64,000 bases of DNA, from assembly GCA_029945625.1 (NCBI GenBank), contig JAQSCW010000047.1, positions 1 through 64,000 on the forward strand. Reading direction: 5' to 3'. The position numbers were made by a program, and so were the translations under genes. Below the pieces are notes generated by a model. It searched no databases. It saw only the letters and a program-made list of their open reading frames with translations, and had not been told where the DNA came from. Positions 1-64,000 of this stretch are shown here, in pieces. Numbering within the stretch: position 1 is the first letter of the stretch; each line of letters opens with the position of its first letter. This DNA comes from a bacterium. GTDB lineage: Bacteria > Bacteroidota > Bacteroidia > B-17B0 > Aurantibacillaceae.

Positions 1-50
1 GTGAGGGGTCAGTTTAGAGTGAAATGTAGGGGTCTGTTTGAGTGAAATTT
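1..50. mobile_element. Edge of a probable IS21-family insertion sequence
   Basis: Two direct copies of a 20-base motif starting GGGGTC (5-25 and 28-48, ending GTGAAAT) sit at the extreme left. Repeated motifs of this type near the ends resemble Bacteroidota IS21-family termini. The restriction gene next to it loses family similarity exactly here, as expected at an insertion point. No transposase is visible because the rest lies outside the window, so the family assignment is an inference. Confidence 0.45.
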
Positions 51-509
51 CCATATAATATACCACTCGTTAATATTGGTTATTACAAGTTGTTTCAGTT
101 GAAAGTTTCCAACTTTATTGCGTTCGTCTAAGTAGTAAAGGATTAGTTCGTGAAGTGCTTTTTTGTTTGGGTTGTTAGCAGAAACCATTTCATTGGTGTT
201 GCTTGGTCGCTTGGCTTCAATGATAACTGCAACATCGCTGTTGGTGGTTTTGTCTAAGTGAATTACAAGGTCTTTTTTGTCTTTGGTATTGATGGCGTTG
301 GTGTCACGATAGTAAGTGTCACGCAAAAAGTCACGCAGGTCGTTTTTTAAATGCTCCTCGCTTTCGTCCTTAGGTCGTTTTTCTATAACGCTTATTTTGT
401 CGAGCAAAGCAATGAGGTTTGTTTTGAAAACGTCAATTTCGCTTCTTAAAGGCTTTTGCTTTAAGAAGGCTTTTAGTGCTTTTTTCGGTGTCTGCGTTAT
501 TAGTTTCAT
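9..509 (-). pseudogene. N-terminal fragment of a type IIG restriction-modification enzyme
   Basis: The fragment is about 166 residues from ATG at 509 (a TTG lies one codon upstream). It matches the start of large single-chain Eco57I-like restriction-methylase proteins: a helix with a KRPKDESEEHLKNDL stretch, then DLVIHLD and VIIEAKR, which looks like the PD-(E/D)xK nuclease core, then ITNINEWYI. Family members run to roughly 1000 residues and carry the methyltransferase motifs later; none are present here. After NEWYI the reading frame becomes unrelated sequence and stops, coinciding with the IS21-like end. I infer that insertion destroyed the gene. It is the cargo of partial cassette C11. 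Confidence 0.7.
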
Positions 510-512
510 CAA

Positions 513-755
513 ATTTTCTCTGTCAATTATTTAGGTCGTAAAGATAAGTTTTAAAACCGCTTTTCAGTCCAAAGTTGCCGTCAAATTGTCAACCGTCCGA
601 ATGTCCTTAGTGCGGTTGGGCAAAATTAAATGTGCTGCAATTTGGGTCGGCTTGTGCGGTTGCATTGCAGCTCTTTTAATTTTGCGAAGGGCTGGCTTTT
701 CTGTCCAATGTCAGCACGAATGTTGATGGTTGCACGGTCGTCCTACACTTGCTTG
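513..755. other. Non-coding start of cassette C11 with a swapped-arm hairpin
   Basis: No gene is seen. A strong inverted repeat (621-640 with 664-684) is built from the same arms as the module hairpins elsewhere in the array, ATGTGCTGC and GCAGCTCTTT, but in the opposite order. It resembles the right-hand modules of cassettes C1, C4 and C8 and lies in the same place, next to the cassette start. Confidence 0.5.
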
Positions 756-850
756 TAACGTAATGCAAGCAGGCGTGAGTTTTTTGCTAAGTCCATTTAT
801 GTATTTGAGCGTTAACCCGCAAAAAATTACGCTTGCTTGCGGTTATATGC
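754..850 (-). other. attC-like site E1
   Basis: Long imperfect inverted repeat, arms 765-787 and 819-840, with one extra base in the left arm. It is bounded by TAAC (756-759) and GTTA (842-845). The loop contains GAGCGTTAAC, the motif of the main loop family. It is the 3' site of cassette C10. Confidence 0.8.
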
Positions 851-891
851 TGTAAGCGCCACACAGTTTTATTTAGTTTACGTGTCAGTGT

Positions 892-1443
892 TTATTTGTG
901 TTGTTCTCTAATTGCTTTTTCAGCGTTTTTATTAAAACAGTCCTTACCAACTAATTTATATTCTCTAGTGTCTAAACCGTGTTTTTTTATTGCTTGTTCA
1001 AATAGTTGAAGATATTTTTCGGCATAAATTTCGGATTGTTGGTCTGAACAGTCGTCAAAAATTGCTTGTGCGACATATTCCTTTCTTGGGAAATTCATTT
1101 CAGATGGATTATTAAAGTCCGTTATTACACCCATCATTGAATTGAAGGATAGTTCAGGTGATGCGTTAATACCTTGAAAATATAAAGAAAATCTTTTTGT
1201 CGGAATGTCGTTTTTGTCGTAAACTGGTTGGTGCAAAATTAATGTAAACGAAACTTCATCATTCATTTCATTTAGCAGTCCAAACTGAAATCCTTTTTCC
1301 TCCTCTGTCAATATGAATTTCTTATAGTTGGGAAATTTTGACAAACTTTTTAGTGAAGGTTTTAATTTCCAATTTAATTCTCCGGTGGCTAATTTTTCTT
1401 CGGCAGTTTCATTTTTGCCAAATAAATTTTTAAAGAAAGACAT
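892..1443 (-). CDS. Hypothetical protein, cassette C10 second gene
   Basis: A 183-residue soluble protein with no signal peptide. It opens with MSFFKNLFGKNE, a start often seen on small Bacteroidota cytoplasmic proteins of unknown function, followed by mixed alpha/beta sequence with several aromatic strands. I do not recognise the family. The gene starts 3 bases after the upstream gene ends (1447), so the two form an operon in one cassette. The stop lies about 45 bases inside the cassette end. The protein looks intact and its codon use is AT-rich like the rest of the array. Confidence 0.75.
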   Translation of the reverse strand: MSFFKNLFGKNETAEEKLATGELNWKLKPSLKSLSKFPNYKKFILTEEEKGFQFGLLNEMNDEVSFTLILHQPVYDKNDIPTKRFSLYFQGINASPELSFNSMMGVITDFNNPSEMNFPRKEYVAQAIFDDCSDQQSEIYAEKYLQLFEQAIKKHGLDTREYKLVGKDCFNKNAEKAIREQHK

Positions 1444-1446
1444 AGT

Positions 1447-2013
1447 TTAAGTTTTAAGTTTATTAATTGTATTAGATAAAATTATTTTCCTTTTAACTCT
1501 GTATTCGTCAAAGGAAATTTGATTTTTTAAATATTGGTCTTGGATTAAATTATGATTAGCCATAAAATACTCCAAGGATGAATTTTTAATAATTAGCATA
1601 TGGACGTCCTCTAAACTTTTGTCAATTAAAAAGTCTGAATCTTTTTGAAGGTCGTAATAATAATTATTTACAATTTTTATCGCTTCTCGTAAAGTATCTT
1701 TGTCTTGGTAAATATATGGATTACTTTTTTCGTCTTTGTTTTTTATTTTAATTGCTTCTGCTAAAACATTCTCGTGTGTCCTAGAATAATTTTTCTTTTC
1801 TGTTTGAGCAATAGCCTTTCGTAACAATTCATCATTTAAACCACTTAATTGGTCTTTAACATTTTGCTGATTTTCAAATTCCTTATGAGCAGTAAATCTT
1901 GGAATGACCTTTATTCCTAAAAACTTTTGAAGTAAATAATAAATTAAACCAAGGAAAAACATTACGACCAACATAATGCCAAGTCCTGTTATTATTCCTA
2001 TGAAATTGTCCAT
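1447..2013 (-). CDS. Hypothetical membrane-anchored protein, cassette C10 first gene
   Basis: A 188-residue protein with one N-terminal transmembrane helix (about residues 5-30, rich in Leu, Val, Ile and Phe) followed by a polar, helical, Lys/Asn-rich cytoplasmic part. Several charged segments between residues 45 and 120 could form coiled coil. No family is recognised. The start codon is 62 bases inside the C10 start boundary (2075), as in a normal cassette, and the downstream gene follows after 3 bases. A small membrane-plus-soluble pair inside a mobile cassette could be a defence or toxin-antitoxin-like unit, but nothing in the sequence proves it. Confidence 0.75.
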   Translation of the reverse strand: MDNFIGIITGLGIMLVVMFFLGLIYYLLQKFLGIKVIPRFTAHKEFENQQNVKDQLSGLNDELLRKAIAQTEKKNYSRTHENVLAEAIKIKNKDEKSNPYIYQDKDTLREAIKIVNNYYYDLQKDSDFLIDKSLEDVHMLIIKNSSLEYFMANHNLIQDQYLKNQISFDEYRVKRKIILSNTINKLKT

Positions 2014-2065
2014 ATATATTTAGTCTAATTTTTATCTTTTGTCATACCAACGTCGGTGCGCTTAT

Positions 2066-2205
2066 TGCATATAACGTTTTGCAGCTACAAGAAGTTGGCG
2101 ATTTCGAAGCACTAAACTGTCTGCCACCACAAAACTTGATACGAAGCACAAAGCTTCATTTAACCACTGAACCGCCAATTTCTTGTAGGTGCTGTTAGCT
2201 GCTGC
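2066..2205 (-). other. attC-like site E2
   Basis: Arms 2081-2100 and 2173-2192 pair along about 20 bases, bounded by TAAC (2072-2075) and GTTA (2194-2197). The loop is longer (about 70 bases) and not of the main loop family. It is the 3' site of cassette C9, the acetyltransferase cassette. Confidence 0.8.
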
Positions 2206-2236
2206 CCTTTCTGTCCAAATTCTGTGTCTTGTAAAA

Positions 2237-2842
2237 TTACAATTTTTCATATTTATCTTCATACAACTTTATAAGCATTTGTTGAACATCATTCCATTCT
2301 TCTTCTATAATACTATAGTAAGCTACACTTCTTTTGTCGCCATTTCTTATAACTACGTCTCTTAAAACTCCTTCAAATTTTCCACCAACTCTTTCAATAG
2401 CTTTTCTTGAACGTATATTTTTATTTGAAGTGATTATTTGTACTCGAATTGTTTTGAGTTCTTCAAAGCAATGTTTTAATAATAGGTATTTACACTCCTC
2501 ATTGTATCCTTTCCCCCAGTATTCTGGCAAATACCATGTATATCCAATTTCCAAATTGCGATGTTCTTCATTTAGGTGTAAGTACCTTGTCGAGCCCATT
2601 ACTTTTTCAGTTGCTTTATTTATAACAACAAAAGGATATTGCTCACCTTTGTCTCGTTTTATTATAGCCTCGTTCAATGCCCCAAGAAGTTTATCTTTAT
2701 CTGTCCCTTTAACAGGCATAAAGGTCCAGATAATTTCATCATCACTTAATCTAATAAGTTCGTCAAAATACTGTTCTGTTAATGGTATTAATCTAACTTT
2801 TTTACCTTCTAATATTAGAGGATGTTTTATCCAATTTGTCAT
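2237..2842 (-). CDS. GNAT acetyltransferase, RimJ/RimL-like
   Basis: A 201-residue GCN5-related N-acetyltransferase, expected to move an acetyl group from acetyl-CoA to an amine, often a protein N terminus or small molecule. The start LEGKKVRLIPL is the usual beta-1 strand of the RimJ/RimL group. The segment YLPEYWGKGYNEECKYLL (about 103-120) sits where the acetyl-CoA pyrophosphate loop falls, and RSRKAIERVGGKFEGVLR (about 144-161) is the conserved helix and strand after it. Length is normal for the family. It is the only gene of cassette C9, with ATG 83 bases from the cassette start. Substrate unknown; acetyltransferases are common integron cargo. Confidence 0.88.
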   Translation of the reverse strand: MTNWIKHPLILEGKKVRLIPLTEQYFDELIRLSDDEIIWTFMPVKGTDKDKLLGALNEAIIKRDKGEQYPFVVINKATEKVMGSTRYLHLNEEHRNLEIGYTWYLPEYWGKGYNEECKYLLLKHCFEELKTIRVQIITSNKNIRSRKAIERVGGKFEGVLRDVVIRNGDKRSVAYYSIIEEEWNDVQQMLIKLYEDKYEKL

Positions 2843-2909
2843 TGATTATTTTTTATTGAATGTAAAATATAATTTGGTTCAAGTTTTTCAAAGTTCAGTT
2901 TGTCTTCAT

Positions 2910-3040
2910 AGGGTTGCAGCTAACGTTTTGCGGCCTTGCCTAGTGCCTGTCGTCCGCAATGCTAAATGTACGAATGTCCAACGAGATGCCAAAATACCAC
3001 AGAAAACAGGCATTAGGCAAGACCGCTGTTATGTTTAGTG
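2910..3040 (-). other. attC-like site E3
   Basis: Arms 2930-2949 and 3007-3026, bounded by TAAC (2921-2924) and GTTA (3028-3031). The loop carries AAATGTACGAATGTCC, shared with E4 and with the isolated site at 42.1 kb. It is the 3' site of the large cassette C8. Confidence 0.8.
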
Positions 3041-3418
3041 CGCCCCACACAGTTTGCGACCAAGTGTCAGCCGTAATTGTCCGAAGAATTTGTTAGATGT
3101 CTTACGGAAATTAAAAGCCCGAATTTACCATGAACTGGTTTATTTTTTTGCGTGCGTTGGCAATGCGCTTTGAAAAAGTGCCCGTTCTAATAGGCGTTTA
3201 GGCTGTTGGAAATTTTACAAGCTTATTTTGCGCCACTAAAAATTACTTCCTTTGAAAAGAAGTGCAAAATGTGCTTGAAAAATGTGCGCTGGCGTGGGTG
3301 TCCGCTTACACACAGGTCAATACGTTAAGTTGGTTGTAAATGCCAATTAGTATTGAACATCCAAAAGCATCGCGGTGCATGGCTAGATTAAGTCATATAA
3401 TTTAAAATAGAAAATCTA
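3041..3418. repeat. Left flanking module of cassette C8 (LM-a)
   Basis: Non-coding. A hairpin at 3218-3277 pairs CAAGC and ATTTTGCG with their partners around an unpaired TT/GT step. Surrounding sequence (CGTTGGCAATGC, GGAAATTTTACAAGC, a CCACTAAAAATTA loop, AAATGTGCGC) matches the left modules in cassettes C4 and C1. It lies between E3 and the stop codon of the secreted protein gene. Confidence 0.65.
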
Positions 3419-5206
3419 TTACTCAAGTATTACAAACTTTTCATTGTTCACACCATAACTGGTAATAATTTGTAATTGATAATATCCCTGAGGAAGCTTT
3501 AAATCCAATTCTGTTGTTTCATTAAAGTAGCTACTGAATACTGTCTTTCCACCCAAGTCTGTAATTCTAAGTTGTCCAGAGCCTGGGTAATTGATGTTTA
3601 TTTTACCAGTCGATGGATTCGGATAAATTTGAATATGCGACTTTGTACTATTCTTCTGTATTGCTGTCGTATTGTTTGTGCAGGATACAACAACTTGCGT
3701 GAGTAAAGCAGAGTTTATACAGCCATTTAAGTCTGTGCCAGTTACTGTATAGGTTGATGTCACTGATGGAGAAACAATACTTCCTGAACTCCAAGTATAA
3801 GTGTTTGCACCAGTTGCTGAAAGTGTTGCTGAAGTCCCTAAACAAATGGAACTAGACGAAGAAGTAGCGTTAATATTAGGTAAAGAATTAACTGTAATTG
3901 TGGATGTGGCTTGATTAGAACAACCATTTGCGTCCGTTCCTGTAACAGTATAAGTTGTATTACTAATAGGTGTTACGATATTGCCAGAACTCCATGTATA
4001 AGTATTGGCACCAGTTGCAATTAGTGTAACAGAATTTCCAAAACAAATAGAAGTATTAGTTGCGATTACATTTGGCAATAGATTAACGATAATATTGGCA
4101 GTAACTGTATTTTGACAGCCTGTATTTGTATTTGTTCCAGTTATTGTATAATTTGATGTTGAGCTGAAATTAAAAATCGTTGGTAAATAATTATATGATG
4201 AAGCGCCAGTTGGAGTAAAATTAGCAACGCTACCATAACAGGTTGTAACATTGCTTACCGCTACTGTTGGATTTGGGTTAACTGAAACCAAAACTGTTTG
4301 TGAAGCAGTTGTGGAACATGAGTTATTGCTGCCCGTTACTGTATACGTGGTATTAAAAATTGGACTAACCACTTGTGTGCTAAATGAAATATTCGTCAGA
4401 TTTGAACCTGAAGCATTAAGTGTTGTTGAATTACCGCTACAAATTGTGGAAGGCGAAGCATTAATCGACACAACTGGATTTCCAACTACTGTAACTGAAA
4501 TTGTTTTTGTATTTGAAGTATTTGTAACTCCGAGATTTGTTAGAGTATTAGTTCCACTGGTATTGTATGCGGTTAAAGAAACAATGTAAATGCCAGGTGT
4601 GTTAAAAGCAACCTGAAAATTATTTGCATTTACAGTACCAGAGGGAGTAGACCCAATTGAAGAATTTGGCGAAACTGTTACTGAGGAAATCGACCCCCCA
4701 GGAATTGTCCAAATAAATTTCTTAGAATTCCATAATGAAGATGTAGTAGAAGAATTCTGAAAATTAAGAGTTGTTCCTTGACAAATGACTGTACTTGTCT
4801 GTGAAAAATTAGCTGTAGGGGTTGGTATGTTAGCTGAACATAAAACAGCTTGAAAGCTTGTATTAGTTATTGCACTACCAGAAATACTTGCTAATGTGTA
4901 TGAAACTACATAAGAACCAGTATCTGTAACTGAAGTAAGATAACCGAAATTTGGAAATGTTGAAAGAGAGGCTTGTGAATTCGCAATGAAATTGCTCGGG
5001 AGTGTTAACGTACCATTTTTTATAACAGTCCTAGATGAAATAGAGAAGCCAGAGGCGGCAGTAGCAGAGTAAGTTGTGAATCCATTGCATCCGATTGTGT
5101 AATGACTTCCCGGCAACGCATTGCCCACTTGAAAGGTAGTTGTTTGCGAAAATCCATCAAATGTTATAATTGTAATCAAAAACCAAATTAGCTTTTGTGT
5201 GTTCAT
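3419..5206 (-). CDS. Secreted repeat protein with T9SS type A sorting tag
   Basis: About 595 residues from ATG at 5206. This start was chosen over the longer frame because it gives a clean signal peptide (MNTQKLIWFLITIITFDGFS then Q). The body is a chain of immunoglobulin-like beta domains of the kind seen in Bacteroidota adhesins: repeats of about 75 residues carrying TYTVTG(T/S)...GC and LxATGANTYTWSSG. The last ~70 residues are a T9SS type A tag (IQIYPNPSTGKI ... LPQGYYQLQI ... KFVILE). It should be exported and either attached to the surface or released. It is one of three genes in cassette C8; at 1.8 kb it is unusually long cassette cargo. Confidence 0.85.
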   Translation of the reverse strand: MNTQKLIWFLITIITFDGFSQTTTFQVGNALPGSHYTIGCNGFTTYSATAASGFSISSRTVIKNGTLTLPSNFIANSQASLSTFPNFGYLTSVTDTGSYVVSYTLASISGSAITNTSFQAVLCSANIPTPTANFSQTSTVICQGTTLNFQNSSTTSSLWNSKKFIWTIPGGSISSVTVSPNSSIGSTPSGTVNANNFQVAFNTPGIYIVSLTAYNTSGTNTLTNLGVTNTSNTKTISVTVVGNPVVSINASPSTICSGNSTTLNASGSNLTNISFSTQVVSPIFNTTYTVTGSNNSCSTTASQTVLVSVNPNPTVAVSNVTTCYGSVANFTPTGASSYNYLPTIFNFSSTSNYTITGTNTNTGCQNTVTANIIVNLLPNVIATNTSICFGNSVTLIATGANTYTWSSGNIVTPISNTTYTVTGTDANGCSNQATSTITVNSLPNINATSSSSSICLGTSATLSATGANTYTWSSGSIVSPSVTSTYTVTGTDLNGCINSALLTQVVVSCTNNTTAIQKNSTKSHIQIYPNPSTGKININYPGSGQLRITDLGGKTVFSSYFNETTELDLKLPQGYYQLQIITSYGVNNEKFVILE

Positions 5207-5299
5207 GTAATATTTTATCCTTTTTGTTTTCATTTTATAGTTTTTAAAGTTTAAATTCTGATTCATGAACTTTTCATTTTAGAGTTTTAGAATATATCA

Positions 5300-6010
5300 C
5301 TAGTGCAATAATTTTAGAAAGTCCGAAATAAAAAGTGTTGATTCTGTATTAAGTTTTCGGTGCGATGAAATAAGCCTTTCTTTGCCTAACGCACTTGCAA
5401 GTGCATCTTCTTGAAATCGCGCTGTGTTTTTATAGTCTGGTAAATATTTCCAACAAGCAAAAAATCCGACACGAAATTTCTTCATTGTGGATTTAATTCT
5501 TGGATTTCTTTCTATACTGTCAAAATCAAAAACACCTGATGGGTAGTATAATAAACCTTTTGGAAGAACATCATTAGTCAAATAATAACTCTTTAAAACA
5601 TGAATATTTCTTTGAGCATTGGCCATTAGAGTCCATTCTGGAATTATGTATTCGCCATGGCAGAAACGAATAATATGTTGAAACAATCTTTCAGGAATAT
5701 TAATTGATTTACCAACATAGAGGGGCAAATACTCGCCTTTAACTTTAATGCCCCATACATAAATCCCAGATAATTTTTTTAAAGTGATATCTACTACATC
5801 TCCTGTAATTTTAATTTCGGGCTGTGGCTCACTTTCACTATACCTACTTTTTTTAAAAAACTCCTTTATTTTCAGGTATTCTAAAGAGTAAGGCCCAATT
5901 AATGAGGATTTGTGATTTGTTAATTTGTTATTAGTTTGTATCATAAATAAAGTCAGTTCGTCTCCATGGGCAGATGTACTCAAACTTACTTCAATTGTAC
6001 AGTTTTTCAT
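5300..6010 (-). CDS. GIY-YIG domain protein, cassette C8
   Basis: About 236 residues, starting at ATG 6010 (TTG just upstream). The GIY-YIG nuclease signature is visible: SGIYVWG (about 81-87), then LYVGKS (about 97-102), then NIPERLFQHI with the conserved Arg. Such domains cut DNA with one metal ion and occur in homing and restriction enzymes and in some phage-defence proteins. The N-terminal ~80 residues and the C-terminal ~100 are not recognised. It is divergent from the kelch gene, with 65 bases between the start codons. Stand-alone nuclease activity is inferred. Confidence 0.65.
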   Translation of the reverse strand: MKNCTIEVSLSTSAHGDELTLFMIQTNNKLTNHKSSLIGPYSLEYLKIKEFFKKSRYSESEPQPEIKITGDVVDITLKKLSGIYVWGIKVKGEYLPLYVGKSINIPERLFQHIIRFCHGEYIIPEWTLMANAQRNIHVLKSYYLTNDVLPKGLLYYPSGVFDFDSIERNPRIKSTMKKFRVGFFACWKYLPDYKNTARFQEDALASALGKERLISSHRKLNTESTLFISDFLKLLH

Positions 6011-6037
6011 CAATTCAAATAATTCAAATCGTTCAAG

Positions 6038-6070
6038 TTTGAATATCAGTATTTTAAGTCCTTATATTTG
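6038..6070 (+). promoter_or_regulatory. Bacteroidota-type promoter of the kelch gene
   Basis: TTTG (6038-6041), a 21-base spacer, then TATATTTG (6063-6070). This matches the Bacteroidota consensus TTTG / TAnnTTTG. The gene's ATG begins only 5 bases after the -7 box, so the transcript would have almost no leader. Confidence 0.6.
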
Positions 6071-6075
6071 CGGCA

Positions 6076-7362
6076 ATGGAAGCAAAAGAACTCAAAAAAA
6101 GAATTGAAAAGGTCTATGGCCAAGAAGTTAAATATGCTAGAGATTGTGACCCGCTTGCAATCGAAATTTCACAAAGTACCGGAGGGACTGTTTCGGCATC
6201 TACTGTAAAGAGACTATTGGGATTTGTTAAAACGTCAAGTAAACCAAGCCAATATACACTTGATACAATTGCAATATACCTTGGTTTTTCTGATTGGAAT
6301 AAATTGGTTTCAAGTGAAAATGCAACAGTTCCAAATGAAAATGGCTCTACAAATAAAGAGAATGAAATAGAAGAAGTTTTAATCACTACAAAAAAAGTTA
6401 ATAGTAAAATCAAAAAGAGTGTTGTCGCTTTTTCGTTAATAATAATATTGTTTTTGTTTTTTGGTTGGTTTTCTATGTCTGATTCAAGTACAAATTATAC
6501 CCAATTGCCTCATTTGCCAGAATTAAGAAATGCAGGTAGGGCTGTAAGCTATGATAAAGCAATTTATTATGTTGGAGGTTCAGATGCGGTTTACGTGCGA
6601 AACGATAATTGGAAGTTTGATTTTGATATGAAAAAATGGATAGAACTATTAGCGATGCCCACAGCCAGAGCTGAGTTTGGAGCCACAATAGTTATTAGTA
6701 AAATTTATTGTTTTGGCGGATGGTTAGGAAATGATATTGGTGAAACAGATGTTGCTGAAGCTTATGATATTCAAACGAATTCGTGGGAAAAGTTACCAAA
6801 ACTTCCTGCGAAAATAACTTCTGCAAATGCGGTTTCGATAGGCTCTGAAGTTTTTATTATTGGCGGAACAACTGGAAAAACGAGAACACATTTTATAAAA
6901 TATGATACACGGAATAAATTATATGAAGAATTACCAGCACCAAAAACCCAACGATTGTATTGTGCAATGGTTACAGCAAATGGCTTAATTTATGCTATTG
7001 GAGGAAACTCCTTTACTGATGGAGAATACAAATGGCTCAATAACCTTTCCGTTTATAATCCAAAAAATAAAATTTGGACAGAACTTGCGCCATTACCTCT
7101 TGCAATAACAAGAAGTTGCGCTTTAGTCAGAGGGAATATGATTCATATTGCAGGTGGCTCAGACGGCTTTGGAAACGATAATGGGACTATAAGAAACAAT
7201 CATTTTGTTTACGACATACAAAAAAATATTTGGGAAGAAGAAAATCCTTTACCATATATAATTTCAGTTCATCAGTTTATTGTTCATGCTGGAAAATTAT
7301 TTCTAATTGGAGGTACATCACAATTTCCTAATCCTGTGAACAAATTTGTCTTATTGAATTAG
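6076..7362 (+). CDS. Membrane-anchored kelch-repeat protein with N-terminal DNA-binding-like domain
   Basis: A 428-residue protein in three parts. Residues 1-80 form a helical domain (SASTVKRLLGF ... SQYTLDTIAIYLGFSDW) seen at the start of many Bacteroidota regulators and probably cytoplasmic. Residues about 115-133 are one transmembrane helix. Residues 140-428 contain about five kelch repeats (the GG doublets in VGGSDA, GGTTGKT, IGGNSF, AGGSDG and IGGTSQ), predicted to be a periplasmic beta-propeller. It lies opposite to the cassette sense and has its own promoter. The layout suggests a transmembrane sensor, but the ligand and targets are unknown. Confidence 0.75.
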   Translation: MEAKELKKRIEKVYGQEVKYARDCDPLAIEISQSTGGTVSASTVKRLLGFVKTSSKPSQYTLDTIAIYLGFSDWNKLVSSENATVPNENGSTNKENEIEEVLITTKKVNSKIKKSVVAFSLIIILFLFFGWFSMSDSSTNYTQLPHLPELRNAGRAVSYDKAIYYVGGSDAVYVRNDNWKFDFDMKKWIELLAMPTARAEFGATIVISKIYCFGGWLGNDIGETDVAEAYDIQTNSWEKLPKLPAKITSANAVSIGSEVFIIGGTTGKTRTHFIKYDTRNKLYEELPAPKTQRLYCAMVTANGLIYAIGGNSFTDGEYKWLNNLSVYNPKNKIWTELAPLPLAITRSCALVRGNMIHIAGGSDGFGNDNGTIRNNHFVYDIQKNIWEEENPLPYIISVHQFIVHAGKLFLIGGTSQFPNPVNKFVLLN

Positions 7363-7800
7363 CATCATAAATTTAAATATAATAAAAACCATGCTGCCGG
7401 TCAGGCGCGCTTTATGGCACGGAGTGCACGCGCATAAAAAGTGGCGTTTTACGACACACCGCTTCCTTTGTGCGGCTGGAATTTAGCTTATTTGTTTTTG
7501 CCTGTCTCTTGCAAAAACAAATGTGCTAAATTAGCGATAGCCATTACGCCCGTGTCGGGCGAAAAAAGCGTCGGCAAGTAAAAATATAAACATACCGAAA
7601 TTTTACCAAGCAGAAAGAAGAGTCCGAAAACCTGTCCTTGTTGGTTGAAGCGAAAATTAATTTAAGAACGTCAGAACCGATGTCAATTGTCAGCCGTAAT
7701 GTTATTGTTCTTGTCGAGCCGAGATGAAGGAAAAATTGTCCACCGAGATGCTAATGTTCTTGTCAAGCCGAAATGTTGATAGGTCCACCGGGCGCATTGA
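7363..7800. repeat. Right flanking module of cassette C8 (RM-a)
   Basis: Non-coding. A hairpin at 7480-7532 pairs AATTTAGC and ATTTGTTTTTGC arms around the same TT/GT internal step as the other modules. It is followed by GATAGCCA and, near 7566, AAAAGCGTCGGCAA, shared with the right modules of C4 and C1. The last 200 bases show repeated GTCCACCGAGATG / GAGCCGAGATG motifs and no gene. Confidence 0.65.
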
Positions 7801-7915
7801 ACATAACGTTATGCGGCTACAAGTTGTGCCGCCGTCCGAATAGTTAAATGTACAAATGTCCGCCGAAAGTTACAACACCGAAATGCGCGGCATAACTTGT
7901 AGGTGCGGTTAGGCG
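7795..7915 (-). other. attC-like site E4
   Basis: Arms 7813-7832 and 7887-7906, bounded by TAAC (7804-7807) and GTTA (7908-7911). The loop has TAAATGTACAAATGTCC, shared with E3 and the 42.1-kb site. The stop codon of the C7 gene overlaps its R'' core, which fits the consensus RYYYAAC exactly (GCCTAAC). Confidence 0.85.
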
Positions 7916-8427
7916 TAGTATTTTTTGTCCAGATATTTATATTTTTCTGGCGCATATAATTTAAGTCTGTCGTAAACAAGATACTTTATAAGTTGGTCAT
8001 AACTGTCGAAGGATTTTTTAAATTCTATTCGTTGTCTTTCTACGAAAATATATTCATAACTTATGTCTGAATGGTTTATAAAAAAACCGTCAATTAAGTG
8101 ATTAGGGTCAAAGCGCATTTTTGTCTGCAAGTCTTGCAATTTTAAATGTGTGTAATATATATCTGGCTCGATGTTTATGTAATGGTTTAAAAGTCCAGTA
8201 GGTATAAATTCGAATTTCGTCAAGGTCGATAAGTAACTTGTGTTTTCACTATCAAGAATGTCAAACTGTTGGTCGTTTGTCAGTTTTGGATAACCAATTG
8301 CTTTATGAGCGTCAAAAATGTCCGCGTGTTTTTTCTCATAATTTCTCTTGTGCAAGTAAATTGTCAGCTTTAGGTATAAAAAAAGTCCTAGTCCGACTGT
8401 CAAAATTATGAATATGATTGTCCACAT
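7909..8427 (-). CDS. Hypothetical membrane-anchored protein filling cassette C7
   Basis: A 172-residue protein with one N-terminal transmembrane helix (about residues 2-22, MWTIIFIILTVGLGLFLYL) and a charged, Tyr- and Lys-rich cytoplasmic domain with no recognised fold. I chose ATG at 8427, which lies 15 bases from the cassette core GTTAGGC. A longer reading frame (to 8505) runs through attC-like site E5 and is rejected. The stop codon TAA lies within the R'' core of site E4. Start and stop nearly touching the recombination cores make this the most textbook cassette of the array. Confidence 0.8.
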   Translation of the reverse strand: MWTIIFIILTVGLGLFLYLKLTIYLHKRNYEKKHADIFDAHKAIGYPKLTNDQQFDILDSENTSYLSTLTKFEFIPTGLLNHYINIEPDIYYTHLKLQDLQTKMRFDPNHLIDGFFINHSDISYEYIFVERQRIEFKKSFDSYDQLIKYLVYDRLKLYAPEKYKYLDKKYYA

Positions 8428-8431
8428 AATA

Positions 8432-8535
8432 TTACGCCTAACGTTTTCCAAGCAGGCGTAAGTTTTTTGCTTGTCCAAGTTATGCATTTGAGCGCAAACA
8501 CGCAAAAAATTACGCTTGCTTGGTGTTAGCTGTCT
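8432..8535 (-). other. attC-like site E5
   Basis: Arms 8448-8470 and 8502-8523 with one extra base in the left arm, bounded by TAAC (8439-8442) and GTTA (8525-8528). Its R' core on the minus strand is GTTAGGC, a perfect match to GTTRRRY. Main loop family (CCAAGTTATGCATTTGAGCG). Confidence 0.88.
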
Positions 8536-8560
8536 GGTGGCGGCACACAGCTGCGAACAA

Positions 8561-9238
8561 CTATTTAAAAAGGTCCGTGAAAGCTATTTTAAATTCTTCA
8601 AGAGTGTCATAATACTTGTCAGCGCGAGTTGTAAAGTCCGGTTCATTTTCTTTTACCTCTGAAAGTCCAAAGTATTCTTTTCCTTTGTCGAGTTCAAGTT
8701 GTACTACAAACAAACGGTTCTTATACCAAACGTCAACCATTATGCAACCCGAAGGAAGCCAAGTGCTTTCATATTTTGCGTTATGACTCGATACTATTTT
8801 GCAAATGAATGCAAGCGAGTCAGTAAAGAGAGTAGAATATTCAGGAAGGTTTAGTCCAACGATTTCTATTACCTCGCATTCGGCCGATTTAATACCCTCC
8901 ATAAAATAACCCTTTTGCCCGACTTTGATTCTTTCTTTGTGCATTTCCTGAAGCTTTTCATTTAAGATCCACATTTTTGCTTTGCCTGTCTGCGGAACAC
9001 GAATTGTTTTGTCAAGGATTATTTTATTGTCTTGGTCGAGGAATTCAGGATGAATCATCCACATTTTACATTTCTGTTTGTCCTCAACTTCATCTTCTGC
9101 ATACATGAAGTCCGAACGATAACCTTGAATTGGCGTCCCTGTTTTTCGTCCGCCTTCGTCCTCAGTGTAAAATCTATACTTTACAATGAAGTCGCAAGGT
9201 CGATGTCTTATATGTTCGTATGGTGTATGTTTGTCCAA
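8561..9238 (-). CDS. Hypothetical protein of cassette C6
   Basis: A 225-residue soluble protein with no signal peptide. Near the N terminus, DFIVKYRFYTEDEGGRKTG followed by GYRSDFMY faintly recalls the beta-barrel of the C-terminal domain of elongation factor Tu. The remainder is mixed alpha/beta, with KYFGLSEVKENEPDF near the end. I do not assign a function. It is the only gene in C6, beginning 45 bases inside the cassette start and ending about 32 bases before the GTTA of E5. Confidence 0.75.
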   Translation of the reverse strand: MDKHTPYEHIRHRPCDFIVKYRFYTEDEGGRKTGTPIQGYRSDFMYAEDEVEDKQKCKMWMIHPEFLDQDNKIILDKTIRVPQTGKAKMWILNEKLQEMHKERIKVGQKGYFMEGIKSAECEVIEIVGLNLPEYSTLFTDSLAFICKIVSSHNAKYESTWLPSGCIMVDVWYKNRLFVVQLELDKGKEYFGLSEVKENEPDFTTRADKYYDTLEEFKIAFTDLFK

Positions 9239-9269
9239 AAGTTTTTTGTCTTACGAAATGTCTGTCCGC

Positions 9270-9380
9270 CACTTGCAGCTAACGTTTTCCGACTACGCGT
9301 CCGTTTTTTGCTAATGTCCACCAACACATTTGAGCGTTAACACGCAAAAAATGGAGCGTAGTTGGTGTTAGCACCTGCTT
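9270..9380 (-). other. attC-like site E6
   Basis: Arms 9289-9311 and 9344-9365, bounded by TAAC (9280-9283) and GTTA (9367-9370). The stem sequence (GACTACGCG / CGTAGTTGG) differs from E5 but still pairs, while the TTTTTTGC / GCAAAAAAT tip and the GAGCGTTAACAC loop are kept. It is the 3' site of cassette C5. Confidence 0.83.
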
Positions 9381-9431
9381 TGGTTACTAACATTACACAA
9401 CGATTGAGTGTCCGCAAATATATTTGTCCGC

Positions 9432-9779
9432 TTATTTGGAAACAATTATTTTGTTTGTGTTTGTCCCGTGCTTGCTTGAAATACGTAATATATAAATGCC
9501 ATTTACTAAGCTGTTGTTTACAATAGCCGTAGTCCCGTTTATTGTCAAGTTTAACATTTCAAGTCCTGTCATATTATACAAGATTACACTTTGGCTGTCT
9601 GCGGTGTTTGTCTTTATAGTAAATGTGCCCTGACAAGGGTTGGGGTAAATTTCATTTTGCAGTACAAAGGGAGCTGTCGGCTCTTGTATTATAGGAGCTG
9701 GGATTGTCGATGGATCTTTTTTGCAACTTAAAAAGAAAACAACAGAAAGAAATGTTATTGATAAAAGCTTTTTAAACAT
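9432..9779 (-). CDS. Small lipoprotein that is almost only a T9SS sorting tag
   Basis: About 115 residues from ATG 9779 (an upstream in-frame start lies at 9797). The N terminus is a lipoprotein signal ending LSCKK, the lipobox Cys being about residue 19. After a Pro-rich linker of about 25 residues comes a complete T9SS type A tag (NEIYPNPCQGTF ... LVNGIYILRI ... NKIIVSK). There is no other folded domain. A lipobox and a T9SS tag on the same short chain is odd, since T9SS cargo normally leaves by signal peptidase I cleavage. It is the sole gene of cassette C5. Confidence 0.8.
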   Translation of the reverse strand: MFKKLLSITFLSVVFFLSCKKDPSTIPAPIIQEPTAPFVLQNEIYPNPCQGTFTIKTNTADSQSVILYNMTGLEMLNLTINGTTAIVNNSLVNGIYILRISSKHGTNTNKIIVSK

Positions 9780-9797
9780 AATGAATTTCCTAAACAA

Positions 9798-9929
9798 ATA
9801 TAAGATAATTTTTTAAATACGTGTCTGCGTTGCAATGCAAAAACGGTCACCTGTCCGCTTGTATTGTCTGAAAATGTTTTTTTGTCAATGATGAACTTGT
9901 CCGAGAGACGGGTCTACCAAAGTTGGTGC
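9798..9929. other. Non-coding start of cassette C5
   Basis: The stretch between the lipoprotein start and site E7 is AT-rich and holds no gene, only repeated TGTCCG motifs typical of the array's non-coding DNA. Confidence 0.5.
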
Positions 9930-10030
9930 TAACGTTTTGCGCCTAGGCACAGTTTTTTGCTTGTCCAAGTTATGCATTTGAGCGTTAACACGCAAAAAAT
10001 TGGGCTTAGGCGCTGTTAGTACCAGTTGCC
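9922..10030 (-). other. attC-like site E7
   Basis: Arms 9939-9960 and 9992-10013 of equal length, bounded by TAAC (9930-9933) and GTTA (10015-10018). Main loop family. It is the 3' site of C4, the restriction-modification cassette. Confidence 0.85.
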
Positions 10031-10270
10031 GCCACACAGTTTAACTTCTGGTCACGTGTCCGATGATAAATTGTAATGTTGTCGACCTAGTTTTTGATGT
10101 CCAAACTTTTAATTTTTTGAGCGTTGGCAATGCAATTTGAAAAATTGCTCGTTCTAATGTCCACACAGGCGGGGAGGAAATTTTGCAAGCTTATTTGGCG
10201 CCACTAAAATTATATGCCTTTAAAATAAGCGCCAAATGTGCTTGGAAAATGTGCGAGGGCTTTAAGTCTA
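10020..10270. repeat. Left flanking module of cassette C4 (LM-b)
   Basis: Non-coding and closely similar to the module at 16100-16370 over about 230 bases, starting CAGTTGCCGCCACACAG. A hairpin at 10185-10244 pairs GCAAGC and ATTTGGCGC arms across a constant TT/GT mismatch; its loop has CCACTAAAATTA. It ends about 60 bases before the promoter of the methyltransferase gene. Confidence 0.7.
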
Positions 10271-10332
10271 GCTTAAAGTGCTTAGTTGCGGTTATAAAAA
10301 ATCATTGGTTGAAAATAAAAAAACAAATTTTC

Positions 10333-10362
10333 TTGGATATTTCGGTTTTGTCCGTAAATTTG
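10333..10362 (+). promoter_or_regulatory. Promoter of the restriction-modification genes
   Basis: TTG (10333-10335), a 19-base spacer and TAAATTTG (10355-10362) match the Bacteroidota promoter pattern. They support the ATG at 10389 as the true start and show that the operon does not depend on a promoter at the recombinase end. Confidence 0.55.
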
Positions 10363-10388
10363 TCCGTGTCCGTAAAAATGTCCGTAAT

Positions 10389-12614
10389 ATGATAAATGTA
10401 AAATTCTACCTTGATAAAGCTGATAAAAGCAAAAAGTTTCCAATTCATCTTGTCATTAGGCAAAAAGATGTCCAAGTCAAGGTTGCGACTGGTGAAAAAA
10501 TTTTGAAAAAGGATTGGGACAATAAAAATCAAGTTGTCAAAGAGACGGAATACACATATAAGTCAATAAATAAGTTTTTATCCTTTTTGCAACAGGAGGT
10601 TGAGAAATATTTTGATGCGGTTCCACATTCTCAATTTACAGATAAAAAAGTCAAAGAGAAGATTTTATCGCTGGTAAATAGTCGAAAAGTTAATACCGAT
10701 ATTAAAATGGTCTGCGAAAATCCCGCAGAATATGAAGGAAAAACGAAAACAACATTTGTCGATTTATTTGCTGGTGCCGGCGGTTTTAGTGAGGGCTTTC
10801 TTCAAGCGGAACACGGAAATAGATATTATGATTTTTTACTAGGAAGCGATATAAACGAGAATTGCGAATTGACTCATCTTGCTCGATACAATTACCAACT
10901 TGGAATGGATGCGGAATTTTTGCGTCAAGATATCACCGAACCAGATTTTTTAGATAATCTATTAAAAAAGTTGAAAAGTCAGCAAGTTGACGTTGTATGC
11001 GGTGGGCCACCTTGCCAAAGTTTTAGTTTAGCTGGTAAGCGCAAGAAGTTTGATAAAAAGGATGATTTGTTTGCTCACTACTTAAATGTTATTCGTGTGC
11101 TGCGCCCAAAGTATTTTGTAATGGAAAACGTAAAAGGAATTCTTACAAAAGAAGGTGGAAAGATAAAAGAAATGATTCTGCAAGAAATAAAGTCAATCGT
11201 GGATTTGAAAGAATTTCACCAGTTAATATATTTTTTGGCAAAGCTTAGAAAAGCAGAAAAGGAAAAAACATTTACACTGGATTGCTACAATTTGCGTATG
11301 CAATTTGAATCAGCAAACGAAAAGGAATTGGAGAAATTAAGAGAAAGTTATATTCAGATTGTTGAAAATAAATTCCGTTTGTTAACTCCAAAAATTGCTG
11401 ATTATAAAACAAGCAAAACCGATATTAATATAAACACCGTTCGTCATGGTTTCAACTTACTAAAACGAAGCAAAGAATTATCCTATGTAAGAAAGAAGGT
11501 AATTTTAGAAAAGGCTCATAGTGATTTAGATAATGATTTTTTTGCTGAAAAATTTGATTCCTTTTTGACTTCCATAGAATCGGATTCAATTATTGAGCAA
11601 ATTCACGAAGCCTTTAATAATTTAAAACCTGCAAAAGCTTTTCAAAATGAAATCGCTGAAATAATATCGGCTTTAGAGATATACAATAATTCATTTGAAG
11701 AATGCATTCAAGGACTACAACCTTATGTTAAAGCATTAAAAGCAGAAACGGAATTTGAAGAGATTTTATCACACATTAGATTATATAATATTGATCAACC
11801 TTTTGTTGCTTTAGCTTCAAACTATGGTGTCCCTCAAAACAGAGAACGAGTTTTATTTATTGGGTGTCGCAAAGATCAGAAATTAGTAAAGGCTGTTCCG
11901 CCAACTGTGACCGAAAAGGAAAAGGTTACTGTCTTTGAGGCATTGCACGATTTAGATTTTGTTGGTAACGACGAAGAGAAATTTGATTATGAAAAAATTA
12001 ATTTAAAAGCAAAGTATAACGGTTCAACGGAAAAAATGGAAGCGCTTTTAAAGAAAAGAGCGATAGACGGAAAACCAGAAGACAAGAAGGGTCTAACTTA
12101 TGCAGAGTGGTCAAAAAAAGGGAGATTAAACGGAAGGTTTATTAATGCTAAAAATCCTTTTTATGTTAGAAATTTCGAAGAATTGGAAAACACATTATCG
12201 CATATTGTCGCACCATTGCACAATCATAAAACTAGCAAACAAAATGATGACGTTGTAAAAAGGCTTGATGTAATTTTAAGTACGGGTGATTATGATTTAG
12301 CGAAAAAGGAATTAAAAAAAATCGGATTGAATTCTGAAAAGAGAAATTACAACGTGCTAAAACCGAATTCTCAAAGTTCTACTATTATGACGATTGCGGA
12401 TGATTATATACATTATTCAAATCCAAGAGCATTAACAGTTCGAGAAATGGCAAGGTTGCAATCATTTGATGATTCGTTTGTTTTTCAAGGTAAACGTTCA
12501 ACTGGTGGCAATAAACGTAAATTTGAAGTGCCGCAATTTACATTAGTTGGTAATGCGGTTCCACCGTTAATGGCACGTGCCGTTGCATTGGAAATATTGA
12601 AAAATATAAAGTAG
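10389..12614 (+). CDS. DNA cytosine-5 methyltransferase with arm-type N-terminal domain
   Basis: A 741-residue enzyme that methylates C5 of cytosine with S-adenosylmethionine, protecting host DNA from its partner nuclease. Motif I FVDLFAGAGG (about 123-132), motif IV with catalytic Cys (GGPPCQS, Cys about 209), motif VI ENVKG (246-250), motif VIII QNRERVLFIG (483-492) and motif X GNAVPP (721-726) are all in order. An insert of about 200 residues lies between motifs VI and VIII. Residues 1-45 (VKFYLDK...FPIHLVIRQKDVQVKVATG...WD) look like the arm DNA-binding domain usually at the start of Bacteroidota tyrosine recombinases. The gene lies opposite to cassette sense, 6 bases before the endonuclease gene. 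An upstream in-frame start at 10278 is less likely given the promoter. Confidence 0.93.
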   Translation: MINVKFYLDKADKSKKFPIHLVIRQKDVQVKVATGEKILKKDWDNKNQVVKETEYTYKSINKFLSFLQQEVEKYFDAVPHSQFTDKKVKEKILSLVNSRKVNTDIKMVCENPAEYEGKTKTTFVDLFAGAGGFSEGFLQAEHGNRYYDFLLGSDINENCELTHLARYNYQLGMDAEFLRQDITEPDFLDNLLKKLKSQQVDVVCGGPPCQSFSLAGKRKKFDKKDDLFAHYLNVIRVLRPKYFVMENVKGILTKEGGKIKEMILQEIKSIVDLKEFHQLIYFLAKLRKAEKEKTFTLDCYNLRMQFESANEKELEKLRESYIQIVENKFRLLTPKIADYKTSKTDININTVRHGFNLLKRSKELSYVRKKVILEKAHSDLDNDFFAEKFDSFLTSIESDSIIEQIHEAFNNLKPAKAFQNEIAEIISALEIYNNSFEECIQGLQPYVKALKAETEFEEILSHIRLYNIDQPFVALASNYGVPQNRERVLFIGCRKDQKLVKAVPPTVTEKEKVTVFEALHDLDFVGNDEEKFDYEKINLKAKYNGSTEKMEALLKKRAIDGKPEDKKGLTYAEWSKKGRLNGRFINAKNPFYVRNFEELENTLSHIVAPLHNHKTSKQNDDVVKRLDVILSTGDYDLAKKELKKIGLNSEKRNYNVLKPNSQSSTIMTIADDYIHYSNPRALTVREMARLQSFDDSFVFQGKRSTGGNKRKFEVPQFTLVGNAVPPLMARAVALEILKNIK

Positions 12615-12620
12615 TCATTG

Positions 12621-13805
12621 ATGAGGCAATTAACCACACTTGAAATAAATAGGATAAAACTTCTAACTGAAAAATCTGTCGAACTTTGTCTGATTGAACC
12701 AACTGGAACTGGACTTGAAAAGTCAATCATGGATGCTACAGGGTCGGTTCGAACCTATTTGAAGGGCAATGATATTCACGATTTTGAATCACAAAAACAA
12801 GGTCAAGAAAACAAGATTCAAATTACTTCATTTTTAATATCTTCTAATGAATTGGTTAATTCTGTTGCTTCATTATATCGCCCGAACACTAAAAAAGGAG
12901 ATCCAAGAATTTGGTTCAAAGGATTGGGTAATTACTCAAGTGCAAACGATATTTTAGGAATAATTGCTTTTGAAAATGATTTGTATGTTTTGAATATTAC
13001 ACAACTTGATTTACACAAGTTAATTGAAAGCAAAACATCAAATCCACTTCAGGATTTAGTTAATGAAATAAATCAAATATCTAATGAAGTTGCAGATGAA
13101 CTCTTAGTTCTATTGAATAAAATTGGAGCAAAAGGTCCTGTCCCAGCAATGTTGAAAGCTGATACAGCAATTGGACGAACGCTTGAAACACTATTAGGGA
13201 TTGATATTAATTCGTCTAAAAAACCAGATTACAAAGGCATTGAATTAAAGTCATACCGTGATAAGCGAGGTAATAGAAAAAATCTGTTTGCACAGGTTCC
13301 CGATTGGAGTTTGAGTAAATTCAAAAGTTCTTCTGAAATATTGAACGCTTTTGGATACAGTCGGGGAGATGATTTTAAATTGTATTGCACTGTTTCAGCA
13401 CTTGTCAGAAATTCGCAAGGTTTGAAGTTAAAAATGGATAGCGACATAAGTCAGCTTATTGAAAACTCTGATAAATCAAGCATTGGAGATTTTGTTGTCT
13501 GGGGTCTAGAAACTTTACATAAGCGTCTGCTTGAAAAACACAATGAAACATTTTGGATTGCTGCCGATTCTATCACGATTGGTGGACAAGAACATTTTCA
13601 ATACAAAAAAGTTGAGCACACTAAAAAACCAATTGTTTCTCAGTTTGATATTTTATTGGAACAAGGAATTATTACGCTTGATCATTTGATTAAAAGAAAG
13701 CCAACAGGAAGTGTTGTAGAGAAAGGTCCAATTTTTAAGATTAAACCTAATGCTTTAGATTTACTATTTCCACCAAGTAAATCATATTCTTTACTTTCTA
13801 AATAA
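12621..13805 (+). CDS. Type II restriction endonuclease, MvaI/BcnI-like
   Basis: A 394-residue nuclease pairing with the upstream methyltransferase. The PD-(E/D)xK catalytic centre reads PDYKGIELK (about 202-210), with Asp about 203, Glu about 208 and Lys about 210; GIELKS and the preceding LGI(D)xNxxKKPDYKG are hallmarks of the MvaI/BcnI family. The C-terminal half (FSxSKFKSSSEIL, then SxISQLI) fits the same family. MvaI-type enzymes cut short CC-centred sites, but this enzyme's recognition sequence cannot be told. ATG 12621 follows the methyltransferase stop by 6 bases (TTG at 12618 is possible). It ends just before module RM-b. Confidence 0.8.
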   Translation: MRQLTTLEINRIKLLTEKSVELCLIEPTGTGLEKSIMDATGSVRTYLKGNDIHDFESQKQGQENKIQITSFLISSNELVNSVASLYRPNTKKGDPRIWFKGLGNYSSANDILGIIAFENDLYVLNITQLDLHKLIESKTSNPLQDLVNEINQISNEVADELLVLLNKIGAKGPVPAMLKADTAIGRTLETLLGIDINSSKKPDYKGIELKSYRDKRGNRKNLFAQVPDWSLSKFKSSSEILNAFGYSRGDDFKLYCTVSALVRNSQGLKLKMDSDISQLIENSDKSSIGDFVVWGLETLHKRLLEKHNETFWIAADSITIGGQEHFQYKKVEHTKKPIVSQFDILLEQGIITLDHLIKRKPTGSVVEKGPIFKIKPNALDLLFPPSKSYSLLSK

Positions 13806-13816
13806 ATAATAAAACG

Positions 13817-14174
13817 CCATACGCCCGTGGCCAGCGCCTTTGACTGAACGGAGTGAGATGCGCAAAAACGCTTGCCTGTCGGCAAGCACCACTTTTGTCT
13901 GTGCGTGGGCATTGCAGCTTATTTGTTTGGCTTTACTAAATGTCCCCCGAAGCCAAACAAATGTGCTGCAATTGAGATAGCCACATGTGCCGTGTCCCGG
14001 CACAAAAAAAGCGTCGGCAAAAAAATTAAAATTGTCTTGGAAAAATTTGTTTAAAAGTCCGAACGTCAACCGAAATGTTGTCGATCGGAATACCAGAAGT
14101 TTTTGAAAACGAAAACTCTTTTGTCTACCGTAAAATTGTCATTGGAAATGTCCGCTGCGGCAATTGGTACTAAC
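13817..14174. repeat. Right flanking module of cassette C4 (RM-b)
   Basis: Non-coding. It is nearly the same as 20878-21236 over its whole length of about 360 bases, from CCATACGCC to the cassette boundary. A hairpin at 13911-13972 pairs ATTGCAGC and ATTTGTTTGGCT arms around the TT/GT step. A second stem-loop GCTTGCC-TGTC-GGCAAGC is at about 13870-13887, and CGTGTCCCGGCACAAAAAAA follows near 13991. Confidence 0.75.
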
Positions 14175-14362
14175 GTTTTGCGCATTGGCGCCGGCCCCGT
14201 CGTCAGGTGCCGCCGGTTTTTAAAGACTCCAATGTCTGACCGAAGTTACGAAAAACCGAGCAAAAGCAAACACAAAGAATTTCCGCGGAGCGGACCTTAA
14301 TGTAAATTTGCTTTTGCCACCTCTTATGTCCGGGCTGGCGCCACATGCGCTGTTATATGCTG
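14165..14362 (-). other. attC-like site E8 (long form)
   Basis: The longest site, about 185 bases between TAAC (14171-14174) and GTTA (14352-14355). Outer arms 14180-14198 and 14332-14350 are GC-rich (GCGCATTGGCGCC / GGCGCCACATGCGC). An inner stem pairs AGCAAAAGCAAA with TTTGCTTTTGC, and a small hairpin TCCGCGGAGCGGA tops it. It is the 3' site of C3. Confidence 0.7.
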
Positions 14363-14655
14363 CCATGCGAGGTTTTGGTTACGTCTAGTTGTCGCCCTGC
14401 CTACGTCTGGATGGTACCCAAAGTAACCAAGAAAACCAAAACCTGAAGAAAAATTAAAAAGCGTAAGGGTCTGCGCGTCTGCCGAAACGATTTGGCTCGT
14501 GTGTGGCTGTGCGGTCTGCACGAAAAACAAACAACAGAAAATTTTTGAGCGTCTGCATATGAGCGCGTCTGCGTCCAGACGAGGTTTGTTTTTAGTGACG
14601 TGGGTCGGCTGCGCGTGATCGAGAATGGTTTGGGTTCCGCACGCGTGGTTGCATA
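14363..14655. other. Cassette C3 body, no convincing gene
   Basis: About 300 bases, richer in GC than the rest of the array. Minus-strand frames at 14324-14668 and 14401-14763 run through neighbouring attC-like sites and show no protein-like composition. GGTTTTGGTTACG (about 14371) is repeated inverted as AACCAAGAAAACCAAAACC (about 14426-14444), so a large hairpin may form. It could be a non-coding RNA cassette or a decayed one. Confidence 0.4.
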
Positions 14656-14755
14656 TAACGTTTTGCAAGCAGGCAACAGTTTTTGGCTAATGTCCACCCC
14701 TGTATTTGAGCAGCCCCGCGCCAAAAATTGTGCTTGCTTGCTGTTACAAGCTGTA
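14650..14755 (-). other. attC-like site E9
   Basis: Arms 14665-14687 and 14720-14741, bounded by TAAC (14656-14659) and GTTA (14743-14746). The tip is TTTTTGGC / GCCAAAAAT instead of TTTTTTGC, a compensating change, and the loop is a degenerate member of the main family. It is the 3' site of C2. Confidence 0.83.
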
Positions 14756-14794
14756 GGGCGCACACAGCTTAAATTCCGCTGTCGTTGTCAGCCG

Positions 14795-15922
14795 TTATTG
14801 TTTAATAATTTTTTTCCTTGATATACTTTTGTCTGTTGAGATTTCTAAAAAATACAAACCGCTGTCGAAACCCGTGAGGTCAAATGTAGTTGTCTTATTG
14901 GATAAATTGATTTTATAAATAGTTTGTCCGAGTGAATTAATGATTGAAGCTTGCGTTTTCTCGTAGGAATAATTCTCCAAATCTATTGTCAATGAGTTAG
15001 AAACGGGATTAGGAAAAATTGAAAAATTAGAAAAACTATTTTCTTCTTTTATACCGGCATAAATAGAATAGTTTGGATTTTTTATTAATATGGATTGTGT
15101 TACTGTGTCGCTACAGTTATTTGTAATGTCGTGTGTCCGCAACACTACCAACCAAGGAAATGTCTTTTCAAATGGAGAAGGGTAAGGATATAAATGGCTC
15201 ATTGTCGGTGTTGTTACATAAATAGGGTTGCCAAATCCTACAATTTCCCATTGATAGGATGTTGCATTTCGGTTCATTGCTGCGAACGTAACTAATGCGC
15301 CATTTACTTGGTAGTTTATGTTAATCTCAAAATTTGCAGAGCAGTTTTGATAATTTAAACTGGAAGAATAGTTGAATTTTACTGTTTGAAAATATTCTTT
15401 GAAAACTTTATATGAAATAGTGTCGGAATGAACAGCTTTAATCTTAGAGACGAACAGTGCTGACTGCCACCCTCCGCCAAACCAACAATTAAGAGCATTA
15501 TAACACGGACCAGTGTCGCCGCTTACAGAATAATAAGGATTACAGCCCGATGTCAAGTTAGTTAATTGATAACTGACACCGATAACTGTATCAGTATAGA
15601 AAAGATTACAAGATATTGTGTCGGGTTTATTTATTGTTATTAGCTTTTCAATGTAGTTGGAACAATTTGAAATGGTGTCGTGAGAAAACAGAGTAACTAA
15701 ATACTGTCCGTCGTCAGGAAAAATATGGATTGGATTCTTAATGTTTGAACCGTCACCGTCGCCAAAACTCCAATAATAGTGTGCGTTTGATAAAGTTGAA
15801 GTGTTATTAAATGTAATTGTGTCAGCAGAACCAGAATATGTATAACTCGCAGTACAGGTCTGTCCGAACGATACCTTTGATAAAGCTATTAAAAGAAAAG
15901 ATATTTTAATAATTGTCTTCAT
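14795..15922 (-). CDS. Secreted PKD-domain protein with T9SS type A tag, cassette C2
   Basis: A 375-residue exported protein. The signal peptide is residues 1-20 (MKTIIKISFLLIALSKVSFG). A PKD-type beta domain follows (about 22-95: YYWSFGDGDGSN and DDGQYLVTL are the usual PKD landmarks), then a less certain region with paired Cys residues, then a second PKD-like part (ATSYQWEIVGFG). The last 75 residues are a T9SS tag (FSIFPNPVSNSL ... GLYFLEISTDKSISRKKII). It is the only gene of cassette C2 and reads in cassette sense. A surface or adhesion role is likely but not shown. Confidence 0.88.
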   Translation of the reverse strand: MKTIIKISFLLIALSKVSFGQTCTASYTYSGSADTITFNNTSTLSNAHYYWSFGDGDGSNIKNPIHIFPDDGQYLVTLFSHDTISNCSNYIEKLITINKPDTISCNLFYTDTVIGVSYQLTNLTSGCNPYYSVSGDTGPCYNALNCWFGGGWQSALFVSKIKAVHSDTISYKVFKEYFQTVKFNYSSSLNYQNCSANFEININYQVNGALVTFAAMNRNATSYQWEIVGFGNPIYVTTPTMSHLYPYPSPFEKTFPWLVVLRTHDITNNCSDTVTQSILIKNPNYSIYAGIKEENSFSNFSIFPNPVSNSLTIDLENYSYEKTQASIINSLGQTIYKINLSNKTTTFDLTGFDSGLYFLEISTDKSISRKKIIKQ

Positions 15923-15999
15923 TTGATTTAAACGATTAATTGTCTATATTATTGTTTTAGAACCTAATGTAATTTGTCTGCCTGAATCTCTGTCCGCCC

Positions 16000-16105
16000 T
16001 ATTGCTTGTAACGTTATCCAAGCAGGCGTTAGTTTTTTGCTTGTCCAAGTTATGCATTTGAGCGTTAACACGCAAAAAATTACGCTTGCTTGGGGTTAGT
16101 ACCAG
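16000..16105 (-). other. attC-like site E10
   Basis: Arms 16018-16040 and 16072-16093, bounded by TAAC (16009-16012) and GTTA (16096-16099 region). Its sequence is almost the same as E5 and it has the main loop family. It is the 3' site of the first cassette, C1. Confidence 0.86.
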
Positions 16106-16446
16106 TTGCCGCCACACAGTTTAACTTCTGGTCATGTGTCCGCCGATAAATTTGTAATGTCGGCAAAACTAATTTTTATGTCCGAACTTTTTGATTTTTT
16201 TTGGTCGGCTTTTTTACACACAGTTCGATACACAAAGGCGGGTAGGAAATTTTACAAGCTTATTTGGCGCCACTAAAAATATTTTCCTTTGAAGAGAAGC
16301 ACCAAATGTGCTTGTAAATGTGCGCTAGCTAACTAGTGGGGTCAATTTACAAACAGGTCAAACGGAATAGTTGTCGAATAAAATAATCAGTTGTAAAGTC
16401 AAAATATTTTATTTATTTTTATTTCCTCTTTAAACAATTATCGATT
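16100..16446. repeat. Left flanking module of cassette C1 (LM-c)
   Basis: Non-coding. It is very similar to 10020-10270, beginning with the same CAGTTGCCGCCACACAG. The hairpin at 16255-16314 pairs CAAGC and ATTTGG arms around the TT/GT step with a CCACTAAAAATATT loop. About 130 AT-rich bases follow before the next gene, with no clear promoter. Confidence 0.7.
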
Positions 16447-17574
16447 ATGAAAAAAAATTTCATCCTCTTATTATTTGCTTTTCATGTAACAATCCTTGTT
16501 AATGCACAAACAACACAACTCCGCGGTAATATTAATATAACAGCAACAAGTAACAGTACTCAAATAAAGAAAATGATTAAAACAACTTGTACGCAAACTA
16601 TTCTACCAGGCTTTGAAATTACAGATGAATACACTTTTAAAAACGGAGTTCATAGTTTTACTGCTACCGCGATTACGCCGTCAACAACTACCTCTTAGAC
16701 AATTGCTAAAGAAAAAACTATTTCTGTAAATATGCCTTTAGCGGGAAAAGCAAATATTATAAAGGATGAAAAAGACCCAACAATCCTTAGAGTTAATTTC
16801 TGGTTAAACGCTGAAAATAAGATTCCTGCAACAACACCATTTAGATATGAAACAAAAGAAATCGATTGTGCCGGAAACCCCGTTACTACAATTCATCCTC
16901 CAAGAACACTTTTAACCGACACCTTATGTTACTTGCAGTTAGTTCAATTAGCACCCACTGTTACTGAAAAATGGTTTACTCATGCAGAAACAGTTATAGC
17001 AGTTTTAGATAATTTAGGTAACCCGCTTTATTATTTAGTCGATAAATACGATCGTGATGGTGATTATCGGTTAGAACTTAAAAACAGGGAATATGTGAGT
17101 TATAGAACAAGCAGCATCGATTTGGGACCCCTTGTTGTGCCTTTTAAATTAAGATCTAACATTAAAAGAGACACAATAAGCGTTGGCCAACAAATAGAAT
17201 CAGATGTAAATTTGGGTTTGTTTTTAGCTTATAGTTACGGACAATATAGACTTAGAAGAGAAGGAGATGAATATAAAGATCTTAGTGGCTGGAAAGTTAA
17301 TGCAGGAGGCTTCTTAGATTTTGGAACTATTACGCTTTCAAAAAGCTCAACTTCAATAGCCGATCTGCCATTAGGCGAAAAACAAACAGCCCCTATCTTC
17401 GTAATTTCAAGCGGTCTTGGTGTTACAGTGTCAAAGTGGGATATTAATGCAGGAGTGTTTGTAGGTTGGGATTTTGGGATTGGAGACTATGCGCAAAGGT
17501 GGAATTATAATCGCAAAGCGTGGGTTGGTATGGGTTTTGGCTACAACCTATCAAACTTCTGGAAGAAAAAATAA
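16447..17574 (+). pseudogene. Secreted protein gene interrupted by one in-frame amber codon
   Basis: Reading from ATG 16447, the frame stops at TAG 16696-16698 after 83 codons, then continues open in the same frame to 17574, so the two halves (16447-16698 and 16699-17574) are one gene with a single nonsense codon. The N terminus is a signal peptide (MKKNFILLLFAFHVTILVNA, then Q). The distal part has repeated beta strands with alternating aromatics near the end (GVFVGWDFG, GMGFGYNL), which suggests a small outer-membrane or periplasmic beta protein. Without the stop it would have 375 residues. Read-through or a sequencing error are alternatives to true inactivation. It is oriented against cassette sense beside LM-c. 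Confidence 0.7.
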
Positions 17575-17616
17575 GTTGTTGAGAAACCTTAAATGTGCTT
17601 GCAAAAGCGTTAAGAC

Positions 17617-20600
17617 TTAAGCAATCATATTTACAATCTCTGCTCTAATGCCTTTTAGATTGAAGGTAAGCCTTACGTTATATTTCTTATTTTCAATTAG
17701 CTTTAATTCCACATCAGGTTTTCTTATGTAAAAAAATTGCTGAAACTCAAGAACTTTAGCTTGTGTTCTACCTTTGGAGTTTTTTGAAAGGATGGCTTCA
17801 AATACCTTAGGCTCATTAGTTGTTGAGTCCAGCCAGTATTCACAAACTGCTGGGTTTAAGTAAGTGAATGTGGATTTAATTTCATTAAGGTGCTCGTAAG
17901 TGTTTTTAAAAGCTCGATTGTATGATTCTGCAACAAAACTATAAAAATGATATCTTAATTTTTCTCTTGTTTTTAATGATGGATTTGTTTTGACAATCTC
18001 GAAGAAATTGACAATGTTTTGCGAATAGTGCAAATTTCTACCATAATATTTAAAAAGAATTTTCGCCACTTCGTCATTGTATTTGTAATGACCCATCTCT
18101 TCAATTAATTCTTCCGCTTCATCTTCTTTCCCTGATTCAAATAAGTAATTATATTTTAAAACTAAGGAGTAAGGACGAGTTGAATCTTCCTCATACAATT
18201 CGTCGAGGTATTGAAGCAAAGTTTTATTGCCCTCGATTTTCTTGTCTTTAAATAACCTAATGTAGCCTACTTTTAAGGCAGATATTTTTTCGGTGTTTTC
18301 GTAAACAGCATTTTCAGCAATATCGAATAAGTCTTGAATTAATATGTGTTGTCTTAGATAATCAGTTTCCTCGTATTTAGTATTTACTAGACACCACATT
18401 TCAAAATTTATATAGTCTGAATAGCTATACGAACTGCAAGGATCCTCAATGACTTTTATTTTAAATAGTTCGCGGGCTTCATTAACACAATGCTCACTTT
18501 CAACAGCTTTCCCTTTGTCAAAATACAATTTAGCCAAGTCAAAGTTTATAGACGCTCTTCTATGAATAATTCTATGGTTTCGCTTTTCTTTCATGTCACC
18601 TGAAAAACTTAGACGAGTTAACGCGTTTAATAAAGAACGTTCATCCCTTCTAACGGTTTGCAAATTGATAGCATAATGAAGATTGAAATGTTGGTTAGAC
18701 TCAAACTCTTTTGCTAAAAAGTCATAGAGTTTATTGATTTTATCTTGATTGAGTTTGAAATTATCACGAAGTGCTTTCAATAAATCTATTACAAGTCGGG
18801 CTGAGTATGCTGAATCATTTAATATTGCGAATAACTTCCTTATTTTTTCAAATAATTTATCTTCATTTTTAATCGTTGCATTTACTAAATGTTCAGATAA
18901 AATTGAGTGCTTTGTTCTAAAATACAAATCTGGCTCCGTTCCATGCGCAGGGAGAATTTCTTCTATTAAAATACCTTTGCAATCATCTTCCATAATATCT
19001 CTTATAAAAGCATCCCAATCTTTGCTCACAACTTTCATAAGAACAGCTGCTGGCATAAGGATTTTAAATTGATAAAGAAGCGAAGTGTATACAACTGCAT
19101 CTTTGCCTTTTTCGGAAAGTTGTTTATATGCATCTTCTAGGATTATTTCAAGATGATTTTCTTGATTATTTATTAGCCCTAATAAAGCAATAAACGCCTC
19201 GCCATTAAATTCTTTTATTACTCTATCTATTAATAAATTTTTCTGTGAATTGTCTTTGTATGATACGAGGCCAACATTTGATAGTTTTTCTACAAATTCA
19301 CCAGCTTCATTTTTATCAAAATTGAGCTTTACATTAATTTTGTTGCAATTTTTATAAGAGCTCTTTTTAAGTTGCCGAGTCAAAATGTTTTCCCGAATTG
19401 ATGTAATAAAAAGCACATTAAATTCAGAGAATTGCTCAAGACTTACACGATTTCTCAGATTCATCAGCTCCTTAAATTGACTGTCTACTTCTAGTTCATT
19501 ACATAAAAGAATTATGTTTTTGGCCTTACTTAAAGTAAATAGTTCTATTAGATCAGCTTCAGATAATTTTTCTGGTTCAATTACTTCAAATGCCATAGTT
19601 GAATCTAACTCATGAAGTAATGAATGAATAACCCTATAGGTAAAAGTAGATTTACCATTCCCGAAATGACCTTCTAAAAACAAAATAGGTACAATTCTTT
19701 CACCTTTGAGTTTCAAAATTCTATCAATCTCCTGAGTAACTTTCTTTACCTCACTACTTTTAATAACATCATAATTTTTTCTGATTACATCATATGTTGG
19801 TCTATTACCTTTATAAAACTCTTTTTGAATAACAGTGTGGATTGTGTTTGTATCTGTTAATTGAATTAAACTTTCGCCAAGGGACAATGATAGTTTAGCA
19901 GGCAATAATAGATGCTGATTTGACGTATTTGTATAGCTAATATGTTTCCTTTTAACTATCGTTGAAGCCTTATTCTCAACCCATTCGTCGTAAAGTTTGA
20001 AAAATTCCGCTGGAAGAATTTTAATAATGCAAATTTTCTTCTCCGTATAATAGGGTAAACGGTGCTCGTTAACAAATGGGTCTATCGAATACATCCATTT
20101 CTTATTCCTAAAATTATGGGAGTCAAATTTATCAATAAGATAGCTTGATAATCCATCACTAAATGAAAATCCAATTGAAAGGAAATTAATTGTTGGTGAA
20201 AGTATTTCTAACGATGAAAAAATCGACCTATAATATTTTTTACTATCATTAAAGTCTTTAGTTGATAAGACAAACGGATATTTACTTTTGTCTGAAGCGC
20301 AACCATTAAGCTTAACATATTTTATTTCAGATGGAGTATTATATCCTGAGTATTCTTCGCGACTTTTTACAGTTCTAATTTTGTATGCTTTAGGAGATTT
20401 TACGGACAATTCGTCAAAAGCTCTTTCAATTAATAAATCATAATTTGTTGTTATCATTTCTCTCCATTGAATTGATGCGATGGAACGATGTACATCAGTG
20501 ATTTCGAGAGAACTGATTAGTTTAAGAACGTAGTCATCAAGTTCGTTTCTATCGAATTCAGGCATGGCGCTTAATAAATCTACAAACTCTACGAGATCTT

Positions 20601-20787
20601 TTGAGTGCAATTCAACACCCAATCTGTCTTCATAATATTCAATAATATCATTGCTTAAAAATCTCTTATTTGTAACTGAGGAACCTGCACCCAAAAAAAG
20701 TATAGTTTCAGATTTATAAATTGACGGGAATATCTTTGTTTCAAGAAATTCTTTGGTTTTATTGTTTATTTCTAAAATATGTTCCAT
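17617..20787 (-). CDS. SIR2-P-loop (STAND-like) defence protein
   Basis: A 1056-residue protein. Residues 1-270 are a SIR2-like domain: FLGAGSS (31-37), TTNYDLLIERA (113-123), FLSIGFSFSD (202-211). Residues about 365-560 are a P-loop NTPase with Walker A GHFGNGKST (373-381) and a Walker B-like IILLCNE (425-431). The C-terminal ~450 residues are helical and repeat-like, as in the sensor part of STAND proteins. Related SIR2-STAND proteins sense phage and destroy NAD+, so an abortive antiphage role is inferred. The position where a SIR2 His is usually found (KLHG) reads KLNG here (159-162), so NADase activity needs testing. It is the main cargo of cassette C1 and reads in cassette sense. Confidence 0.85.
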   Translation of the reverse strand: MEHILEINNKTKEFLETKIFPSIYKSETILFLGAGSSVTNKRFLSNDIIEYYEDRLGVELHSKDLVEFVDLLSAMPEFDRNELDDYVLKLISSLEITDVHRSIASIQWREMITTNYDLLIERAFDELSVKSPKAYKIRTVKSREEYSGYNTPSEIKYVKLNGCASDKSKYPFVLSTKDFNDSKKYYRSIFSSLEILSPTINFLSIGFSFSDGLSSYLIDKFDSHNFRNKKWMYSIDPFVNEHRLPYYTEKKICIIKILPAEFFKLYDEWVENKASTIVKRKHISYTNTSNQHLLLPAKLSLSLGESLIQLTDTNTIHTVIQKEFYKGNRPTYDVIRKNYDVIKSSEVKKVTQEIDRILKLKGERIVPILFLEGHFGNGKSTFTYRVIHSLLHELDSTMAFEVIEPEKLSEADLIELFTLSKAKNIILLCNELEVDSQFKELMNLRNRVSLEQFSEFNVLFITSIRENILTRQLKKSSYKNCNKINVKLNFDKNEAGEFVEKLSNVGLVSYKDNSQKNLLIDRVIKEFNGEAFIALLGLINNQENHLEIILEDAYKQLSEKGKDAVVYTSLLYQFKILMPAAVLMKVVSKDWDAFIRDIMEDDCKGILIEEILPAHGTEPDLYFRTKHSILSEHLVNATIKNEDKLFEKIRKLFAILNDSAYSARLVIDLLKALRDNFKLNQDKINKLYDFLAKEFESNQHFNLHYAINLQTVRRDERSLLNALTRLSFSGDMKEKRNHRIIHRRASINFDLAKLYFDKGKAVESEHCVNEARELFKIKVIEDPCSSYSYSDYINFEMWCLVNTKYEETDYLRQHILIQDLFDIAENAVYENTEKISALKVGYIRLFKDKKIEGNKTLLQYLDELYEEDSTRPYSLVLKYNYLFESGKEDEAEELIEEMGHYKYNDEVAKILFKYYGRNLHYSQNIVNFFEIVKTNPSLKTREKLRYHFYSFVAESYNRAFKNTYEHLNEIKSTFTYLNPAVCEYWLDSTTNEPKVFEAILSKNSKGRTQAKVLEFQQFFYIRKPDVELKLIENKKYNVRLTFNLKGIRAEIVNMIA

Positions 20788-20877
20788 TCAAGCGAATTTA
20801 GGTTTTAATATAAAGAACTAATTTACTAAAAATGGCTTAACTATTGCTTTTTTGAATCTATATTTCAATCCATAATA

Positions 20878-21236
20878 CCATACGCCTGTGGCTTGCGCCT
20901 TTGACTGAGCGGAGCGAGATGCGCAAACACGCTTGCCCGTCGGCAAGCAGCCAATTTGTTTTGTGCGCAGGCATTGCAGCTTATTTGTTTGGCTTTACCA
21001 CATGTCCTCCGAGGCCAAACAAATGTGCTGCAATTGTGATAGCCAACATGTGCCATGTCCCGGCACAAAAAAAGCGTCGGCAAAAAATTAAAACTGTCCT
21101 GAGAAAAAATTTGTTTAATGTTCGAGGGTCAACTGCAATGTTGTCGACCGGAATGCCAGAAGTTTTTGAAAACGAAAACTCTTTTGTCTACCGTAAAATT
21201 GTCATTGGAGATGTCCGTGCGGCAATTGGTACTAAC
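20878..21236. repeat. Right flanking module of cassette C1 (RM-c)
   Basis: Non-coding partner of 13817-14174, nearly the same over about 360 bases. The hairpin at 20973-21034 pairs ATTGCAGC and ATTTGTTTGGC arms around the TT/GT step. It lies just upstream of the SIR2 gene start (20787) and runs to the cassette boundary at 21236. Confidence 0.75.
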
Positions 21237-21300
21237 TACCATATACGCGCCATAAAGTGGCGCGTATACAACACCCCGTATGTTGTATTGGCCTCCTTGG
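21233..21300 (-). other. Candidate attI-like region and first cassette boundary (E11)
   Basis: TAAC at 21233-21236 closes cassette C1, and beyond it the attC-type arms are missing. Instead there are two adjacent palindromes: TATACGCGCC / GGCGCGTATA (21242-21268) and ACAACA / TGTTGT (about 21270-21288). This is where an integron would have its attI, between recombinase and first cassette. The GC-rich palindrome could also act as a terminator for the recombinase gene. Confidence 0.5.
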
Positions 21301-21409
21301 GTCACGTTCTGTATTTGTAAAGATATCCATTTTCTTAAATCATTATTCAATTTCTTTGCCTTTTCTGAATGAAAATATCCGGTACATCGTAGGTAATTCA
21401 ATTAATTCA

Positions 21410-22612
21410 CTACAAATAATCAAATGGCGACACAATCCTCTGGATGCTTAAAGTGCTCACATGAGTATATATTTCGGTGGTTCTGCTGCTACTATGACCC
21501 AAAATTTCCTGAATATACCGCAAATCAGTGCCGTTCTCCAATAAATGCGTGGCATAACTGTGCCTCAGCCAATGCAAGGTTACCGGTTTTGTGATCCCGG
21601 CTTTCTCCAAAGCCTGCTTCAACACATTCTGCAAACTTCTTGAGTCATACGCCCTCCCCTTCTCCATCCCCTCAAACAAAAAATTCTGCGGCTTATACGT
21701 ACTTATATACTCCTTAAGCATCAATTGCGTCTTATGACTAAGCGGTATAATCCTGTCCTTTCTGCCCTTGCCCCTTTTTACAATCAGTAAGCTCCGGTTC
21801 CAGTCAATATGGTTCAAACACAAGCCAATTAACTCGCCACATCGCAAACCGCAACTGTATATCAAACTCAGCATACTCTTGTGCTTTAAATTGCCATGGG
21901 CATCCAGTATCCGCTTTACTTCTTCCTTGTCCAATACATTTGGCAATACCTTGGCACGTTTTGGCCTTCTAATCAACTCCGGGTGCATCATCTTACTTTC
22001 CAGAATTCTAAAAAACAATTTGATGGCATTAATGATCTGATTTTGATAGGAGGCAGAACATCCCTGTGCAAGCACATAGTCATTATTAAAATTGATGAGA
22101 TCCTCGTGATTCAAACTTTCAACTTCCCGCTCACTAAAATAGCGCAAAAAAACACCCAGCCCTTCTGTATACGTAATTATCGTGTTTTCGCTATAGCGCC
22201 GCGAACGCATCCAACGCCTCAAACGCTCCATCTTTTGGATCTGCTCCGGTTGCAGACTCCCTATCCTCAAGGTTCTCTCCCTCCCTCGTTCACGCCCTCC
22301 ACTAACCTCATCCTTTTCCGCATGCTTAACTTCAACTTTCGCCTCATCCTCCACCTTATCCAACACCTTCCCCCCATCCAGCTCATACACCATCACCGCC
22401 TTTCCTGCAAAAGCAGATTCCAACTCAGCCCTCAACCCTAGTCTCTTTTCAAAATACCATTGCCTGTGCGTTTTTGTGTAGGTGGAGCCGGGCAGACTTC
22501 TTAATGCAGCCTGTAATATATCATCTTTGGGAAATTTTAATCCAATCACCCTCTTTTCGCGATGGATAAATTGCGTTACAATAATTCGGGGAAGCGTTTG
22601 GGTAGATTCCAT
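21410..22612 (-). CDS. Tyrosine recombinase at the head of the array
   Basis: A 400-residue site-specific recombinase. The N-terminal ~75 residues form an accessory domain seen in many Bacteroidota integrases, then a charged linker (80-115), a SAM-like core-binding domain (120-210) and the catalytic domain. Catalytic residues are all present: Arg257 (CGLRCGE), Lys in RGKGRKD (about 282), His347 and Arg350 (HWLRH), His373 (LGHSS) and Tyr382 (EIYTH). IntI-type integrases carry an extra helical segment between the Lys and the HxxR box; here the interval is only about 65 residues and has no such insert, so the protein is closer to XerC/D-type enzymes. It is transcribed in the same direction as the cassettes and stops 174 bases before the first boundary. 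I infer that it works on the array. Confidence 0.9.
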   Translation of the reverse strand: MESTQTLPRIIVTQFIHREKRVIGLKFPKDDILQAALRSLPGSTYTKTHRQWYFEKRLGLRAELESAFAGKAVMVYELDGGKVLDKVEDEAKVEVKHAEKDEVSGGRERGRERTLRIGSLQPEQIQKMERLRRWMRSRRYSENTIITYTEGLGVFLRYFSEREVESLNHEDLINFNNDYVLAQGCSASYQNQIINAIKLFFRILESKMMHPELIRRPKRAKVLPNVLDKEEVKRILDAHGNLKHKSMLSLIYSCGLRCGELIGLCLNHIDWNRSLLIVKRGKGRKDRIIPLSHKTQLMLKEYISTYKPQNFLFEGMEKGRAYDSRSLQNVLKQALEKAGITKPVTLHWLRHSYATHLLENGTDLRYIQEILGHSSSRTTEIYTHVSTLSIQRIVSPFDYL

Positions 22613-22639
22613 AAGTTAAAGGTAAGACTTTAGAATGAT

Positions 22640-23020
22640 GGAGATTGCTACATTTTGTAGATTTCTGTTAAAAAATGATTCAATCGGAATTGTTGGAGAA
22701 ATGTATCTAATTTATTTCTTGGATTTTTTTTATAAATCGAAACAACTTGATTGCTGCGTGAGCGATTGTAGTGGAAAGCCCACAGCCACGCCTGTCTCTT
22801 TGCGTGGCGAGGACTTGGAACGGAAAGCGCGACCCCTGAAGCTAAGGACTTGGTAAGAATCACCAGCCACCGCACAGACTGGCTCATCAAGCCACTGGCT
22901 TGCTGCCCTGCTTCAGGGGACACGCCCTAAACAGAAAAACCAGGAATTGTTTTGGTAAGTTTTTCTCTTCATGGGGGCAGGCTCAAAAACTTTCTCCCCG
23001 GCATGTCCGATTGACCTCTA
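22640..23020. repeat. Bacteroidota intergenic structured repeat, copy 1
   Basis: The core at about 22750-22850 has GCGTGAGCGATTGTAGTGG, AAAGCCC, a GCCACGCC / GGCGAGG hairpin, then GGACTTGGAACGGAAAGCG. It matches 27370-27480 almost base for base, as do the flanks (GTTGGAGAAATGTAT before; TTTTTCTCTTCATGGGGGCA after). An insertion of about 90 bases distinguishes this copy. Elements of this shape are widespread between Bacteroidota genes. The rest of the gap to 23240 shows no gene. Confidence 0.6.
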
Positions 23021-23239
23021 ACATCTTCCTATGTTTTTCGTGCACAAAGTCACAAAGGGAGCTTGTTTCACAGTTCTGTAGTGTTTTGCTCTGGGCAAAC
23101 TGAATCGCCTGTACCTCTGCGTCTAATTTTTGCAGAAACTAAAAGCCCTACGCCGAAAGCGCATCGTTTCAAAAACGATCAACACCAAGTAAGCACGCTT
23201 TCTTCAAGCCCCTTTTCCATCAATTTCTGATGCTATTTT

Positions 23240-23908
23240 TCAGGGCATCAAGCGTGTCCGATTCCAGATCTTTTTAGTACCGTCCATTTGGTACTGTATG
23301 CGATCGTGCAAGCGGCTGGGCCTTCCCTGCCAAAATTCATACCGCGACGGAAGAAACACATAACCTCCCCAGTGCTCAGGGCGCGGCACATCTTGTCCCG
23401 CAAATTCCTTTAGTTTATTTTCAAACACATCATCCAATTCCTTCCTGTTTTTTATTTCCGAACTTTGCTGCGAGGCCCAGGCTCCTACCCTGCTCTCAAA
23501 GGGCCGCTCCCTAAAATAATCGTCCGATTCTTTGGTGGGAAGGAATTTTATTTCTCCTTGAATCCTAATCTGCCGCTCAAGTTCCTTCCAGAAAAAAAGT
23601 AGCGAGGCCTTAGAATTCCCGTTGATGTCGTTTGCCTTTTTACTTTTATAATTGGTGTAAAACGTAAATCCGCCATAACTTATATTTCGTAACAGCACCA
23701 CCCTCGAATCGGGCATACCATTAGCTTGCACCGTACTTAATACCATGGCATTGGCGTGATCGTCGCCCGTATCAATGGCGTCTTTTAACCATCTTTCAAA
23801 TTGAATCACGGGATCTTTGTGACATTGTTCTTCTAAGAGAACATGAATTTCATACTCTTTTCGGATGGAATTAAGTAGGGGATTAACTGTTAACTTCTGA
23901 TCTTTCAT
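23240..23908 (-). CDS. pdxH: Pyridoxamine/pyridoxine 5'-phosphate oxidase
   Basis: A 222-residue FMN enzyme that makes pyridoxal 5'-phosphate from the pyridoxine or pyridoxamine phosphate form, the last step of vitamin B6 synthesis and salvage. Family landmarks are VLSTVQANGMPDSRVVLLR, GFTFYTNYKSKKA (FMN site), EGPF-equivalent ERPFESRVGAWASQQS, HWGGY and the C-terminal RLHDRIQY ... RLMP. Length is normal. Its ATG lies within the last 26 bases of hmgA, so the two are likely translated from one transcript. Confidence 0.96.
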   Translation of the reverse strand: MKDQKLTVNPLLNSIRKEYEIHVLLEEQCHKDPVIQFERWLKDAIDTGDDHANAMVLSTVQANGMPDSRVVLLRNISYGGFTFYTNYKSKKANDINGNSKASLLFFWKELERQIRIQGEIKFLPTKESDDYFRERPFESRVGAWASQQSSEIKNRKELDDVFENKLKEFAGQDVPRPEHWGGYVFLPSRYEFWQGRPSRLHDRIQYQMDGTKKIWNRTRLMP

Positions 23909-25061
23909 ATTGCCATGATTTATAATAGTCTTTCACCTCATACGCCAAAGCCGTTTTCGTGATCTTCAGGGGATTAAAAGGATCAATCATCACGGCGAGT
24001 TCTTTTGTTTCTTTTTTTCCAATGCTGCGTTCAATGGCACCGGGATGCGGTCCGTGAGGAATCCCCCCCGGATGCAATGTAAACTGCCCGGCTTTGATAT
24101 TGTTTCGACTCATAAAGTCTCCATCAACGTAATACAAAACTTCATCGGCATCAATATTGCTGTGGTGATACGGCGCGGGAACTGCATCGGGATGATAATC
24201 GTATAGTCGCGGCACAAAAGAGCAGATCACAAAATTACGTGCTTCAAATTGCTGATGAATAGGTGGCGGCAGGTGAACCCTGCCGGTGATAGGCTCAAAG
24301 TTAAATATTGAAAATGCATAGGGATAACTGTAGCCGTCCCAACCCACCAAATCAAAGGGATGAGAAGCATACACATAAGGATAAATCAATCCGCGTTTTT
24401 GGATCATGATCTTAAAATCTCCCTGCACATCAACCGTTTCAAAATTTTGCGGTAACTTAAAATCACGTTCACAAAACGGAGAATGTTCCAATAACTGTCC
24501 AAATTCATTTCGGTAACGTTTTGGGCTGCGAATGGGACTCCGCGATTCAACAAATAGAATCTTGTTGTCTGCTGTATCGAACTCGAGTTTATACACAGTG
24601 CCTCGCGGTATTACCACGTAATCGCCATATTCAAAATCAACAGTTCCGTACATGCTCTTGCACCGACCGCTCCCTTTGTGAATAAACAACAGTTCGTCGG
24701 AATCGGCATTTTTGAAAAAATAATCTTCCATCGATTGCGAAGGACAAGCAATGCCAATCTGCATATCGTCGTTAAAAAAGAAAACCTTACGACTTGTTAA
24801 ATAATCTTTTTCAGACGCCACTTCATACCCCATAAAACTGAGGGCCTTCAAATTATCTTCAATAGCTGCTTCGGGTCGCACCGAGTAGGGTGTTCCAAGT
24901 TCTTTTACAAGCGTTGGTGGGTTTAAATGATACACCAAGGAGGAGGTTCCTGAAAATCCTTCCGTTCCAAATAATTCTTCGTGGTAGAGTTCGCCGTTTG
25001 GCTGACGAAACACAACATGTCTTTTAGAAGGAATTTTTCCTTGCTTTTGATAAACCGGCAT
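23883..25061 (-). CDS. hmgA: Homogentisate 1,2-dioxygenase
   Basis: A 392-residue iron(II) ring-cleaving enzyme of tyrosine and phenylalanine breakdown, converting homogentisate to maleylacetoacetate. Typical features are PYVYASHPFDLVGWDGY, the cupin-like PPPIHQQFEARNFVICSFVPR and the metal-binding HPGGIPHGPHPGAIERSIG. Length matches bacterial enzymes of the shorter group. It is first in a two-gene unit with pdxH. No other tyrosine catabolism gene is in the window. Confidence 0.95.
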   Translation of the reverse strand: MPVYQKQGKIPSKRHVVFRQPNGELYHEELFGTEGFSGTSSLVYHLNPPTLVKELGTPYSVRPEAAIEDNLKALSFMGYEVASEKDYLTSRKVFFFNDDMQIGIACPSQSMEDYFFKNADSDELLFIHKGSGRCKSMYGTVDFEYGDYVVIPRGTVYKLEFDTADNKILFVESRSPIRSPKRYRNEFGQLLEHSPFCERDFKLPQNFETVDVQGDFKIMIQKRGLIYPYVYASHPFDLVGWDGYSYPYAFSIFNFEPITGRVHLPPPIHQQFEARNFVICSFVPRLYDYHPDAVPAPYHHSNIDADEVLYYVDGDFMSRNNIKAGQFTLHPGGIPHGPHPGAIERSIGKKETKELAVMIDPFNPLKITKTALAYEVKDYYKSWQYERSEVNS

Positions 25062-25205
25062 ATTTTTATTTTACACACAAAGAAGGCAAAAAATGCAGGA
25101 AACAGGCATGACTAAACTCAGTTTTTACCGCTGATTGATGTCATGGAAAATGGAGGAAACGAATTCAGAAATTGGGCCTCTCTCGCATCCCTCCTTCAAG
25201 CCCAC

Positions 25206-25550
25206 TTAACCAATGATCTTAAAAAGACCAAAAAAAAGAATGACAATACCCACTGAGGTTAATCCAAACATGGCGTATTCAACAGATTTATTGGCGTGAA
25301 AATTTATGCACGTGATCAAAAATCCCAATAAAATGGAAAGACCGCCAATGGCGATATAGGTGCGCCCCTGAGCACTTAACTTTTTGTAGTGCTCATTCTT
25401 CGCCTCTTTAACGGCAGTGGTCACCAAAATAATATCATTCGATCGTTCTAATAAGCGTTGCTTCACATCGTCCGTTTCATGCCCGTCTTGCAGGAGGGCC
25501 TTGGCCATCGCGTGCAACTCGTTATATGTTTCCTCGTCAAAATTTTTCAT
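25206..25550 (-). CDS. Hypothetical membrane protein, two transmembrane helices
   Basis: About 114 residues from ATG 25550. An alternative start at 25574 adds 8 residues with no extra feature. The N-terminal half is helical and acidic (MKNFDEETYNELHAMAKALLQDGHETDDVKQRLLE), resembling small Bacteroidota proteins in which a cytoplasmic helix precedes two membrane spans (about 63-82 and 90-112). Function unknown. It stands alone on the minus strand behind the hmgA transcript. Confidence 0.75.
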   Translation of the reverse strand: MKNFDEETYNELHAMAKALLQDGHETDDVKQRLLERSNDIILVTTAVKEAKNEHYKKLSAQGRTYIAIGGLSILLGFLITCINFHANKSVEYAMFGLTSVGIVILFFGLFKIIG

Positions 25551-25821
25551 CCGGTGAAGGGGTTTCAGGAGCACAGATTCGTGTTTCTGTTAATGATCAA
25601 GGGATCGTTTTCACAAAATGCGCTTGGCCTGAAAGATAAATCTAATAAAAAAAAGGAAATCTGTCAAAAATCCTGACATTTATAGGAATTGCTTGAAAAA
25701 AAACAAGAACTGAATTAAAAAAAAGGATGGCATCTCCAAGTCAGTAGTTACCGGCAAGGCAGTAACGACTTGTACTGTAGCCAAATTTCTTATTCCGACA
25801 CATTTTTTGTATCTTTAAAAA

Positions 25822-26349
25822 GTGGGCACAAAGACAAAATATCATCTGGCAATCGAAATTGACAGATTAACAAATAGTATACTAAATTGCATTTCCGGTG
25901 ACAGCTTTCCTACGGATGTTCACGTCTTAAACAAGGCTGACTTAAAAAACATAACTAAAAACAATGGTTGGCTTTTCAACTGGACTTCCGAATATAAACT
26001 TTCAGACAGACAAACTTATAAATTAACTATTCGAAATAATCCTGACATTATTCAAGGAATGGCGAGTATAAGCGACTTTAAAGATCACTACTATTTACGT
26101 CTTATTGAAAGTGCTCCTTTTAATCTTGGGAAAAATAAACTCTATGAAGGTGTTCCCGGCAATCTGTTCGCTTTTGCCTGTAAAATATCATGGGACAAAG
26201 GATATCAAGGTTTTATGTCTTTTAAATCCAAGACAAGATTAATTCAACATTATGAAAAAACGATTGGAGCAACACATGTTGGAGAACAAAATATGGTCAT
26301 TTTCCCGCATGAAGCTCTAAAATTAATCAAGAAGTATTTTCAAACTTAA
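25822..26349 (+). CDS. GNAT-like protein of a two-gene unit
   Basis: A 175-residue protein starting with GTG at 25822. The C-terminal half (VPGNLFAFACKISWDKGYQGFMSFKSKTRLIQHYEKTIGATHVG) resembles the N-acetyltransferase fold used by several toxin-like proteins, with a beta strand, a loop and an amphipathic helix; the acetyl-CoA P-loop is not clear. A 57-residue gene follows after 10 bases. The pair could be a toxin-antitoxin or modification module. Family identity is moderate, function inferred only. Confidence 0.55.
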   Translation: MGTKTKYHLAIEIDRLTNSILNCISGDSFPTDVHVLNKADLKNITKNNGWLFNWTSEYKLSDRQTYKLTIRNNPDIIQGMASISDFKDHYYLRLIESAPFNLGKNKLYEGVPGNLFAFACKISWDKGYQGFMSFKSKTRLIQHYEKTIGATHVGEQNMVIFPHEALKLIKKYFQT

Positions 26350-26359
26350 ACTTAGTATT

Positions 26360-26533
26360 ATGGGACACATCAAAGAACCAAATGGAGTTGACTTTACAGT
26401 AGATCCAACTCCTATCACTGAGAAAGAAAAAAATCGTATTAGCGAAATAATTGCATACTATAAGGCAACTGGGCGTAAAAAAGTATTTCAAAAGGACGCT
26501 ACTCATAAAAAGCGCAAACTTCCCGTCACATAA
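26360..26533 (+). CDS. Small basic protein downstream of the GNAT-like gene
   Basis: A 57-residue frame (ATG 26360, TAA 26531-26533). It begins MGHIKEPNGVDFTVDPTPIT, has an acidic helix, and ends in a Lys/Arg-rich tail (KKRKLPVT). Proteins with a GHIKEPxGVDF start occur in pairs in Bacteroidota. Spacing and order suggest co-transcription with the gene at 25822. It may be an antitoxin or partner. A short hairpin GCCTTCGTGAAGGC (26583-26596) follows and could end the transcript. Confidence 0.6.
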   Translation: MGHIKEPNGVDFTVDPTPITEKEKNRISEIIAYYKATGRKKVFQKDATHKKRKLPVT

Positions 26534-26654
26534 CCACAACCGGTAAAAGCACTTTGCAAAAATGTCCGCTTTTTTGGATGATGCCTTCGTGAAGGCTTAG
26601 GTGGACCTGATAAGGTGATAGCACTTTGGCTAGCCGCAAAACGATGGGTATCAT

Positions 26655-26888
26655 TCAGGGCTTCCGGGTATCACCAATTTCGGGAACCTTGCAGTCATTA
26701 TCAACACAAGCTGCGCAGTGATTGATCCAGGCATGAACAATCAAAAAAACGCCGGCCGCGGCAAGTACATAATCACTTCTCATGATCCCCATGATCCCAA
26801 ACACAAAACCCAAAATCATGCGGGTGGCACGCCACAAAGTCCAGTTTCTAGGGTCAAATTTATTGAGAGTTTTTATGTTGTCAGACAT
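26655..26888 (-). CDS. DUF2892-type inner membrane protein
   Basis: A 77-residue protein with two close transmembrane helices (about 23-55) and the pattern NWTLWRATRMILGFVFGIMGI, then HAWINHCAACVDNDC. DUF2892 proteins are small membrane partners often found with rhodaneses (as in YgaP). The Cys pair and trailing Cys on the soluble face may bind sulfur or metal. Next to it lie another small Cys-bearing membrane protein and the persulfide dioxygenase gene, which fits a sulfur-handling group. Confidence 0.75.
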   Translation of the reverse strand: MSDNIKTLNKFDPRNWTLWRATRMILGFVFGIMGIMRSDYVLAAAGVFLIVHAWINHCAACVDNDCKVPEIGDTRKP

Positions 26889-26968
26889 TTAGTGATATTT
26901 TGGAGTGGCGCTCTAAAGGTTTTTTTAGAAAAGCAGATTACTTGGTATTGTTTTGGTTACCGAAGTGT

Positions 26969-27181
26969 TCAGGCTTTTTCATTTTCTGACTCTTTTTTGA
27001 ATGTACCAATCAGCAAATAGCCCATTAACGCCCCGTAACCGGTACTAATAAATGGATTGGAGGTGATCATGCAGGTACCTGATGCGCAGCCAATAAAGGC
27101 ATAATAAGACAGGCCAAGTGCCGCACCAATGGAGGCGCCAATAACCTGTTTGCGATATTTGGAAAAAAACTTTTGAATCAT
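26969..27181 (-). CDS. DUF6132-type small membrane protein
   Basis: A 70-residue protein with two transmembrane helices (about 12-30 and 45-62) around a short loop with GCASGTCMITSNP, the conserved feature of the family. The two Cys flank Ser-Gly-Thr, an arrangement that recalls rhodanese-associated sulfur transfer proteins. Function is not established. It is upstream of the DUF2892 gene on the same strand, about 80 bases apart. Confidence 0.7.
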   Translation of the reverse strand: MIQKFFSKYRKQVIGASIGAALGLSYYAFIGCASGTCMITSNPFISTGYGALMGYLLIGTFKKESENEKA

Positions 27182-27299
27182 GTTCTAAAATTACGCAGAA
27201 TTTGGTGATTGTACGGTAACCAATGTCACACAAGCAAAAAATGTGCCGGCTCCCACAATGCAACCAAACCGTTTGAAAGTCGATCAATTTGAAAACCAG

Positions 27300-27610
27300 C
27301 AGTATGAAATGGATTAATCGGACTTGTTGGGGAAATGTATAGTATTTATTCCTTGGATTTTTTTTTAAATGGAAACAACTTGATTGCTGCGTGAGCGATT
27401 GTAGTGGAAAGCCCACAGCCACGCCTGTCTCTTTGCGTGGCGAGGACTTGCAACGGAAAGCGCGACCCCGCCAAACGGAATAAAAAAAGAAAGGCGGGGG
27501 CAGGCCCAAATCAGAAAAACCGGGAAGTTTTCTTGGTAAGTTTTTCTCTTCATGGGGGCAGGCTCAAAAACTTTCTCTCCGGCTTTTTTGCTTGACCGAA
27601 TGAAATTCAT
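27300..27610. repeat. Bacteroidota intergenic structured repeat, copy 2
   Basis: A second copy of the element at 22640-23020, in direct orientation. The core 27375-27475 is almost base-for-base the same, and so are the flanks to about 27585. The short variable arm between GCGCGACCCC and the GGGGGCAGGCCC tail differs in sequence but still pairs. Confidence 0.65.
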
Positions 27611-27947
27611 AATTTATAAACACAGTTAGGAGACAAAAAACCGCGGAGCAAAGGGAAATTTTTGTTCTTCTCTGTGCCCTCTATGTAACCCTCTGTTCCT
27701 TGTATTTAAAAAAGGCGACAGAAACTACGTGCATAATGAGAAAAAAAAAACATAGAGTACACAGGGCAATTTTGTTCTTCGCTGCGACCTTTGTGTAACC
27801 CTCTGTGGCCTCTGCGCCCGCCTGAACGACCAAATATATTCAAATAAGTCGGGCAGGGTTAAAAAGAAGCCCGAAACCCTAGCACCTGAATTATGATCTT
27901 CAGAAATGGCAAATTTAACTTCTTAATACATCTTTTAATTCCCAAAC
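27611..27947. other. Gap with degenerate CACAAAGG-type repeats
   Basis: No gene is seen. The stretch contains two decayed copies of a TTGTTCTTC...CTGTG/CGACC...TTGTGTAACCCTCTG motif (about 27653-27690 and 27768-27805), related to simple repeats at 46.2-46.5 kb and 53.9-54.2 kb. Confidence 0.45.
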
Positions 27948-29369
27948 TCACAACAGGCTGGTGGGACAAACGTATTCCGTGAGCTTGAAACCCTTTTCGT
28001 TCTTAATCGCCGAAAAGCCACCTTTCACATCAATCAAATGCTCATATCCTTCCGCTTTCAGCATCGATATATACGTCATAGAGCGGTAACCTCCGCCACA
28101 ATACACATAATAAGTTCTGTCGGCACGGGGCCTGAATTTTTTTTCCCTTATATAATCCAACGGGGCATTCACCGCATCTTTCACATGCTGACTCTCAAAT
28201 TCACTGTTCTTGCGCACATCCAAAATGTTGGGGTGACTGTGATTCGCAATTTTTTCAAATTCAGAAGCTTCTATCGAGTTAATGGTGTCAACCGGTTTGC
28301 CCGATCTTTTCCAGGCATCAAATCCTCCTTTCAAAAACCCCAATGAATTGTCGTATCCAACACGCGCCAATCGAATAATCACCTCTTCTTCCTTGCCCGG
28401 TTCTGCAATTATAAGGATGGGTTGTTTGAGTTCCTCAATAAGTGTTCCTGTCCAAACAGCAAAATTTCCTTCCAAACCAATATTAATTGAACCGGGAATA
28501 AATCCTGCAGCAAATGTTTGGGCATCTCTTGAATCAATCACTTGCGCTTTTGCTTTTTTCCATTCCGTTACAAACTCTTCAAGTCCCAAAGCCTTTGCTC
28601 CGCGATTCACAACAATGTCTATTCCTTCGTAACCCGTAATGTTGCGGATCACATTCTGAGGAAAATAACCGGGAGGAGGCACCAATCCGTTCAACACTTC
28701 CTTCACAAATTCTTCTTTGCTTAACAACGGGTTCAACGCATAATTTACTTTTTTCTGATGTCCGAGCGTGTCGCTTGTTTCTTTACTCATGTTTTTACCG
28801 CAAGCACTTCCCGCGCCATGTCCGGGATACACAATGAGTTCATCGGCAAGAGGCATAATTTTGTTTCGCAATGAATCAAACAAATGGCCCGCCAATTTAT
28901 CCTGAGTTAGTTCGGCAATTACTTTTTGCGCCAGGTCGGGTCTCCCAACATCTCCAATAAACAAGGTATCTCCGGTAAACAAAGAAGTGGTTTTTCCGTT
29001 TTCCTCCGTCAGCAAATAACAGGCACTTTCCATGGTATGTCCGGGTGTATGAAGCAATTTTAGGCTAGCTCCTCCCAGTTTGAATTCCTGTCCATCGTAC
29101 CCAATTAGGGCACTATATCCGGTGGTAAGTTCAGTAGGACCAAATACAATGTCGGCGCCGGTTTGCTGAGCCAAATCAATATGCCCGCTCACAAAATCGG
29201 CATGAAAATGAGTTTCAAAAACATACTTAATTACGGCTTTACGTTTTTCAGCTAAGGCCAGGTATGGGGCGATATCTCTGAGCGGATCAATGATGGCCGC
29301 CTCCCCCTCACTCTCAATATAATAAGCCGCTTCGGCAAGGCATTTGGTATAAATTTGCTCAATAAACAT
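27948..29369 (-). CDS. Persulfide dioxygenase-like MBL protein with two rhodanese domains
   Basis: A 473-residue protein. Residues 1-230 are a metallo-beta-lactamase fold with THFHADFVSGH (the HxHxDH metal motif) and TPGHTMESACY, as in ETHE1 persulfide dioxygenases. Two rhodanese domains follow: about 260-350, lacking the loop Cys (IIAEPGKEEE), and about 365-465 with the active YCGGGYRS loop. It likely oxidises glutathione or other persulfide to sulfite, with the second rhodanese moving sulfane sulfur. It sits near two small membrane proteins often linked to sulfur metabolism. Confidence 0.88.
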   Translation of the reverse strand: MFIEQIYTKCLAEAAYYIESEGEAAIIDPLRDIAPYLALAEKRKAVIKYVFETHFHADFVSGHIDLAQQTGADIVFGPTELTTGYSALIGYDGQEFKLGGASLKLLHTPGHTMESACYLLTEENGKTTSLFTGDTLFIGDVGRPDLAQKVIAELTQDKLAGHLFDSLRNKIMPLADELIVYPGHGAGSACGKNMSKETSDTLGHQKKVNYALNPLLSKEEFVKEVLNGLVPPPGYFPQNVIRNITGYEGIDIVVNRGAKALGLEEFVTEWKKAKAQVIDSRDAQTFAAGFIPGSINIGLEGNFAVWTGTLIEELKQPILIIAEPGKEEEVIIRLARVGYDNSLGFLKGGFDAWKRSGKPVDTINSIEASEFEKIANHSHPNILDVRKNSEFESQHVKDAVNAPLDYIREKKFRPRADRTYYVYCGGGYRSMTYISMLKAEGYEHLIDVKGGFSAIKNEKGFKLTEYVCPTSLL

Positions 29370-29577
29370 CTGTTAGGTTTTTGTGTGCATCAAATTTATA
29401 TTTGGGTTCCAAAGTAGCGCATGATTTATATCAGTATTCACCCTGAGTTTGGTCAGCAAGACTGCCTTTACGGGCATTTATTTTTGTTTAGAAAGAAAAT
29501 CTTATTAAGAAATGTAGATTTGCCAGTTAGGTGCCACTAATATTATTTATCTTAACGCTTCAAAAATCATAGGTCGT

Positions 29578-31986
29578 ATGCCGCAGAATTCCCTGATTCA
29601 ACAAACTGTGTGTTATCACTGTGGCGAAAATTGTAATGCTGCCGACATCCACATAGAAGAAAAAGAATTCTGCTGTCAAGGTTGTAAAATGGTATATGAG
29701 ATCGTAAATCAAAGCGGACTGTGCGAATATTACGACATCGATAAAAACCCCGGGATCAATCAAAAGATCCATGTGAGAAAGGGAAAACACGCTTTTCTTG
29801 ACAATGAAGAGATCTGCAACAAATTAATTCATTTTTCGGATGGAACTCAAAAACACGTGACCTTCTACCTTCCGCAAATGCATTGTAGCAGTTGCATCTG
29901 GCTCCTCGAGCAATTGAACAAACTCAATAAGGGCGTTATGCACTCTACCGTTAATTTCCTAAAAAAGGACGTTACGGTTATTTATAACAGCGATCTCATC
30001 AGCCTCCGGCAAGTGGCCGAACTACTTACCAGTTTGGGATATGAGCCGCACATTAACCTCCACGACCTCGATTCTTCAAAAATTAAAAAGTACGATCGCT
30101 CACGGATTTATAAAATTGGCATAGCAGGTTTTTGTTTCGGTAACATTATGCTGCTGAGTTTCCCTGAGTACTTCTCGTCCGGCGATATTCAGGAAACCCA
30201 ACTCAAAAGCTTTTTTAGCATTCTAAATATTGCCCTGTCTTTGCCCGTTTTCTTTTATTGTTCGTCCGAATTTTTTATGTCGGCCTATGCCGGCTTAAGA
30301 AAAAAATTCCTCAACATAGATGCCCCCATTGCGCTCGCCATCTTTCTCGCGTTTATAAGAAGTCTTTATGAAATAGGCACACACACCGGGGCCGGCTACC
30401 TCGACTCTATGAGCGGCATTGTATTTTTTATGCTGGTGGGGCGCTTTTTTCAAGACAAAACCTATCAGTCCCTCACTTTCGACCGGGACTATACTTCTTA
30501 TTTTCCAATTAGTGTGATCCTTCTTAAGGCTGATGGAACAGAAGATCAGATTCCCGCGTCTTCTATTAAAAAAGGAGACCGCATTCGCATTCACAGTCAC
30601 GAGATCATTCCTGCCGATGGTATTTTGTTTTTAGGAAAAGGAAACATTGATTATAGTTTTGTGAGCGGCGAATCAATGCCGGTTGAAAAAGGGATAGGTG
30701 AGATTATTTACGCAGGAGGAAAACAGATTGGCGGGGCCATTGAACTGGAGGTAGTGAAAGAAGTGGCACAAAGTTACCTCACACAGTTATGGAACGATGA
30801 TGTGTTTACCAAAAAGAAGAATGAGAAAAAAGTTTCATTTGTGCATCAGGTAAGTCGCTATTTTACGTATGTGCTTTTTTTAATCGCTTTTCTTAGTGCG
30901 GTCCATTGGTCGGTAGTTGATCCTTCTAAAACCTGGAACGCGGTAACTGCGATCCTCATTGTTGCTTGCCCCTGCGCACTGCTTCTTTCGGCCACCTTCA
31001 CCAATGGCAACATGCTGGCTAAGCTGCACGGATTTGATTTTTTTGTGAAAAATGCCGGCGTACTGGAAAGTATTTCGGAGGCCGATACACTCGTTTTTGA
31101 CAAAACCGGCACCCTCAGTATTTCGGGCGAAGAACGTATTCATTTTGTGGGCCCTCCACCCGACCCGCATCAGCAGCAATTGATTCGCTCACTCGCCATA
31201 CAATCCATACACCCTTTAAGCAAGGCCATAGCAGGCTCCTTGCCCATACACCGACCTTTATTGGTAAAGCACTATGTAGAAGAAAAAGGAAAAGGAAGTA
31301 CGGCTCTGGTGAATGGCGAGAAAATTAAAATGGGTTCTGCCGAGTATGTCACCGGAGAAAAAAAAATTAAGGCAGGAGAGGGAAGCAACGTATTTGTGTC
31401 GATCAACGACGACGTATTGGGCTTCTTTGTGGTGAAAGCCGGCTACCGGCCGGGACTTGAGACCCTAGTGGCAGAATTAAAACAGAACTACAACTTGTCG
31501 GTGATTTCGGGCGACAATGATTCGGAATTGCAGCACTTAAAACATCTTTTTGGAGAAGAAACAGAAATTTTATTTCAGCAGCACCCGCAAGATAAACTGG
31601 AATACATAAAGGCCTTACAAACACGAGGGCATAAGGTAATTATGCTTGGTGACGGACTAAATGATGCCGGTGCGCTCCAGCAGAGCAATGTAGGAATAGC
31701 TATTACCGACGAAGTAAATAATTTTTCACCGGGCTGCGACGCCATACTGGATGGAAAACAATTTGCGAAGCTCAAAAAATTATTGGACTATTGTGGTAAG
31801 GAAAAGAACATCATTTACGGCAGTTTTATTATTTCAATACTCTACAATATTGTTGGTTTATCGTTTGCCGTGCAGGGCACATTATCACCCGTAATCGCAG
31901 CCATCCTAATGCCCTTGAGTTCTATCACCATTGTGGTGTATACCACCTTGATAAGTTCTTTTTTTGCAAATAGAATTAAAACATGA
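29578..31986 (+). CDS. ccoI: Copper-exporting P-type ATPase for cbb3 oxidase assembly
   Basis: An 802-residue P1B-type ATPase, the CcoI/FixI protein that supplies copper to cbb3 oxidase. The N terminus has a Cys-rich zinc-ribbon-like patch (CYHCGENC ... CCQGC) and a metal-binding domain with MHCSSC. Membrane helix 6 carries ACPCALLLS, followed by DKTGTLS (phosphorylation Asp), SIHPLSKA (HP motif) and GDGLNDAGAL. It starts a gene run in the same direction as ccoS and ccoN, which supports the assignment. Confidence 0.95.
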   Translation: MPQNSLIQQTVCYHCGENCNAADIHIEEKEFCCQGCKMVYEIVNQSGLCEYYDIDKNPGINQKIHVRKGKHAFLDNEEICNKLIHFSDGTQKHVTFYLPQMHCSSCIWLLEQLNKLNKGVMHSTVNFLKKDVTVIYNSDLISLRQVAELLTSLGYEPHINLHDLDSSKIKKYDRSRIYKIGIAGFCFGNIMLLSFPEYFSSGDIQETQLKSFFSILNIALSLPVFFYCSSEFFMSAYAGLRKKFLNIDAPIALAIFLAFIRSLYEIGTHTGAGYLDSMSGIVFFMLVGRFFQDKTYQSLTFDRDYTSYFPISVILLKADGTEDQIPASSIKKGDRIRIHSHEIIPADGILFLGKGNIDYSFVSGESMPVEKGIGEIIYAGGKQIGGAIELEVVKEVAQSYLTQLWNDDVFTKKKNEKKVSFVHQVSRYFTYVLFLIAFLSAVHWSVVDPSKTWNAVTAILIVACPCALLLSATFTNGNMLAKLHGFDFFVKNAGVLESISEADTLVFDKTGTLSISGEERIHFVGPPPDPHQQQLIRSLAIQSIHPLSKAIAGSLPIHRPLLVKHYVEEKGKGSTALVNGEKIKMGSAEYVTGEKKIKAGEGSNVFVSINDDVLGFFVVKAGYRPGLETLVAELKQNYNLSVISGDNDSELQHLKHLFGEETEILFQQHPQDKLEYIKALQTRGHKVIMLGDGLNDAGALQQSNVGIAITDEVNNFSPGCDAILDGKQFAKLKKLLDYCGKEKNIIYGSFIISILYNIVGLSFAVQGTLSPVIAAILMPLSSITIVVYTTLISSFFANRIKT

Positions 31987-32059
31987 TATTTATCAGGAAA
32001 TTAATGGTGATTTGTCAGGAAAGTAGATGCATTCAATAAATATATTTGAAAACTGAAGT

Positions 32060-32242
32060 ATGAGTGTAATCATTATATTATTAGCAGCAAGTTTGAGTAT
32101 TGCCTTGGCCTTTCTGATCGCCTTTATTTGGTCAGTAAAGAGCGGGCAATATGATGATGATTATACCCCTTCGGTGCGCATGTTGTTTGATGACACAATT
32201 AGCCCCGAAAAACCGGAAAGTAACACAGAAACAGAAAAATAA
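32060..32242 (+). CDS. ccoS: cbb3 oxidase maturation protein CcoS
   Basis: A 60-residue protein with a single N-terminal transmembrane helix and the usual acidic tail (WSVKSGQYDDDYTPSVRMLFDD); the FIWSVKSGQYDD segment is typical of CcoS, which helps insert haem and copper cofactors into the oxidase. It follows ccoI by 73 bases and precedes ccoN by 27, as in other Bacteroidota. Confidence 0.93.
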   Translation: MSVIIILLAASLSIALAFLIAFIWSVKSGQYDDDYTPSVRMLFDDTISPEKPESNTETEK

Positions 32243-32269
32243 ATTTAAAAACAAACAATACAAACAGGT

Positions 32270-34408
32270 ATGGAAATAGAAAAATTTCAGTATGACAACA
32301 AGATTGTAAGAAACTTTGCTTATGCCACCATGCTATGGGGCATCGTAGGCATGTTAGTGGGTCTCTTTGCAGCATTGCAACTGGTTTGGCCGGTGCTTAA
32401 TTTTGAATTGCCTTATACCACGTTTGGAAGGCTGCGACCTTTGCACACCAATGCCGTTATTTTTGCTTTTGTAGGTAATGGTATTTTTATGGGGGTGTAT
32501 TATTCGTTGCAGCGCTTGTTAAAAGCGCGCATGTTTAGTGACTTTCTAAGCAAGATCCATTTCTGGGGATGGCAGTTGATCATCGTTTTGGCGGCCGTTA
32601 CGCTTGTGCTCGGCAAAACAACCGGAAAAGAATATGCTGAATTGGAGTGGCCAATCGACATTTTGATCACCCTTATATGGGTAGTATTTGGCTGGAACAT
32701 GATTGGCACCATTGTACGCCGACGTGAACGTCATTTATATGTCGCCATTTGGTTTTACATTGCCACGTTTGTAACAGTGGCGGTATTACACATTGTGAAT
32801 TCGGTTGAAATTCCGGTTTCATTCTGGAAGTCCTACTCCTGGTATGCCGGCGTGCAAGATGCCCTGGTGCAATGGTGGTACGGACATAACGCGGTGGCCT
32901 TCTTTTTAACAACGCCTTATCTGGGTTTAATGTATTACTTCATGCCCAAGGCCGCTAACCGTCCGGTGTATTCGTACCGTTTGTCTATTATTCACTTCTG
33001 GGCCCTCATTTTCCTCTATATCTGGGCCGGCCCACATCACCTATTATATACCGCTGTGCCCGACTGGGCGCAATCTCTGGGAGTGGCCTTCTCTATTATG
33101 CTCATTGCCCCCTCATGGGGTGGTATGATCAACGGCTTATTGACGCTACGCGGCGCCTGGGATAAAGTGCGTGACGATGTTGTTTTAAAATTTATGGTGG
33201 TGGCTGTAACTGCTTATGGTATGGCCACATTTGAAGGACCAATGTTGTCTATTAAAAGTGTGAACGCCATCAGTCACTTTACCGATTGGACGATTGCCCA
33301 CGTGCACGTTGGTGCCTTGGGATGGAATGGTTTTCTCACCTTTGGAATCCTGTATTGGTTAATTCCAAGAATGTTCCGCACAAAATTGTATTCGTCAAAA
33401 CTGGCCAACATGCATTTCTGGATTGGTACCCTGGGTATCATTTTATATGCTGTACCACTGTACTGGGCAGGTGTAATGCAAAGTTTGATGTGGAAAGAAT
33501 TTACGCCTGAAGGCCAATTAAAATGGCAATTTCTTGATACGGTGACAAAGATGATGCCTTACTATTTGGGCCGTGCCATTGGTGGAACTCTTTACCTCAC
33601 CGGCGCACTTATTATGGTGTTCAATTTGATCAAAACAATTAAACAAGGCGATTTTCTTGCCAACGAAGATGCCGAAGCGGCTCCATTGGTGGGTGCTTAC
33701 AAAGCGCATGGAACTGACCACTGGCACCGTTGGATTGAGCGTAAACCGGTTCAATTTATGGTATTGTCGTTGGTAGTAATACTTATTGGAGGGGCAATTG
33801 AGATTGTTCCAACTTTCCTCATTAAATCAAATATTCCTACCATCTCAAGCGTGAAACCTTATACACCGCTCGAATTACAAGGTCGCGATATTTACGTTCG
33901 CGAAGGATGTTATGTGTGTCACTCACAAATGGTGCGTCCGTTTAGAAACGAAACCGCCCGATACGGCGAATATTCAAAGGCCGGTGAATTTGTGTATGAT
34001 CACCCGTTTCAATGGGGATCTAAACGTACCGGTCCCGATTTGGCCCGCGTAGGTGGCAAATATCCCGACAGCTGGCACTACAATCACATGATGGATCCAA
34101 CGTCGATGTCGCCGGGCTCAATCATGCCAACCTATCCCTGGTTACTTGAAGATCAAATCGATGTATCGAGCACTGTGGCAAAAATTAAAGCCATGCAGCG
34201 TTTAGGAGTTCCCTATCCCGAAGGCTACTCGCAAATTGCTGCTGCCGATATGCAAAAACAGGCTGAACAGATTGCTGCTAATCTTAAAAAGGACGGCATT
34301 GAAACGCTGCCCGATCGAGAAATTGTGGCCATGATTGCTTACCTGCAAAAACTTGGAAGGGATATTAAAGCGGCTCCTAAGGAAGAAGTTGCCAAACTGA
34401 CAAACTAA
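32270..34408 (+). CDS. ccoNO: cbb3 cytochrome oxidase, fused catalytic and mono-haem subunits
   Basis: A 712-residue fusion. Residues 1-500 are the 12-helix CcoN, including the haem and Cu(B) His ligands (HTNAVIF, WWYGHNAVAF, PHHLLYT, HVHVGALGW). Residues about 505-712 are CcoO, with one transmembrane helix and the c-type haem site CYVCHS (first Cys about 547). The oxidase reduces oxygen to water with high affinity and pumps protons, acting at low oxygen. Fusion of N and O is known in Bacteroidota. Confidence 0.96.
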   Translation: MEIEKFQYDNKIVRNFAYATMLWGIVGMLVGLFAALQLVWPVLNFELPYTTFGRLRPLHTNAVIFAFVGNGIFMGVYYSLQRLLKARMFSDFLSKIHFWGWQLIIVLAAVTLVLGKTTGKEYAELEWPIDILITLIWVVFGWNMIGTIVRRRERHLYVAIWFYIATFVTVAVLHIVNSVEIPVSFWKSYSWYAGVQDALVQWWYGHNAVAFFLTTPYLGLMYYFMPKAANRPVYSYRLSIIHFWALIFLYIWAGPHHLLYTAVPDWAQSLGVAFSIMLIAPSWGGMINGLLTLRGAWDKVRDDVVLKFMVVAVTAYGMATFEGPMLSIKSVNAISHFTDWTIAHVHVGALGWNGFLTFGILYWLIPRMFRTKLYSSKLANMHFWIGTLGIILYAVPLYWAGVMQSLMWKEFTPEGQLKWQFLDTVTKMMPYYLGRAIGGTLYLTGALIMVFNLIKTIKQGDFLANEDAEAAPLVGAYKAHGTDHWHRWIERKPVQFMVLSLVVILIGGAIEIVPTFLIKSNIPTISSVKPYTPLELQGRDIYVREGCYVCHSQMVRPFRNETARYGEYSKAGEFVYDHPFQWGSKRTGPDLARVGGKYPDSWHYNHMMDPTSMSPGSIMPTYPWLLEDQIDVSSTVAKIKAMQRLGVPYPEGYSQIAAADMQKQAEQIAANLKKDGIETLPDREIVAMIAYLQKLGRDIKAAPKEEVAKLTN

Positions 34409-34421
34409 AACAAAGAGAAAT

Positions 34422-34592
34422 ATGAAATTTATTAATTATTTAGAAAGTATCTCCGGCGTGGAAATTTACCCTCTGGTATCCTTACTCATCTTCTTTTTGT
34501 TCTTTATTGCGGTGGGCGTGTATTTGCTTAAATCCGGAAAAGATCACTTTAACGACGTGTCGAAAATTCCCTTAGATAACAACGAAAATTAA
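34422..34592 (+). CDS. ccoQ: Short CcoQ-like subunit
   Basis: A 56-residue frame with one transmembrane helix (about 17-37, PLVSLLIFFLFFIAVGVYLL) and a short polar tail (KSGKDHFNDVSKIPLDNN). Size, topology and place between ccoO and ccoP fit CcoQ/FixQ, the non-catalytic subunit. It starts 13 bases after the ccoNO stop and ends 7 bases before ccoP. Confidence 0.75.
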   Translation: MKFINYLESISGVEIYPLVSLLIFFLFFIAVGVYLLKSGKDHFNDVSKIPLDNNEN

Positions 34593-34599
34593 TTCCATT

Positions 34600-35811
34600 A
34601 TGAATTCAAAGAATAAAAATATGAAAGGAAAAATTTTAACCTTGCTTTGCATGACGTCACTCCCCCTTCTGTCGATCGCGGGAACAACCGACGCAGCAAC
34701 TTCCGACTCGTACTTTTCAAATGCCTTGTTCAACACCCTGCTGGTCGTCATAATTTTGTTGGCGGTGATGGTAATTACTGTGAGCAGAGCGCTAAAGAAT
34801 ATTGTTTCTTCCGACTTCTTCCTCGAGAAGATGAAAAAAGATAAGGAACAGGCAAATAACAAAGCAAACAAAGTGGCCGGTCTGCTTATTGTGTTTTCGT
34901 TGTTGAGTGTTACTGCCTTCTCACAAGCTGCCCCTGTTGCAGCTGTAAAAGCGGTAGCAAGCGACCGAATTGGTGGAATTGATCAATTCACGTTCTATAC
35001 ATTGGTAGTGACCATTTTTCTGGAGTTGGTAACGCTCTTCCTGTTGTTTAGCACCTTCAAAAATATTTTAGGCGCAAGCAAGGCCAAGGCCGAAACACCC
35101 GAAGTGGCCGCAAAACCATTGGTTCAATCGCTGTTTGACAAAATGAACTATACCACCGAGCTTGAAGACGAAGGTTCTATTTTGCTGGATCACGACTACG
35201 ATGGTATTAAGGAACTCGATAATAATCTCCCACCTTGGTGGAAGTATGGTTTTTACCTTACCATTATTGTGGCCTTTATTTATTTGGTGAATTTCCATAT
35301 CACAAAAACATCTCCCTTGCAAGGTGAAGAGTATAAGTTGAGCATGAAGAAGGCGGAAGCAGATATTGCCGAATACATGAAAACGTCGGCCAATAATGTA
35401 GATGAAACTAGCGTAAAAGTGCTCACCGATGCAACCGAAGTAGGAAAAGGAAAAGAGATCTTTTTAACCACTTGCTCACCCTGCCATGGCAAATTTGGCG
35501 AGGGAACGGTAGGCCCCAACTTAACCGACGACTATTGGATTCATGGTGGTGGCATTGTTGATATTTTTAAAACCATTAAATACGGTTGGCCCGAAAAGGG
35601 AATGAAATCATGGAAAGAAGACTTCTCTCCCATTCAAATTCAGCAAGTGGCAAGTTTTATCAGAACGTTAAAAGGAACTAACCCGCCTAAACCAAAAGAC
35701 AAACAAGGCGATTTATACGTAGAAGGTCCTGCCCCGGCTCCTTCTGATTCAACCGCTATTAAAAAAGACAGTGTGAGCGTAACCGTGACCGCGCCAACGG
35801 TTGCAAAATAA
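34600..35811 (+). CDS. ccoP: cbb3 oxidase cytochrome c subunit CcoP
   Basis: About 403 residues (ATG 34600; ATG 34621 also possible). It has an N-terminal hydrophobic segment, further transmembrane helices (including about 145-165 and 218-235), and a C-terminal cytochrome c domain with a single CSPCH site. Many proteobacterial CcoP proteins carry two haem sites; a single-haem form with extra N-terminal helices is usual in Bacteroidota. It ends in a Pro/Ser/Thr-rich tail. It passes electrons to CcoO. Confidence 0.92.
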   Translation: MNSKNKNMKGKILTLLCMTSLPLLSIAGTTDAATSDSYFSNALFNTLLVVIILLAVMVITVSRALKNIVSSDFFLEKMKKDKEQANNKANKVAGLLIVFSLLSVTAFSQAAPVAAVKAVASDRIGGIDQFTFYTLVVTIFLELVTLFLLFSTFKNILGASKAKAETPEVAAKPLVQSLFDKMNYTTELEDEGSILLDHDYDGIKELDNNLPPWWKYGFYLTIIVAFIYLVNFHITKTSPLQGEEYKLSMKKAEADIAEYMKTSANNVDETSVKVLTDATEVGKGKEIFLTTCSPCHGKFGEGTVGPNLTDDYWIHGGGIVDIFKTIKYGWPEKGMKSWKEDFSPIQIQQVASFIRTLKGTNPPKPKDKQGDLYVEGPAPAPSDSTAIKKDSVSVTVTAPTVAK

Positions 35812-35829
35812 GATCGAACCAAATTATAA

Positions 35830-37236
35830 ATGTCAAACCAAGATTCAGAACAAAAAGAAAGTTTCCGCGATTCAATAGCTACAATTGATAATGAAGGAAA
35901 ACGAAGGTGGATTTTTCCGACAAGACCTAAGGGGAAGTTGTATGATTTACGCAAGTATTTGAGCTACCTCTATCTGTTCGTGTTTTTTGGTTTGCCATTT
36001 ATTCATCATAACGGTGAACCTCTGTTCCTTTTTAATATTCTGGAACGAAAATTCATCCTTTTTGGAATGATCTTCTGGCCCCAGGATTTTTTTATCTTCG
36101 GGGTGGGTATGCTCATCTTTATTGTGTTCATCGCCCTTTTTACGGTTATTTTTGGCCGCGTTTTTTGCGGTTGGGCCTGTCCGCAAACCATTTTTATGGA
36201 AATGCTGTTTCGGCGCATTGAATATTGGGTAGAAGGCGATGCCACCTACCAGAAAAAATTAGCGAAGGGACCCTGGACAGGTGAGAAATTCACCAAACGT
36301 ACCATCAAATATGTCCTGTTCTTTCTCCTTTCTTTTTTAATTGCCAATACTTTTCTTTCCTATCTCATCAGTGTGGATGAAGTGTTCAAACTGGCCACCG
36401 ATCCAATTTCTCAACACGTAGGAAGTCTAACGTCCATCCTCATCTTTACCGGCGTCTTCTTTTTTGTCTATTCCTACTTGCGCGAACAAGTATGCCTGAT
36501 CGTTTGTCCATATGGACGTATGCAAAGTGTTTTGCTCGACAAAGAGACCATTGTAGTTGCTTATGATTACGTGAGAGGAGAACCCCGTGAAAAATATTCG
36601 AAAAATGCGGCTCCCGAAAAAGGTGACTGTATTGATTGTGGTTTATGCGTGAAAGTATGTCCCACTGCCATTGATATTCGCAACGGTACTCAATTAGAAT
36701 GTGTAAACTGCACCGCTTGCATCGATGCCTGCAATGCCATGATGGAAAGCGTAAAGCGGCCCACCGGCTTAATTCGCTACGATTCAGAAAGAGGGATCGC
36801 CGAAAAAATCCATCTTAAATTTACTACCCGCATGAAGGCCTATACCGTGGTGTTGTTGGTATTAATTGGAATAGAAGCTGGTTTACTAGCCACCCGAAGT
36901 GACTATGATGCCACTATTCTTCGGGCAAAGGGAATGCTCTTTCAAGAACGTCCCAATAACGAAATAAGTAATTTATATACGATTAAAGTAGTAAACAAAA
37001 CGCACGATAGTTTGCCAGTGGAGCTCCGTTTAGAAAATATGAAAGGCCGGCTTGAAGTGATGGGCAAAGCACTTTCGGTGAAAAGTGAAAATATTTCACA
37101 AGGGCAATTTTTTGTGTACCTTAATAAAGCCGATCTAACGTCAAGAAAAACAAAACTCGTGATCGGGCTCTATACAAACAACAAAAAAATAAAGACCGTT
37201 AAAACCAATTTTTTGGGACCGGTGAAAAGGAATTAA
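35830..37236 (+). CDS. ccoG: cbb3 oxidase accessory ferredoxin-like protein CcoG
   Basis: A 468-residue membrane protein with several N-terminal helices, FGRVFCGWACPQTIF typical of the NapH/FixG group, then two 4Fe-4S binding motifs (CIDCGLCVKVCP and CVNCTACIDACN, from about residue 267). CcoG is thought to reduce copper for cbb3 assembly. The C-terminal part is an Ig-like domain, as usual for the family. It follows ccoP by 18 bases. Confidence 0.94.
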   Translation: MSNQDSEQKESFRDSIATIDNEGKRRWIFPTRPKGKLYDLRKYLSYLYLFVFFGLPFIHHNGEPLFLFNILERKFILFGMIFWPQDFFIFGVGMLIFIVFIALFTVIFGRVFCGWACPQTIFMEMLFRRIEYWVEGDATYQKKLAKGPWTGEKFTKRTIKYVLFFLLSFLIANTFLSYLISVDEVFKLATDPISQHVGSLTSILIFTGVFFFVYSYLREQVCLIVCPYGRMQSVLLDKETIVVAYDYVRGEPREKYSKNAAPEKGDCIDCGLCVKVCPTAIDIRNGTQLECVNCTACIDACNAMMESVKRPTGLIRYDSERGIAEKIHLKFTTRMKAYTVVLLVLIGIEAGLLATRSDYDATILRAKGMLFQERPNNEISNLYTIKVVNKTHDSLPVELRLENMKGRLEVMGKALSVKSENISQGQFFVYLNKADLTSRKTKLVIGLYTNNKKIKTVKTNFLGPVKRN

Positions 37237-37497
37237 GAATTGAGAATTAAAAATTGAGAATTGGAGTAAGAAGCTTCCTATGCCGGCTAATTCTCACCAG
37301 CTAAAAGTCAAGAAGTTTGAAGAACAAAAGAATGAAATTTCCAATTATAAACATAGAGACAACAAGGAACAGAGATTCACAGTGGTTGCACTATTTTAAT
37401 CTGTGCAGCTCTGTATCTCGTGTGCCTGTGCTTAATTTTTATAGAAGTCGAACGTCTTGCGCCGGAAACGCATAGTTTATAGTAACAATTGAGACCA
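37237..37497. other. Gap between ccoG and the FixH-like gene
   Basis: 260 bases holding imperfect GAGAATTxAAAATTGAGAATT repeats and, near 37346-37440, a decayed CACAxAGG-type repeat. It interrupts an otherwise tight gene run. No promoter or gene is evident. Confidence 0.5.
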
Positions 37498-37935
37498 ATG
37501 AATTGGGGTACAAAAATAACCATCTTATATGTGGGCTTCATGGGCCTCATCATCACACTCATGTTCATTAGTTTTGGATCTAAAACAGAATTGGAATACA
37601 GCGACTACTACAAACGTGAACTTAATTTTCAACAACAGATCGATGCTGCTAACAATGCCAATGGTTTAAGCACACCCATCGACTATACCATTTCAAAACA
37701 AGGCCTCTTGATTAGCATCCCAAAAGAATTGCTGAGTGCCGACTTAAAAGGTTCTATCGAACTGTTGCGTCCCTCCGACTCCAATCTCGACAGAAGTATT
37801 CCATTGCACCCCGATACTGCCGGAAAACAATGGATTAAACCCGAGGCTCTTAAAACGGGCTCCTATAAATTGAGTGTGCTGGTAAATAACTCTAAAAAAC
37901 AATATTACAAAGAAGCGTACATTACCATTAATTGA
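37498..37935 (+). CDS. FixH-family protein
   Basis: About 145 residues from ATG 37498 (TTG 37489 is the longer option). One N-terminal transmembrane helix (WGTKITILYVGFMGLIITLMFI) precedes a periplasmic beta-rich domain, with LEYSDYYKRELNFQQQIDA typical of FixH/CcoH. These proteins help cbb3 assembly. Its stop overlaps the start of the next gene by one base. Confidence 0.85.
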   Translation: MNWGTKITILYVGFMGLIITLMFISFGSKTELEYSDYYKRELNFQQQIDAANNANGLSTPIDYTISKQGLLISIPKELLSADLKGSIELLRPSDSNLDRSIPLHPDTAGKQWIKPEALKTGSYKLSVLVNNSKKQYYKEAYITIN

Positions 37936-38705
37936 TGCAATTTCTCCTTGTAGCCATAAGTCTGGGTTTCCTAGGCAGTTTTCATTGTATAGGCATGTGC
38001 GGTCCTATTGCCCTTGCACTGCCCCTAGGAAATTCATCTCCCATCAAAAAAACATTCCTCATCATTTCATATAATTTGGGAAGAATACTCACCTATTCTG
38101 TTTTTGGAATTTTTGCGGGAATAGTAGGAAAAACATTTGCCTTGGCCGGTTACCAGCAGGCCCTCTCAGTGAGCATCGGCGTAGTACTTCTACTCATTGT
38201 TTTTGTGCCCGCCAAATACACACATGGCAATTCTTTTGTTCCAAAAATTTTCTCTTTTTTTAATGCGGTAAAAACTGAATTTGGAAAACTTTTTCTGAAA
38301 AAAGGGCATGGAACTTTATTCACCATTGGTCTTTTGAACGGCTTACTTCCCTGCGGTTTAGTGTACTTGGGCATTGCAGGGTCGATTGCCACAGGCGATA
38401 TTCTTAACGGCGCACTCTTTATGGCCGCTTTTGGACTGGGCACCTTACCGGTAATGTTAGCCCTGCCTTATGCAGGAAGTTTTATTGGCTTGGCCACAAG
38501 AAATACAATGCGAAAAACCATACCCGTAGTTGTTACACTAACGGCTCTGTTGTTGATCTTACGGGGACTAAATCTTGGCATCCCCTATGTAAGTCCGAAT
38601 GTTGACAAAGCGCAAATGACAGCTGCCTGTCACACCACCGAATCGACAGATCATCCTAAAACCATCGTCAAATGTATTGGCCCAAACTCTCCACACAAAA
38701 AATAA
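37935..38705 (+). CDS. Sulfite exporter TauE/SafE-family membrane protein
   Basis: About 256 residues with 6-7 transmembrane helices. The start SLGFLGSFHCIGMCGPIALALP is the hallmark of the UreH_2/TauE group that accompanies cco genes. A metal-delivery or cofactor role in oxidase assembly is generally supposed, not proven. The Cys and His in the first helix could bind copper. ATG 37935 shares its A with the TGA of the FixH-like gene, so translation is coupled. The C terminus overlaps the next gene by 34 bases. Confidence 0.82.
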   Translation: MQFLLVAISLGFLGSFHCIGMCGPIALALPLGNSSPIKKTFLIISYNLGRILTYSVFGIFAGIVGKTFALAGYQQALSVSIGVVLLLIVFVPAKYTHGNSFVPKIFSFFNAVKTEFGKLFLKKGHGTLFTIGLLNGLLPCGLVYLGIAGSIATGDILNGALFMAAFGLGTLPVMLALPYAGSFIGLATRNTMRKTIPVVVTLTALLLILRGLNLGIPYVSPNVDKAQMTAACHTTESTDHPKTIVKCIGPNSPHKK

Positions 38706-39922
38706 AACACGCTATTTTTGAGGCCCTGAGTAAGAACCTCAATTACCGCAGCGAAAATATTCTCGGCATCCCGGCTTCGTTTTTGGATACGGATATTTTT
38801 TATGAGGACGCACCTTTTTTAAAGGAAGCACCATTTTTGTCGATGCTCATTGCAAATCCAAATCATATTGGGTGTCATACCCTCGACGGCGAAAAAGAAC
38901 CCATTTTTAAGGGGACACAGGAAATAGAAAAAGATCTGATCCGCATTTGCGCGGAGGAGATCTTTGGCGCCGAACCCAATAGCTGCGACGGCTACGTTGC
39001 TTCAGGAGGCACTGAAGCTAATATTGAGGCTTGCTGGATTTACCGGAACTACTTTTTAAAAGAGCGACACGCAAAACCGCATGAAATTGCAATCGTCTAT
39101 TCGGAAGACACCCACTATTCTTTTCCAAAAGCGGCCAATCTTCTTTCTCTCAGTTCTATTATTTACAAAGTTGACGAAGACAAACGAGAAATTCTGATCT
39201 CAGACCTTGAAACAAAACTAGTGGCCCAGTTGGCTCTCGGCGTGAAGTATTTTATTGTGAATGTAAATCTCTCCACCACCATGTTTGGCAGCGTAGATAA
39301 TATCGAAAAAATAACGAACCTTCTTCATCTGCTCAAACTCGATTATAAATTGCATGTGGATGCTGCATTCGGTGGCTTTATTTATCCTTTTACGAATAGC
39401 GACAGCAAACACAACTTTAAAAATCCGCACGTAAGCTCGGTTACTATTGATGGGCATAAAATGCTGCAATCTCCCTATGGAACCGGCATTTTTTTAATTC
39501 GAAAGGAACTGATGCAGTTTGTATGTACTGAAGAAGCCTCTTATGTGCAGGGCAAAGATTACACCTTATGCGGCAGCCGCTCAGGTGCCAATGCGGCCTG
39601 TGTGTGGATGATCCTTCACATGCATGGGTCTGTTGGCTGGACTGTAAAAATGAACCAATTGCTCGACCGCACACAATCAGTTTGTTCGGCGCTTAATGAT
39701 ATGAATGTGGAGTACTTCCATAACCCCTTTGTGAACATCATCGCTATAAAAGGGCAATACATATCGCCTGCACTCGCCCGGAAGTTTATGCTGGTGCCCG
39801 ATAACCACGATGATCCCCGCTGGTATAAAATCGTGATGATGCCCCACGTAAAACAAGGCATCCTCGATAATTTTCTTAACCAGTTATCAAACGAATTACT
39901 TTATAAGCGAATTGAATCATGA
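38672..39922 (+). CDS. PLP-dependent group II decarboxylase
   Basis: A 416-residue pyridoxal phosphate enzyme of the glutamate/tyrosine/histidine decarboxylase group. It shows GYVASGGTEANIEACW (phosphate-binding turn), DAAFGGF (Asp contacting the PLP nitrogen) and the Schiff-base Lys in TIDGHKMLQSPYGTG. The substrate cannot be predicted; aspartate, tyrosine or histidine decarboxylation are possible. It begins 34 bases inside the TauE-like gene and its stop overlaps the hemN start (ATGA), so it is part of the same transcript. Confidence 0.83.
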   Translation: MYWPKLSTQKIKHAIFEALSKNLNYRSENILGIPASFLDTDIFYEDAPFLKEAPFLSMLIANPNHIGCHTLDGEKEPIFKGTQEIEKDLIRICAEEIFGAEPNSCDGYVASGGTEANIEACWIYRNYFLKERHAKPHEIAIVYSEDTHYSFPKAANLLSLSSIIYKVDEDKREILISDLETKLVAQLALGVKYFIVNVNLSTTMFGSVDNIEKITNLLHLLKLDYKLHVDAAFGGFIYPFTNSDSKHNFKNPHVSSVTIDGHKMLQSPYGTGIFLIRKELMQFVCTEEASYVQGKDYTLCGSRSGANAACVWMILHMHGSVGWTVKMNQLLDRTQSVCSALNDMNVEYFHNPFVNIIAIKGQYISPALARKFMLVPDNHDDPRWYKIVMMPHVKQGILDNFLNQLSNELLYKRIES

Positions 39923-41271
39923 ACCTCACCAGTAAATACAATGTGGCTGCTCCACGATACACCAGCTATCCCACAGTTCCGGCCTGGACCAATACACCCA
40001 ATGAGGAGCAATGGAAAGAATTAGTGCGCGCCGGATTTAAGAAAACAAATTCAACAAGCGGCATCAGCCTTTACATCCATTTGCCTTATTGCGAAAGTTT
40101 GTGCACTTACTGCGCTTGCAATACACGAATTACAGTGAATCATAAAGTGGAAGAACCTTACATTCGAACGCTTTTAAAAGAATGGCAACTGTACTTGAAC
40201 CTTTTTGATGAAAAACCGCGCATCAAAGAAATTCATTTGGGCGGTGGTACCCCTACATTTTTTAGTCCCGAACACTTGCACCAGCTCATCAGCGGTATAT
40301 TGTCACAAGCAGAGATCAGCGAGCAACACGATTTTAGTTTCGAGGGCCATCCTTCCAATACCACCGCACAGCATTTGCAGACACTCTTTGATCTTGGTTT
40401 CCGCAGGGTGAGCTTCGGAATTCAGGATTTTGACCCAATAGTACAGGATGTTATTAATCGTTATCAGAGTTTTGAGGAAGTGAAAAAAGTTACGGCTGAT
40501 GCGCGCCGAATTGGCTACTCCGGTGTGAATTTTGATCTCGTTTACGGTTTACCCTTTCAAAAACTCAGTACGATCACCGATACCCTTCAGCAAGTTATAG
40601 CACTTCATCCCGATCGCATCGCTTTTTACAGTTACGCGCATGTTCCATGGATAAAACCGGGTCAACGTAAATTTACTGAGAAAGACCTTCCCCTTGATGT
40701 TGAAAAGAGAGCACTTTACGAAAAAGGGCTCGAACTTTTTAAGGAAGCAGGGTATGAAGATATTGGCATGGATCATTTTGCACTCAAAAGTGATCCTCTT
40801 TTTGAAGCCTTGCGAAGCAAAACATTACACCGCAATTTTATGGGCTATACCGATAAATATACTCGTCTCATGATTAGCCTGGGTACGTCGTCAATCAGCG
40901 ATACCTGGAACAGTTTTGCTCAAAACCTAAAAGTAGTGGAACCCTATATTCAAGCCGTAGAAGAAGGCAAATTTCCCATTTTTAAAGGACATATTTTAAC
41001 GGAAGAAGACCTCGTGATTCGCCGACATATTTTAAATATTATGTGTAAAGACGGAACCACCTGGGAGGGTGATCAATACAACAGTAAAGCCATTAAAGAG
41101 GGATTGGTGCGTTGCCGGGAACTTGAAAAAGATAGTTTGGTAAAATTGAGTGAAAGTGCTCTGGAAGTGACCCCAACCGGCAGAGCGTTCCTGCGTAATA
41201 TTTGTTTGTGTTTCGATGCGCACTTCTGGAGCAAAACTCAGGCATCGGCCATGTTTAGTTCTACCGTTTAG
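39919..41271 (+). CDS. hemN: Oxygen-independent coproporphyrinogen III oxidase
   Basis: A 450-residue radical-SAM enzyme. The iron-sulfur motif CESLCTYC and the following CACNTRIT match HemN, with the start LTSKYNVAAPRYTSYPTVP and HLGGGTPTFFSPEHL. It converts coproporphyrinogen III to protoporphyrinogen IX without oxygen. It forms an ATGA overlap with the upstream decarboxylase and sits at the end of the cbb3 gene run, fitting haem supply at low oxygen. Confidence 0.95.
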   Translation: MNLTSKYNVAAPRYTSYPTVPAWTNTPNEEQWKELVRAGFKKTNSTSGISLYIHLPYCESLCTYCACNTRITVNHKVEEPYIRTLLKEWQLYLNLFDEKPRIKEIHLGGGTPTFFSPEHLHQLISGILSQAEISEQHDFSFEGHPSNTTAQHLQTLFDLGFRRVSFGIQDFDPIVQDVINRYQSFEEVKKVTADARRIGYSGVNFDLVYGLPFQKLSTITDTLQQVIALHPDRIAFYSYAHVPWIKPGQRKFTEKDLPLDVEKRALYEKGLELFKEAGYEDIGMDHFALKSDPLFEALRSKTLHRNFMGYTDKYTRLMISLGTSSISDTWNSFAQNLKVVEPYIQAVEEGKFPIFKGHILTEEDLVIRRHILNIMCKDGTTWEGDQYNSKAIKEGLVRCRELEKDSLVKLSESALEVTPTGRAFLRNICLCFDAHFWSKTQASAMFSSTV

Positions 41272-41495
41272 AAGAGTGCTCCTCCAATTTCTTTGCCACA
41301 AATTTAAACACCGGGTCTGTTATTGACTGCGCATGTTATTAAACCTTCCATTTTTTTGTTCCTGATGGCAAAGGACTTTTCTTCTTTTTGTTTATATTTA
41401 CATGAAGAAGTGATTTTTAACAGTTCCCACGTGTACCCTGATAAAACTGGATCCAAATTAAAAAAGCAAAATGTAAACTCATAATTTTAGCGCGC

Positions 41496-41999
41496 ATGAA
41501 ACCAAAAATTATCCAATCAGTCCTCGTAGCTCTGGGATTCCTATTTTTGCAGACTTCCGTACTTGCACAACATGAATACACCTTCGAGGTAAAAGCATTA
41601 AGAGCAAAGATTATTGACACCACCTTTAAGAAGGACGTGATCGTGATTTTTTACATTTCTGCAGTAGATTCACTTGATTTCCCGCCGGTACTGCATCTTC
41701 CCCCGGTTTGCAGCATTCAGGTGAATGGCAAAGATGAAAATCTTATTTTCAGTCCCGAAAATATTGCTATTTCCCTCGATGGTGACAAACTCATTCTCAC
41801 AAATATGCTTGTGTACGATATAATTAAAGGAATGGTGGATTTTACGGAAAAGAAAAACATGATGATCCTGAGCTTTCGCATGAAGGATGTAAGTGCCGAA
41901 AAATTTGACAAAATGAGTGTTACCTTGTCCTTAGGAGAGAAACGAAATCCCGATAAAAAATTTGCTAAGAACTTCGTATTTAAGGTGGATCCTTTTTAG
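41496..41999 (+). CDS. Hypothetical secreted protein
   Basis: A 167-residue protein with a signal peptide (MKPKIIQSVLVALGFLFLQTSVLA, then Q) and a beta-rich mature part (YTFEVKALRAKIIDTTFKK, then DVIVIFYISAVD). No known family. It lies between hemN and the isolated attC-like site. Confidence 0.7.
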   Translation: MKPKIIQSVLVALGFLFLQTSVLAQHEYTFEVKALRAKIIDTTFKKDVIVIFYISAVDSLDFPPVLHLPPVCSIQVNGKDENLIFSPENIAISLDGDKLILTNMLVYDIIKGMVDFTEKKNMMILSFRMKDVSAEKFDKMSVTLSLGEKRNPDKKFAKNFVFKVDPF

Positions 42000-42079
42000 T
42001 GGATTGAAACACCCGAACGGTAGGGTTCAGCATAATTGAATTACCTAAATCGATTTAGTTAAGAAGGGCATAGTAATTT

Positions 42080-42200
42080 TTGTATCGTTTTGTAGCCTTG
42101 CGTCGTTCCAGCTTCCGCAATATTATACATGTACAAATGTCCACCGAGAAGCCAAAATAAAAAATGCTCGGCGTGGACGCAAGACTGCTGTTAGGCGGTC
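42080..42200 (-). other. Isolated attC-like site outside the array
   Basis: Arms TAGCCTTGCGTC (about 42093-42104) and GACGCAAGACTGC pair across a loop carrying ACATGTACAAATGTCCACC, the loop type of E3 and E4. The inner core GTTAGGC (42190-42196) is perfect, but the outer one is degraded (TATCG in place of TAACG). On the minus strand it follows the toxin-antitoxin genes, as an attC follows cassette genes. Confidence 0.65.
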
Positions 42201-42212
42201 GTGCGTTTGTGT

Positions 42213-42521
42213 CTATGCGTCAAAGGTTAATTTGAGATGCCCGCCCAGACCTTCGCGGATAATACGAAGAAGTGTCGATAGTTTGATGTCACTCGCGTCA
42301 TTTTCAATTCTCGAAATGTAATTTTTGGTCGTCCCGATTTTTGTCGCAAGCTCTTCTTGTGTCAGGTGTTGATTTTTACGAGCCTCTTGAATGAGTACGC
42401 CAATTTTGAATGCCTCAAACTCTTCCTCGTATTTATTTCTGTCCGCTGAGCCATTTTTGCCATATTTTTTGTCGAGATGGCTGTCCCAGGAAACTAGTTT
42501 GTTATTTTTCTTTGTCGCCAT
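42213..42521 (-). CDS. HigA-like antitoxin, XRE helix-turn-helix
   Basis: A 102-residue DNA-binding protein with an XRE helix-turn-helix (LTQEELATKIGTTKNYISRIEND, about 53-75) and the LGGHLKLTF ending seen in HigA-type antitoxins. It would neutralise the toxin from the gene just upstream (20-base overlap) and repress the shared promoter. Its stop is about 17 bases from the attC-like core, the spacing of cassette genes. Confidence 0.85.
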   Translation of the reverse strand: MATKKNNKLVSWDSHLDKKYGKNGSADRNKYEEEFEAFKIGVLIQEARKNQHLTQEELATKIGTTKNYISRIENDASDIKLSTLLRIIREGLGGHLKLTFDA

Positions 42522-42849
42522 GATATTGTTTTTTTAATCGTTCTGCTCTTTCTATTTCTTGTCTCGGAGCCTTGTCGGTTTTTTTCTGAAAGCCATTGAG
42601 AAGAATAACTAATTGACCTTTGTCAAATAAGCAAAAAATACGGTAGATGTCGCTACCAACTTTTACTCGCATTTCATAAAGTCCGTCGGTGCATTCAAGA
42701 TGCTTAAAGAACTTCTCCAGAACTATTCTCAGTGTCCGAACCAAACCAATTACCCAATCTATTTTATCCTGAACTTGTTTCGTCTGTGAATTATAGAACT
42801 CCCAAAAGGAATCTCCATAAACGTATGCTGTCCTGATAAAATTACTCAC
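42502..42849 (-). CDS. HigB/RelE-superfamily toxin
   Basis: A 115-residue protein of the Gp49/HigB type: KIDWVIGLVRTLRIVLEKFFKHLECTDGLYEMRV, then YRIFCLFDKGQLVILLNGFQKKT, then IERAERLKKQY. Such toxins cut mRNA on the ribosome. The start is GTG at 42849, right after the promoter. Toxin first, antitoxin second is the higBA order. Confidence 0.85.
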   Translation of the reverse strand: MSNFIRTAYVYGDSFWEFYNSQTKQVQDKIDWVIGLVRTLRIVLEKFFKHLECTDGLYEMRVKVGSDIYRIFCLFDKGQLVILLNGFQKKTDKAPRQEIERAERLKKQYHGDKEK

Positions 42850-42853
42850 AGGT

Positions 42854-42884
42854 CAAAGTTACCTGTTCGGGTAACAAAAAGCAA
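42854..42884 (-). promoter_or_regulatory. Promoter with palindromic operator for the toxin-antitoxin pair
   Basis: On the minus strand TTG (42884-42882), 20 bases, then TAACTTTG (42861-42854). An 18-base palindrome GTTACC-N6-GGTAAC (42858-42875) overlaps the -7 box and is a likely antitoxin operator. GTG 42849 begins within 5 bases of the -7 box. Confidence 0.6.
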
Positions 42885-42935
42885 GGCTTTTAACAAATAA
42901 ATTTTCAAGAGGTTTTCGTCCGCATGCCGCCTATC

Positions 42936-43310
42936 ATGAGAGCACTGCTCATTTTTATTTTGTCCAGCACTTTCCTTTCAGCTCAAATTCCTGAGGCCAT
43001 CCATTCCAAGGCGGAGGCTCATGTTATGATTGATTCGCTATATCAGAAACTAAAACGTGGAGCCAACTTCGCTCAGCTCGCTAACCTCAGATCAGAAGAT
43101 CCCGGCACCGCAGGAAAAGGGGGATTGTATTCTAAGTGCAAAAAGGGAACATTTACACCCGAATTTGAAGCCGCTCTTGAAAAATTAAAAGTGAATCAAA
43201 TCTCCCCACCCTTTGAAACCCCCTACGGATTTCAAATTGCAAAACTAATCAGCAAACAGGGGGACACGTTTACGGTGCGGCATATTCTGATTCGATTCAA
43301 GGAAGAGTAA
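42936..43310 (+). CDS. Parvulin-type peptidyl-prolyl isomerase
   Basis: About 124 residues (ATG 42936, or ATG 42924 for four more). A short signal peptide (MRALLIFILSSTFLSA) leads into a PpiC/parvulin domain: ANFAQLANLRSEDPGTAGKGGLY, then EFEAALEKLKVNQISPPFETPYGFQIAKL. It would act in the periplasm on folding of exported proteins. The segment DTFTVRHILIRFKEE at the end looks like the start strand of the same domain placed last. A secretion or outer-membrane folding role is likely. Confidence 0.8.
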   Translation: MRALLIFILSSTFLSAQIPEAIHSKAEAHVMIDSLYQKLKRGANFAQLANLRSEDPGTAGKGGLYSKCKKGTFTPEFEAALEKLKVNQISPPFETPYGFQIAKLISKQGDTFTVRHILIRFKEE

Positions 43311-43459
43311 TTCCATTTATTTTATTTTAACCAAGGAGCGGCGCCGACATTTGCAATTAGCCCGCATTACCGTAAAAAGGTAACGCATGCGTTAAATCAC
43401 CTTCAAATATGCAATAATTCACCTTCTAGCTCGTTTTAATACCCTAATTTTGTGTCGCT

Positions 43460-44404
43460 ATGAAAACAATTAATAAACTGGCGGGTATAGTAAGTTTTCT
43501 TTTTGCTTGCACCCCCCTATTGGCTCAAGAGCAGCCAACAGTTCAACCTACTCCCACAAAAAGAATAGTTGTCAACGATTTTTTCATCCAATCGGGCATG
43601 TTTGCTACTCAACAAGGCCTGGCCACTGCTGTCGACTTTAGAAAATTGGCGCCTCAGTCGGCACTTCTTAAATCAGACCTCAGCACCTACAATACGGCCG
43701 CCTATCCCTCCTTCCACGCCAATACAATGCTGTCGGTATTACTAGGTTTACAATTTCTTGATAAAGAAAAAAAAGCCTACAAAGCGAACCCACTTTTGCG
43801 TTTGGGTTTTAGTTATATGAAAGCGAGTGCACTTAGTGCCGATCTCACAAAAACTTTCACTAAACCCTTCGACACCTTGATTTCCTCCCATAACAATCCG
43901 CCTACCTATGTGGATTCAAGCACGACGCGTACCTACAATATGAATTATTCTTCCGAACAAATCCGTCTCGATGCGTCATTGTTGTTTCGATCGAACCCCG
44001 AAGCACGCTGGTCGCTGTTCACCGGCTTTGGTGTAACTCTAGGAGCTTCACTCAACGCCAAAACGGATATCAGTTACAATGTGTATCAAAGCACCAGCAA
44101 TGAAAACACATCCACTAGCTATAGTGGTTCGGGCAACGGTTTTGGCTATAGTTTTTATTATAATGAAAATACGTCTTCCGATGTTTATAAAACAGAATCG
44201 TTCCGAAACAGTAACAATGTAGGCGTCTCGGCCTATATTCCTTTAGGAGTTGATTTTAGAATTGGTAAAAAAAGGCCATTTTGGAAAATGAGTCATCTGT
44301 TTCTCGAATCCCGTCCGGGTTTGAACTGGACATCCATTCCTGAATTACGTACCGTAGCAGGAGCCTGCATTCAACTTGGATTTGGTTACAGAGCACACTT
44401 CTAG
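43460..44404 (+). CDS. Hypothetical outer-membrane protein
   Basis: A 314-residue protein with a signal peptide (to about residue 22, FACTPLLAQ) and beta-strand-rich sequence ending in an aromatic residue (IQLGFGYRAHF), typical of Bacteroidota outer-membrane barrels. The segment around residues 150-255 is rich in Ser, Asn, Tyr and Thr and may be a surface loop. A TAATTTTG box (43445-43452) could be its promoter. No family is recognised. Confidence 0.7.
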   Translation: MKTINKLAGIVSFLFACTPLLAQEQPTVQPTPTKRIVVNDFFIQSGMFATQQGLATAVDFRKLAPQSALLKSDLSTYNTAAYPSFHANTMLSVLLGLQFLDKEKKAYKANPLLRLGFSYMKASALSADLTKTFTKPFDTLISSHNNPPTYVDSSTTRTYNMNYSSEQIRLDASLLFRSNPEARWSLFTGFGVTLGASLNAKTDISYNVYQSTSNENTSTSYSGSGNGFGYSFYYNENTSSDVYKTESFRNSNNVGVSAYIPLGVDFRIGKKRPFWKMSHLFLESRPGLNWTSIPELRTVAGACIQLGFGYRAHF

Positions 44405-44732
44405 ACATCAAAAAAGAAGATCAAACATCAGAATTTTACTCCGAGTATCACCACAACGTCTACGTGTTCAACTTTCCTTTAAAAGTTGAGAATGCCTCAG
44501 GCTCGCCTGTTTCCGTTGTTCTTCCGAATTACCAATCCCTCTGCCGATAGAGCGCTGTTTTAGCTTTCCGGAATTGCAACGTGGTCCCCGTATGGGCCTG
44601 CAAATACCAAACGTCATTCTCTATCAATTCTCTCCTTTGGCGCTCAAATTAACGTTTAGAAAATTCAGGAATTCAAAATTATGATAAATTTGCAGAACTG
44701 ATGACTACTTTGGAACCAATACCCGCGCTCGC
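44405..44732. other. Gap before the LRR gene
   Basis: No gene is seen. A TAAATTTG box at 44685-44692 matches the -7 element of Bacteroidota promoters, 40 bases before the next start. No clear -33 partner is found. Confidence 0.4.
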
Positions 44733-46019
44733 ATGAGAAACATTTCTTTCCTTGTTTTTCTTGTTTTTTTCCAGCTGCTAAAGTCCCAAACTTATGTGCT
44801 TATCCCCGACTTCCGATTTGCCTCTTACCTCCGCGCTTTTTATGTGCCGGCAGCCATGAAGGGCGATTCGCTCGACATCAGTCATCCATTGGTGACAACA
44901 GGCACAAAAAGCATTGTGGTGCGCAATCCCGTGTATTCGCCCGCTATGGACGGTGGTGTAAAAGACATTAACGGCATTCAGTATTTCAAAGCTCTTACGT
45001 ATTTAGATTGCAGCCTTAACCAATCGCTCACCGCATTGCCTGTTTTACCCCAGCAACTAACAGACTTGATTTGCAAAGGGACCTCCATTAAAACGTTTCC
45101 TGCCCTTCCAAAAACACTGATTAATTTTGATTGCAGTTACGCGCGTGTACGCACACTCCCCGCTTTGCCTGCATCGCTTCTTTATTTGAATTGTGATTTT
45201 GACAGTTTGAAAACACTTCCCGTTTTACCGGGCACACTGCGAATATTATATTGCCGAGCCAATTTATTGAACAGTCTTCCCGCACGACCCGCCTCGCTGA
45301 GGGACATCGACTTTAGTTATAACTTCATTACCACTGTTCCAAAAATGCCCGATTCCCTTTTTGTATTGGATTGTAGTTCAAATTCTGTTGTAGCGCTTCC
45401 TTCACCCCTGCCTTCTGCTCTTAAAATATTGAGGTGTGACAGTAATTCCATTTCATGTCTTCCTTTATTACCGGCCACACTCAAAGCCTTGAACTGCAGT
45501 TGGAATCCACTCACTAATCTTCCGACATTACCGTCGGCGCTCGAGGAATTATATTGCATTGAAGCGAGGATCAACTGTTTTCCCGAATTTCCGGCTTCCA
45601 TTTTACCTGCCTATTCGCTTCCTCTGGAGACAGGTCCCGCTTACTTAAGATATTCTATTCGCATAGAAGGCAATCCGGCAAAATGTGTGCCAAATCATTT
45701 ACCCGAATGCATGCGACCCCAAGAATTGGCGATGCCACTTTGTACTCCGGACCAATGTTCAGAGGTAGAACGTGAAGGAAGTTGCGGTGTTGAACTTGCG
45801 CTTTATCCAAATCCAACTCATGGTACATTCACAATCCAACTCGACAAACCCATGTCGGCTACCGCACAGGTATATGATTTGAACGGAAACCTCATTTTGG
45901 AACAAAGCGGAAACAAAAAGCTGGTTATTAATTCCGGTTTTATTGCAGATGGCCTCTACCTCGTGAGAATTAGCACGGAAGAAGGAATCTTCAATAAAAA
46001 AGTGATAATCATGAAATAA
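44733..46019 (+). CDS. Secreted leucine-rich-repeat protein with T9SS tag
   Basis: A 428-residue protein with a signal peptide (to about 18). From about residue 85 to 290 there are some ten copies of a 20-21-residue repeat of the form LP-xLPxxLxxLxC, with LPALPASLLYLNCDFDSLKT as an example; this resembles the short LRR of YopM/IpaH proteins. The last ~80 residues are a T9SS type A tag (LALYPNPTHGTF ... DGLYLVRISTEEGIFNKKVIIM). It is probably a surface-exposed binding protein. Confidence 0.85.
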   Translation: MRNISFLVFLVFFQLLKSQTYVLIPDFRFASYLRAFYVPAAMKGDSLDISHPLVTTGTKSIVVRNPVYSPAMDGGVKDINGIQYFKALTYLDCSLNQSLTALPVLPQQLTDLICKGTSIKTFPALPKTLINFDCSYARVRTLPALPASLLYLNCDFDSLKTLPVLPGTLRILYCRANLLNSLPARPASLRDIDFSYNFITTVPKMPDSLFVLDCSSNSVVALPSPLPSALKILRCDSNSISCLPLLPATLKALNCSWNPLTNLPTLPSALEELYCIEARINCFPEFPASILPAYSLPLETGPAYLRYSIRIEGNPAKCVPNHLPECMRPQELAMPLCTPDQCSEVEREGSCGVELALYPNPTHGTFTIQLDKPMSATAQVYDLNGNLILEQSGNKKLVINSGFIADGLYLVRISTEEGIFNKKVIIMK

Positions 46020-46572
46020 GCACGAGTGTAACTATAGAATTTAAGTGAATCTCAAAAAAATATTTTTTTCCCTTTAGGGCCTCCCAATAAAGGATTTGTC
46101 CGGATGAACAAATTCAATCGTACAACAGGCTTTTTTAATTAAAGGTGGTTTCTGTTTATTAACACGGTAGACGCAGAGGTAGGCACGGAGAAAAAAAACA
46201 CTTTCTTCAAATCATCATTTAGTTATTAAGCGCAGCGTTTATCACAAGAATTATTTTCGAAGAACCTCATTTTTAATTTTTCATTATTAATTCATAATTC
46301 CTCTTGAGTTTATGCCTCTTTTTAACCACAAAGGACACAAAGTTTTACACAAAGAGCACAGAGAAGAGTAGAGCCCTTTGTGTCCTTTGTGTCCTTCCTT
46401 TGTGTGCTTTGTGCCCGTCCGAACGGCATAAAATGATTTTTGTTCCGGCCGGGCGGGGTTTATGCCTCTACGACCGCATAGGGCACAGAGCTAGGCCCAG
46501 AGAAGAACAATTTCACTCATTTTTAATTTTTCATTATTAATTCATAATTCCTCTTGGGTTTCAGTTTCTTTG
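46020..46572. repeat. Repeat-rich gap
   Basis: A 43-base direct repeat (46268-46310 and 46518-46560, starting CATTTTTAATTTTTCATT) flanks a segment of CACAAAGG-type simple repeats. The part near 46416-46456 (CCGTCCGAACGGCATAAAAT...) recurs inverted at about 54020-54065. No gene is seen. Confidence 0.55.
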
Positions 46573-47271
46573 TCAGGCCCCTATTTCCTCCATCAACACC
46601 TTTAACTCCGCTTCTGTTAAATCACGCCACTCCCCCGGTTTTAATTTACCAAGCTGAATGTTCATCACACGCACACGTTGTAGTTTGATAACCTGATAAT
46701 CATACGCATTGCACATACGACGAATCTGACGGTTCATACCCTGAGTGAGGGTGATCCTGAAAATACGTTTAGCATTGGGTTCCAGACTCACTTTACACGG
46801 TTTGGTCATCTCCCCTTGCAAATCGATCCCCTTCTCAATTTCATTTAAGAATTGTTTTCGGACCGGAAGATTTAAGGTAACAATATATTCCTTCTCATGA
46901 CCATGTGCTGCATTGGCGATCTTATCTATGAGTTCGCCCTGATTGGTGAGTAGGATGAGGCCTTCTGAATCTTTGTCGAGACGACCAACGGGATAAATTT
47001 TTTCGGCATGATCGATGGCATCCACAATATTTCCCGGAATCTTTTCGGTAGTACACACAATGCCTTTCGGTTTGTTATACACAATAAAGGTAGGTACAAA
47101 CGTTCGCGGTTTTAATTCCTCGCCATCAATTACAATCACATCGCCCTCTTTGTATTTGGTGCTGAAGTTAGCCACTTTGCCATTTACCAAAACCTTTTTC
47201 TCTTCCAGTAGGTCGCAGGCTTTTCGCCGCGAGGTATATCCGTAATAGGCAATGTATTTATCAATTTTCAT
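46573..47271 (-). CDS. rluF: 23S rRNA pseudouridine synthase, RluF type
   Basis: A 232-residue RsuA-family enzyme. Residues 1-50 are an S4 RNA-binding domain (KIDKYIAYYGYTSRRKACDLLEE), followed by YNKPKGIV and the catalytic GRLDKDSEGLILLTN with its Asp. QGMNRQIRRMCNAYDYQVIKLQR matches the RluB/E/F branch, closest to RluF. It converts a uridine in 23S rRNA to pseudouridine. It stands alone, divergent from the methyltransferase gene. Confidence 0.92.
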   Translation of the reverse strand: MKIDKYIAYYGYTSRRKACDLLEEKKVLVNGKVANFSTKYKEGDVIVIDGEELKPRTFVPTFIVYNKPKGIVCTTEKIPGNIVDAIDHAEKIYPVGRLDKDSEGLILLTNQGELIDKIANAAHGHEKEYIVTLNLPVRKQFLNEIEKGIDLQGEMTKPCKVSLEPNAKRIFRITLTQGMNRQIRRMCNAYDYQVIKLQRVRVMNIQLGKLKPGEWRDLTEAELKVLMEEIGA

Positions 47272-47395
47272 GTGTTTCGTTTTTTTGCAAAAAAAGAGGT
47301 CCGGGTCCCCTCGCCTTGTATTATTGGTAAATTTATCACTAAGTTTGTTGAGAAAGTACTTTTATTTTCGGAACACAATCATAGGACCCAAGAAC

Positions 47396-48124
47396 ATGAA
47401 CAACGTAAAAGAACACTACGAGAAGCATCTGGCCAATTTTTATTCCTGGATGGCGGGCGATTTTACCAAACTACAAGTAGAACATCAACAATTTCTTGAA
47501 ACGCATAAGATAAAGCCGCTGCTAACTAAAGTGGCCCTGGACCTTGGCGCGGGGCATGGCCTGCAGAGTGTTTCCCTAGCACATGTGGGGTTTTCGGTGA
47601 CGGCTATTGACATAAATATTCACTTACTCACCGAATTAAAAATAAATGGGGCCGATTTGAAGATCAATACCGTGAAAGATGATATTCGGAATGTATCCAA
47701 CTACAAAACTCTAAAACCGGAGCTCATCATCTGTTGGGGCGATACCTTGACGCACCTTGAAAATGGCAAAGAAATTGACTTGTTTTTAAAAGAAAGCTGT
47801 GAGATGTTGCCTTCGGGAGGCAAAATCCTTCTATCGTTTCGCGATTATGCTCAAAAACTAAATGGCGATGAACGTTTTATTCCGGTGAAAAGTGATGAGA
47901 ACCGCATTTTGACATGTTTTTTGGAATACCTCCCCACGCAGGTCCGGGTGACGGATTTGCTTCATGAAAAAACCAAAAATGGCTGGCAACAAAAAATCAG
48001 TTCGTATTATAAATTCAGGATCTCGCAGGATGAGGTAATAGACATGCTCCTTCGCAATAAGATGAAAATTGAATTTTGCGGAAAGGAAAAGGGGATGATA
48101 GCGATTATTGGGGTGAAAAATTAG
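47396..48124 (+). CDS. Class I SAM-dependent methyltransferase
   Basis: About 242 residues from ATG 47396; upstream frame to 47252 overlaps the neighbouring start region and is not needed. The SAM motif is VALDLGAGHGLQSVSLA, with TAIDIN as motif II and IICWGDTLTHL as motif IV. LSFRDYAQKL and the end FCGKEKGMIAIIGVK are typical of small-molecule methyltransferases. Substrate unknown. Confidence 0.8.
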   Translation: MNNVKEHYEKHLANFYSWMAGDFTKLQVEHQQFLETHKIKPLLTKVALDLGAGHGLQSVSLAHVGFSVTAIDINIHLLTELKINGADLKINTVKDDIRNVSNYKTLKPELIICWGDTLTHLENGKEIDLFLKESCEMLPSGGKILLSFRDYAQKLNGDERFIPVKSDENRILTCFLEYLPTQVRVTDLLHEKTKNGWQQKISSYYKFRISQDEVIDMLLRNKMKIEFCGKEKGMIAIIGVKN

Positions 48125-48248
48125 TTTGATGCTAAAATTTCAGGTGGTTCTGTACTAATCAGGTCTGGTTTCAATTCATCAAAAACCGGTAAATCCGCCC
48201 CCAAACAGCCCATTTTTTAACCATTCATAAAAAATATTCGATTTTTCT

Positions 48249-48280
48249 TGTTTTTTCGTTTTTTTGTTTGATACCTTTGT
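48249..48280 (+). promoter_or_regulatory. Promoter of the SPFH gene
   Basis: TTG (48249-48251), a 21-base spacer and TACCTTTG (48273-48280) fit the Bacteroidota promoter. The start codon is 20 bases beyond. Confidence 0.5.
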
Positions 48281-48299
48281 GATATCATTTTAATATCAT

Positions 48300-49154
48300 A
48301 TGAACGAAGAAAAAACCATCCAGCCTATTTCCGGATACGGAATGCTGGTACTCTGCTTAGTAATTATAGCTGTTGCTGTGGCTTGTTTTGCCACCCTTCA
48401 TCCAATCCCGGGAGTTATTCTCGCGCCTGTATTTATTTTCCTCATCCGCGGATTTGTAATTATCAATCCCAATGAAGCCATTGTTTTGGTGTTGTTCGGA
48501 ACTTATAAGGGTTCTGTCAAAATCAGCGGTTTCCACTGGGTGAACCCATTTTGTTTACGCACTCCCATTTCATTACGGGCACGTAACCTCAACGGTCAGT
48601 CGTTAAAAGTTAACGATAAAATTGGGAATCCGGTAGAGATTGCCGCCGTAATTGTGTGGCAGGTGCAGGACACCGCCAAAGCGGCTTTTGAAGTGGACGA
48701 TTATACCAAATATGTAAACATACAAAGTGAGGCCGCTGTGCGTCACCTAGCAGGTATTTGTCCGTACGATAATTTTGAAGAAGAAAATGCTGACATCACC
48801 TTACGTGGTGGTGCCGATAAAGTGACTGCCTTGTTGGAAACCGAATTAAATGAACGTTTGGCTCCGGCAGGTATTAAAGTCATTGAAGCGCGCATCTCTC
48901 ACCTCGCGTATGCGCAGGAAATTGCAGGCGCCATGTTGCGTCGTCAGCAAGCTACCGCGGTGGTGGCAGCACGTCGTCAAATTGTGGAAGGCGCCGTAGG
49001 CATGGTAGAAATGGCTCTGGCCAAATTATCAGAACGTGAAATTGTACATCTCGACGAAGAACGCAAGGCCGCCATGGTAAGTAATTTACTGGTAGTGTTA
49101 TGCGGCGATAAAGAAGTGAGTCCCGTCGTAAATACAGGTACCCTGCATCATTAG
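48300..49154 (+). CDS. SPFH/Band 7 family membrane protein
   Basis: A 284-residue stomatin/prohibitin-type protein. Two hydrophobic segments (about 12-30 and 34-52) lead into the SPFH domain: [30 protein letters not shown], then [25 protein letters not shown]. The C-terminal helix ([34 protein letters not shown]) is the usual coiled coil. It probably organises membrane microdomains. It precedes a ribbon-helix-helix gene with 3 bases between them. Confidence 0.88.
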
Positions 49155-49157
49155 AGC

Positions 49158-49337
49158 ATGGCTGAAAAAAAAGCATTTGTATTGCGGATCAATGCCGACA
49201 CCTTGAAAGAACTTCAGCGCTGGGCCGATGATGAATTCAGGAGTGTGAATGGTCAGATCGAGTATTTATTGCAACAAGCCATTCAGGAGAAAAGAAATTC
49301 GAAGAATAAAACGAAGAAGTCGGGAACAAAATCTTAG
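49158..49337 (+). CDS. Arc-type ribbon-helix-helix protein
   Basis: A 59-residue frame, ATG 49158, TAG 49335-49337. FVLRINADTLKELQRWADDEFRSVNGQIEYLLQQAI is a classic Arc/MetJ ribbon-helix-helix; a Lys-rich tail follows. It follows the SPFH gene stop by 3 bases, a pairing common in bacteria, though the reason is unknown. It likely binds DNA as a dimer. Confidence 0.8.
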   Translation: MAEKKAFVLRINADTLKELQRWADDEFRSVNGQIEYLLQQAIQEKRNSKNKTKKSGTKS

Positions 49338-49394
49338 TCGTACATTCCGCACTTTTAATGCGAGGCCAAACATTTTGCTCTTATATTTAAGGCG

Positions 49395-49919
49395 GTGAAT
49401 TTTGAGGAATTATATCATGCACATAAAAAAATGGTGTATAACCTGGCGCTTCAATATGTTCAGCACAGCGAGGATGCACAGGAAATAAGTCAGGATGTGT
49501 TTGTGAGTATTCATCAAAATCTGGCCTCTTTTGAAAATCGCTCTAAACTAAGTACCTGGATCTACAGAATTACCATCAATAAATCACTTGATTTTATCAA
49601 AACTAAAAAACGAAAAAAACGTTTTGGATTTTTTACCGCCCTTTTTCACGAAGAAAGCGGAGAGATCATTCACGAGGCCGCCAGTTTCGACCATCCCGGA
49701 ATCTTGATGGAACACAAGGAAGCTTTTGAAACCCTATTTAAGTTAATCAATGAGCTCCCGGTAAACCAAAGAACCGCCCTTATTTTGAGTAAAATTGAAC
49801 AAAAACCGCAATCGGAGGTGGCCGAGATCATGAATCTGAGTGTAAAAGCAGTGGAATCGCTGATCCAACGCGCCAAAACCAATCTGACCCAAAAATTAAA
49901 AAACAACGAAGGAATCTAA
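49395..49919 (+). CDS. ECF RNA polymerase sigma factor
   Basis: A 174-residue sigma-70 family factor of the extracytoplasmic group, starting GTG at 49395. Region 2 runs from YHAHKKMVYNLALQYVQHSEDAQEISQDVFVSIHQNL and region 4 from ELPVNQRTALILSKIEQKPQSEVAEIMNLSVKAVESLIQRAKTNL. It heads a tight operon of five more genes and presumably controls it. Confidence 0.93.
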   Translation: MNFEELYHAHKKMVYNLALQYVQHSEDAQEISQDVFVSIHQNLASFENRSKLSTWIYRITINKSLDFIKTKKRKKRFGFFTALFHEESGEIIHEAASFDHPGILMEHKEAFETLFKLINELPVNQRTALILSKIEQKPQSEVAEIMNLSVKAVESLIQRAKTNLTQKLKNNEGI

Positions 49920-49949
49920 AAATAATGTCGTCATATAATACCAAGAGCC

Positions 49950-50225
49950 ATGAACACAAATAATATATCGCCCAATTTGGATCTTCTTGATCGCATCAAA
50001 CAGGTGGATGCTCCCGCATTTTTATTCACCAGAATTCGGTCAAAAATCGAATCCACAAATAACATACGCTTTTCTGCACCTTGGGTTGTTGCGGGCAGCT
50101 TCGTTTTGCTCGTGGTAGTTCTCCTTAATGTTACCATCGTGTTTGGAAACAACAAAACAGATGTAAAGAACAACAACCTGTCGCAATCATTGAATTTAAT
50201 GTCCGATAATACGCTCTACAAATGA
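49950..50225 (+). CDS. Small membrane protein, probable anti-sigma partner
   Basis: A 91-residue protein with one transmembrane helix (about 46-66, VVAGSFVLLVVVLLNVTIVF) and a short N-terminal cytoplasmic part. Place directly after the sigma gene and topology fit an anti-sigma factor, but the protein is smaller than usual and has no zinc motif. It overlaps the next gene by four bases (ATGA). Confidence 0.65.
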   Translation: MNTNNISPNLDLLDRIKQVDAPAFLFTRIRSKIESTNNIRFSAPWVVAGSFVLLVVVLLNVTIVFGNNKTDVKNNNLSQSLNLMSDNTLYK

Positions 50226-50668
50226 ATAAAGTCAGATTTTTAAGTATCGTTGTTATTGCACTACTGTTATCTAATGCTCTGCTCATTGGTTTTATAGTGA
50301 TGCGCAAACCGCCCGGCGGTCCAAGAGATCTTATTATTAAAAAACTGCATTTAGATGCTCAGCAAATAAAAGCCTATGAGCCGCTTATACAATGGCATCA
50401 ATCAGAGATCAAAAAAACACAGGATCAGATGATGAGTTTAAAAAACCAATTGTATTCCGGACTCATATCACCGGCAAAGCTTTCGGTGAAAGACTCGCTG
50501 ATTAAGGAGATCAATAACCTGCAAGTTCGCATGGAGTATATTCATTACAAACATTTTGAGGACATTCATCGTCTCTGTCGACCCGATCAGGAAGAAGCTT
50601 TTAAAGAACTGAGTCTGGAAATTGCCCGTTTATTCTCTCCTCGTCCCGGAAAAGAAATGCATAAATGA
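50222..50668 (+). CDS. Periplasmic Spy/CnrR-like helical protein
   Basis: A 148-residue protein with an N-terminal membrane anchor (about 7-27) and a helical periplasmic part with the LHLDAQQIKAYEPLIQWHQSEIKK and FEDIHRLCRPDQEEAFKEL stretches of the Spy/CnrR heavy-metal sensor fold. His and Cys residues could bind metal. It may sense copper or stress and signal to the anti-sigma partner. ATGA overlaps join it to both neighbours. Confidence 0.72.
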   Translation: MNKVRFLSIVVIALLLSNALLIGFIVMRKPPGGPRDLIIKKLHLDAQQIKAYEPLIQWHQSEIKKTQDQMMSLKNQLYSGLISPAKLSVKDSLIKEINNLQVRMEYIHYKHFEDIHRLCRPDQEEAFKELSLEIARLFSPRPGKEMHK

Positions 50669-51366
50669 AGAACTTGCAATTGAGTTTATTATTTGTCCTC
50701 TTGTGCAGTGGGCATTTTCTTTTTTCTCAAACATATAAAATATGCCAGCTTCATATCTTGGCGCGATATGGCAATGCAGCACTCCGACTCTCAGAGCAGC
50801 CAAATATTCTTCGCAGTTCGGATTCACTACAGCTTGAAACTTTGAAATTTTATTTGTCTAAGCTCGAATTGGCAAACAAAGGAAAATTAGTATATCAAGA
50901 ACCAACTAGTTTTCATCTGATCGATGCGGCTAATGAAAATTCATTATTAGTTTCTTTCTCTATTCCTTCTCAAGTAACCTTCGACGAGTTGCGCTTCGAT
51001 CTTGGTATTGATAGTCTTACCAATGTTTCCGGGGCCATGGGAGGCGACCTTGATCCCACCAAAGGCATGTACTGGACCTGGCAAAATGGTTATATTAATT
51101 TTAAGATAGAAGGTAAGAGCAAATTCTGTAAGAGCAGAAATCACCAATTTCAATTTCACCTCGGAGGTTATCAATACCCTTTTTCAACTGTGCGGCATCT
51201 TCATTTTGAAGTAGCAAGTTCTGATAACATGACATTGAAAGTGGATGTAAAAAAACTGCTGGATGAGATCGACCTCTCTCAACAAGATCATGTGGTGTCA
51301 CCCGGTAAACCCGCAGTACTACTTTCTGAAAAATTGGGACAAATCTTTAGCATTGAAAAACAATGA
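50665..51366 (+). CDS. MbnP-like copper protein
   Basis: A 233-residue exported protein (signal peptide to about residue 21). FDLGIDSLTNVSGAMGGDLD and the aromatic MYWTWQNGYINFKI segment are the signature of the MbnP family. Known MbnP proteins are oxidised at a Trp by the di-haem partner MbnH and then bind copper. The MbnH-like gene follows with an ATGA overlap, which supports the pairing. The role here is inferred. Confidence 0.85.
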   Translation: MKNLQLSLLFVLLCSGHFLFSQTYKICQLHILARYGNAALRLSEQPNILRSSDSLQLETLKFYLSKLELANKGKLVYQEPTSFHLIDAANENSLLVSFSIPSQVTFDELRFDLGIDSLTNVSGAMGGDLDPTKGMYWTWQNGYINFKIEGKSKFCKSRNHQFQFHLGGYQYPFSTVRHLHFEVASSDNMTLKVDVKKLLDEIDLSQQDHVVSPGKPAVLLSEKLGQIFSIEKQ

Positions 51367-52397
51367 GATCTAAATGGCCCCTCATATTATTTTTGTGTTT
51401 GGTGAGTTTTGCATTTTTAACTACAGATAAATCTCATTTCGAAATTCCAAAAAACTGGCCCAAACCATTATATGACTTTTCAAAGAATCCATTAAGTGAA
51501 AATAAAATCCGTTTAGGAAGGGCATTGTTTTACGATCCTATTCTCTCTCGTGATAATACGATCTCTTGCGCCTCTTGTCATTCGCAGTTCACAGCCTTTG
51601 CGCATGTTGATCACGATCTGAGTCACGGTATCAACGACCAAATTGGTACACGAAATGCGCCTGCTCTGATGAATTTGGCCTGGCAAAGTTCATTTATGTG
51701 GGATGGGGCCATCAATCACCTCGACATGCAGGCCCTTGCCCCTATTTCGAATCCACTGGAGATGGACGAAAAAATAGAACATGTGGTTTCTAAATTGCAA
51801 CACAGCAACATCTATCCGCAACTATTTTTTAATGCATTTGCTGATCGCACCATCACGGGAGAACATACCTTAAAAGCCCTGTCACAGTTTATGCTTACGC
51901 TCGTGAGTTCAAATTCTAAATACGACAGTGTAACAAGAAAACAAACCTCCTTTACCGCTCAGGAAAACAAAGGCTATGTCTTGTTCAAAAATAACTGCGC
52001 CTCCTGTCATATCGAACCTCTTTTCAGCAATTTTCAATTTGAAAACAATGGTTTACCGATTGATCCCGGCCTAAACGACCCGGGAAGAATGAAGATCAGT
52101 CAAAACCCGAATGATTCTCTGAAATTCAAAGTGCCCAGCTTACGGAATGTCGAATTTTCTTATCCATACATGCACGATGGAAGATTTAAAACCTTGGCGG
52201 AAGTGCTGAAACACTATACCTCGGGCATTCAACAAAGTCGGAGTCTATCGTCCAAATTACAACAACAACTCGTATTGACTTCCTCTGAAAAGGTAGATTT
52301 AATCGCATTTCTCCTTACCTTGACGGATAAACAGTTTTTATTTGACCGGCGTTTCTATTTTCCTAAAATAATACTGTCGCAAACGAAGGATGAATAA
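51363..52397 (+). CDS. Di-haem cytochrome c peroxidase-like protein, MbnH type
   Basis: A 344-residue secreted c-type cytochrome with two haem sites, CASCHSQ (about residue 64) and CASCHIE (about residue 212). The order and FAHVDHDLSHGI, GTRNAPALMNLAW and VPSLRNVEFSYPYMHDGRFK match the MauG/MbnH branch of the peroxidase family. It probably oxidises its MbnP partner. It overlaps the MbnP gene (ATGA). Confidence 0.88.
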   Translation: MRSKWPLILFLCLVSFAFLTTDKSHFEIPKNWPKPLYDFSKNPLSENKIRLGRALFYDPILSRDNTISCASCHSQFTAFAHVDHDLSHGINDQIGTRNAPALMNLAWQSSFMWDGAINHLDMQALAPISNPLEMDEKIEHVVSKLQHSNIYPQLFFNAFADRTITGEHTLKALSQFMLTLVSSNSKYDSVTRKQTSFTAQENKGYVLFKNNCASCHIEPLFSNFQFENNGLPIDPGLNDPGRMKISQNPNDSLKFKVPSLRNVEFSYPYMHDGRFKTLAEVLKHYTSGIQQSRSLSSKLQQQLVLTSSEKVDLIAFLLTLTDKQFLFDRRFYFPKIILSQTKDE

Positions 52398-52451
52398 ATA
52401 AGTGTCGTCTTATACTTTTAAACAGCTTAAATTTATTAAACCGGATAAACC

Positions 52452-53807
52452 ATGAACAGAACAAAAAGCATCTTTTCTATACTCTTCGCTAGTCTTTCGA
52501 GTTTTTCACAACTCAATCCTGCCATTACAAATTGGCTCATCAATACCACAAATATTATGGGCCGGCACTATGTAGCCGGTAACTCAACACCCATTAATGA
52601 TAATGTATTGGCGAATGTGCAAACTGTGCAGTATTCCTCAAACTTTGTATATGTTAGCACACAAGGCATCCCGGCCTATATCACCGGACCTTTTCAGGAT
52701 GGCAATCCATCTTTGGCGAGCGCTCAAAATGCTATTTTTAAAATTTCGCTTAATCCCATTCAAAATACCGGAACTGCAATTAATACAACGGGGGGAAATA
52801 TCGGCATCTTTATTAACGGAGTTGCTTTATTCGATTACCGCGATGGCGTGTCATGGAACAATACCACAATGGCCCTGTGCGGCGGTCCCGGAAACTCCCC
52901 TTGTCCCGGGCCTCCCGGAACTTCACAAGCATGGAACAGAGATGCCGTGATTGCAGAAAAAGCAGGATTTGATTGTTCGAAAGCACATCCTGCTATGGGA
53001 AATTATCACCACCACCAAAATCCAAGCGCATTTAATTTGGATTTAACTATTATTTCAAGCGTGTGTAATTTATATGCAGCCGATGGTTTATATAAAATTG
53101 ACAGCACCAAACATTCACCTTTAATTGGATATGCTTATGATGGATTTCCCATTTACGGAGCATATGCGTTTAAGAATGCAAACGGCACCGGCGGAGTGGT
53201 AAGAATGAAATCGAGTTATATTCTGAATACCGGAACTTCAAGAACCAATGGTCCCAATGTGAGTACGACGTATCCTTTGGGATATTTTAGAGAAGATTAT
53301 CAATACATTGCTACTTCTGCTTCCACCCCTGATTATCTGGATGCACATAACGGCAGATTTTGCGTTACTCCCGAGTATCCAAATGGCATCTACTGTTATT
53401 TTGCCACCGTCGACAAAAACTGGAATTCGGCCTATCCGTATGTGGTGGGTCCTACTTTTTATGGTACAGTTACTGCTTCAAAAGTGACGAGCATCACGGA
53501 GGCCGTTACCACTTACTCTCCGGGACTCCCAACTTCACTGGGTGAAATGACAGATGCCATTGAAAATGTAGTGGTTTTTCCAAATCCGGCGAGCGATTTT
53601 GTTGGGATTCAATTAAACGATCTCAATAAAGTCGATCGTACGATTGAATTGTATGATTTGAATGGAAAACTTTTGCAAAGGACCAATCTCCATCAAGGAA
53701 GTACGGTGGCTTATTTTGACACCCGAATTTTGTATGGCGGAGAATATCTAATCAGAATTCCAACTGATGCCGGTATAATAACCCGAAAAGTAATCTTGGT
53801 GAAATAA
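52452..53807 (+). CDS. YHYH-domain protein with T9SS tag
   Basis: A 451-residue secreted protein. A signal peptide (to about 20) leads to a YHYH domain: MGNYHHHQNPSAF in place of the usual YHYH, then LIGYAYDGFPIYGAY, both with conserved aromatic and His residues. The C-terminal ~75 residues are a T9SS type A tag (VVVFPNPASDFV ... GGEYLIRIPTDAGIITRKVILV). YHYH proteins often accompany MbnP/MbnH genes in Bacteroidota. It is probably the last gene of the sigma operon (55 bases after the cytochrome). Confidence 0.85.
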   Translation: MNRTKSIFSILFASLSSFSQLNPAITNWLINTTNIMGRHYVAGNSTPINDNVLANVQTVQYSSNFVYVSTQGIPAYITGPFQDGNPSLASAQNAIFKISLNPIQNTGTAINTTGGNIGIFINGVALFDYRDGVSWNNTTMALCGGPGNSPCPGPPGTSQAWNRDAVIAEKAGFDCSKAHPAMGNYHHHQNPSAFNLDLTIISSVCNLYAADGLYKIDSTKHSPLIGYAYDGFPIYGAYAFKNANGTGGVVRMKSSYILNTGTSRTNGPNVSTTYPLGYFREDYQYIATSASTPDYLDAHNGRFCVTPEYPNGIYCYFATVDKNWNSAYPYVVGPTFYGTVTASKVTSITEAVTTYSPGLPTSLGEMTDAIENVVVFPNPASDFVGIQLNDLNKVDRTIELYDLNGKLLQRTNLHQGSTVAYFDTRILYGGEYLIRIPTDAGIITRKVILVK

Positions 53808-54228
53808 ACTGATTGCCGGAAAGCCGGGAAAGAAATTTCAAATACAGCAACTAGTTAGAAATTAAGAATTAGCTGCTTTGAAAAAAATTTCTGTGAAATA
53901 CGCTAAGCTTATTCACTGAATGAAGATTTGAAGGGGGTATTTTTTTTCTGTGCCTTCTCCGTACCTACCTCTGCGACCTCGGCGGTTAAAGAAGCGTAAC
54001 ATAAGAGAGGCAGAAACCCAGCCCGGCCAGAACAAAAATCATTTTATGCCGTTCGGACGGGCACGAAGAACACAAAGAAAGAGGCAGCACAAAGAGACAC
54101 AAAGAAAAAGAAAATATTGTGCTCTTTGTGCCCTTTGTGTAACCCTTTGTGTTCTTTGTGGTAAAGCAGGCAGAAACCCTTGGGCAACTCTGCCCGACCA
54201 ATCACCCCCATTCCCCTGTAATTAAACG
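53808..54228. repeat. Gap with CACAAAG simple repeats
   Basis: No gene is seen. CACAAAGA-type repeats (about 54060-54170) are preceded by a block (54020-54065) that is the inverse of 46416-46456. Such decayed tandem repeats are common in environmental Bacteroidota. A TATATTTG box at 54229-54236 follows. Confidence 0.5.
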
Positions 54229-54236
54229 TATATTTG
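54229..54236 (+). promoter_or_regulatory. -7 box upstream of the helicase gene
   Basis: TATATTTG is a full match to the TAnnTTTG element, 30 bases before ATG 54267. The -33 partner is unclear. Confidence 0.35.
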
Positions 54237-54266
54237 GCAAACAGTTTTATACTACAAATTTTTGCT

Positions 54267-55409
54267 ATGCCCTTTTCTTCTCTCGGTTTATCTCCTTCTC
54301 TGCTACTCGCACTCGAGTCTGCGAAATACAAACAGCCCTACCCCATTCAAACAGAAGCCATCCCCGCCATTTTAGCAAGAAAGGATGTCTTAGGCATTGC
54401 ACAAACAGGCTCAGGAAAAACAGCGAGTTATGTATTGCCAATTTTGATGAATCTGCAAGGCAATACCGCATCCAAAAACCGCCATGTAAACGTATTAGTG
54501 CTAGTGCCCACCCGCGAACTCGCCATGCAGGTGCGGGAAGTATTTCAACAATTTGGTGCCAATCTTCCTCAAAAAATAAAATCATTGGCGGTGTTTGGCG
54601 GCGTGTCCATTAATCCCCAAATGATGGGAATGCAAGGAGTAAATGTACTGGTGGCAACACCGGGCAGACTTCTTGAATTAGTTTCAAGTAATGCTGTACA
54701 TCTTTCTTCAATAGACACTCTCGTATTGGACGAAGCCGATAAAATGCTCAATCTTGGTTTTAAAGAGGAGATGGAAAAAATCTTTGCCCTGCTTCCTAAA
54801 AAACGTCAGAACCTTTTGTTTTCGGCCACCTTGAGTGATGACCTGAATAATTTTAATCAGGTTCTCCTGCATCAGCCCCTTGTGATTAAAATTGAAAACG
54901 AGGAAGAAAACATTGATCTCATTTCTCAATTGGGCTACTTTGTTACGGAAGAAAAAAAAGGTCCGCTTTTACGGTACCTCATCAAACACCATGGCATGAA
55001 ACAAGTGCTGGTATTTACCTCCTCTGTTTACAAAGCCGATAATGTAGCCGATAAATTAAGAAAGAACGGGATTGACGCAGGTGCCATGCACGGAAAAAAA
55101 AGTCAGGAAGCCCGCACCGAAACCCTGAGTCGCTTTAAAAGCGGGAAGCTCAGAGTGTTGGTAACCACCGATCTGCTATCACGTGGCATTGACATCAAAT
55201 TTTTACCGCATGTGATCAATTATGAATTGCCGCGATCGCCAAAAGATTATATTCATCGTATCGGTCGCACGGGACGGGCCGATTCGGCCGGTGAAGCCAT
55301 TTCATTTGTGACCGAAGAAGACAAACACCATTTTAAAGTGATTCAGAAAAAAATGGGAAAATGGGTCACCATGATTGACAGCGAAGGCATCGACATGAAA
55401 GGGTATTAA
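54267..55409 (+). CDS. DEAD-box RNA helicase, RhlE-like
   Basis: About 380 residues from ATG 54267. Motifs in order: YKQPYPIQTEAIP (Q motif), AQTGSGKT (Walker A), PTRELAMQ, VATPGRLL, LDEADKML (DEAD), FSATLS, then VTTDLLSRGIDI and HRIGRTGRA. The helicase core with a short tail resembles RhlE. It unwinds RNA for ribosome assembly or mRNA decay. An in-frame start at 54234 is not preferred because it lies beside the -7 box. Confidence 0.92.
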   Translation: MPFSSLGLSPSLLLALESAKYKQPYPIQTEAIPAILARKDVLGIAQTGSGKTASYVLPILMNLQGNTASKNRHVNVLVLVPTRELAMQVREVFQQFGANLPQKIKSLAVFGGVSINPQMMGMQGVNVLVATPGRLLELVSSNAVHLSSIDTLVLDEADKMLNLGFKEEMEKIFALLPKKRQNLLFSATLSDDLNNFNQVLLHQPLVIKIENEEENIDLISQLGYFVTEEKKGPLLRYLIKHHGMKQVLVFTSSVYKADNVADKLRKNGIDAGAMHGKKSQEARTETLSRFKSGKLRVLVTTDLLSRGIDIKFLPHVINYELPRSPKDYIHRIGRTGRADSAGEAISFVTEEDKHHFKVIQKKMGKWVTMIDSEGIDMKGY

Positions 55410-55430
55410 ACTTTAAGAAATTATTCGAAT

Positions 55431-55814
55431 CTATTTTACGGCCTGTCCCGGAAACACATTCATCCAAATCACCCTCGCTATTTTGTAGTTCCAAATAGAC
55501 AAGAACAACATCACAGCTAGCGATGCTAAGAAAAGATCACGCGACGACATCCCGAATACCATGTATTTTCCCAATAAAAAAGTCAGCAGACCTTCCAAAA
55601 TGGTGAGTCCGTAACTTAAGTAAACTACGCGGTGATAATGCTCCTCTTCCTTGTGAAATTGGTATCCGCAATTATCGCAGGTATCTTTCATACGTGGACG
55701 AACACCAGGGTATTTGGCCGAGTAAAACACTTTTGCTTTGCCGCATTTGGGGCATTTTAATTGCAAAATCCTTCCAAATCTGTGAAAGCCCGTGGGTTTA
55801 TCTTCTATCAACAT
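55431..55814 (-). CDS. DUF983 protein
   Basis: A 127-residue protein. A zinc-ribbon-like part (LKCPKCGKAKVF ... DTCDNCGYQF, two CxxC pairs) is followed by two transmembrane helices (about 68-88 and 92-110), the layout of DUF983. Function unknown. It stands opposite the helicase gene. Confidence 0.85.
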   Translation of the reverse strand: MLIEDKPTGFHRFGRILQLKCPKCGKAKVFYSAKYPGVRPRMKDTCDNCGYQFHKEEEHYHRVVYLSYGLTILEGLLTFLLGKYMVFGMSSRDLFLASLAVMLFLSIWNYKIARVIWMNVFPGQAVK

Positions 55815-56345
55815 GGCATAAAGGTCCTAAAAAAATATGGCAATGACAAGAGGAGGAGCCTGGCTCCCGCCATCAAATGATAAGGATCATTTAGTAGGAT
55901 GTTATTTGAAAGGAAATAATTTGCTACGATCAACTTGCAGATTCTAACAAAATGAAAAATAGCTGAGCAGAGAGCGGGGTTTTACCGAATCAGGTTTAAA
56001 CGGGATTTGCGTGAGGGATCGCAGTGGAAAGCCCGGAGCCCCTTGAAGCAGAAAGCCTCCTTGATTTTTCAGAAAAGGCTTTCGCTTCGAGGGGTGAGGA
56101 CTTGCAACGAAGAGCCCGACCCCGGCCTTACAAAACAAGGTGAGCGGCACTTGTGTTGCACACATGTGAGCGGGATTGTGTGCCGAGCCGTAGTTTTGTA
56201 AGGCCGGGGGCACGCCCAAATAATAGCAGGTAGAGCGAAACCCCTAACATGTATTTCTTTGTCCCGATTTTTGAATAAGCGGCGATTTTTGAATTTTCTG
56301 CTTGCAAAATGAATTAAACTGCAAAATTGGGCGTATTTTTAACGA
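55815..56345. repeat. Gap with a third structured repeat
   Basis: At about 55980-56215 is a related but longer element: GCGTGAGGGATCGCAGTGG, AAAGCCCGGAGCCCC, then GACTTGCAACG and AAGAGCCCGACCCC, followed by a long hairpin (GGCCTTACAAAAC / GTTTTGTAAGGCC). It has the same frame as the repeats at 22.7 and 27.4 kb but different variable arms. No gene is seen in the rest. Confidence 0.6.
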
Positions 56346-56741
56346 ATGAATTTTTCAAAGAGATTGAAGTTTTACGGTATGGGATTTGGCATGGGTTTGC
56401 TAGTGGTTTATGCGGTTTTTGGAACACGCAGCTGCACGACGCCCAATGAATTGAAAATGCAGGAATTGGTGTTTCAAACATTTAAACTGAGCGACAAGGC
56501 CAAATGCAAATTGGCCTGCATGCATAAAAACGAATTGCTGTTGAAAGTAGAATTACGGCATTTTGAAGTGAATTACGACCTGAGTAAAGTGCATGAAAAA
56601 GATTGCGGTCAGTTTTTTATTCAAGCTAAAAAAGAATATGCATCTGAACACAATTACGATTTGGTGATGCGCGATTGCGATACCATTACAGAGATAAAAG
56701 ACATTCATATTATTGGCACAAACACTTGCTCATGTCAATAA
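56346..56741 (+). CDS. Hypothetical protein with N-terminal membrane anchor (DUF4258-like)
   Basis: A 131-residue protein with one transmembrane helix (about 10-28) and a soluble Cys-rich part. KLSDKAKCKLACMHKNELLL and the end RDCDTITEIKDIHIIG-TNTCSC are similar to DUF4258-type Bacteroidota proteins. It overlaps the tadA start by ten bases, so the two are likely co-transcribed. Confidence 0.6.
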   Translation: MNFSKRLKFYGMGFGMGLLVVYAVFGTRSCTTPNELKMQELVFQTFKLSDKAKCKLACMHKNELLLKVELRHFEVNYDLSKVHEKDCGQFFIQAKKEYASEHNYDLVMRDCDTITEIKDIHIIGTNTCSCQ

Positions 56742-57184
56742 CACCCTTATACACGCATGAATACTTTATGAAGGAGGCCATGAAGGAGGCCCTTCAATCG
56801 TTTAAGGAAGATGAAATACCTGTGGGTGCCGTGGTGGTGGCGAATAATAGAATTATTGCCCGGGCGCATAATCTTACTGAGCGCTTAAACGATGTAACGG
56901 CACATGCCGAAATGCAGGCCATTACTGCCGCGGCCAATTCTATTGGGGGTAAATACCTTGTGGAATGTACGCTTTACGTAACCCTTGAGCCCTGTGTGAT
57001 GTGCGCGGGAGCTTTAGCCTGGAGCCAGATTAGCCAAATTGTGTACGGAGCCTCTGATTCCAAAAAAGGATTTACCTTGCTGGGAAAACCGGTGCTTCAT
57101 CCCAAAACCGAAGTCATTTCGGGTGTGCTGCAAGAAGAAGCAGAGAAAATTTTGAAAGATTTTTTTGCGCAAAAACGCAAATAA
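56732..57184 (+). CDS. tadA: tRNA adenosine(34) deaminase
   Basis: About 150 residues from ATG 56732. The zinc-site motifs HAEMQAI and PCVMCAGAL are intact, with VPVGAVVV preceding. TadA converts A34 of tRNA-Arg to inosine. The longer reading frame to 56675 crosses the previous gene and is rejected. A start inside the last ten bases of the neighbour suggests coupling. Confidence 0.93.
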   Translation: MSITPLYTHEYFMKEAMKEALQSFKEDEIPVGAVVVANNRIIARAHNLTERLNDVTAHAEMQAITAAANSIGGKYLVECTLYVTLEPCVMCAGALAWSQISQIVYGASDSKKGFTLLGKPVLHPKTEVISGVLQEEAEKILKDFFAQKRK

Positions 57185-57235
57185 TGCGGCATTCTCCCAA
57201 ATATTGAATAAATTAGAGTATTAAATTCTTATTCC

Positions 57236-57640
57236 ATGAAAACAGTTAAACTTTTTGCCATTTCCCTCTTCGTTATTGCTTCTGCCTTCAGTCCATTTAC
57301 AGCCGGCGCACAGAGCAGCGAGACCCCTGTGCGGACAGCATTTATAAAACACCCGGGCGCGGAGGATGCAAAGACTTTTTTCGCAAGCAACACCAACTTT
57401 TTATTTGAAGTGTATAAAGTGGGAAGCAAGGAAGATATTGGCAAGATCTTAAGTGCATTTGGAAAGGACGCAGCAGTTGAAAATATTTCGCAAGGAGTGG
57501 TAACCGGTGATTATACAGCATTTTCATTGAGCCTTAAATCGGCCAAAGACAAAGATTGGTTTGTCAAAACTTTTAAAAAAGCCGGACTCAATACCATTCA
57601 CCTCAATAACCATCCAACCGTGCCGGTGGAAAAGATGTGA
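57236..57640 (+). CDS. Hypothetical secreted protein
   Basis: A 134-residue protein with a signal peptide (MKTVKLFAISLFVIASAFSPFTAGA, then Q). The mature part is small, with FFASNTNFLFEVYKVGSKEDIGKILSAFGKD in the centre. No family is recognised. It is alone between tadA and a large gap. Confidence 0.65.
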   Translation: MKTVKLFAISLFVIASAFSPFTAGAQSSETPVRTAFIKHPGAEDAKTFFASNTNFLFEVYKVGSKEDIGKILSAFGKDAAVENISQGVVTGDYTAFSLSLKSAKDKDWFVKTFKKAGLNTIHLNNHPTVPVEKM

Positions 57641-58361
57641 TTTTTTCGTTTTTATTTTCTCAGGTCAGTGAATCAACTTGAATGCGCTTTTTTTGTTACA
57701 CTCAAATCAGTAACTAATATCATCTTTGGAGCGTTTCAACAAAATACTGATATCGCGAGGCCCACATTTCTTCGCGACAGGCTCACTTGACAACCAAAAG
57801 AAATCCCTCGTAAGAATTAGTTCCCCTGATATCGCCGGAGCATAGATTCTTTGGCCACCCTGGGAGTGTTTGGAGTGGCCGTCACGTAATAAGAAAGTGT
57901 TGTAAAAGACTCTTCGGGCGCTGATTAGATATTAATGGGACAACGCCCGTTTTTGAGACTTAATTGGATCAAAGTGAAATCCAAAAATAAAACAATGATT
58001 CCGTCATTCAGAGCGCCTCGGGAAGAAAAAAGGAAAGCGCGAAGAATCTGTCATAGGCCAATCAAAAAATGGGAAGATAAAAGACTCTTCGGGCGCAACG
58101 GAGATGAGGCTTAAAGCGCCCTCTGAGTGACGAAACGCTTGGAGATCTTTAATATTTATACCTAAATTCACTAGTATGATTTATAGACGGTTTCATTGCA
58201 AATAATGTCAGCACGAGGCCTGCAATTCATTGCTACTGGCAGCTCGGCGACCGACAGGAATCTGTCACCTATGTGAATTAATTGAAATTTGTGGAAGTGA
58301 GGGTAACTAATGGCTTTGCCTTTGCAACGAATTCTGAATCGAAAACATTAATAAATGATTT
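57641..58361. other. Gap of about 720 bases without a gene
   Basis: A direct repeat AAGACTCTTCGGGCGC occurs at 57906-57921 and 58081-58096. Other sequence is unremarkable, with no promoter or frame worth reporting. Confidence 0.5.
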
Positions 58362-60953
58362 TTACCTGATGCTCAACTTTTGCGCCTTAATCAGCAAGCT
58401 GGAATGGACAAGGACTAAACTATAGATGCCGGCAGACAAATTGTGCCTGATCTTAAAAACGTTTTTCCCTTTGCTCAAATTCTCTGATTGCTCTAAACAG
58501 ATCTTCCCTAAATTATCAAAGATCCTGATGGTTCCTGTGCCATAGTTTTGCTTAAGATCAAGTTCTACAAACACCTCATTGGCGGAGGGATTCGGATACA
58601 CCAATGGAATAACATTCCCGATAGGACACTCTGCCGTTATGATCTTAAACACACTTCTATTTCCGTCCACATCAACCTGTGACAATCGGTAATAGACAAT
58701 GTCATCGGCAATAATAGAATCATTACAGGAATACTTATGTGCCTGTTGACTGGTAAGTGCTCCGGGAATTCGATTGATTTCAGTCCATAATTTTCCGTCG
58801 TTGCTTCTCTCAAGAACAAAATAGGCGTTATTTTTTTCCGTCGCCGTTGACCAGTTCAAAACAACTACATCCTCTTTGCAGTCAGCTGTAAACTCAGTCA
58901 GCTCAATAGGAAGCGGGTTTACTGATCCCCCCAATTTTCCGGCAAAGGTAAAAGGACTAAAAGCCGTTAAGGCGGCATTTGTAGTAATTACTCCGGTTCC
59001 AGCTCCTGAACAACTTGATCCTCCTACAGTGGTAGCCGGGCGTTCATCCCAAGAAGCCCCATTCCATCGCGCGATAGTGAGATCGCTGCAATTATTTATT
59101 CCGCTTGCCCCTGCGTCTTCCCAATACAGAGACAGATTGGCGTTGGCCGTTCCCGCAATTTGGTCCACTTGCCAATACTCCACTTTACTCACCGTTTGAA
59201 TGGGTAAATTGATCGACGTAGTATTGCTGTATACGCTGCTAAAATACTCTCCTCTAAAAGTCGCCGAAGCCGTTAAGTTAGATACTTTGGCTCTTCTCCA
59301 CTTGGTACCATTACCAATTGGGAACACAAAATCAGTAGAACCTGCTTTAGACAAGGGTCCGCTCACAAAACTGCTCGAAGATCCACTTGTGGAAGTAGCA
59401 CCGGTTCCTAGCGCCAGGATATTGGTGGCACTGGTATACACAATTCCTGAAGTGAGCACCAGAGCGCCTGCTACATTCACATCTTTATTCAGAACCACTA
59501 TGGGCGTAGTTGCAAATACATTATTGACTGTTAAGTTATTCAAGTTATAGGTTCCCGAGCCGGAGAGATTTTGTTCTTGAAAATTAGCGGCACCGCTATT
59601 AAGAGTGACCATTCCCGTGCCCCCGGTAATTGTACCGCAATTGCTAATATCCGATAATACTGATAGATTATTGGCACCGAGAGATAGAACAGCGCCAGTT
59701 CTAATAAAAATACTGTTCACCTGTTCATTAGCCTGCAGACTTGGTTGATTGGTTCCGTTATTAATGATCACATCATTACCTGATGCGGGGGACGATCCGT
59801 TTAACCAATTGGCCGCGGTATTATAATTGGTACTGCTGCCACCGTTCCAAACTTTTGGTTCAGCAGAAACAGAATAAAAAGTAGCCGGTGAATTCTGGTT
59901 ATTGTATTCGGTAATGATCCAGTCAGACGAAAGTGCTGTATTTGTTACATGCACCTCATCCATGTTCCCGGTCATTTCCTCAGTTCGCTGGCCTGCATTT
60001 CCGTCATTGCCCATATCTCCAAAGGTGTGGATGGCTGTAAAAGCGGAGTAAGTTCCGGTACCCTTCTGCACGCCGCTCACAAAAACCGAATAATTACCAA
60101 CGCCTGCTCCCGTAGTTGCCCACATAAGAGCTATGTGGTACCATGTATTGGCTGCAAGAGTTTGCACATTATTCATCAGATTATGTGTCCCACCTAAACC
60201 AATATACAGACTACCGGCAGCATCATTTGTATAGATCTGAACGCGGTTGGCATAGGCTCCTGTTTGAGTAGTACTTTCCCCAAAAAAATATTTGGAGGCT
60301 GCCAGCGTGGTCAGTCGGCCCCAAAAAGCCACGGTGCCACTACCGCTTCCACCCGAAGCTCCGCTTAAAGGAAGTTGCAAATAATTAGTGCCTGTACCCG
60401 CAAATGTCCTCCCTCCCCCAATTTGAGCCGCGGCCATATTGGTGGATCCATTGTTCACACCATTGTTACCATTCGCCGTTCCGTCGGTCAAAACGTTATT
60501 AGTTAGATGCCAGACGCCTTTGTAGGCAGAATTCCATGTGGTATTAAGGGACTGGTCGGCCACAATGGCGGTATTGCCATAGTACATATAAATATACGTA
60601 TTGAGGCTGGTGGACAGTGTTGGAATCCGCACCCAAGCCACTAACTCGCCGGTGGTAGAGGTGTATTTCTCTAATTGATGGTCGAGTTTGGTCACCCCAT
60701 CATCGGATGTAAAAATAATATCAAAACCACTGGCGCTTTCCACGTGGCCGCTACTAGCCACTACTCTCAAATCATTGTCGGAAGTGATGTTGACGAGTGC
60801 AGGAAAATTTGCAAGATCGGAGGGGCCGCTAACTTTTGTGGGATCAAAGGTAATTCGTTTACGATATTTATATGCACAAACCGCAGATTGGGAAGCGCCT
60901 TCCCTTAAGAGAAAACAAAGGAGCAATAGAACCCATCCACCTGAAGATTTCAT
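58362..60953 (-). CDS. Secreted DUF2341/LamG protein with T9SS tag
   Basis: An 863-residue protein. After a signal peptide (MKSSGGWVLLLLCFLLREGASQS) comes a DUF2341 domain (CAYKYRKRITFDPTKV ... LVAWVRIPTLS), then a LamG/concanavalin-like domain (about 140-345, YKGVWHLTN and WYHIALMW), a beta-helical or filamentous part (about 370-500), and a T9SS type A tag at the end (IPLVYPNPSANEVFVEL ... KAQKLSIR). It is probably a carbohydrate-binding or adhesive surface protein. It is alone on its strand, 194 bases from argS. Confidence 0.87.
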   Translation of the reverse strand: MKSSGGWVLLLLCFLLREGASQSAVCAYKYRKRITFDPTKVSGPSDLANFPALVNITSDNDLRVVASSGHVESASGFDIIFTSDDGVTKLDHQLEKYTSTTGELVAWVRIPTLSTSLNTYIYMYYGNTAIVADQSLNTTWNSAYKGVWHLTNNVLTDGTANGNNGVNNGSTNMAAAQIGGGRTFAGTGTNYLQLPLSGASGGSGSGTVAFWGRLTTLAASKYFFGESTTQTGAYANRVQIYTNDAAGSLYIGLGGTHNLMNNVQTLAANTWYHIALMWATTGAGVGNYSVFVSGVQKGTGTYSAFTAIHTFGDMGNDGNAGQRTEEMTGNMDEVHVTNTALSSDWIITEYNNQNSPATFYSVSAEPKVWNGGSSTNYNTAANWLNGSSPASGNDVIINNGTNQPSLQANEQVNSIFIRTGAVLSLGANNLSVLSDISNCGTITGGTGMVTLNSGAANFQEQNLSGSGTYNLNNLTVNNVFATTPIVVLNKDVNVAGALVLTSGIVYTSATNILALGTGATSTSGSSSSFVSGPLSKAGSTDFVFPIGNGTKWRRAKVSNLTASATFRGEYFSSVYSNTTSINLPIQTVSKVEYWQVDQIAGTANANLSLYWEDAGASGINNCSDLTIARWNGASWDERPATTVGGSSCSGAGTGVITTNAALTAFSPFTFAGKLGGSVNPLPIELTEFTADCKEDVVVLNWSTATEKNNAYFVLERSNDGKLWTEINRIPGALTSQQAHKYSCNDSIIADDIVYYRLSQVDVDGNRSVFKIITAECPIGNVIPLVYPNPSANEVFVELDLKQNYGTGTIRIFDNLGKICLEQSENLSKGKNVFKIRHNLSAGIYSLVLVHSSLLIKAQKLSIR

Positions 60954-61147
60954 CTTTTAAAGCCTTGAGAATCAAAGTTAGTGATTGAGAGTTCAAATGG
61001 CAAGGCGTACTTATCAAACAAGTACTGTGAATATCTGCGTTGGAGGGCAGCAGTGGTTACAGGTGCTTAATTGCTTTAGGTTACGATATGCTCTCAAATT
61101 TTAGTGATTCTCCTGTGTCAAGAGCGTAATATTCTTAATTTTGCCAC

Positions 61148-62941
61148 ATGATTCTCGCTGAAAAACTTCTATTCGATCTTGTCCAAACTGCATTAACAGA
61201 GCTCTATGGGCTCACTTCTAAAAACATTACCTTTCAAAAAACGCGCAAGGAATTTGAAGGCGATTTTACCCTGGTGACATTTCCTTTTACAAAGGATACA
61301 AAAAAAGCTCCTGAACTAGTGGGAAAAGAACTTGGCGAATGGCTCCTAAAAAACAATACCAGTATTTCCAATTACAATGTGGTAAAAGGATTTCTTAATA
61401 TATCCTTGAACGATGCCTTTTGGCTCAACTATTTTAACACAGTAAAAACAAATACCGCTCTTGGTCATAAACTTGCTTCCAGCTCCGGCAAAACCATCAT
61501 GCTGGAATATTCTTCACCTAATACCAATAAGCCCTTGCATTTGGGCCATGTTCGTAATAACCTTTTGGGTTATTCGGTGGCGCAGATTCTGAAGGCAAAC
61601 GGCCATAAGGTGATTAAGACAAATATCATTAACGACCGCGGTATCCATATTTGTAAAAGTATGTTGGCCTGGCAAAAATTTGGGAAGGGAGAAACTCCTG
61701 AAAGCACCGGCATGAAGGGCGATCACCTGGTTGGAAAATATTACGTTGAATTTGATAAAGCCTATAAAAAACAAGTGGCAGAACTTGTTGCGAAAGGTGA
61801 AACCAAAGATGAAGCAGAGAAAAACGCGCCCTTGATGCATGAAGCTCAGGAAATGTTGCGACAATGGGAAGCAGGAAATGCTGAGGTTAAAAATTTGTGG
61901 AAGACCATGAACTCATGGGTGTACGCGGGTTTTGATGTAACCTACAAGAATCTTGGAGTTGATTTTGATAAATTGTATTACGAAAGCGATACGTATATTC
62001 TGGGAAAAGAAGCAGTACAGCAAGGTCTGGAAAAAGGGGTCTTTTATAAAAAAGAAAATGGCAGCGTGGCCATCGACCTTAGTCAAGAAGGACTCGATGA
62101 AAAGATTGTTCTGCGTGCCGACGGTACCAGTGTATACATCACTCAGGATCTTGGAACTGCCATTGAACGGTTTAAAGAATTCCCCGATTTGCAGGAATTA
62201 ATTTATACGGTGGGAAACGAACAGGATTACCATTTTAAAGTTTTGTTTAAGATCCTCGAAAAACTAGGTTATGCCTGGGCCAAAGAATGTTCGCATTTAA
62301 GTTATGGCATGGTTGAATTGCCTGAGGGGAAAATGAAAAGTCGTGAAGGCACCGTGGTGGATGCGGATGAACTTTTGCAGGAAATGTTTGATACTGCTGA
62401 GGCTACCACCAAAGAATTAGGCAAGGTAGAAGGATTTTCGGAAGAAGAATTAATTGAGCTGTACCGAATGGTGAGTCTGGGTGCTTTAAAATATTTTATT
62501 CTAAAAGTAGATCCAAAAAAGAAAATGATGTTTGATCCCAAAGAAAGCATCGACTTTAACGGACATACCGGACCATTTATTCAGTACACACATGCGCGCA
62601 TTAAATCGGTATTACGAAAAGCGGAAACATTGGGCATGGGAACCGGCGCTAACACTGATAGCCTAACTACCATCACTCCCGTTGAAAAGGAAATGGTAAT
62701 CTCTTTGTATGATTTTGCAGGGGTACTTGAAGAAGCGGGAAAAACCCACAGTCCTGCGCTGATTGCAAACTACGTGTATGAACTTACGAAATTGTATAAT
62801 CGTTTTTATCACGAATATTCTATTTTGAAGGAAGAAAACCAAGCGATCCGTAATTTTCGTTTGCAAGTTTCAAAAGCTTGCGCACAAATGCTTTCAAATT
62901 GTATGGATCTATTGGGTATTAAAGTTCCGGAGAGAATGTAA
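61148..62941 (+). CDS. argS: Arginyl-tRNA synthetase
   Basis: A 597-residue class I synthetase that charges tRNA-Arg. The N-terminal additional domain (residues 1-110), HIGH motif (SSPNTNKPLHLGHVRNN), KMSKS-like KMKSREGT and the C-terminal anticodon-binding domain (YNRFYHEYSIL ... ACAQMLSNCMDLLGIKVPERM) are all present. Length is normal for Bacteroidota. A TAATTTTG box (61136-61143) precedes the ATG by a few bases. Confidence 0.97.
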   Translation: MILAEKLLFDLVQTALTELYGLTSKNITFQKTRKEFEGDFTLVTFPFTKDTKKAPELVGKELGEWLLKNNTSISNYNVVKGFLNISLNDAFWLNYFNTVKTNTALGHKLASSSGKTIMLEYSSPNTNKPLHLGHVRNNLLGYSVAQILKANGHKVIKTNIINDRGIHICKSMLAWQKFGKGETPESTGMKGDHLVGKYYVEFDKAYKKQVAELVAKGETKDEAEKNAPLMHEAQEMLRQWEAGNAEVKNLWKTMNSWVYAGFDVTYKNLGVDFDKLYYESDTYILGKEAVQQGLEKGVFYKKENGSVAIDLSQEGLDEKIVLRADGTSVYITQDLGTAIERFKEFPDLQELIYTVGNEQDYHFKVLFKILEKLGYAWAKECSHLSYGMVELPEGKMKSREGTVVDADELLQEMFDTAEATTKELGKVEGFSEEELIELYRMVSLGALKYFILKVDPKKKMMFDPKESIDFNGHTGPFIQYTHARIKSVLRKAETLGMGTGANTDSLTTITPVEKEMVISLYDFAGVLEEAGKTHSPALIANYVYELTKLYNRFYHEYSILKEENQAIRNFRLQVSKACAQMLSNCMDLLGIKVPERM

Positions 62942-63092
62942 GATGGAGATTTAGCAATCTTTTATCAAGGCAACATACAGGATCACTTTTCTTTTCCTAT
63001 CTATAAGGTCTGTTTGATTCAGATCAGCGTAGGATTCTTTTAGATCTTGCTATATTGAAATTGAATTCCTTCAACTTCGTCTCAAAATTTTC

Positions 63093-63656
63093 CTATTGCC
63101 CAGCATTCTTATACTTCAACAATATTACACCACTCTTTTTGAAAATTCGTGAATCCATTAACTTCAACCGCAGATCTTTGGTGATACCGGTAAAAAGAGG
63201 GGTTCCTTTGGCCAATACAACAGGGTCTATCATCATCTCCAGTTCATCAAGCAATCCTGCTTCTGAAAACAGTGACAGAATGCTCCCACTCCCCAAAATT
63301 GTCAGATCCTTGCCCTCCGTTTTTTTAAGCGCGGCAATTTGTTTTACAATATCGCCATTCATTACCCTTGTGTTTTGCCAGGCGGCATTTTTCAGGGTAG
63401 TGGAAAAAACGATTTTTTCAGCCTTGTTTATTTTTTCGCCTACTTCAGGAAACAATCCTGCTGCCAAAGCCCCCGGCCAAAAATCATACATCATCTCATA
63501 GGTAGTTCGGCCAAACAATAGAATGTTGTTTTTGGCGAGCTGCTGCTCTGAATACGTTCCTTCTTCTTCACCGTGCCCGTGCCAAGAGGTATCTTCGTTC
63601 GCTCCTTTATACATGCCGTTGAGGGAAATAAATAAAAATGCATTCAGTTTTCGCAT
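63093..63656 (-). CDS. Dihydrofolate reductase-like (RibD C-terminal) protein
   Basis: A 187-residue protein with the RibD_C fold: LNAFLFISLNGMYKGANEDTSW, then NNILLFGRTTYEMMYDFW, then GSGSILSLFSEAGLLDELEMMIDPVVLAKGTPLF. Such proteins are NADPH-dependent reductases of unknown physiological substrate. It lies between argS and the T9SS gene at the edge. Confidence 0.82.
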   Translation of the reverse strand: MRKLNAFLFISLNGMYKGANEDTSWHGHGEEEGTYSEQQLAKNNILLFGRTTYEMMYDFWPGALAAGLFPEVGEKINKAEKIVFSTTLKNAAWQNTRVMNGDIVKQIAALKKTEGKDLTILGSGSILSLFSEAGLLDELEMMIDPVVLAKGTPLFTGITKDLRLKLMDSRIFKKSGVILLKYKNAGQ

Positions 63657-63735
63657 ACGACTAATTTTTTGGACAATAGTAATTATCTCGCTTCATTCAG
63701 TGGTCTATTTTTACTCAGCTCGTAACAGCAAACAG

Positions 63736-64000
63736 CTACTTCTGAATTACGATTTTCTTCGATGCCATGCCCCGGGCCGATTGCAGATGCGCTATATACA
63801 GGCCTTCAGGAAGCAAAGACAGATCTTCTTCATACTGTTTAGCTCCATCTAGTCGTATTCTGAGTACCTCCCCGCCGTTTTGGTCTGTGAGACTCAGGTA
63901 CGTCAAGGAACTTGTAGTTATGAAAATGTGCGTGTTCCCCGGATTTGGAAAAACGTGCCAATCAAAATCTGATGTTTCCTTAAGTTCCTTGATCCCATAA
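63736..64000 (-). CDS. C-terminal end of a T9SS-tagged secreted protein (partial)
   Basis: 88 codons of an open minus-strand frame that continues past the right edge. The C terminus is a T9SS type A tag: WHVFPNPGNTHIF, then LLPEGLYIAHLQSARGMASKKIVI. The rest of the protein is outside the window. Confidence 0.8.
   Translation of the reverse strand, partial: YGIKELKETSDFDWHVFPNPGNTHIFITTSSLTYLSLTDQNGGEVLRIRLDGAKQYEEDLSLLPEGLYIAHLQSARGMASKKIVIQK

Follow-up and report, generated by a model that had tools for sequence, protein, structure and literature searches.

A putative integron-like cassette array in a Bacteroidota chromosome, associated with a tyrosine recombinase lineage separate from classical IntI

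The stretch analysed here, hereafter the window, comprises 64,000 nucleotides from a bacterium of the Aurantibacillaceae (GenBank GCA_029945625.1, contig JAQSCW010000047.1, positions 1 to 64,000). A recombinase gene, an attI-like site and a series of cassettes occupy positions 1-22612.

21410..22612, minus: integron integrase-like tyrosine recombinase (400 aa) that lacks the IntI/I2 insertion, transcribed toward the array (NF040815, TIGR02249, VchIntI alignment, AF2)
21233..21269, minus: attI-like site with crossover core G^TTA (plus-strand TAAC, 21233-21236) adjoining an inverted repeat (~21241-21269) (pairing with site 10 R'', 25-locus consensus)
16012..21235, minus: cassette 1, attI-proximal, its attC being site 10; SIR2-nSTAND defence-like protein (17617-20787, minus; Pfam SIR2_2, nSTAND_NTPase5; PADLOC ThsA-like) and an interrupted ORF (16447-17574, plus)
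14659..16011, minus: cassette 2; secreted protein with PKD and T9SS tail (14795-15922, minus)
14174..14658, minus: cassette 3; no long gene
9933..14173, plus: cassette 4; type II restriction-modification pair of a 5mC methylase (10278-12614) and an MvaI/BcnI-family nuclease (12618-13805), genes against the usual direction
9283..9932, minus: cassette 5; small lipoprotein with T9SS-like tail (9432-9797), named from the sequence itself
8442..9282, minus: cassette 6; unknown protein (8561-9238)
7807..8441, minus: cassette 7; small membrane protein (7909 to ~8424)
2924..7806, minus: cassette 8; T9SS protein (3419-5266), Kelch protein (6076-7362, plus) and between them an unknown ORF (5300-6013) that by eye looks like a GIY-YIG nuclease
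2075..2923, minus: cassette 9; GNAT acetyltransferase (2237-2842)
759..2074, minus: cassette 10; two unknown proteins (892-1443, 1447-2013)
1..758, minus: cassette 11, truncated at the contig end; first part of a type IIG restriction enzyme (9-512; DUF7149, REase_MTase_IIG)
756..845, minus (integron reading): attC-like site 1 (hairpin, covariance model)
2072..2197, minus: attC-like site 2 (hairpin, covariance model)
2921..3031, minus: attC-like site 3 (hairpin, covariance model)
7804..7911, minus: attC-like site 4 (hairpin, covariance model)
8439..8528, minus: attC-like site 5 (hairpin, covariance model)
9280..9370, minus: attC-like site 6 (hairpin, covariance model)
9930..10018, minus: attC-like site 7 (hairpin, covariance model)
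14171..14355, minus: attC-like site 8, long loop (excluded from the covariance model, which recovers it at E=7.7e-4)
14656..14746, minus: attC-like site 9 (hairpin, covariance model)
16009..16098, minus: attC-like site 10 (hairpin, covariance model)

The ten sites have the form TAACG...GTTA with stem-loops of 90-185 nt, far above chance expectation. In their consensus structure 12 pairs are changed on both sides, a level that 0 of 500 shuffles reach, and the L arms are free to vary in sequence while their pairing is kept. Thus, the ten attC-like folded sites of the first-pass annotation are borne out, as are its ten complete cassettes with a recombinase at one end; to these an eleventh cassette has to be added, truncated because window base 1 is contig base 1. 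The sites had also been called regularly placed, but their spacing is irregular, with cassettes of 0.5-5.2 kb. Rfam holds no family matching the sites; its mir-208 and SNORD78 matches are due to chance, and a Flavo-1 match is also present.

A covariance-model search, which had been proposed as a check, links the sites to the recombinase. Across 80 recombinase loci of the phylum, 64 of 64 sites lie 3' of the recombinase gene and on the opposite strand, while the model finds no match in the 692,431 b upstream of related recombinases. Just behind the gene, positions 21233-21236 had been taken for a loose boundary; they form part of an attI-like insertion site whose pairing with site 10 (R'' end) covers 12/12 compared positions. 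Over 25 loci the attI consensus is TATA-N4-A-G^TTA, with TATA(-9..-6), A(-1), G^TTA and A(+10) conserved, usually 92-113 nt past the recombinase stop codon (173 nt in the window). Related genomes are ~90% identical as far as the attI G^TTA and carry different cassettes beyond it, which supports the capture reading. Contigs end within 300 nt behind the recombinase gene in 22/80 loci, compared with 1/80 in front of it; some MAG contigs break off 90-250 nt past the recombinase.

The same search finds 15 further sites on other contigs of this genome, and the window has a lone site at 42080-42196, for which no empty site was found in 40 genomes of the genus (the flanks are too diverged). The window array is therefore part of a larger set broken by the assembly. 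Many sites lie in clusters remote from any integrase, and some site-rich genomes (such as G030) have no recombinase at E<=1e-40; part of the sites may thus be inactive or served in trans. It could be argued from these clusters and genomes that another recombinase moves the cassettes in trans and that the neighbouring gene is a passenger. We consider this very unlikely, given that the sites in the 80 loci keep to one side of the gene and one strand and that attI lies at a near-fixed distance behind it.

Duplicated cassettes settle the polarity of the array. One relative carries four copies of one cassette with exact and matching breakpoints, and in the duplicates the hairpin moves with the plus-left end, from which it follows that the reading strand of the integron is the minus strand, beginning at the recombinase and leading away from it. 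A plus-strand reading, in which each hairpin belongs to the cassette on its left, is ruled out by these duplicates; the polarity initially assigned to the array has to be reversed, with cassettes running leftward from attI. Of 115 cassette ORFs, 106 point away from the integrase. The cargo consists almost wholly of singleton families. Within a cassette, the two ends pair at 8.65 of 14 positions, as opposed to 3.99 for mismatched partners (100 cassettes). A second palindrome family occurs inside long cassettes.

Units bounded by GTTA...TAAC inverted repeats, some with that second palindrome family inside, might instead be dispersed palindromic repeats or MITE-like elements rather than captured cassettes. 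We give this explanation next to no credence: a single transposase needs one shared end sequence, but the inverted ends here are cassette-specific, matching within and not across cassettes, and the units stand head to tail with a single gene direction.

The recombinase has its best family score with NCBIfam NF040815 (218 bits, cut-off 220). TIGR02249 matches it in two stretches at 197 bits, below the cut-off of 265, which 0/60 of its relatives pass. The catalytic residues R257, K282, H347, R350, H373 and Y382 (R...K...HxxR...H...Y) are invariant in 41 sequences. Its closest PDB matches by sequence are the archaeal Xer proteins 4A8E and 5HXY; with the AF2 model (pLDDT 84.6), Foldseek ranks VchIntI 2A3V second, just after XerA. 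In alignments, the I2-bearing insertion is present in 12/12 IntI and absent from 24/24 sequences of the recombinase family, and the inter-motif spacing is 61 aa in the recombinase versus 102-103 aa in IntI. IntI forms a closed clade (support 100/100) that excludes the recombinase; Xer sequences fall outside the recombinase clade (98/97, on long branches), and there is no grouping with XerC/D or XerA. In the tree, IntI is a closer neighbour of the recombinase than Xer is, but the long branches leave the relation of the family to IntI open, and the divergent relatives L167-L170 are not one clade. An extra N-terminal domain, ~residues 1-76, is predicted to fold separately. It has no significant PDB sequence match, only weak Pfam matches to HARP/DUF5710 (best 6e-4 and 4.7e-4) and weak Foldseek matches to XPB and the SMARCAL1 HARP domain (E ~0.1); because these matches are all that is available, any role for it is an inference.

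The sites diverge from the classical type as well. Like classical attC, they are imperfect palindromes that fold into R and L stems. However, the core GTTRRRY occurs in only 13/145 sites and RYYYAAC in 10/145, about chance level given GTTA; the conserved core is RAAMCG^TTA. The criterion of extrahelical bases is not met either, with a one-sided bulge in only 23/141 stems and neither such a bulge nor an asymmetric loop in 112/141. By energy calculation only, the hairpin of the window-plus (bottom) strand is the more stable in 119/145 sites. That this is merely a classical integron of ordinary kind, somewhat diverged but with canonical IntI and attC, would account for the overall layout, the TIGR02249 match and the Foldseek rank of VchIntI. 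It is nonetheless highly improbable: the I2 insertion is missing, the recombinase stands outside the IntI clade, none of its 60 relatives passes the TIGR02249 cut-off, and most sites have neither the GTTRRRY core nor extrahelical bases. The initial impression that the parts differ from the classical ones thus holds, and extends to an integrase gene that points at its array.

As in a sedentary chromosomal integron such as the Vibrio superintegron, there is an integrase gene with an adjacent attI, a crossover at G^TT, head-to-tail cassettes of 1-2 genes with a 3' hairpin site and one gene direction, and a varied accessory cargo, with defence and toxin-antitoxin genes among it. By contrast with that system, the integrase has an extra N-terminal domain and no I2 insertion, its gene points at attI, the core differs, no extrahelical base is conserved, and the pairing of the cassette ends spans ~16-18 bp and includes a conserved 2-nt internal loop. 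The protein shares with IntI (TIGR02249; VchIntI PDB 2A3V, IntI1) the tyrosine recombinase core and a C-terminal SP.D.L-like end, but not the insertion or the clade. Unlike the XerA-like proteins of NF040815 ('site-specific tyrosine recombinase/integron integrase'), it is linked to attI and attC-like arrays and has the N-terminal domain. For insertion-less members of the 'Integron-like' simple tyrosine recombinase subgroup (Smyshlyaev 2021), the parts of that paper available to us describe no attI, attC or cassette arrays (PMC8138268). The remote clusters in the window genome and its relatives resemble CALIN (attC clusters without integrase), except that they carry the new site type.

Based on these data, we suggest that this stretch of the Bacteroidota chromosome is a genuine gene-capture array, integron-like in operation, in which recombination itself is inferred. 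The anatomy, polarity and boundaries of the array, and the replacement and duplication of cassettes at exactly those boundaries, are observed. As judged from sequence comparison, three features of an integron as a functional platform are present: an integrase adjoins attI, tandem cassettes carry a 3' hairpin attC, and exchange takes place at attI/attC boundaries, the last on comparative grounds only. The linkage and polarity of sites and recombinase, the conserved attI, the covarying cassette ends, the exact duplicate breakpoints and the differing cassettes at the same attI strongly support cassette capture, as first proposed. We therefore hold with considerable confidence that this is an integron-like capture system, in which an integrase gene and an attI are joined by arrayed cassettes that each terminate in a hairpin attC-like site, and that it is run by a tyrosine recombinase lineage separate from classical IntI. 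No observed cassette circle, recombination event or time series stands behind this reading.

In the mechanism that we propose, a cassette circle would most likely present one attC strand as a long hairpin, the recombinase would cut at the conserved core RAAMCG^TTA, and the cut attC would be joined to attI behind the recombinase's own gene or to another attC. Joining at this attI would place new cassettes beside the integrase and older ones farther off. That the recombinase is the actor, that folded single-stranded DNA is the substrate and that a replication-type resolution takes the place of second-strand exchange are inferences; covariation and the strand bias bear only indirectly on catalysis by the linked integrase on folded attC. 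The literature consulted offers no precedent for a single-strand route in the absence of I2. Cassettes might alternatively recombine as double strands at the short core, in the manner of Xer/Cre, with the hairpins serving another purpose. The core is indeed conserved in sequence, and the recombinase lacks I2; in IntI this helix prevents the exchange of the second strand on hairpins (PMC7790495). A double-stranded site, however, needs neither paired L arms of free sequence nor pairing cassette ends nor a favoured strand, and we regard the double-stranded route as unlikely, though not negligible. It is possible, though we advance it only tentatively, that the array represents a second, independently arisen integron type, in which a recombinase without I2 acts on folded single-stranded attC by another route, perhaps with its HARP-like N-terminal domain and the long pairing of the cassette ends as the means of recognising the hairpin. 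If so, single-strand cassette recombination evolved twice, or before I2.

We apparently deal with a variant integron type, not described in the literature consulted, that recurs in many Bacteroidota. The recombinase is found in 67/100 related genomes at E<=1e-40, the weakest matches of which may be other recombinases, and a plasmid-borne copy has two sites in the same arrangement. Cultured, non-pathogenic bacteria also carry the full system, for example Pelobium manganitolerans YS-25, whose locus has 8 sites, and Flavobacterium fontis DSM 25660. The earlier remark that integrons are rare in this phylum stands in part: IntegronFinder 2.0 reports a complete integron among Bacteroidetes proper only in Salinibacter ruber (PMC9024848), but canonical IntI above the TIGR02249 cut-off occurs in 105/395 genomes of the GTDB phylum. 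Among the TIGR02249 positives listed, only one is from the class of the window.

In the accepted account, integron integrases passed from recombining double strands to recombining single strands when they acquired the I2 helix. Direct proof is missing, as its authors state, because IntI1 is inactive once I2 is deleted (PMC7790495). A cassette system that occurs in nature without I2, and whose sites for the most part lack the extrahelical bases recognised by that helix, brings the question within reach of a test in cultured bacteria. An integrase of the window type would by design escape surveys that require an IntI domain (PMC2426708, PMC9668308). Given how many related genomes carry the recombinase, mobile genes in large number may have been overlooked in Bacteroidota, defence systems and one plasmid-borne copy among them.

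Ten attC-like sites of the form TAACG[A/T]3-4 - stem-loop - GTTA span 756-16098 of the window, which comprises bases 1-64000 of contig C47 in a draft genome of 4.1 Mb. Because the window starts at base 1 of the contig, the left end of the array is truncated by the contig end and not by biology. The consensus structure has 26 pairs, 12 of them with changes on both sides, and its covariation score is 0.382 vs 0.159 in shuffles. Across 90 matches to the model, the majority from related genomes and some of them reverse-strand matches at the same places, we counted 488 double-changed cells vs 147 in shuffles. Thus, the arms are conserved in structure rather than in sequence, as is typical of a folded-strand recognition site.

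The core of these sites is RAAMCG^TTA, while the classical attC core GTTRRRY fits only 13 of 145 sites, i.e. about as many as expected by chance, and the site model had no match in a class 1 integron stretch. The first 12 bp of the stem are uninterrupted or have only symmetric mismatches in 112 of 141 sites, and 23 have a one-sided bulge. In IntI, the extrahelical attC bases are read by the I2 insertion (PMC7790495). Because one-sided bulges are few and the enzyme lacks I2, this insertion and its extrahelical bases are largely missing together. In 119 of 145 sites, the more stable fold belongs to the window-plus strand, i.e. the bottom strand of the integron reading; that the substrate is single-stranded is inferred. 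Another genome (G046, loci L184/L185) has a large array that extends to the contig end, with 20 or more sites in some 35 kb, many of them at least 180 nt long.

In all 24 family sequences checked, the GKGxKDR region and HxLRH are 61 residues apart vs 102-103 residues in 12 IntI, and the alignment to VchIntI is gapped around the same place. Phylogenetically, support is 96/99 for a clade of these recombinases and 100/100 for an IntI clade, with both set apart from Xer (98/97); the exact branching order of the three is uncertain because of long branches. Canonical IntI was above cut-off in none of 60 relatives and in 105 of 395 genomes of the wider phylum, almost all of those listed being outside the class of the window; the I2-less family is present in 41 of the 395 (E<=1e-70), other classes included. 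Catalysis by the recombinase is inferred, as is the role of its N-terminal domain (residues 1-76), which is confidently predicted by AF2 and has a weak likeness to HARP/DUF5710 domains that is only a hint of DNA-structure recognition. A Chryseobacterium plasmid bears the recombinase with two sites downstream. In two complete or near-complete relatives (G001, G030), sites are spread over the chromosome in numerous small clusters; at least 15 are present in G030, which has no recombinase of the I2-less family at E<=1e-40. A Flavo-1 RNA match at 22748-22838 (36.7 bits, E=1.4e-4) does not reach the gathering score of 42.

When 80 loci encoding recombinase relatives were taken from public genomes and scanned with the site model, 64 of 64 sites lay 3' of the recombinase on the opposite strand (243,819 b scanned), and the 5' flanks (692,431 b) had none; one extra listed match came from the reverse strand of a palindromic site already counted. 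Matching the R'' end of the first site located the first-cassette junction, which in most loci is 92-113 nt downstream of the stop codon; in the window, the distance is 173 nt. The consensus of 25 loci has a nearly invariant TATA (-9 to -6) and an invariant A at both -1 and +10; directly upstream, many of these loci carry an inverted repeat. This conserved junction behind the recombinase is the attI. In 22 of 80 loci, the contig stops no more than 300 nt behind the gene, and in only 1 of 80 does it stop that close in front, the pattern that assembly breaks at a variable insertion point would produce.

In a relative, one cassette of ~440 nt is present four times with differing neighbours. The block common to the copies starts at TAAC^G of the left-hand site and ends at TAAC^GT on the right; therefore, in plus-strand reading, the hairpin goes with the cassette to the right of it. 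On the minus strand, the order is the classical one, with a cassette start TTA..., a gene, attC at the 3' end and crossover in ACG^TTA, and the array begins at the recombinase. Of 115 cassette ORFs, 106 are oriented away from the recombinase; the median cassette length is 1050 bp, and 50 of 86 cassettes have one ORF of at least 90 aa. Nearly every Pfam family was seen once among 105 ORFs drawn from many arrays, and the window cargo includes a type II R-M pair, a SIR2-STAND protein, a type IIG fragment, a GNAT enzyme and secreted T9SS proteins. Further features were observed in the window:

10278-12614, cassette-borne cytosine methylase whose residues 46-113 weakly match Arm-DNA-bind_5, a domain usual in tyrosine integrases
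16447-17574, two same-frame ORFs split by TAG at about 16696, probably a single interrupted gene
42080-42935, lone cassette with an attC-like site
42213-42521, minus strand, Xre-type HTH of the lone cassette
42502-42849, minus strand, Gp49/HigB-type toxin of the lone cassette
3221, 7486, 10189, 13917, 16258 and 20979, starts of a second palindrome

The lone cassette appears to be a non-attI insertion at TATC, directly upstream of the start codon of a gene for a PPIC-type isomerase. The second palindrome, GCTTATTTG-N-CAAATGTGC, lies just within both ends of long cassettes with differing cargo, and its left and right versions differ internally. Six of its 7 exact genome-wide copies are on the array contigs C47 and C51, and it also occurs in other fetched loci (L171 at 3027 and 5841; L180; L181); possibly, it represents a nested cassette shell. 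Two other arrays contain related group II introns (68% identical; L157 14905-16734 and L190 18449-20267, the latter with LtrA annotated), recalling the group II introns linked to classical attC sites.

Each cassette has a left end (GTTA NNNNN xG NNNNNNN) that is the reverse complement of the right end of the same cassette (NNNNNNN TT NNNNN TAAC) and not of the ends of other cassettes. Among 100 cassettes from many genomes, own ends match at 8.65 of 14 positions and mismatched partners at 3.99. Nearly all cassettes with good matches share a non-pair fixed at position 11, where one end has G and the complement of the other has A. Judged by eye, the 41 low-scoring cassettes are mostly due to missed intervening sites or a one-base shift. 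Because the two ends of a cassette are complementary to each other, a circular cassette would form one long hairpin, in which an outer stem of 4-7 bp is followed by an internal loop of 2 nt, 9 bp, an asymmetric spacer (about 5 nt vs 1 nt) and the L stem. Replication-type resolution is inferred.

Reviews name the phylum among integron carriers (PMC8618304), and with IntegronFinder 2.0 a single complete integron was reported from Bacteroidetes proper (PMC9024848). Presence of the IntI domain is a requirement of the methods in PMC2426708 and PMC9668308, and the models built in a taxon-specific study of attC include none for Bacteroidota (PMC8352920). We found no description of this cassette system in the literature searched, which did not include subscription journals and preprints.

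Cassette turnover is observed between genomes. Flavobacterium fontis DSM 25660 shares 90% identity with a related MAG over 10.9 kb that run through the recombinase and attI; the identity ends at ...TATAAACGAGTTA and is followed by two unrelated cassettes, and later matches are only attC-sized (126-135 nt). The same stop is found in four Cyclobacterium genomes and further pairs. Thus, cassette content differs between related genomes precisely at the predicted point.

What the first reader, a model, noticed from the sequence alone, without database searches (positions are those of the whole stretch)
8439..8529. Non-canonical attC geometry with a one-sided GTTTT bulge
Seen in E5 and repeated in nearly all sites: on one side of the stem the core TAAC is followed by GTTTT (or a variant) before the arm, on the other side only one base separates GTTA from the arm. 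Known: classical attC sites have unpaired spacers on both sides. Inference: the asymmetry could fix strand choice or orientation for this recombinase.
Basis: seen in the sequence. Interest (0 to 1): 0.75.

Follow-up and report, generated by a model that had tools for sequence, protein, structure and literature searches.

The report
Integron-like array with one-sided-bulge hairpins
This bacterium carries an integron-like 'gene library' in which every gene unit ends in a DNA hairpin with a fixed one-sided bulge, next to a recombinase that lacks the helix classical integron enzymes use to read such hairpins, so it may be a second molecular solution to swapping genes through folded single-stranded DNA.

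Summary
All ten hairpins at 756-16098 have TAAC + 5 nt (GTTTT/GTTAT/GTAAT) on one side and 1 nt + GTTA on the other. The same 5/1 geometry recurs in relatives across Bacteroidota (58 of 77 unselected hits downstream of the recombinase; 0 in shuffles, 0 upstream). Symmetric registers do not pair. In the better-folding strand the G makes a G.T wobble, leaving a pure T4 bulge.

These are cassette sites of an integron-like system. Each cassette's start is complementary to its own end, so the crossover lies at GTTA on the 5-nt side. A conserved attI-like stretch lies between a tyrosine recombinase (21410-22612, minus) and the first cassette. One 1436-nt cassette occurs at 94-96% identity in three genomes, with edges at the predicted crossover.

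It is not a classical integron. The recombinase lacks the ~42-residue IntI insertion (I2 region), the sites have no fixed extrahelical bases, and the clade is sister to IntI. A.C mismatches on the cassette strand become G.T wobbles on the other strand (89 sites vs 0), giving the hairpin a strand polarity. That the bulge sets strand or orientation is plausible but untested.

The parts
8439..8528 (+). the site of the finding: TAAC-G-TTTT bulge-arm...arm-T-GTTA (strand that folds best; cassettes read on the - strand)
   Evidence: sequence; folds as TAACG/TGTTA + 4/0 T bulge + long stem, -23.5 kcal/mol
756..845 (+). attC-like site, spacers GTAAT / G
2072..2197 (+). attC-like site, 126 nt (commonest length in relatives), GTTTT / T
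   Evidence: (model R1, 125.6 bits)
2921..3031 (+). attC-like site, GTTTT / T
7804..7911 (+). attC-like site, GTTAT / G
9280..9370 (+). attC-like site, GTTTT / T
9930..10018 (+). attC-like site, GTTTT / T
14171..14355 (+). attC-like site (long), GTTTT / T
14656..14746 (+). attC-like site, GTTTT / T
16009..16098 (+). attC-like site, GTTAT / G
842..21236 (-). array of ten cassettes read on the - strand; start and end of every cassette complementary at positions 5-9 (48 of 50), against 24 of 50 within one linear site
21233..21409 (-). attI-like site: stop codon to first cassette junction, with inverted repeats ATACAACA/TGTTGTAT and ATACGCGCC/GGCGCGTAT, ending ATGGTA|GTTA
   Evidence: sequence; position and end motif conserved in relatives
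21410..22612 (-). tyrosine recombinase, 400 aa: N-terminal domain (1-83), linker, core-binding and catalytic domains; no IntI insertion; transcribed towards the array

Best explanation
The feature is the cassette recombination site (attC analogue) of an integron-like gene-capture system of Bacteroidota, run by a Xer-like tyrosine recombinase without the IntI-specific insertion. SHOWN from sequence: (1) cassettes are units [TTAnnnn...gene...nnnnTAAC-hairpin-G], placed head to tail from an attI-like site next to the recombinase gene; (2) the crossover lies within GTTA on the side of the 5-nt spacer; (3) an excised circle would restore a 9-bp outer stem, a small conserved mismatch and about 4 further pairs next to the inner hairpin; (4) pairing of the arms is under selection and the one-sided interruption is fixed; (5) wobbles are polarised so that one strand (the window + strand, 'bottom') has G.T pairs where the other has A.C mismatches. 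INFERRED: the bottom strand is recombined as a folded single strand, as in integrons. The recombinase binds the outer and inner stems on either side of the six nucleotides C-GTTTT and cleaves near TAA|C. The bulge plus wobbles replace the extrahelical bases as the strand and orientation signal, perhaps read by the N-terminal HARP-like domain.
For: Geometry and nulls. Covariation on 52 sites: 94.0% of cells paired versus 69.2 +/- 0.9 shuffled, 272 double changes versus 74 +/- 7.5, slid registers 34-51%. Cassette-end complementarity 219/240 versus permuted mean 98, maximum 126; 48/50 in the window. attI-like site 92-107 nt after the recombinase stop in 79 of 98 loci. Sites lie downstream of the recombinase, in one orientation. 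A 1436-nt cassette is 96% and 94% identical, full length, in other genomes; the flanks diverge at the predicted edges. A covariance model of the site finds none in 12 IntI-only genomes but 11-21 sites in six genomes with this recombinase. Spacing between catalytic motifs is 64-66 residues in clade A against 105-107 in IntI. Wobble polarity 89 sites to 0. Papers: PMC2727003; PMC13148043 (Riemerella integrates a resistance gene by transformation, without homology, as one unit of 27 bp 5' UTR, CDS and 140 bp 3' UTR with an attC-like stem-loop).
Against: No recombination was assayed. Single-strand use is inferred from structure, and long imperfect palindromes could also act as double-stranded sites. 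About 40% of sites do not fold into the exact T4-bulge form by minimum energy, and the bottom strand is more stable in only 63 of 91 isolated sites. The HARP-like assignment is weak (Foldseek E 0.065; Pfam HARP in 4 of 47 members). In 21 of the 27 genomes of the order without a recombinase hit at the cut-off used, sites still occur, and three IntI genomes without this recombinase have one to three weak-to-strong hits, so sites can exist apart from the enzyme.
Confidence: 0.8

Rival explanations
1. Double-strand site-specific recombination: the enzyme acts Xer-like on the duplex around TAAC/GTTA, and the hairpin is only an inverted pair of binding sites.
For: The recombinase resembles XerA/XerC/XerD and lacks the IntI insertion tied to single-strand recombination (PMC7790495). 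The attI-like site has repeated boxes in direct and inverted orientation.
Against: Arms vary freely in sequence but covary, which fits recognition of structure, not sequence. Wobbles are polarised to one strand (89 to 0), which has no meaning for a duplex site. The loop is long and variable, and the outer stem forms only in the excised circle.
Confidence: 0.13
2. A classical integron whose IntI secondarily lost the I2 insertion, so an offshoot of IntI and not a separate lineage.
For: Array, attI, AAC/GTT core and crossover position all match integrons. The TIGR02249 model hits at 197 bits, below its 265 cut-off.
Against: IntI (12 rows) and clade A each form one clade (100/99), and the recombinase clades A and B group outside IntI (94/85). 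Clade B, at the attI end of arrays in the classical orientation, also lacks the insertion. Long branches and a distant outgroup leave the root uncertain.
Confidence: 0.12
3. The hairpins are ordinary repeats (terminators, REP/MITE-like elements) that spread between genes and have nothing to do with the recombinase.
For: Stable hairpins between genes are common; sites also occur in genomes without a recombinase hit.
Against: Orientation and position relative to the recombinase, complementarity of cassette ends across kilobases, full-length shared cassettes with edges at the core, and rarity upstream of the recombinase.
Confidence: 0.03

Closest known systems
Classical integrons (IntI / attI / attC), including chromosomal integrons
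   Same: Tyrosine recombinase next to an attI-like site; head-to-tail cassettes; AAC/GTT core with crossover on one side; hairpin sites conserved in structure, not sequence; cassette start complementary to cassette end.
   Different: No I2 insertion in the enzyme; no fixed extrahelical bases; one-sided T4 bulge in place of two unpaired spacers; longer outer stem with its own mismatch; strand polarity written in G.T wobbles; in clade A the recombinase is transcribed towards the array; N-terminal extra domain.
Xer recombinases (XerA, XerC/XerD, XerH)
   Same: Best sequence matches in the PDB (4a8e, 5hxy, 1a0p); same catalytic residues and no IntI insertion.
   Different: Serves a multi-site cassette array, not a single dif; N-terminal extension; the genome holds two other Xer-like genes (L001, L003).
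Homology-independent uptake of resistance genes by Riemerella anatipestifer (PMC13148043, 2026)
   Same: Unit of short 5' UTR, gene and 140-bp 3' UTR with an attC-like stem-loop, integrated at one site from transformed DNA.
   Different: No enzyme, attI or site family was named there, and I did not have its sequence; identity with this system is an inference.

Membership tests
Integron (IntI-attI-attC) | Tyrosine recombinase with catalytic R, K, H, R, H, Y | tested here: met
   All six conserved in the 55-sequence alignment.
Integron (IntI-attI-attC) | IntI-specific insertion (I2 region) in the catalytic domain | tested here: not met
   GKxKDR to HxLRH spacing 64-66 residues versus 105-107 in 12 IntI; absent in every member aligned.
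Integron (IntI-attI-attC) | attI next to the recombinase gene, at the start of the array | tested here: met
   Conserved end motif 92-107 nt after the stop codon in 79 of 98 loci. Function not assayed.
Integron (IntI-attI-attC) | Array of directly oriented hairpin sites with AAC/GTT core | tested here: met
Integron (IntI-attI-attC) | Unpaired central spacer on both arms | tested here: not met
   5 nt versus 1 nt, or T4 versus 0 after the G.T pair.
Integron (IntI-attI-attC) | Extrahelical bases (unpartnered G and T) on one arm | tested here: not met
   Arms pair without a length difference from the spacer to arm position 20; interruptions are mismatches or wobbles at fixed places.
Integron (IntI-attI-attC) | Crossover at G|TT on one side of the site | tested here: met
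   Placed within GTTA by cassette-end complementarity and shared-cassette edges; not resolved to the base.
Integron (IntI-attI-attC) | Recombination of the folded bottom strand | not testable with these tools
   Needs an assay with each strand delivered.
Integron (IntI-attI-attC) | Recombinase falls inside the IntI clade | tested here: not met
   Separate clade, sister to IntI on this sampling; long branches noted.
Xer/dif | Acts on a short dif-type site for chromosome dimer resolution | not tested
   No dif site was searched for; two other Xer-like genes exist in the genome.

The most novel reading that the evidence does not exclude
A phylum-wide integron-like system of Bacteroidota in which a Xer-like recombinase without the I2 helix recombines folded single-stranded hairpins. 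Strand choice would be encoded by a one-sided T4 bulge and strand-polarised G.T wobbles, and read by a HARP-like N-terminal domain. It would be a second solution, or the pre-I2 sister state, of what is held to be unique to IntI.
Probability: 0.55. Interest if true: 0.92.

Novelty: new variant of a known kind. Interest (0 to 1): 0.85.

Why it matters
IntI is described as the only recombinase that joins single- and double-stranded sites, and its I2 helix with the extrahelical bases as what made that possible (PMC7790495). A sister lineage with the same cassette logic but neither feature makes that claim testable: which elements of a folded site are needed to pick strand and orientation, and was the cassette system older than I2? 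In practice, standard integron searches find almost nothing in this class (PMC9024848 reports only In0 and one Salinibacter case for Bacteroidetes), while a model built here finds sites in 59 of 62 good genomes of one order. A large cassette reservoir is being overlooked, possibly including the source of tet(X)-type resistance genes.

Tried and rejected
Symmetric spacer registers: rejected. Rfam: no hit at gathering scores. The ungapped scanner applied to canonical integron loci found few sites, because classical arms contain bulges; only three class 1 attC sites were folded for comparison, so my own curated attC set is small and the contrast leans on PMC2727003. blastn of a 126-nt site against plasmids: no match, as expected for sites conserved in structure only. 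Pfam on the window's own N-terminal domain: nothing. Two early readings were corrected: that the array reads on the + strand, and that the 5/1 loop is the folded form (it is G.T plus a T4 bulge). Literature: ten searches in the open-access library found no description of this system; subscription papers and preprints were not searchable.

Full report
What was checked. The finding describes the hairpin at 8439-8528. The sequence reads TAAC-GTTTT-CCAAGCAGGCGTAAG...TTACGCTTGCTTGG-T-GTTA. Ten such hairpins lie between 756 and 16098, and all have five bases after TAAC and one before GTTA. A scan that allows any spacer from 0 to 8 on each side gives the same geometry in relatives: 58 of 77 sites found downstream of homologous recombinases are exactly 1/5 on the recombinase strand (5/1 on the other). 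Shuffled sequence gives 2.25 hits and none of this geometry; 725 kb upstream gives 10 hits and none of this geometry.

Register and fold. On 91 sites only spacer pairs that differ by four bases bring the arms into pairing (0.77-0.87 of positions); symmetric spacers pair at 0.2-0.3. With DNA energies the window + strand pairs the G after TAAC with the T before GTTA, which leaves a 4/0 bulge of T's in 55 of 95 sites, among them 8439, 2072, 9280, 9930 and 14656. On the other strand the same place is an A.C mismatch. So the one-sided interruption is real, and on the better-folding strand it is a T4 bulge.

Selection on structure. In an alignment of 52 sites of about 126 nt, 94.0% of cells form standard pairs (shuffled 69.2 +/- 0.9) and 272 cells carry changes on both sides (shuffled 74 +/- 7.5); slid registers fall to 34-51%. 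Some positions are consistently imperfect: A.C on the cassette strand at position +15 in 71 of 91 sites and at +12 in 40 of 91, read as conserved G.T on the other strand. Counting all such places, 248 wobbles fall on the bottom strand and 39 on the cassette strand; 89 sites have more on the bottom and none more on the top. The fold is therefore polarised between the strands.

Cassettes. Read on the minus strand, each unit begins GTTAnnnn and ends nnnnTAAC-hairpin. The beginning of a unit is complementary to its own end, not to the other half of the linear site. In 48 cassettes, 219 of 240 positions match (permuted mean 98, maximum 126); in the window, 48 of 50 against 24 of 50 for the linear site. 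Pairing covers positions 5-9, is broken at 10-11, resumes at 12-15 and then ends. This fixes the unit and puts the crossover in GTTA on the five-base side. A 1436-nt cassette with a MerTP-like protein (my reading of its translation) in Pelobium manganitolerans (L094) is 96% identical over its full length in G020 and 94% in G025; the aligned part ends at or within a few bases of the cassette edges and the flanks of the G020 copy fall to 45-48% identity.

Recombinase and attI. The gene at 21410-22612 (minus) encodes a 400-aa tyrosine recombinase whose stop codon faces the array. Relatives with the same neighbour are spread over Bacteroidota: 60 of 87 genomes of the order, 39 of 395 of a phylum sample at a strict cut-off, and two Chryseobacterium plasmids carry the recombinase, one of them with four modelled sites downstream. 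Between stop codon and first GTTA lies a conserved stretch, 92-107 nt long in 79 of 98 loci (176 nt in the window), ending like GGCGGGTATAAaCaA|GTTA, with the same box repeated upstream in both orientations. A second clade (L192-L195) sits at the same end of arrays but is transcribed away from them, as intI is.

Why it is not a classical integron. All 22 clade A proteins have 64-66 residues between the GKxKDR and HxLRH motifs, clade B 63-67 where the motif was found, and 12 IntI proteins 105-107. The missing part is the IntI insertion with its I2 helix. In the tree IntI and clade A are each one clade (100/99), and clades A and B together are sister to IntI (94/85), with long branches that leave the root open. 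The sites lack the unpartnered bases that I2 binds in IntI. Published work on classical sites says that without those bases the spacer asymmetry alone keeps some strand polarity, and that its loss is severe (PMC2727003).

N-terminal domain. AlphaFold2 gives a confident domain at 1-83. Members match Pfam DUF5710 (18 of 47) and HARP (4 of 47), best E 5e-4 and 8e-4. Foldseek's most probable match is the SMARCAL1 HARP domain (probability 0.84, E 0.065); VIA-align puts ACT-like CASTOR first (Z 7.9) and the XPB damage-recognition domain at Z 5.2. A role in reading the bulged hairpin is a hypothesis.

Specificity control. The covariance model R1 finds no site in twelve genomes with true IntI and no recombinase of this kind, and 11 to 21 in six genomes with it (G107, G143, G154, G425, G429, G145). 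Three other IntI genomes have one to three hits. In the order it finds sites in 78 of 87 genomes. Sites without a detected recombinase exist (21 of 27 such genomes), as CALINs do for integrons.

Relation to published work. No paper in the searchable library describes the system. One 2026 paper on Riemerella anatipestifer saw homology-free integration of a resistance gene with 27 bp of 5' UTR and 140 bp of 3' UTR, noted an attC-like stem-loop and left the enzyme open (PMC13148043). Those lengths suit a cassette of this kind, but I did not have that sequence.

Verdict. The mechanism as integron-like cassette recombination is well supported by sequence; single-strand use and the role of the bulge in strand or orientation choice remain inferred.

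Noticed in passing
L190:6052-8170 (FJ012881, pHH1107); L191 (Acinetobacter baylyi pJAT2044): tet(X3) lies just downstream of 'TnpF', a 221-aa C-terminal piece of this recombinase family (49% identity), with an attI-like stretch GGCGTATAGCCACTT|GTTATGTGCC between them and possibly half a hairpin site after it. tet(X3) may have been a cassette of such an integron; model R1 finds no complete site there.
   Followed up: partly
window 3028-7807, 10015-14174, 16095-21236: Three large cassettes share conserved ends of about 250-400 nt with their own hairpins (AGCTTATTTG...CAAATGTGCT) but carry different cargo: kelch and secreted proteins; a type II restriction-modification pair; a SIR2-STAND protein. 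It looks like a cassette shell with exchanged contents.
   Followed up: partly
window 10278-12614: C5 cytosine methyltransferase with an N-terminal integrase-type Arm-DNA-bind_5 domain (PF17293, E 2.4e-5), followed by an MvaI/BcnI-like endonuclease.
   Followed up: no
window 22700-22970 and 27320-27580: A duplicated non-coding stretch (TTGATTGCTGCGTGAGCGATTGTAGTGGAAAGCCCACAGCCACGCC...), one copy just upstream of the recombinase gene and one about 4.6 kb further on.
   Followed up: no
L192-L195, L201: A second recombinase clade (36-43% identical) at the same end of arrays with the same 5/1 sites but transcribed away from the array; one cassette is shared between a clade A and a clade B array.
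   Followed up: partly
G000:C51:815-6866, G000:C52:5000-5110: More sites of the same kind on other contigs of this genome; the window begins at the contig end, so the array is cut by the assembly. Many relatives' contigs also end shortly after the recombinase.
   Followed up: no

What the first reader, a model, noticed from the sequence alone, without database searches (positions are those of the whole stretch)
13911..13972. Module hairpin with an invariant internal mismatch
Seen in six module hairpins (3218, 7480, 10185, 13911, 16255, 20973): outer and inner stems vary but pair (CAAGC, GCAGC or TTAGC outside; GGCGC, TTTGGC or TTTTGC inside), while the core is always AGC-TT-ATTTG facing CAAAT-GT-GCT, leaving TT opposite GT. 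A constant unpaired step inside a covarying stem looks like a protein recognition feature of folded DNA or RNA.
Basis: seen in the sequence. Interest (0 to 1): 0.72.

Follow-up and report, generated by a model that had tools for sequence, protein, structure and literature searches.

The report
Paired hairpins ending giant gene cassettes
In a group of uncultured Bacteroidota, unusually large gene cassettes in integron-like arrays carry a matching pair of DNA hairpins, one at each end, whose sequence drifts while their fold and one mismatched step are kept, which points to a structure that the cell's gene-shuffling machinery reads.

Summary
The six hairpins are real and are not chance. Each is a long imperfect stem whose outer and inner parts covary. 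On the + strand, 'TT facing GT' is one T·T mismatch plus a T·G wobble. Among 170 distinct copies from relatives, found with covariance models, a non-Watson-Crick step lies at this place in 165 (123 T·T, 28 T·G, 11 G·G) while the pairs around it change together; one copy is fully repaired.

The hairpins come as two types, A and B, at the two ends of unusually large cassettes (median 4.6 kb; others 0.84 kb) in an integron-like array: attC-like sites in tandem next to a tyrosine recombinase. All hairpins of a locus point the same way (48 of 48 loci), whichever way the cargo genes run. The recombinase lacks the extra domain that defines IntI and has an added N-terminal domain with weak resemblance to HARP. 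Hairpins go with this recombinase (p = 4e-6), not with HUH/RAYT transposases.

Best reading: attC-flanking, single-strand DNA structures for moving or processing long cassettes, with the mismatch as a recognition feature. Structure, placement and strand pattern are shown; what binds it is inferred. I found no description of it in the papers searched.

The parts
13911..13972 (+). type B hairpin of the finding (cassette-start type): ATTGCAGC-T-TATTTGTTTGGC / GCCAAACAAATG-T-GCTGCAAT
7480..7532 (+). type B hairpin
20973..21034 (+). type B hairpin, next to the attI-like site and recombinase
3212..3283 (+). type A hairpin (cassette-end type)
10180..10250 (+). type A hairpin
16249..16320 (+). type A hairpin
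612..690 (+). variant hairpin with inner and outer stems swapped (AAAT-GT-GCTGCAA loop TTGCAGC-TC-TTTT) at the start of the outermost cassette
13986..14004 (+). small satellite hairpin after GAGATAGCCA; variable in sequence, kept in place in other copies
13817..14170 (+). conserved B-end block; 87-88% like 20878-21217 in three consecutive repeat families; similarity stops at the TAAC of the next attC/attI
10020..10262 (.). conserved A-end block between attC and cargo
756..845 (.). attC-like site
2072..2197 (.). attC-like site
2921..3031 (.). attC-like site beside type A hairpin
7804..7911 (.). attC-like site beside type B hairpin
8439..8528 (.). attC-like site
9280..9370 (.). attC-like site
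9930..10018 (.). attC-like site beside type A hairpin
14171..14355 (.). long attC-like site beside type B hairpin (seen by eye; missed by the detector)
14656..14746 (.). attC-like site
16009..16098 (.). attC-like site beside type A hairpin
21231..21290 (.). attI-like sequence TAACTACCATATACGCG..., shared with L041 and L051
   Evidence: by eye
21410..22612 (-). tyrosine recombinase (P0001, 400 aa), integron-integrase-like without the IntI additional domain, with an extra N-terminal domain (about residues 1-78)
2921..7911 (-). large cassette 3 (about 4.9 kb) with A and B ends
9930..14171 (-). large cassette 2 (about 4.2 kb) with A and B ends; cargo = C5 methyltransferase and MvaI/BcnI-type restriction enzyme, both on the + strand
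16009..21234 (-). large cassette 1 (about 5.2 kb) with A and B ends; cargo includes a SIR2-like/STAND protein

Best explanation
The hairpins are attC-flanking, single-strand DNA structures of large gene cassettes in an integron-like system of Bacteroidia. Each large cassette, read from the recombinase outwards, runs: crossover point - B hairpin - cargo - A hairpin - attC. In a free, circular cassette A and B would therefore lie on either side of attC in one block of conserved non-coding DNA. When the strand opposite to most cassette genes is single-stranded, the hairpins fold beside the folded attC. A protein (the recombinase with its extra N-terminal domain, or a host factor) reads the stem with its one mismatched step, which helps long cassettes to be synapsed, excised or inserted, or copied back to double strand. 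Shown: fold under selection, conserved mismatch, fixed orientation to attC, link to large cassettes, link to the recombinase family, a pairing pattern that fits the + strand. Inferred: that the acting form is single-stranded DNA, that a protein binds it, and which step it serves.
For: Covariation in A (18 sequences: 98.0% of cells paired, 7 pairs with double changes, 0 of 500 shuffles as high) and B (19 sequences: 99.0%, 7 pairs, 0 of 500). Over 165 assigned copies the pairs before the mismatch (positions -4 to -2) and those at +3 to +5 are Watson-Crick in 95-100% while several change identity. The step next to the mismatch is pairable on the hairpin strand in 157 of 165 (T·G 100, C-G 30, A-T 17, T-A 8, G·T 2) but would be Watson-Crick on the other strand in only 55 of 165. 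Placement: attC-like site left of A in 38 of 59, right of A in 10 of 66; right of B in 47 of 83, left of B in 5 of 93 (a detector that misses sites). Aligned flanks run unbroken to the TAAC box. All 48 loci with more than one hairpin have a single orientation, and 12 of 21 B-to-A neighbours are 392-520 nt apart, across attC, although 23 of 107 cargo ORFs run the other way. Cassettes with hairpins: median 4556 bp (n = 18) against 842 bp (n = 42), p = 3e-8. Genomes with hairpins have a close P0001 homologue in 29 of 42 against 13 of 58 (p = 4e-6).
Against: No transcript, binding or recombination data exist here. Folding energies do not favour one strand: B -20.0 and -20.0, -16.2 and -16.5; A -16.8 and -14.1 kcal/mol. 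The excess of G·T over A·C mismatches elsewhere in the stems (63 against 11) is no proof of strand, as T·T over A·A (45 against 9) and G·G over C·C (14 against 2) are equally skewed. 13 of 58 hairpin-free genomes have the recombinase and 13 of 42 hairpin genomes lack a close one, so it is not strictly tied to the hairpins; small cassettes do without them. The HARP-like match of the N-terminal domain is weak. Copies are related by descent, so counts are not independent.
Confidence: 0.42

Rival explanations
1. Single-strand origin: the hairpins prime second-strand synthesis on the excised bottom-strand cassette circle (like complementary-strand origins of rolling-circle plasmids and ssDNA phages). 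Long cassettes need it most.
For: Same strand and same orientation at every copy; tandem hairpins about 100 nt apart in several loci and small satellite hairpins; the attC side is saturated with TGTC on the hairpin strand, 13.2 per kb against 0.9 for GACA, which could be priming sites; only large cassettes carry hairpins. The nature of free cassettes, ss or ds, is stated to be unknown in PMC8946536 (figure legend passage).
Against: No initiator or primase link was tested; the TGTC density also covers small cassettes without hairpins.
Confidence: 0.2
2. RNA element: the hairpins act in transcripts as processing, stability, insulation or termination signals at cassette borders.
For: Covariation and G·U-compatible variation fit RNA as well as DNA.
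Against: The folded strand is antisense to 84 of 107 cargo ORFs, and the orientation does not turn with the cargo. No Rfam match: 0 at gathering over 115 kb, 0 at E <= 1 over 961 bases. No intrinsic terminator at the hairpin in 13700-16400 (4 terminator-like sites, 3.0 expected).
Confidence: 0.15
3. Ends of a non-autonomous ssDNA transposon (IS200/IS605- or REP/RAYT-like): A and B are left and right ends, cargo is moved in trans by a HUH enzyme, and attC is a favoured target.
For: A and B in the same orientation on one strand with cargo between; TGYGNNGG at the cargo side of A in 27 of 68 and of B in 31 of 102 against 0.7-1.4% in random windows, like a guide motif; REP hairpins also have internal mismatches (recalled).
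Against: Conservation does not end at the hairpins but runs on to attC on both sides. Y1_Tnp (PF01797) does not go with hairpins: 21 of 28 hairpin genomes against 25 of 32 others, odds ratio 0.84; G030 and G023 are rich in hairpins and have none. No hairpins with well-paired stems among 34 viral-contig matches.
Confidence: 0.1
4. By-product: imperfect palindromes spread by descent with the cassette ends; the mismatch persists only because perfect inverted repeats are unstable in cells.
For: Perfect palindromes are known to be lost (recalled); copies share ancestry.
Against: Drift would not keep stems 95-100% paired while their letters change, nor one step in one place; a mismatch anywhere would do for stability.
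Confidence: 0.1

Closest known systems
Integron cassette arrays and attC sites
   Same: Tandem cassettes, mostly read one way, separated by imperfect palindromes with TAAC/GTTA boxes; a tyrosine recombinase and an attI-like site at one end; structure kept with little sequence.
   Different: The recombinase lacks the IntI additional domain and scores under the TIGR02249 cut-off; large cassettes carry a second kind of conserved hairpin on either side of attC.
REP elements / RAYT and IS200/IS605 ends
   Same: Imperfect hairpins with an internal mismatch and a short conserved motif beside them, oriented on one strand (REP features recalled).
   Different: No association with Y1 transposases; tied to attC and conserved up to it.
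Single-strand origins of rolling-circle replicons
   Same: Strand-specific imperfect hairpins in non-coding DNA of small circles (recalled).
   Different: No replication gene or link was tested or found here.
HARP domain of SMARCAL1 and N-terminal domain of XPB (for the recombinase N-terminus)
   Same: Weak sequence match of the recombinase N-terminal profile to 4o66 (E 0.48, the only PDB match at E <= 1) and weak fold matches (Foldseek E 0.054-0.085).
   Different: None of the matches is significant; VIA-align Z 3.9 for 4o66 and 5.6 for XPB, within the range of common arrangements.

Membership tests
Integron | Integrase with the IntI-specific additional domain | tested here: not met
   Against IntI4 (2a3v) the alignment jumps from query 307 to 325 while the chain runs 185 to 245, about 42 residues missing; TIGR02249 197.3 bits, cut-off 265. 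Criterion as in PMC9668308 and PMC2426708 (passages).
Integron | Tyrosine recombinase at the end of the array | tested here: met
   PF00589 E 4.9e-41; best fold match IntI4 2a3v, E 8.3e-18.
Integron | Cluster of attC sites | tested here: met
   12 attC-like matches by a home-made detector in 21.3 kb against 2 in the other 42.7 kb and 2.0 per shuffle; about three of the 12 lie inside ORFs and are probably false, one long site was missed. The published attC model was not available.
Integron | attI beside the integrase and cassette mobility | not testable with these tools
   A shared attI-like sequence was seen by eye in three loci; mobility needs experiments.
attC site (are the A/B hairpins attC sites?) | TAAC/GTTA-type R boxes at the foot of the stem | tested here: not met
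   The feet of A and B are variable and hold no such boxes.
REP/RAYT or IS200/IS605 | Y1 (HUH) transposase in genomes that hold the hairpins | tested here: not met
   7 of 28 hairpin genomes have no PF01797 match; no association.
Described structured RNA family | Match to an Rfam model | tested here: not met
   0 matches at gathering in 4 sources; 0 at E <= 1 in window 13800-14760.
HARP domain (recombinase N-terminus) | Significant sequence or fold match | tested here: inconclusive
   Pfam HARP in 3 of 31 members, best E 0.0041; DUF5710 in 7 of 31, best 8.7e-5; 4o66 E 0.48; Foldseek 0.085.

The most novel reading that the evidence does not exclude
Bacteroidia have their own class of integron, run by a recombinase without the IntI domain but with an added DNA-structure-reading domain of HARP/XPB type. 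It moves multi-gene cassettes of several kilobases because attC is embedded between two further single-strand hairpins whose conserved mismatch that added domain reads. Standard integron finders, which key on the IntI domain, would miss it.
Probability: 0.22. Interest if true: 0.88.

Novelty: new variant of a known kind. Interest (0 to 1): 0.7.

Why it matters
Integron cassettes are usually short, single-gene units, and it is not known whether free cassettes are single- or double-stranded (PMC8946536, figure legend passage). Here is a set of natural cassettes of 1-9 kb with whole operons, among them restriction systems and other defence genes, marked at both ends by a structure that is kept under selection. 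It offers a direct handle on how long cassettes are processed, and search models (R1, R2) for arrays in a phylum where a published survey reports very few complete integrons (PMC9024848, passage).

Tried and rejected
Strand by mismatch type: G·T 63 against A·C 11 outside the core looked like proof of strand, but T·T/A·A and G·G/C·C are skewed as much, so I do not use it. Strand by folding energy: undecided. HUH/RAYT transposition: no association. Rfam: nothing. Terminators: nothing at the hairpin. Phages and plasmids: the B-end block has no match in either collection; of 34 viral contigs with the pattern none has a convincing stem (one has 4 inner pairs and 1 outer). Other phyla: of 90 genome-collection matches to the longer pattern, those with paired stems come from Bacteroidota-type records, plus one labelled Ignavibacteriales; Acinetobacter, Clostridia and other matches have no stem. 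A plain nested-transposon reading was dropped once the flanks proved conserved up to attC. The fold searches with the recombinase N-terminal model list no match of clear significance.

21 rows with identical stem arms were then dropped as duplicates (170 left). One search used 163 stems, after dropping those with a score under 9 or repeated arms. In one search one A-to-B pair of 37 (15.0 kb apart) was left out. In one search cassettes under 250 bp or over 9 kb were left out.

Papers: search listings; passages only of PMC8618304, PMC9024848, PMC9668308, PMC2426708 and PMC8946536. None that I saw describes these hairpins; the library holds open-licence papers only.

Full report
1. The observation. 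Their common core is AGC-TT-ATTT facing AAAT-GT-GCT; the copy at 3218 has a T-A pair where the others have G-C. Read as one strand, the + strand leaves one true mismatch, T·T, followed by a T·G wobble; the - strand leaves two mismatches. The hairpin at 13911-13972 folds far better than shuffled sequence on either strand (z -9.3 and -8.6). In 100 genomes of relatives the core pattern matched 97 times, in 33 genomes; the pattern read backwards matched 8 times.

2. Is the mismatch kept? A pattern search fixes the core, so I built two covariance models, R1 from 19 B hairpins and R2 from 18 A hairpins. Pairs covary in both sets: B 99.0% of cells paired, 7 pairs with changes on both sides; A 98.0% and 7 pairs; no shuffle of 500 reaches either figure. 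R1 hit 32 and R2 37 of 100 genomes, 42 in all. From 109 sources examined I took 191 hits, 170 distinct. Copies outside the pattern show the core itself changing with the mismatch kept: AAAC-T-/-T-GTTT (L050:7341, L043:968), AAGT-T-/-T-ACTT (L044:18414), TATGTG/CACATG (L047:17004). Counted over all, a non-Watson-Crick step could be placed in 165 of 170 stems, 146 at the expected position: T·T 123, T·G 28, G·G 11, T·C 1, G·T 1, C·C 1; the script allowed shifts of up to 3, which favours this count. One copy (L127:343) is fully paired. The pairs before it (-4 to -2) and after it (+3 to +5) are Watson-Crick in 95-100%, and several of these positions change identity. The step beside the mismatch can pair on the hairpin strand in 157 of 165 but would be a Watson-Crick pair on the other strand in only 55 of 165, which argues that the + strand is the one whose fold matters. 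A second argument of this kind, G·T against A·C elsewhere, failed its control, and energies do not separate the strands.

3. Where the hairpins sit. The window begins in an array of attC-like imperfect palindromes (TAACG...GTTA): 12 detector matches in 21.3 kb against 2 in the remaining 42.7 kb, 2.0 in shuffles (some of the 12 are probably false, one long site was missed). At its inner end are an attI-like sequence and a tyrosine recombinase gene, 21410-22612, read in the same direction as most cassettes. Three cassettes (about 4.9, 4.2 and 5.2 kb) have a type A hairpin at one end and type B at the other; the seven other complete cassettes of the array are 0.5-1.35 kb and have none. Aligned flanks show conservation from A up to attC on one side and from B up to the TAAC box of the next attC or attI on the other. 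Elsewhere an attC-like site lies left of A in 38 of 59 cases (right 10 of 66) and right of B in 47 of 83 (left 5 of 93). In 48 of 48 loci with several hairpins all point one way; A-to-B gaps are 1.0-9.3 kb in 36 of 37 (one 15.0 kb), and 12 of 21 B-to-A gaps are 392-520 nt, across attC. Cassettes with hairpins have a median of 4556 bp (n = 18), those without 842 bp (n = 42), p = 3e-8. Cargo ORFs run mostly against the hairpin strand (84) but 23 of 107 run with it, whole operons included; so the hairpin is tied to attC, not to the genes.

4. Fine structure. B hairpins often come in tandem about 100 nt apart. After B stands a GATAGCC-like motif (64 of 102) and then a small hairpin of very variable sequence: mean stem 5.3 pairs against 3.3 in shuffles, 49 different arms in 70 copies. 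TGYGNNGG stands at the cargo side of A in 27 of 68 and of B in 31 of 102, against 0.7-1.4% in random windows. The attC side is rich in TGTC on the hairpin strand, 13.2 per kb against 0.9 for the complement.

5. The recombinase. P0001 (400 aa) matches integron integrases and Xer proteins; its best fold match is IntI4. It lacks the IntI additional domain: between query 307 and 325 the IntI4 chain has about 42 residues more. Homologues share an N-terminal domain of about 78 residues, b-b-a-b-b-a-b, well predicted. I had guessed a likeness to HARP from the motif; the tests give weak support only: 4o66 is the sole PDB match at E <= 1 (E 0.48), Pfam HARP in 3 of 31 members, Foldseek 0.085 (XPB 0.054), VIA-align Z 3.9 and 5.6. 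The domain is also present in homologues from genomes without hairpins, so it need not serve them. Genomes with hairpins have a close homologue (E <= 1e-100) in 29 of 42 cases, others in 13 of 58 (p = 4e-6; within the genus 21 of 27 against 5 of 13, p = 0.03); Y1 transposases show no link (odds ratio 0.84). Relatedness of genomes was not corrected for.

6. What it does. The best reading is an accessory DNA structure for long cassettes, active on the strand opposite to most cassette genes, which would be the recombining bottom strand if these arrays follow the rule known for integrons (PMC8946536, passage). In a free circle A, attC and B form one conserved block. The mismatch gives the stem a fixed irregular step, as extrahelical and unpaired bases do in attC (recalled). 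RNA and transposon readings are weaker for the reasons given under the rivals.

7. What it is called. It works like part of an integron. By the strict rule the recombinase is not an IntI, so I file the array as integron-like and the hairpins as a new element of it. A published survey found only integrases without cassettes in Bacteroidetes at first and then one complete integron, in Salinibacter (PMC9024848, passage). I found no account of paired cassette-end hairpins in the listings. In the genome collection the paired stems occur in Bacteroidota records, mostly metagenome assemblies, and one labelled Ignavibacteriales.

Noticed in passing
window 1-21250 (strongest 1-4000, 8000-10000, 14000-16000), also 42000-42900: TGTC is heavily enriched on the + strand: 177 against 26 for GACA in the array, 40 against 1 in 8000-10000, also inside small-cassette ORFs but not in most cargo of the large cassettes. 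A strand-specific short motif of unknown meaning.
   Followed up: partly
window 42080-42850: A solitary attC-like site with two small ORFs (one looks like an HTH antitoxin, the other like a RelE-type toxin, from the translation only) far from the array; TGTC-rich like the array.
   Followed up: no
window 10278-12614: The C5 DNA methyltransferase carries an Arm-DNA-bind_5 domain at residues 46-113 (Pfam E 2.4e-5), a domain otherwise typical of integrases (recalled).
   Followed up: no
window 22673-23016 and 27307-27597: A repeated non-coding element in two copies, 84-94% alike in three blocks, separated by about 4.6 kb.
   Followed up: no
L041 about 7260: A large A/B cassette sits at an attI-like sequence next to a cyclophilin gene, with no recombinase beside it.
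   Followed up: partly
contig ends of many relatives (for example L122, L126-L128, L177): Contigs often break close to these hairpins, so arrays are probably undercounted in short-read assemblies.
   Followed up: no
window 17617-20787: 1056-aa cargo protein with a SIR2-like domain (PF13289) and a STAND NTPase match, likely anti-phage.
   Followed up: no
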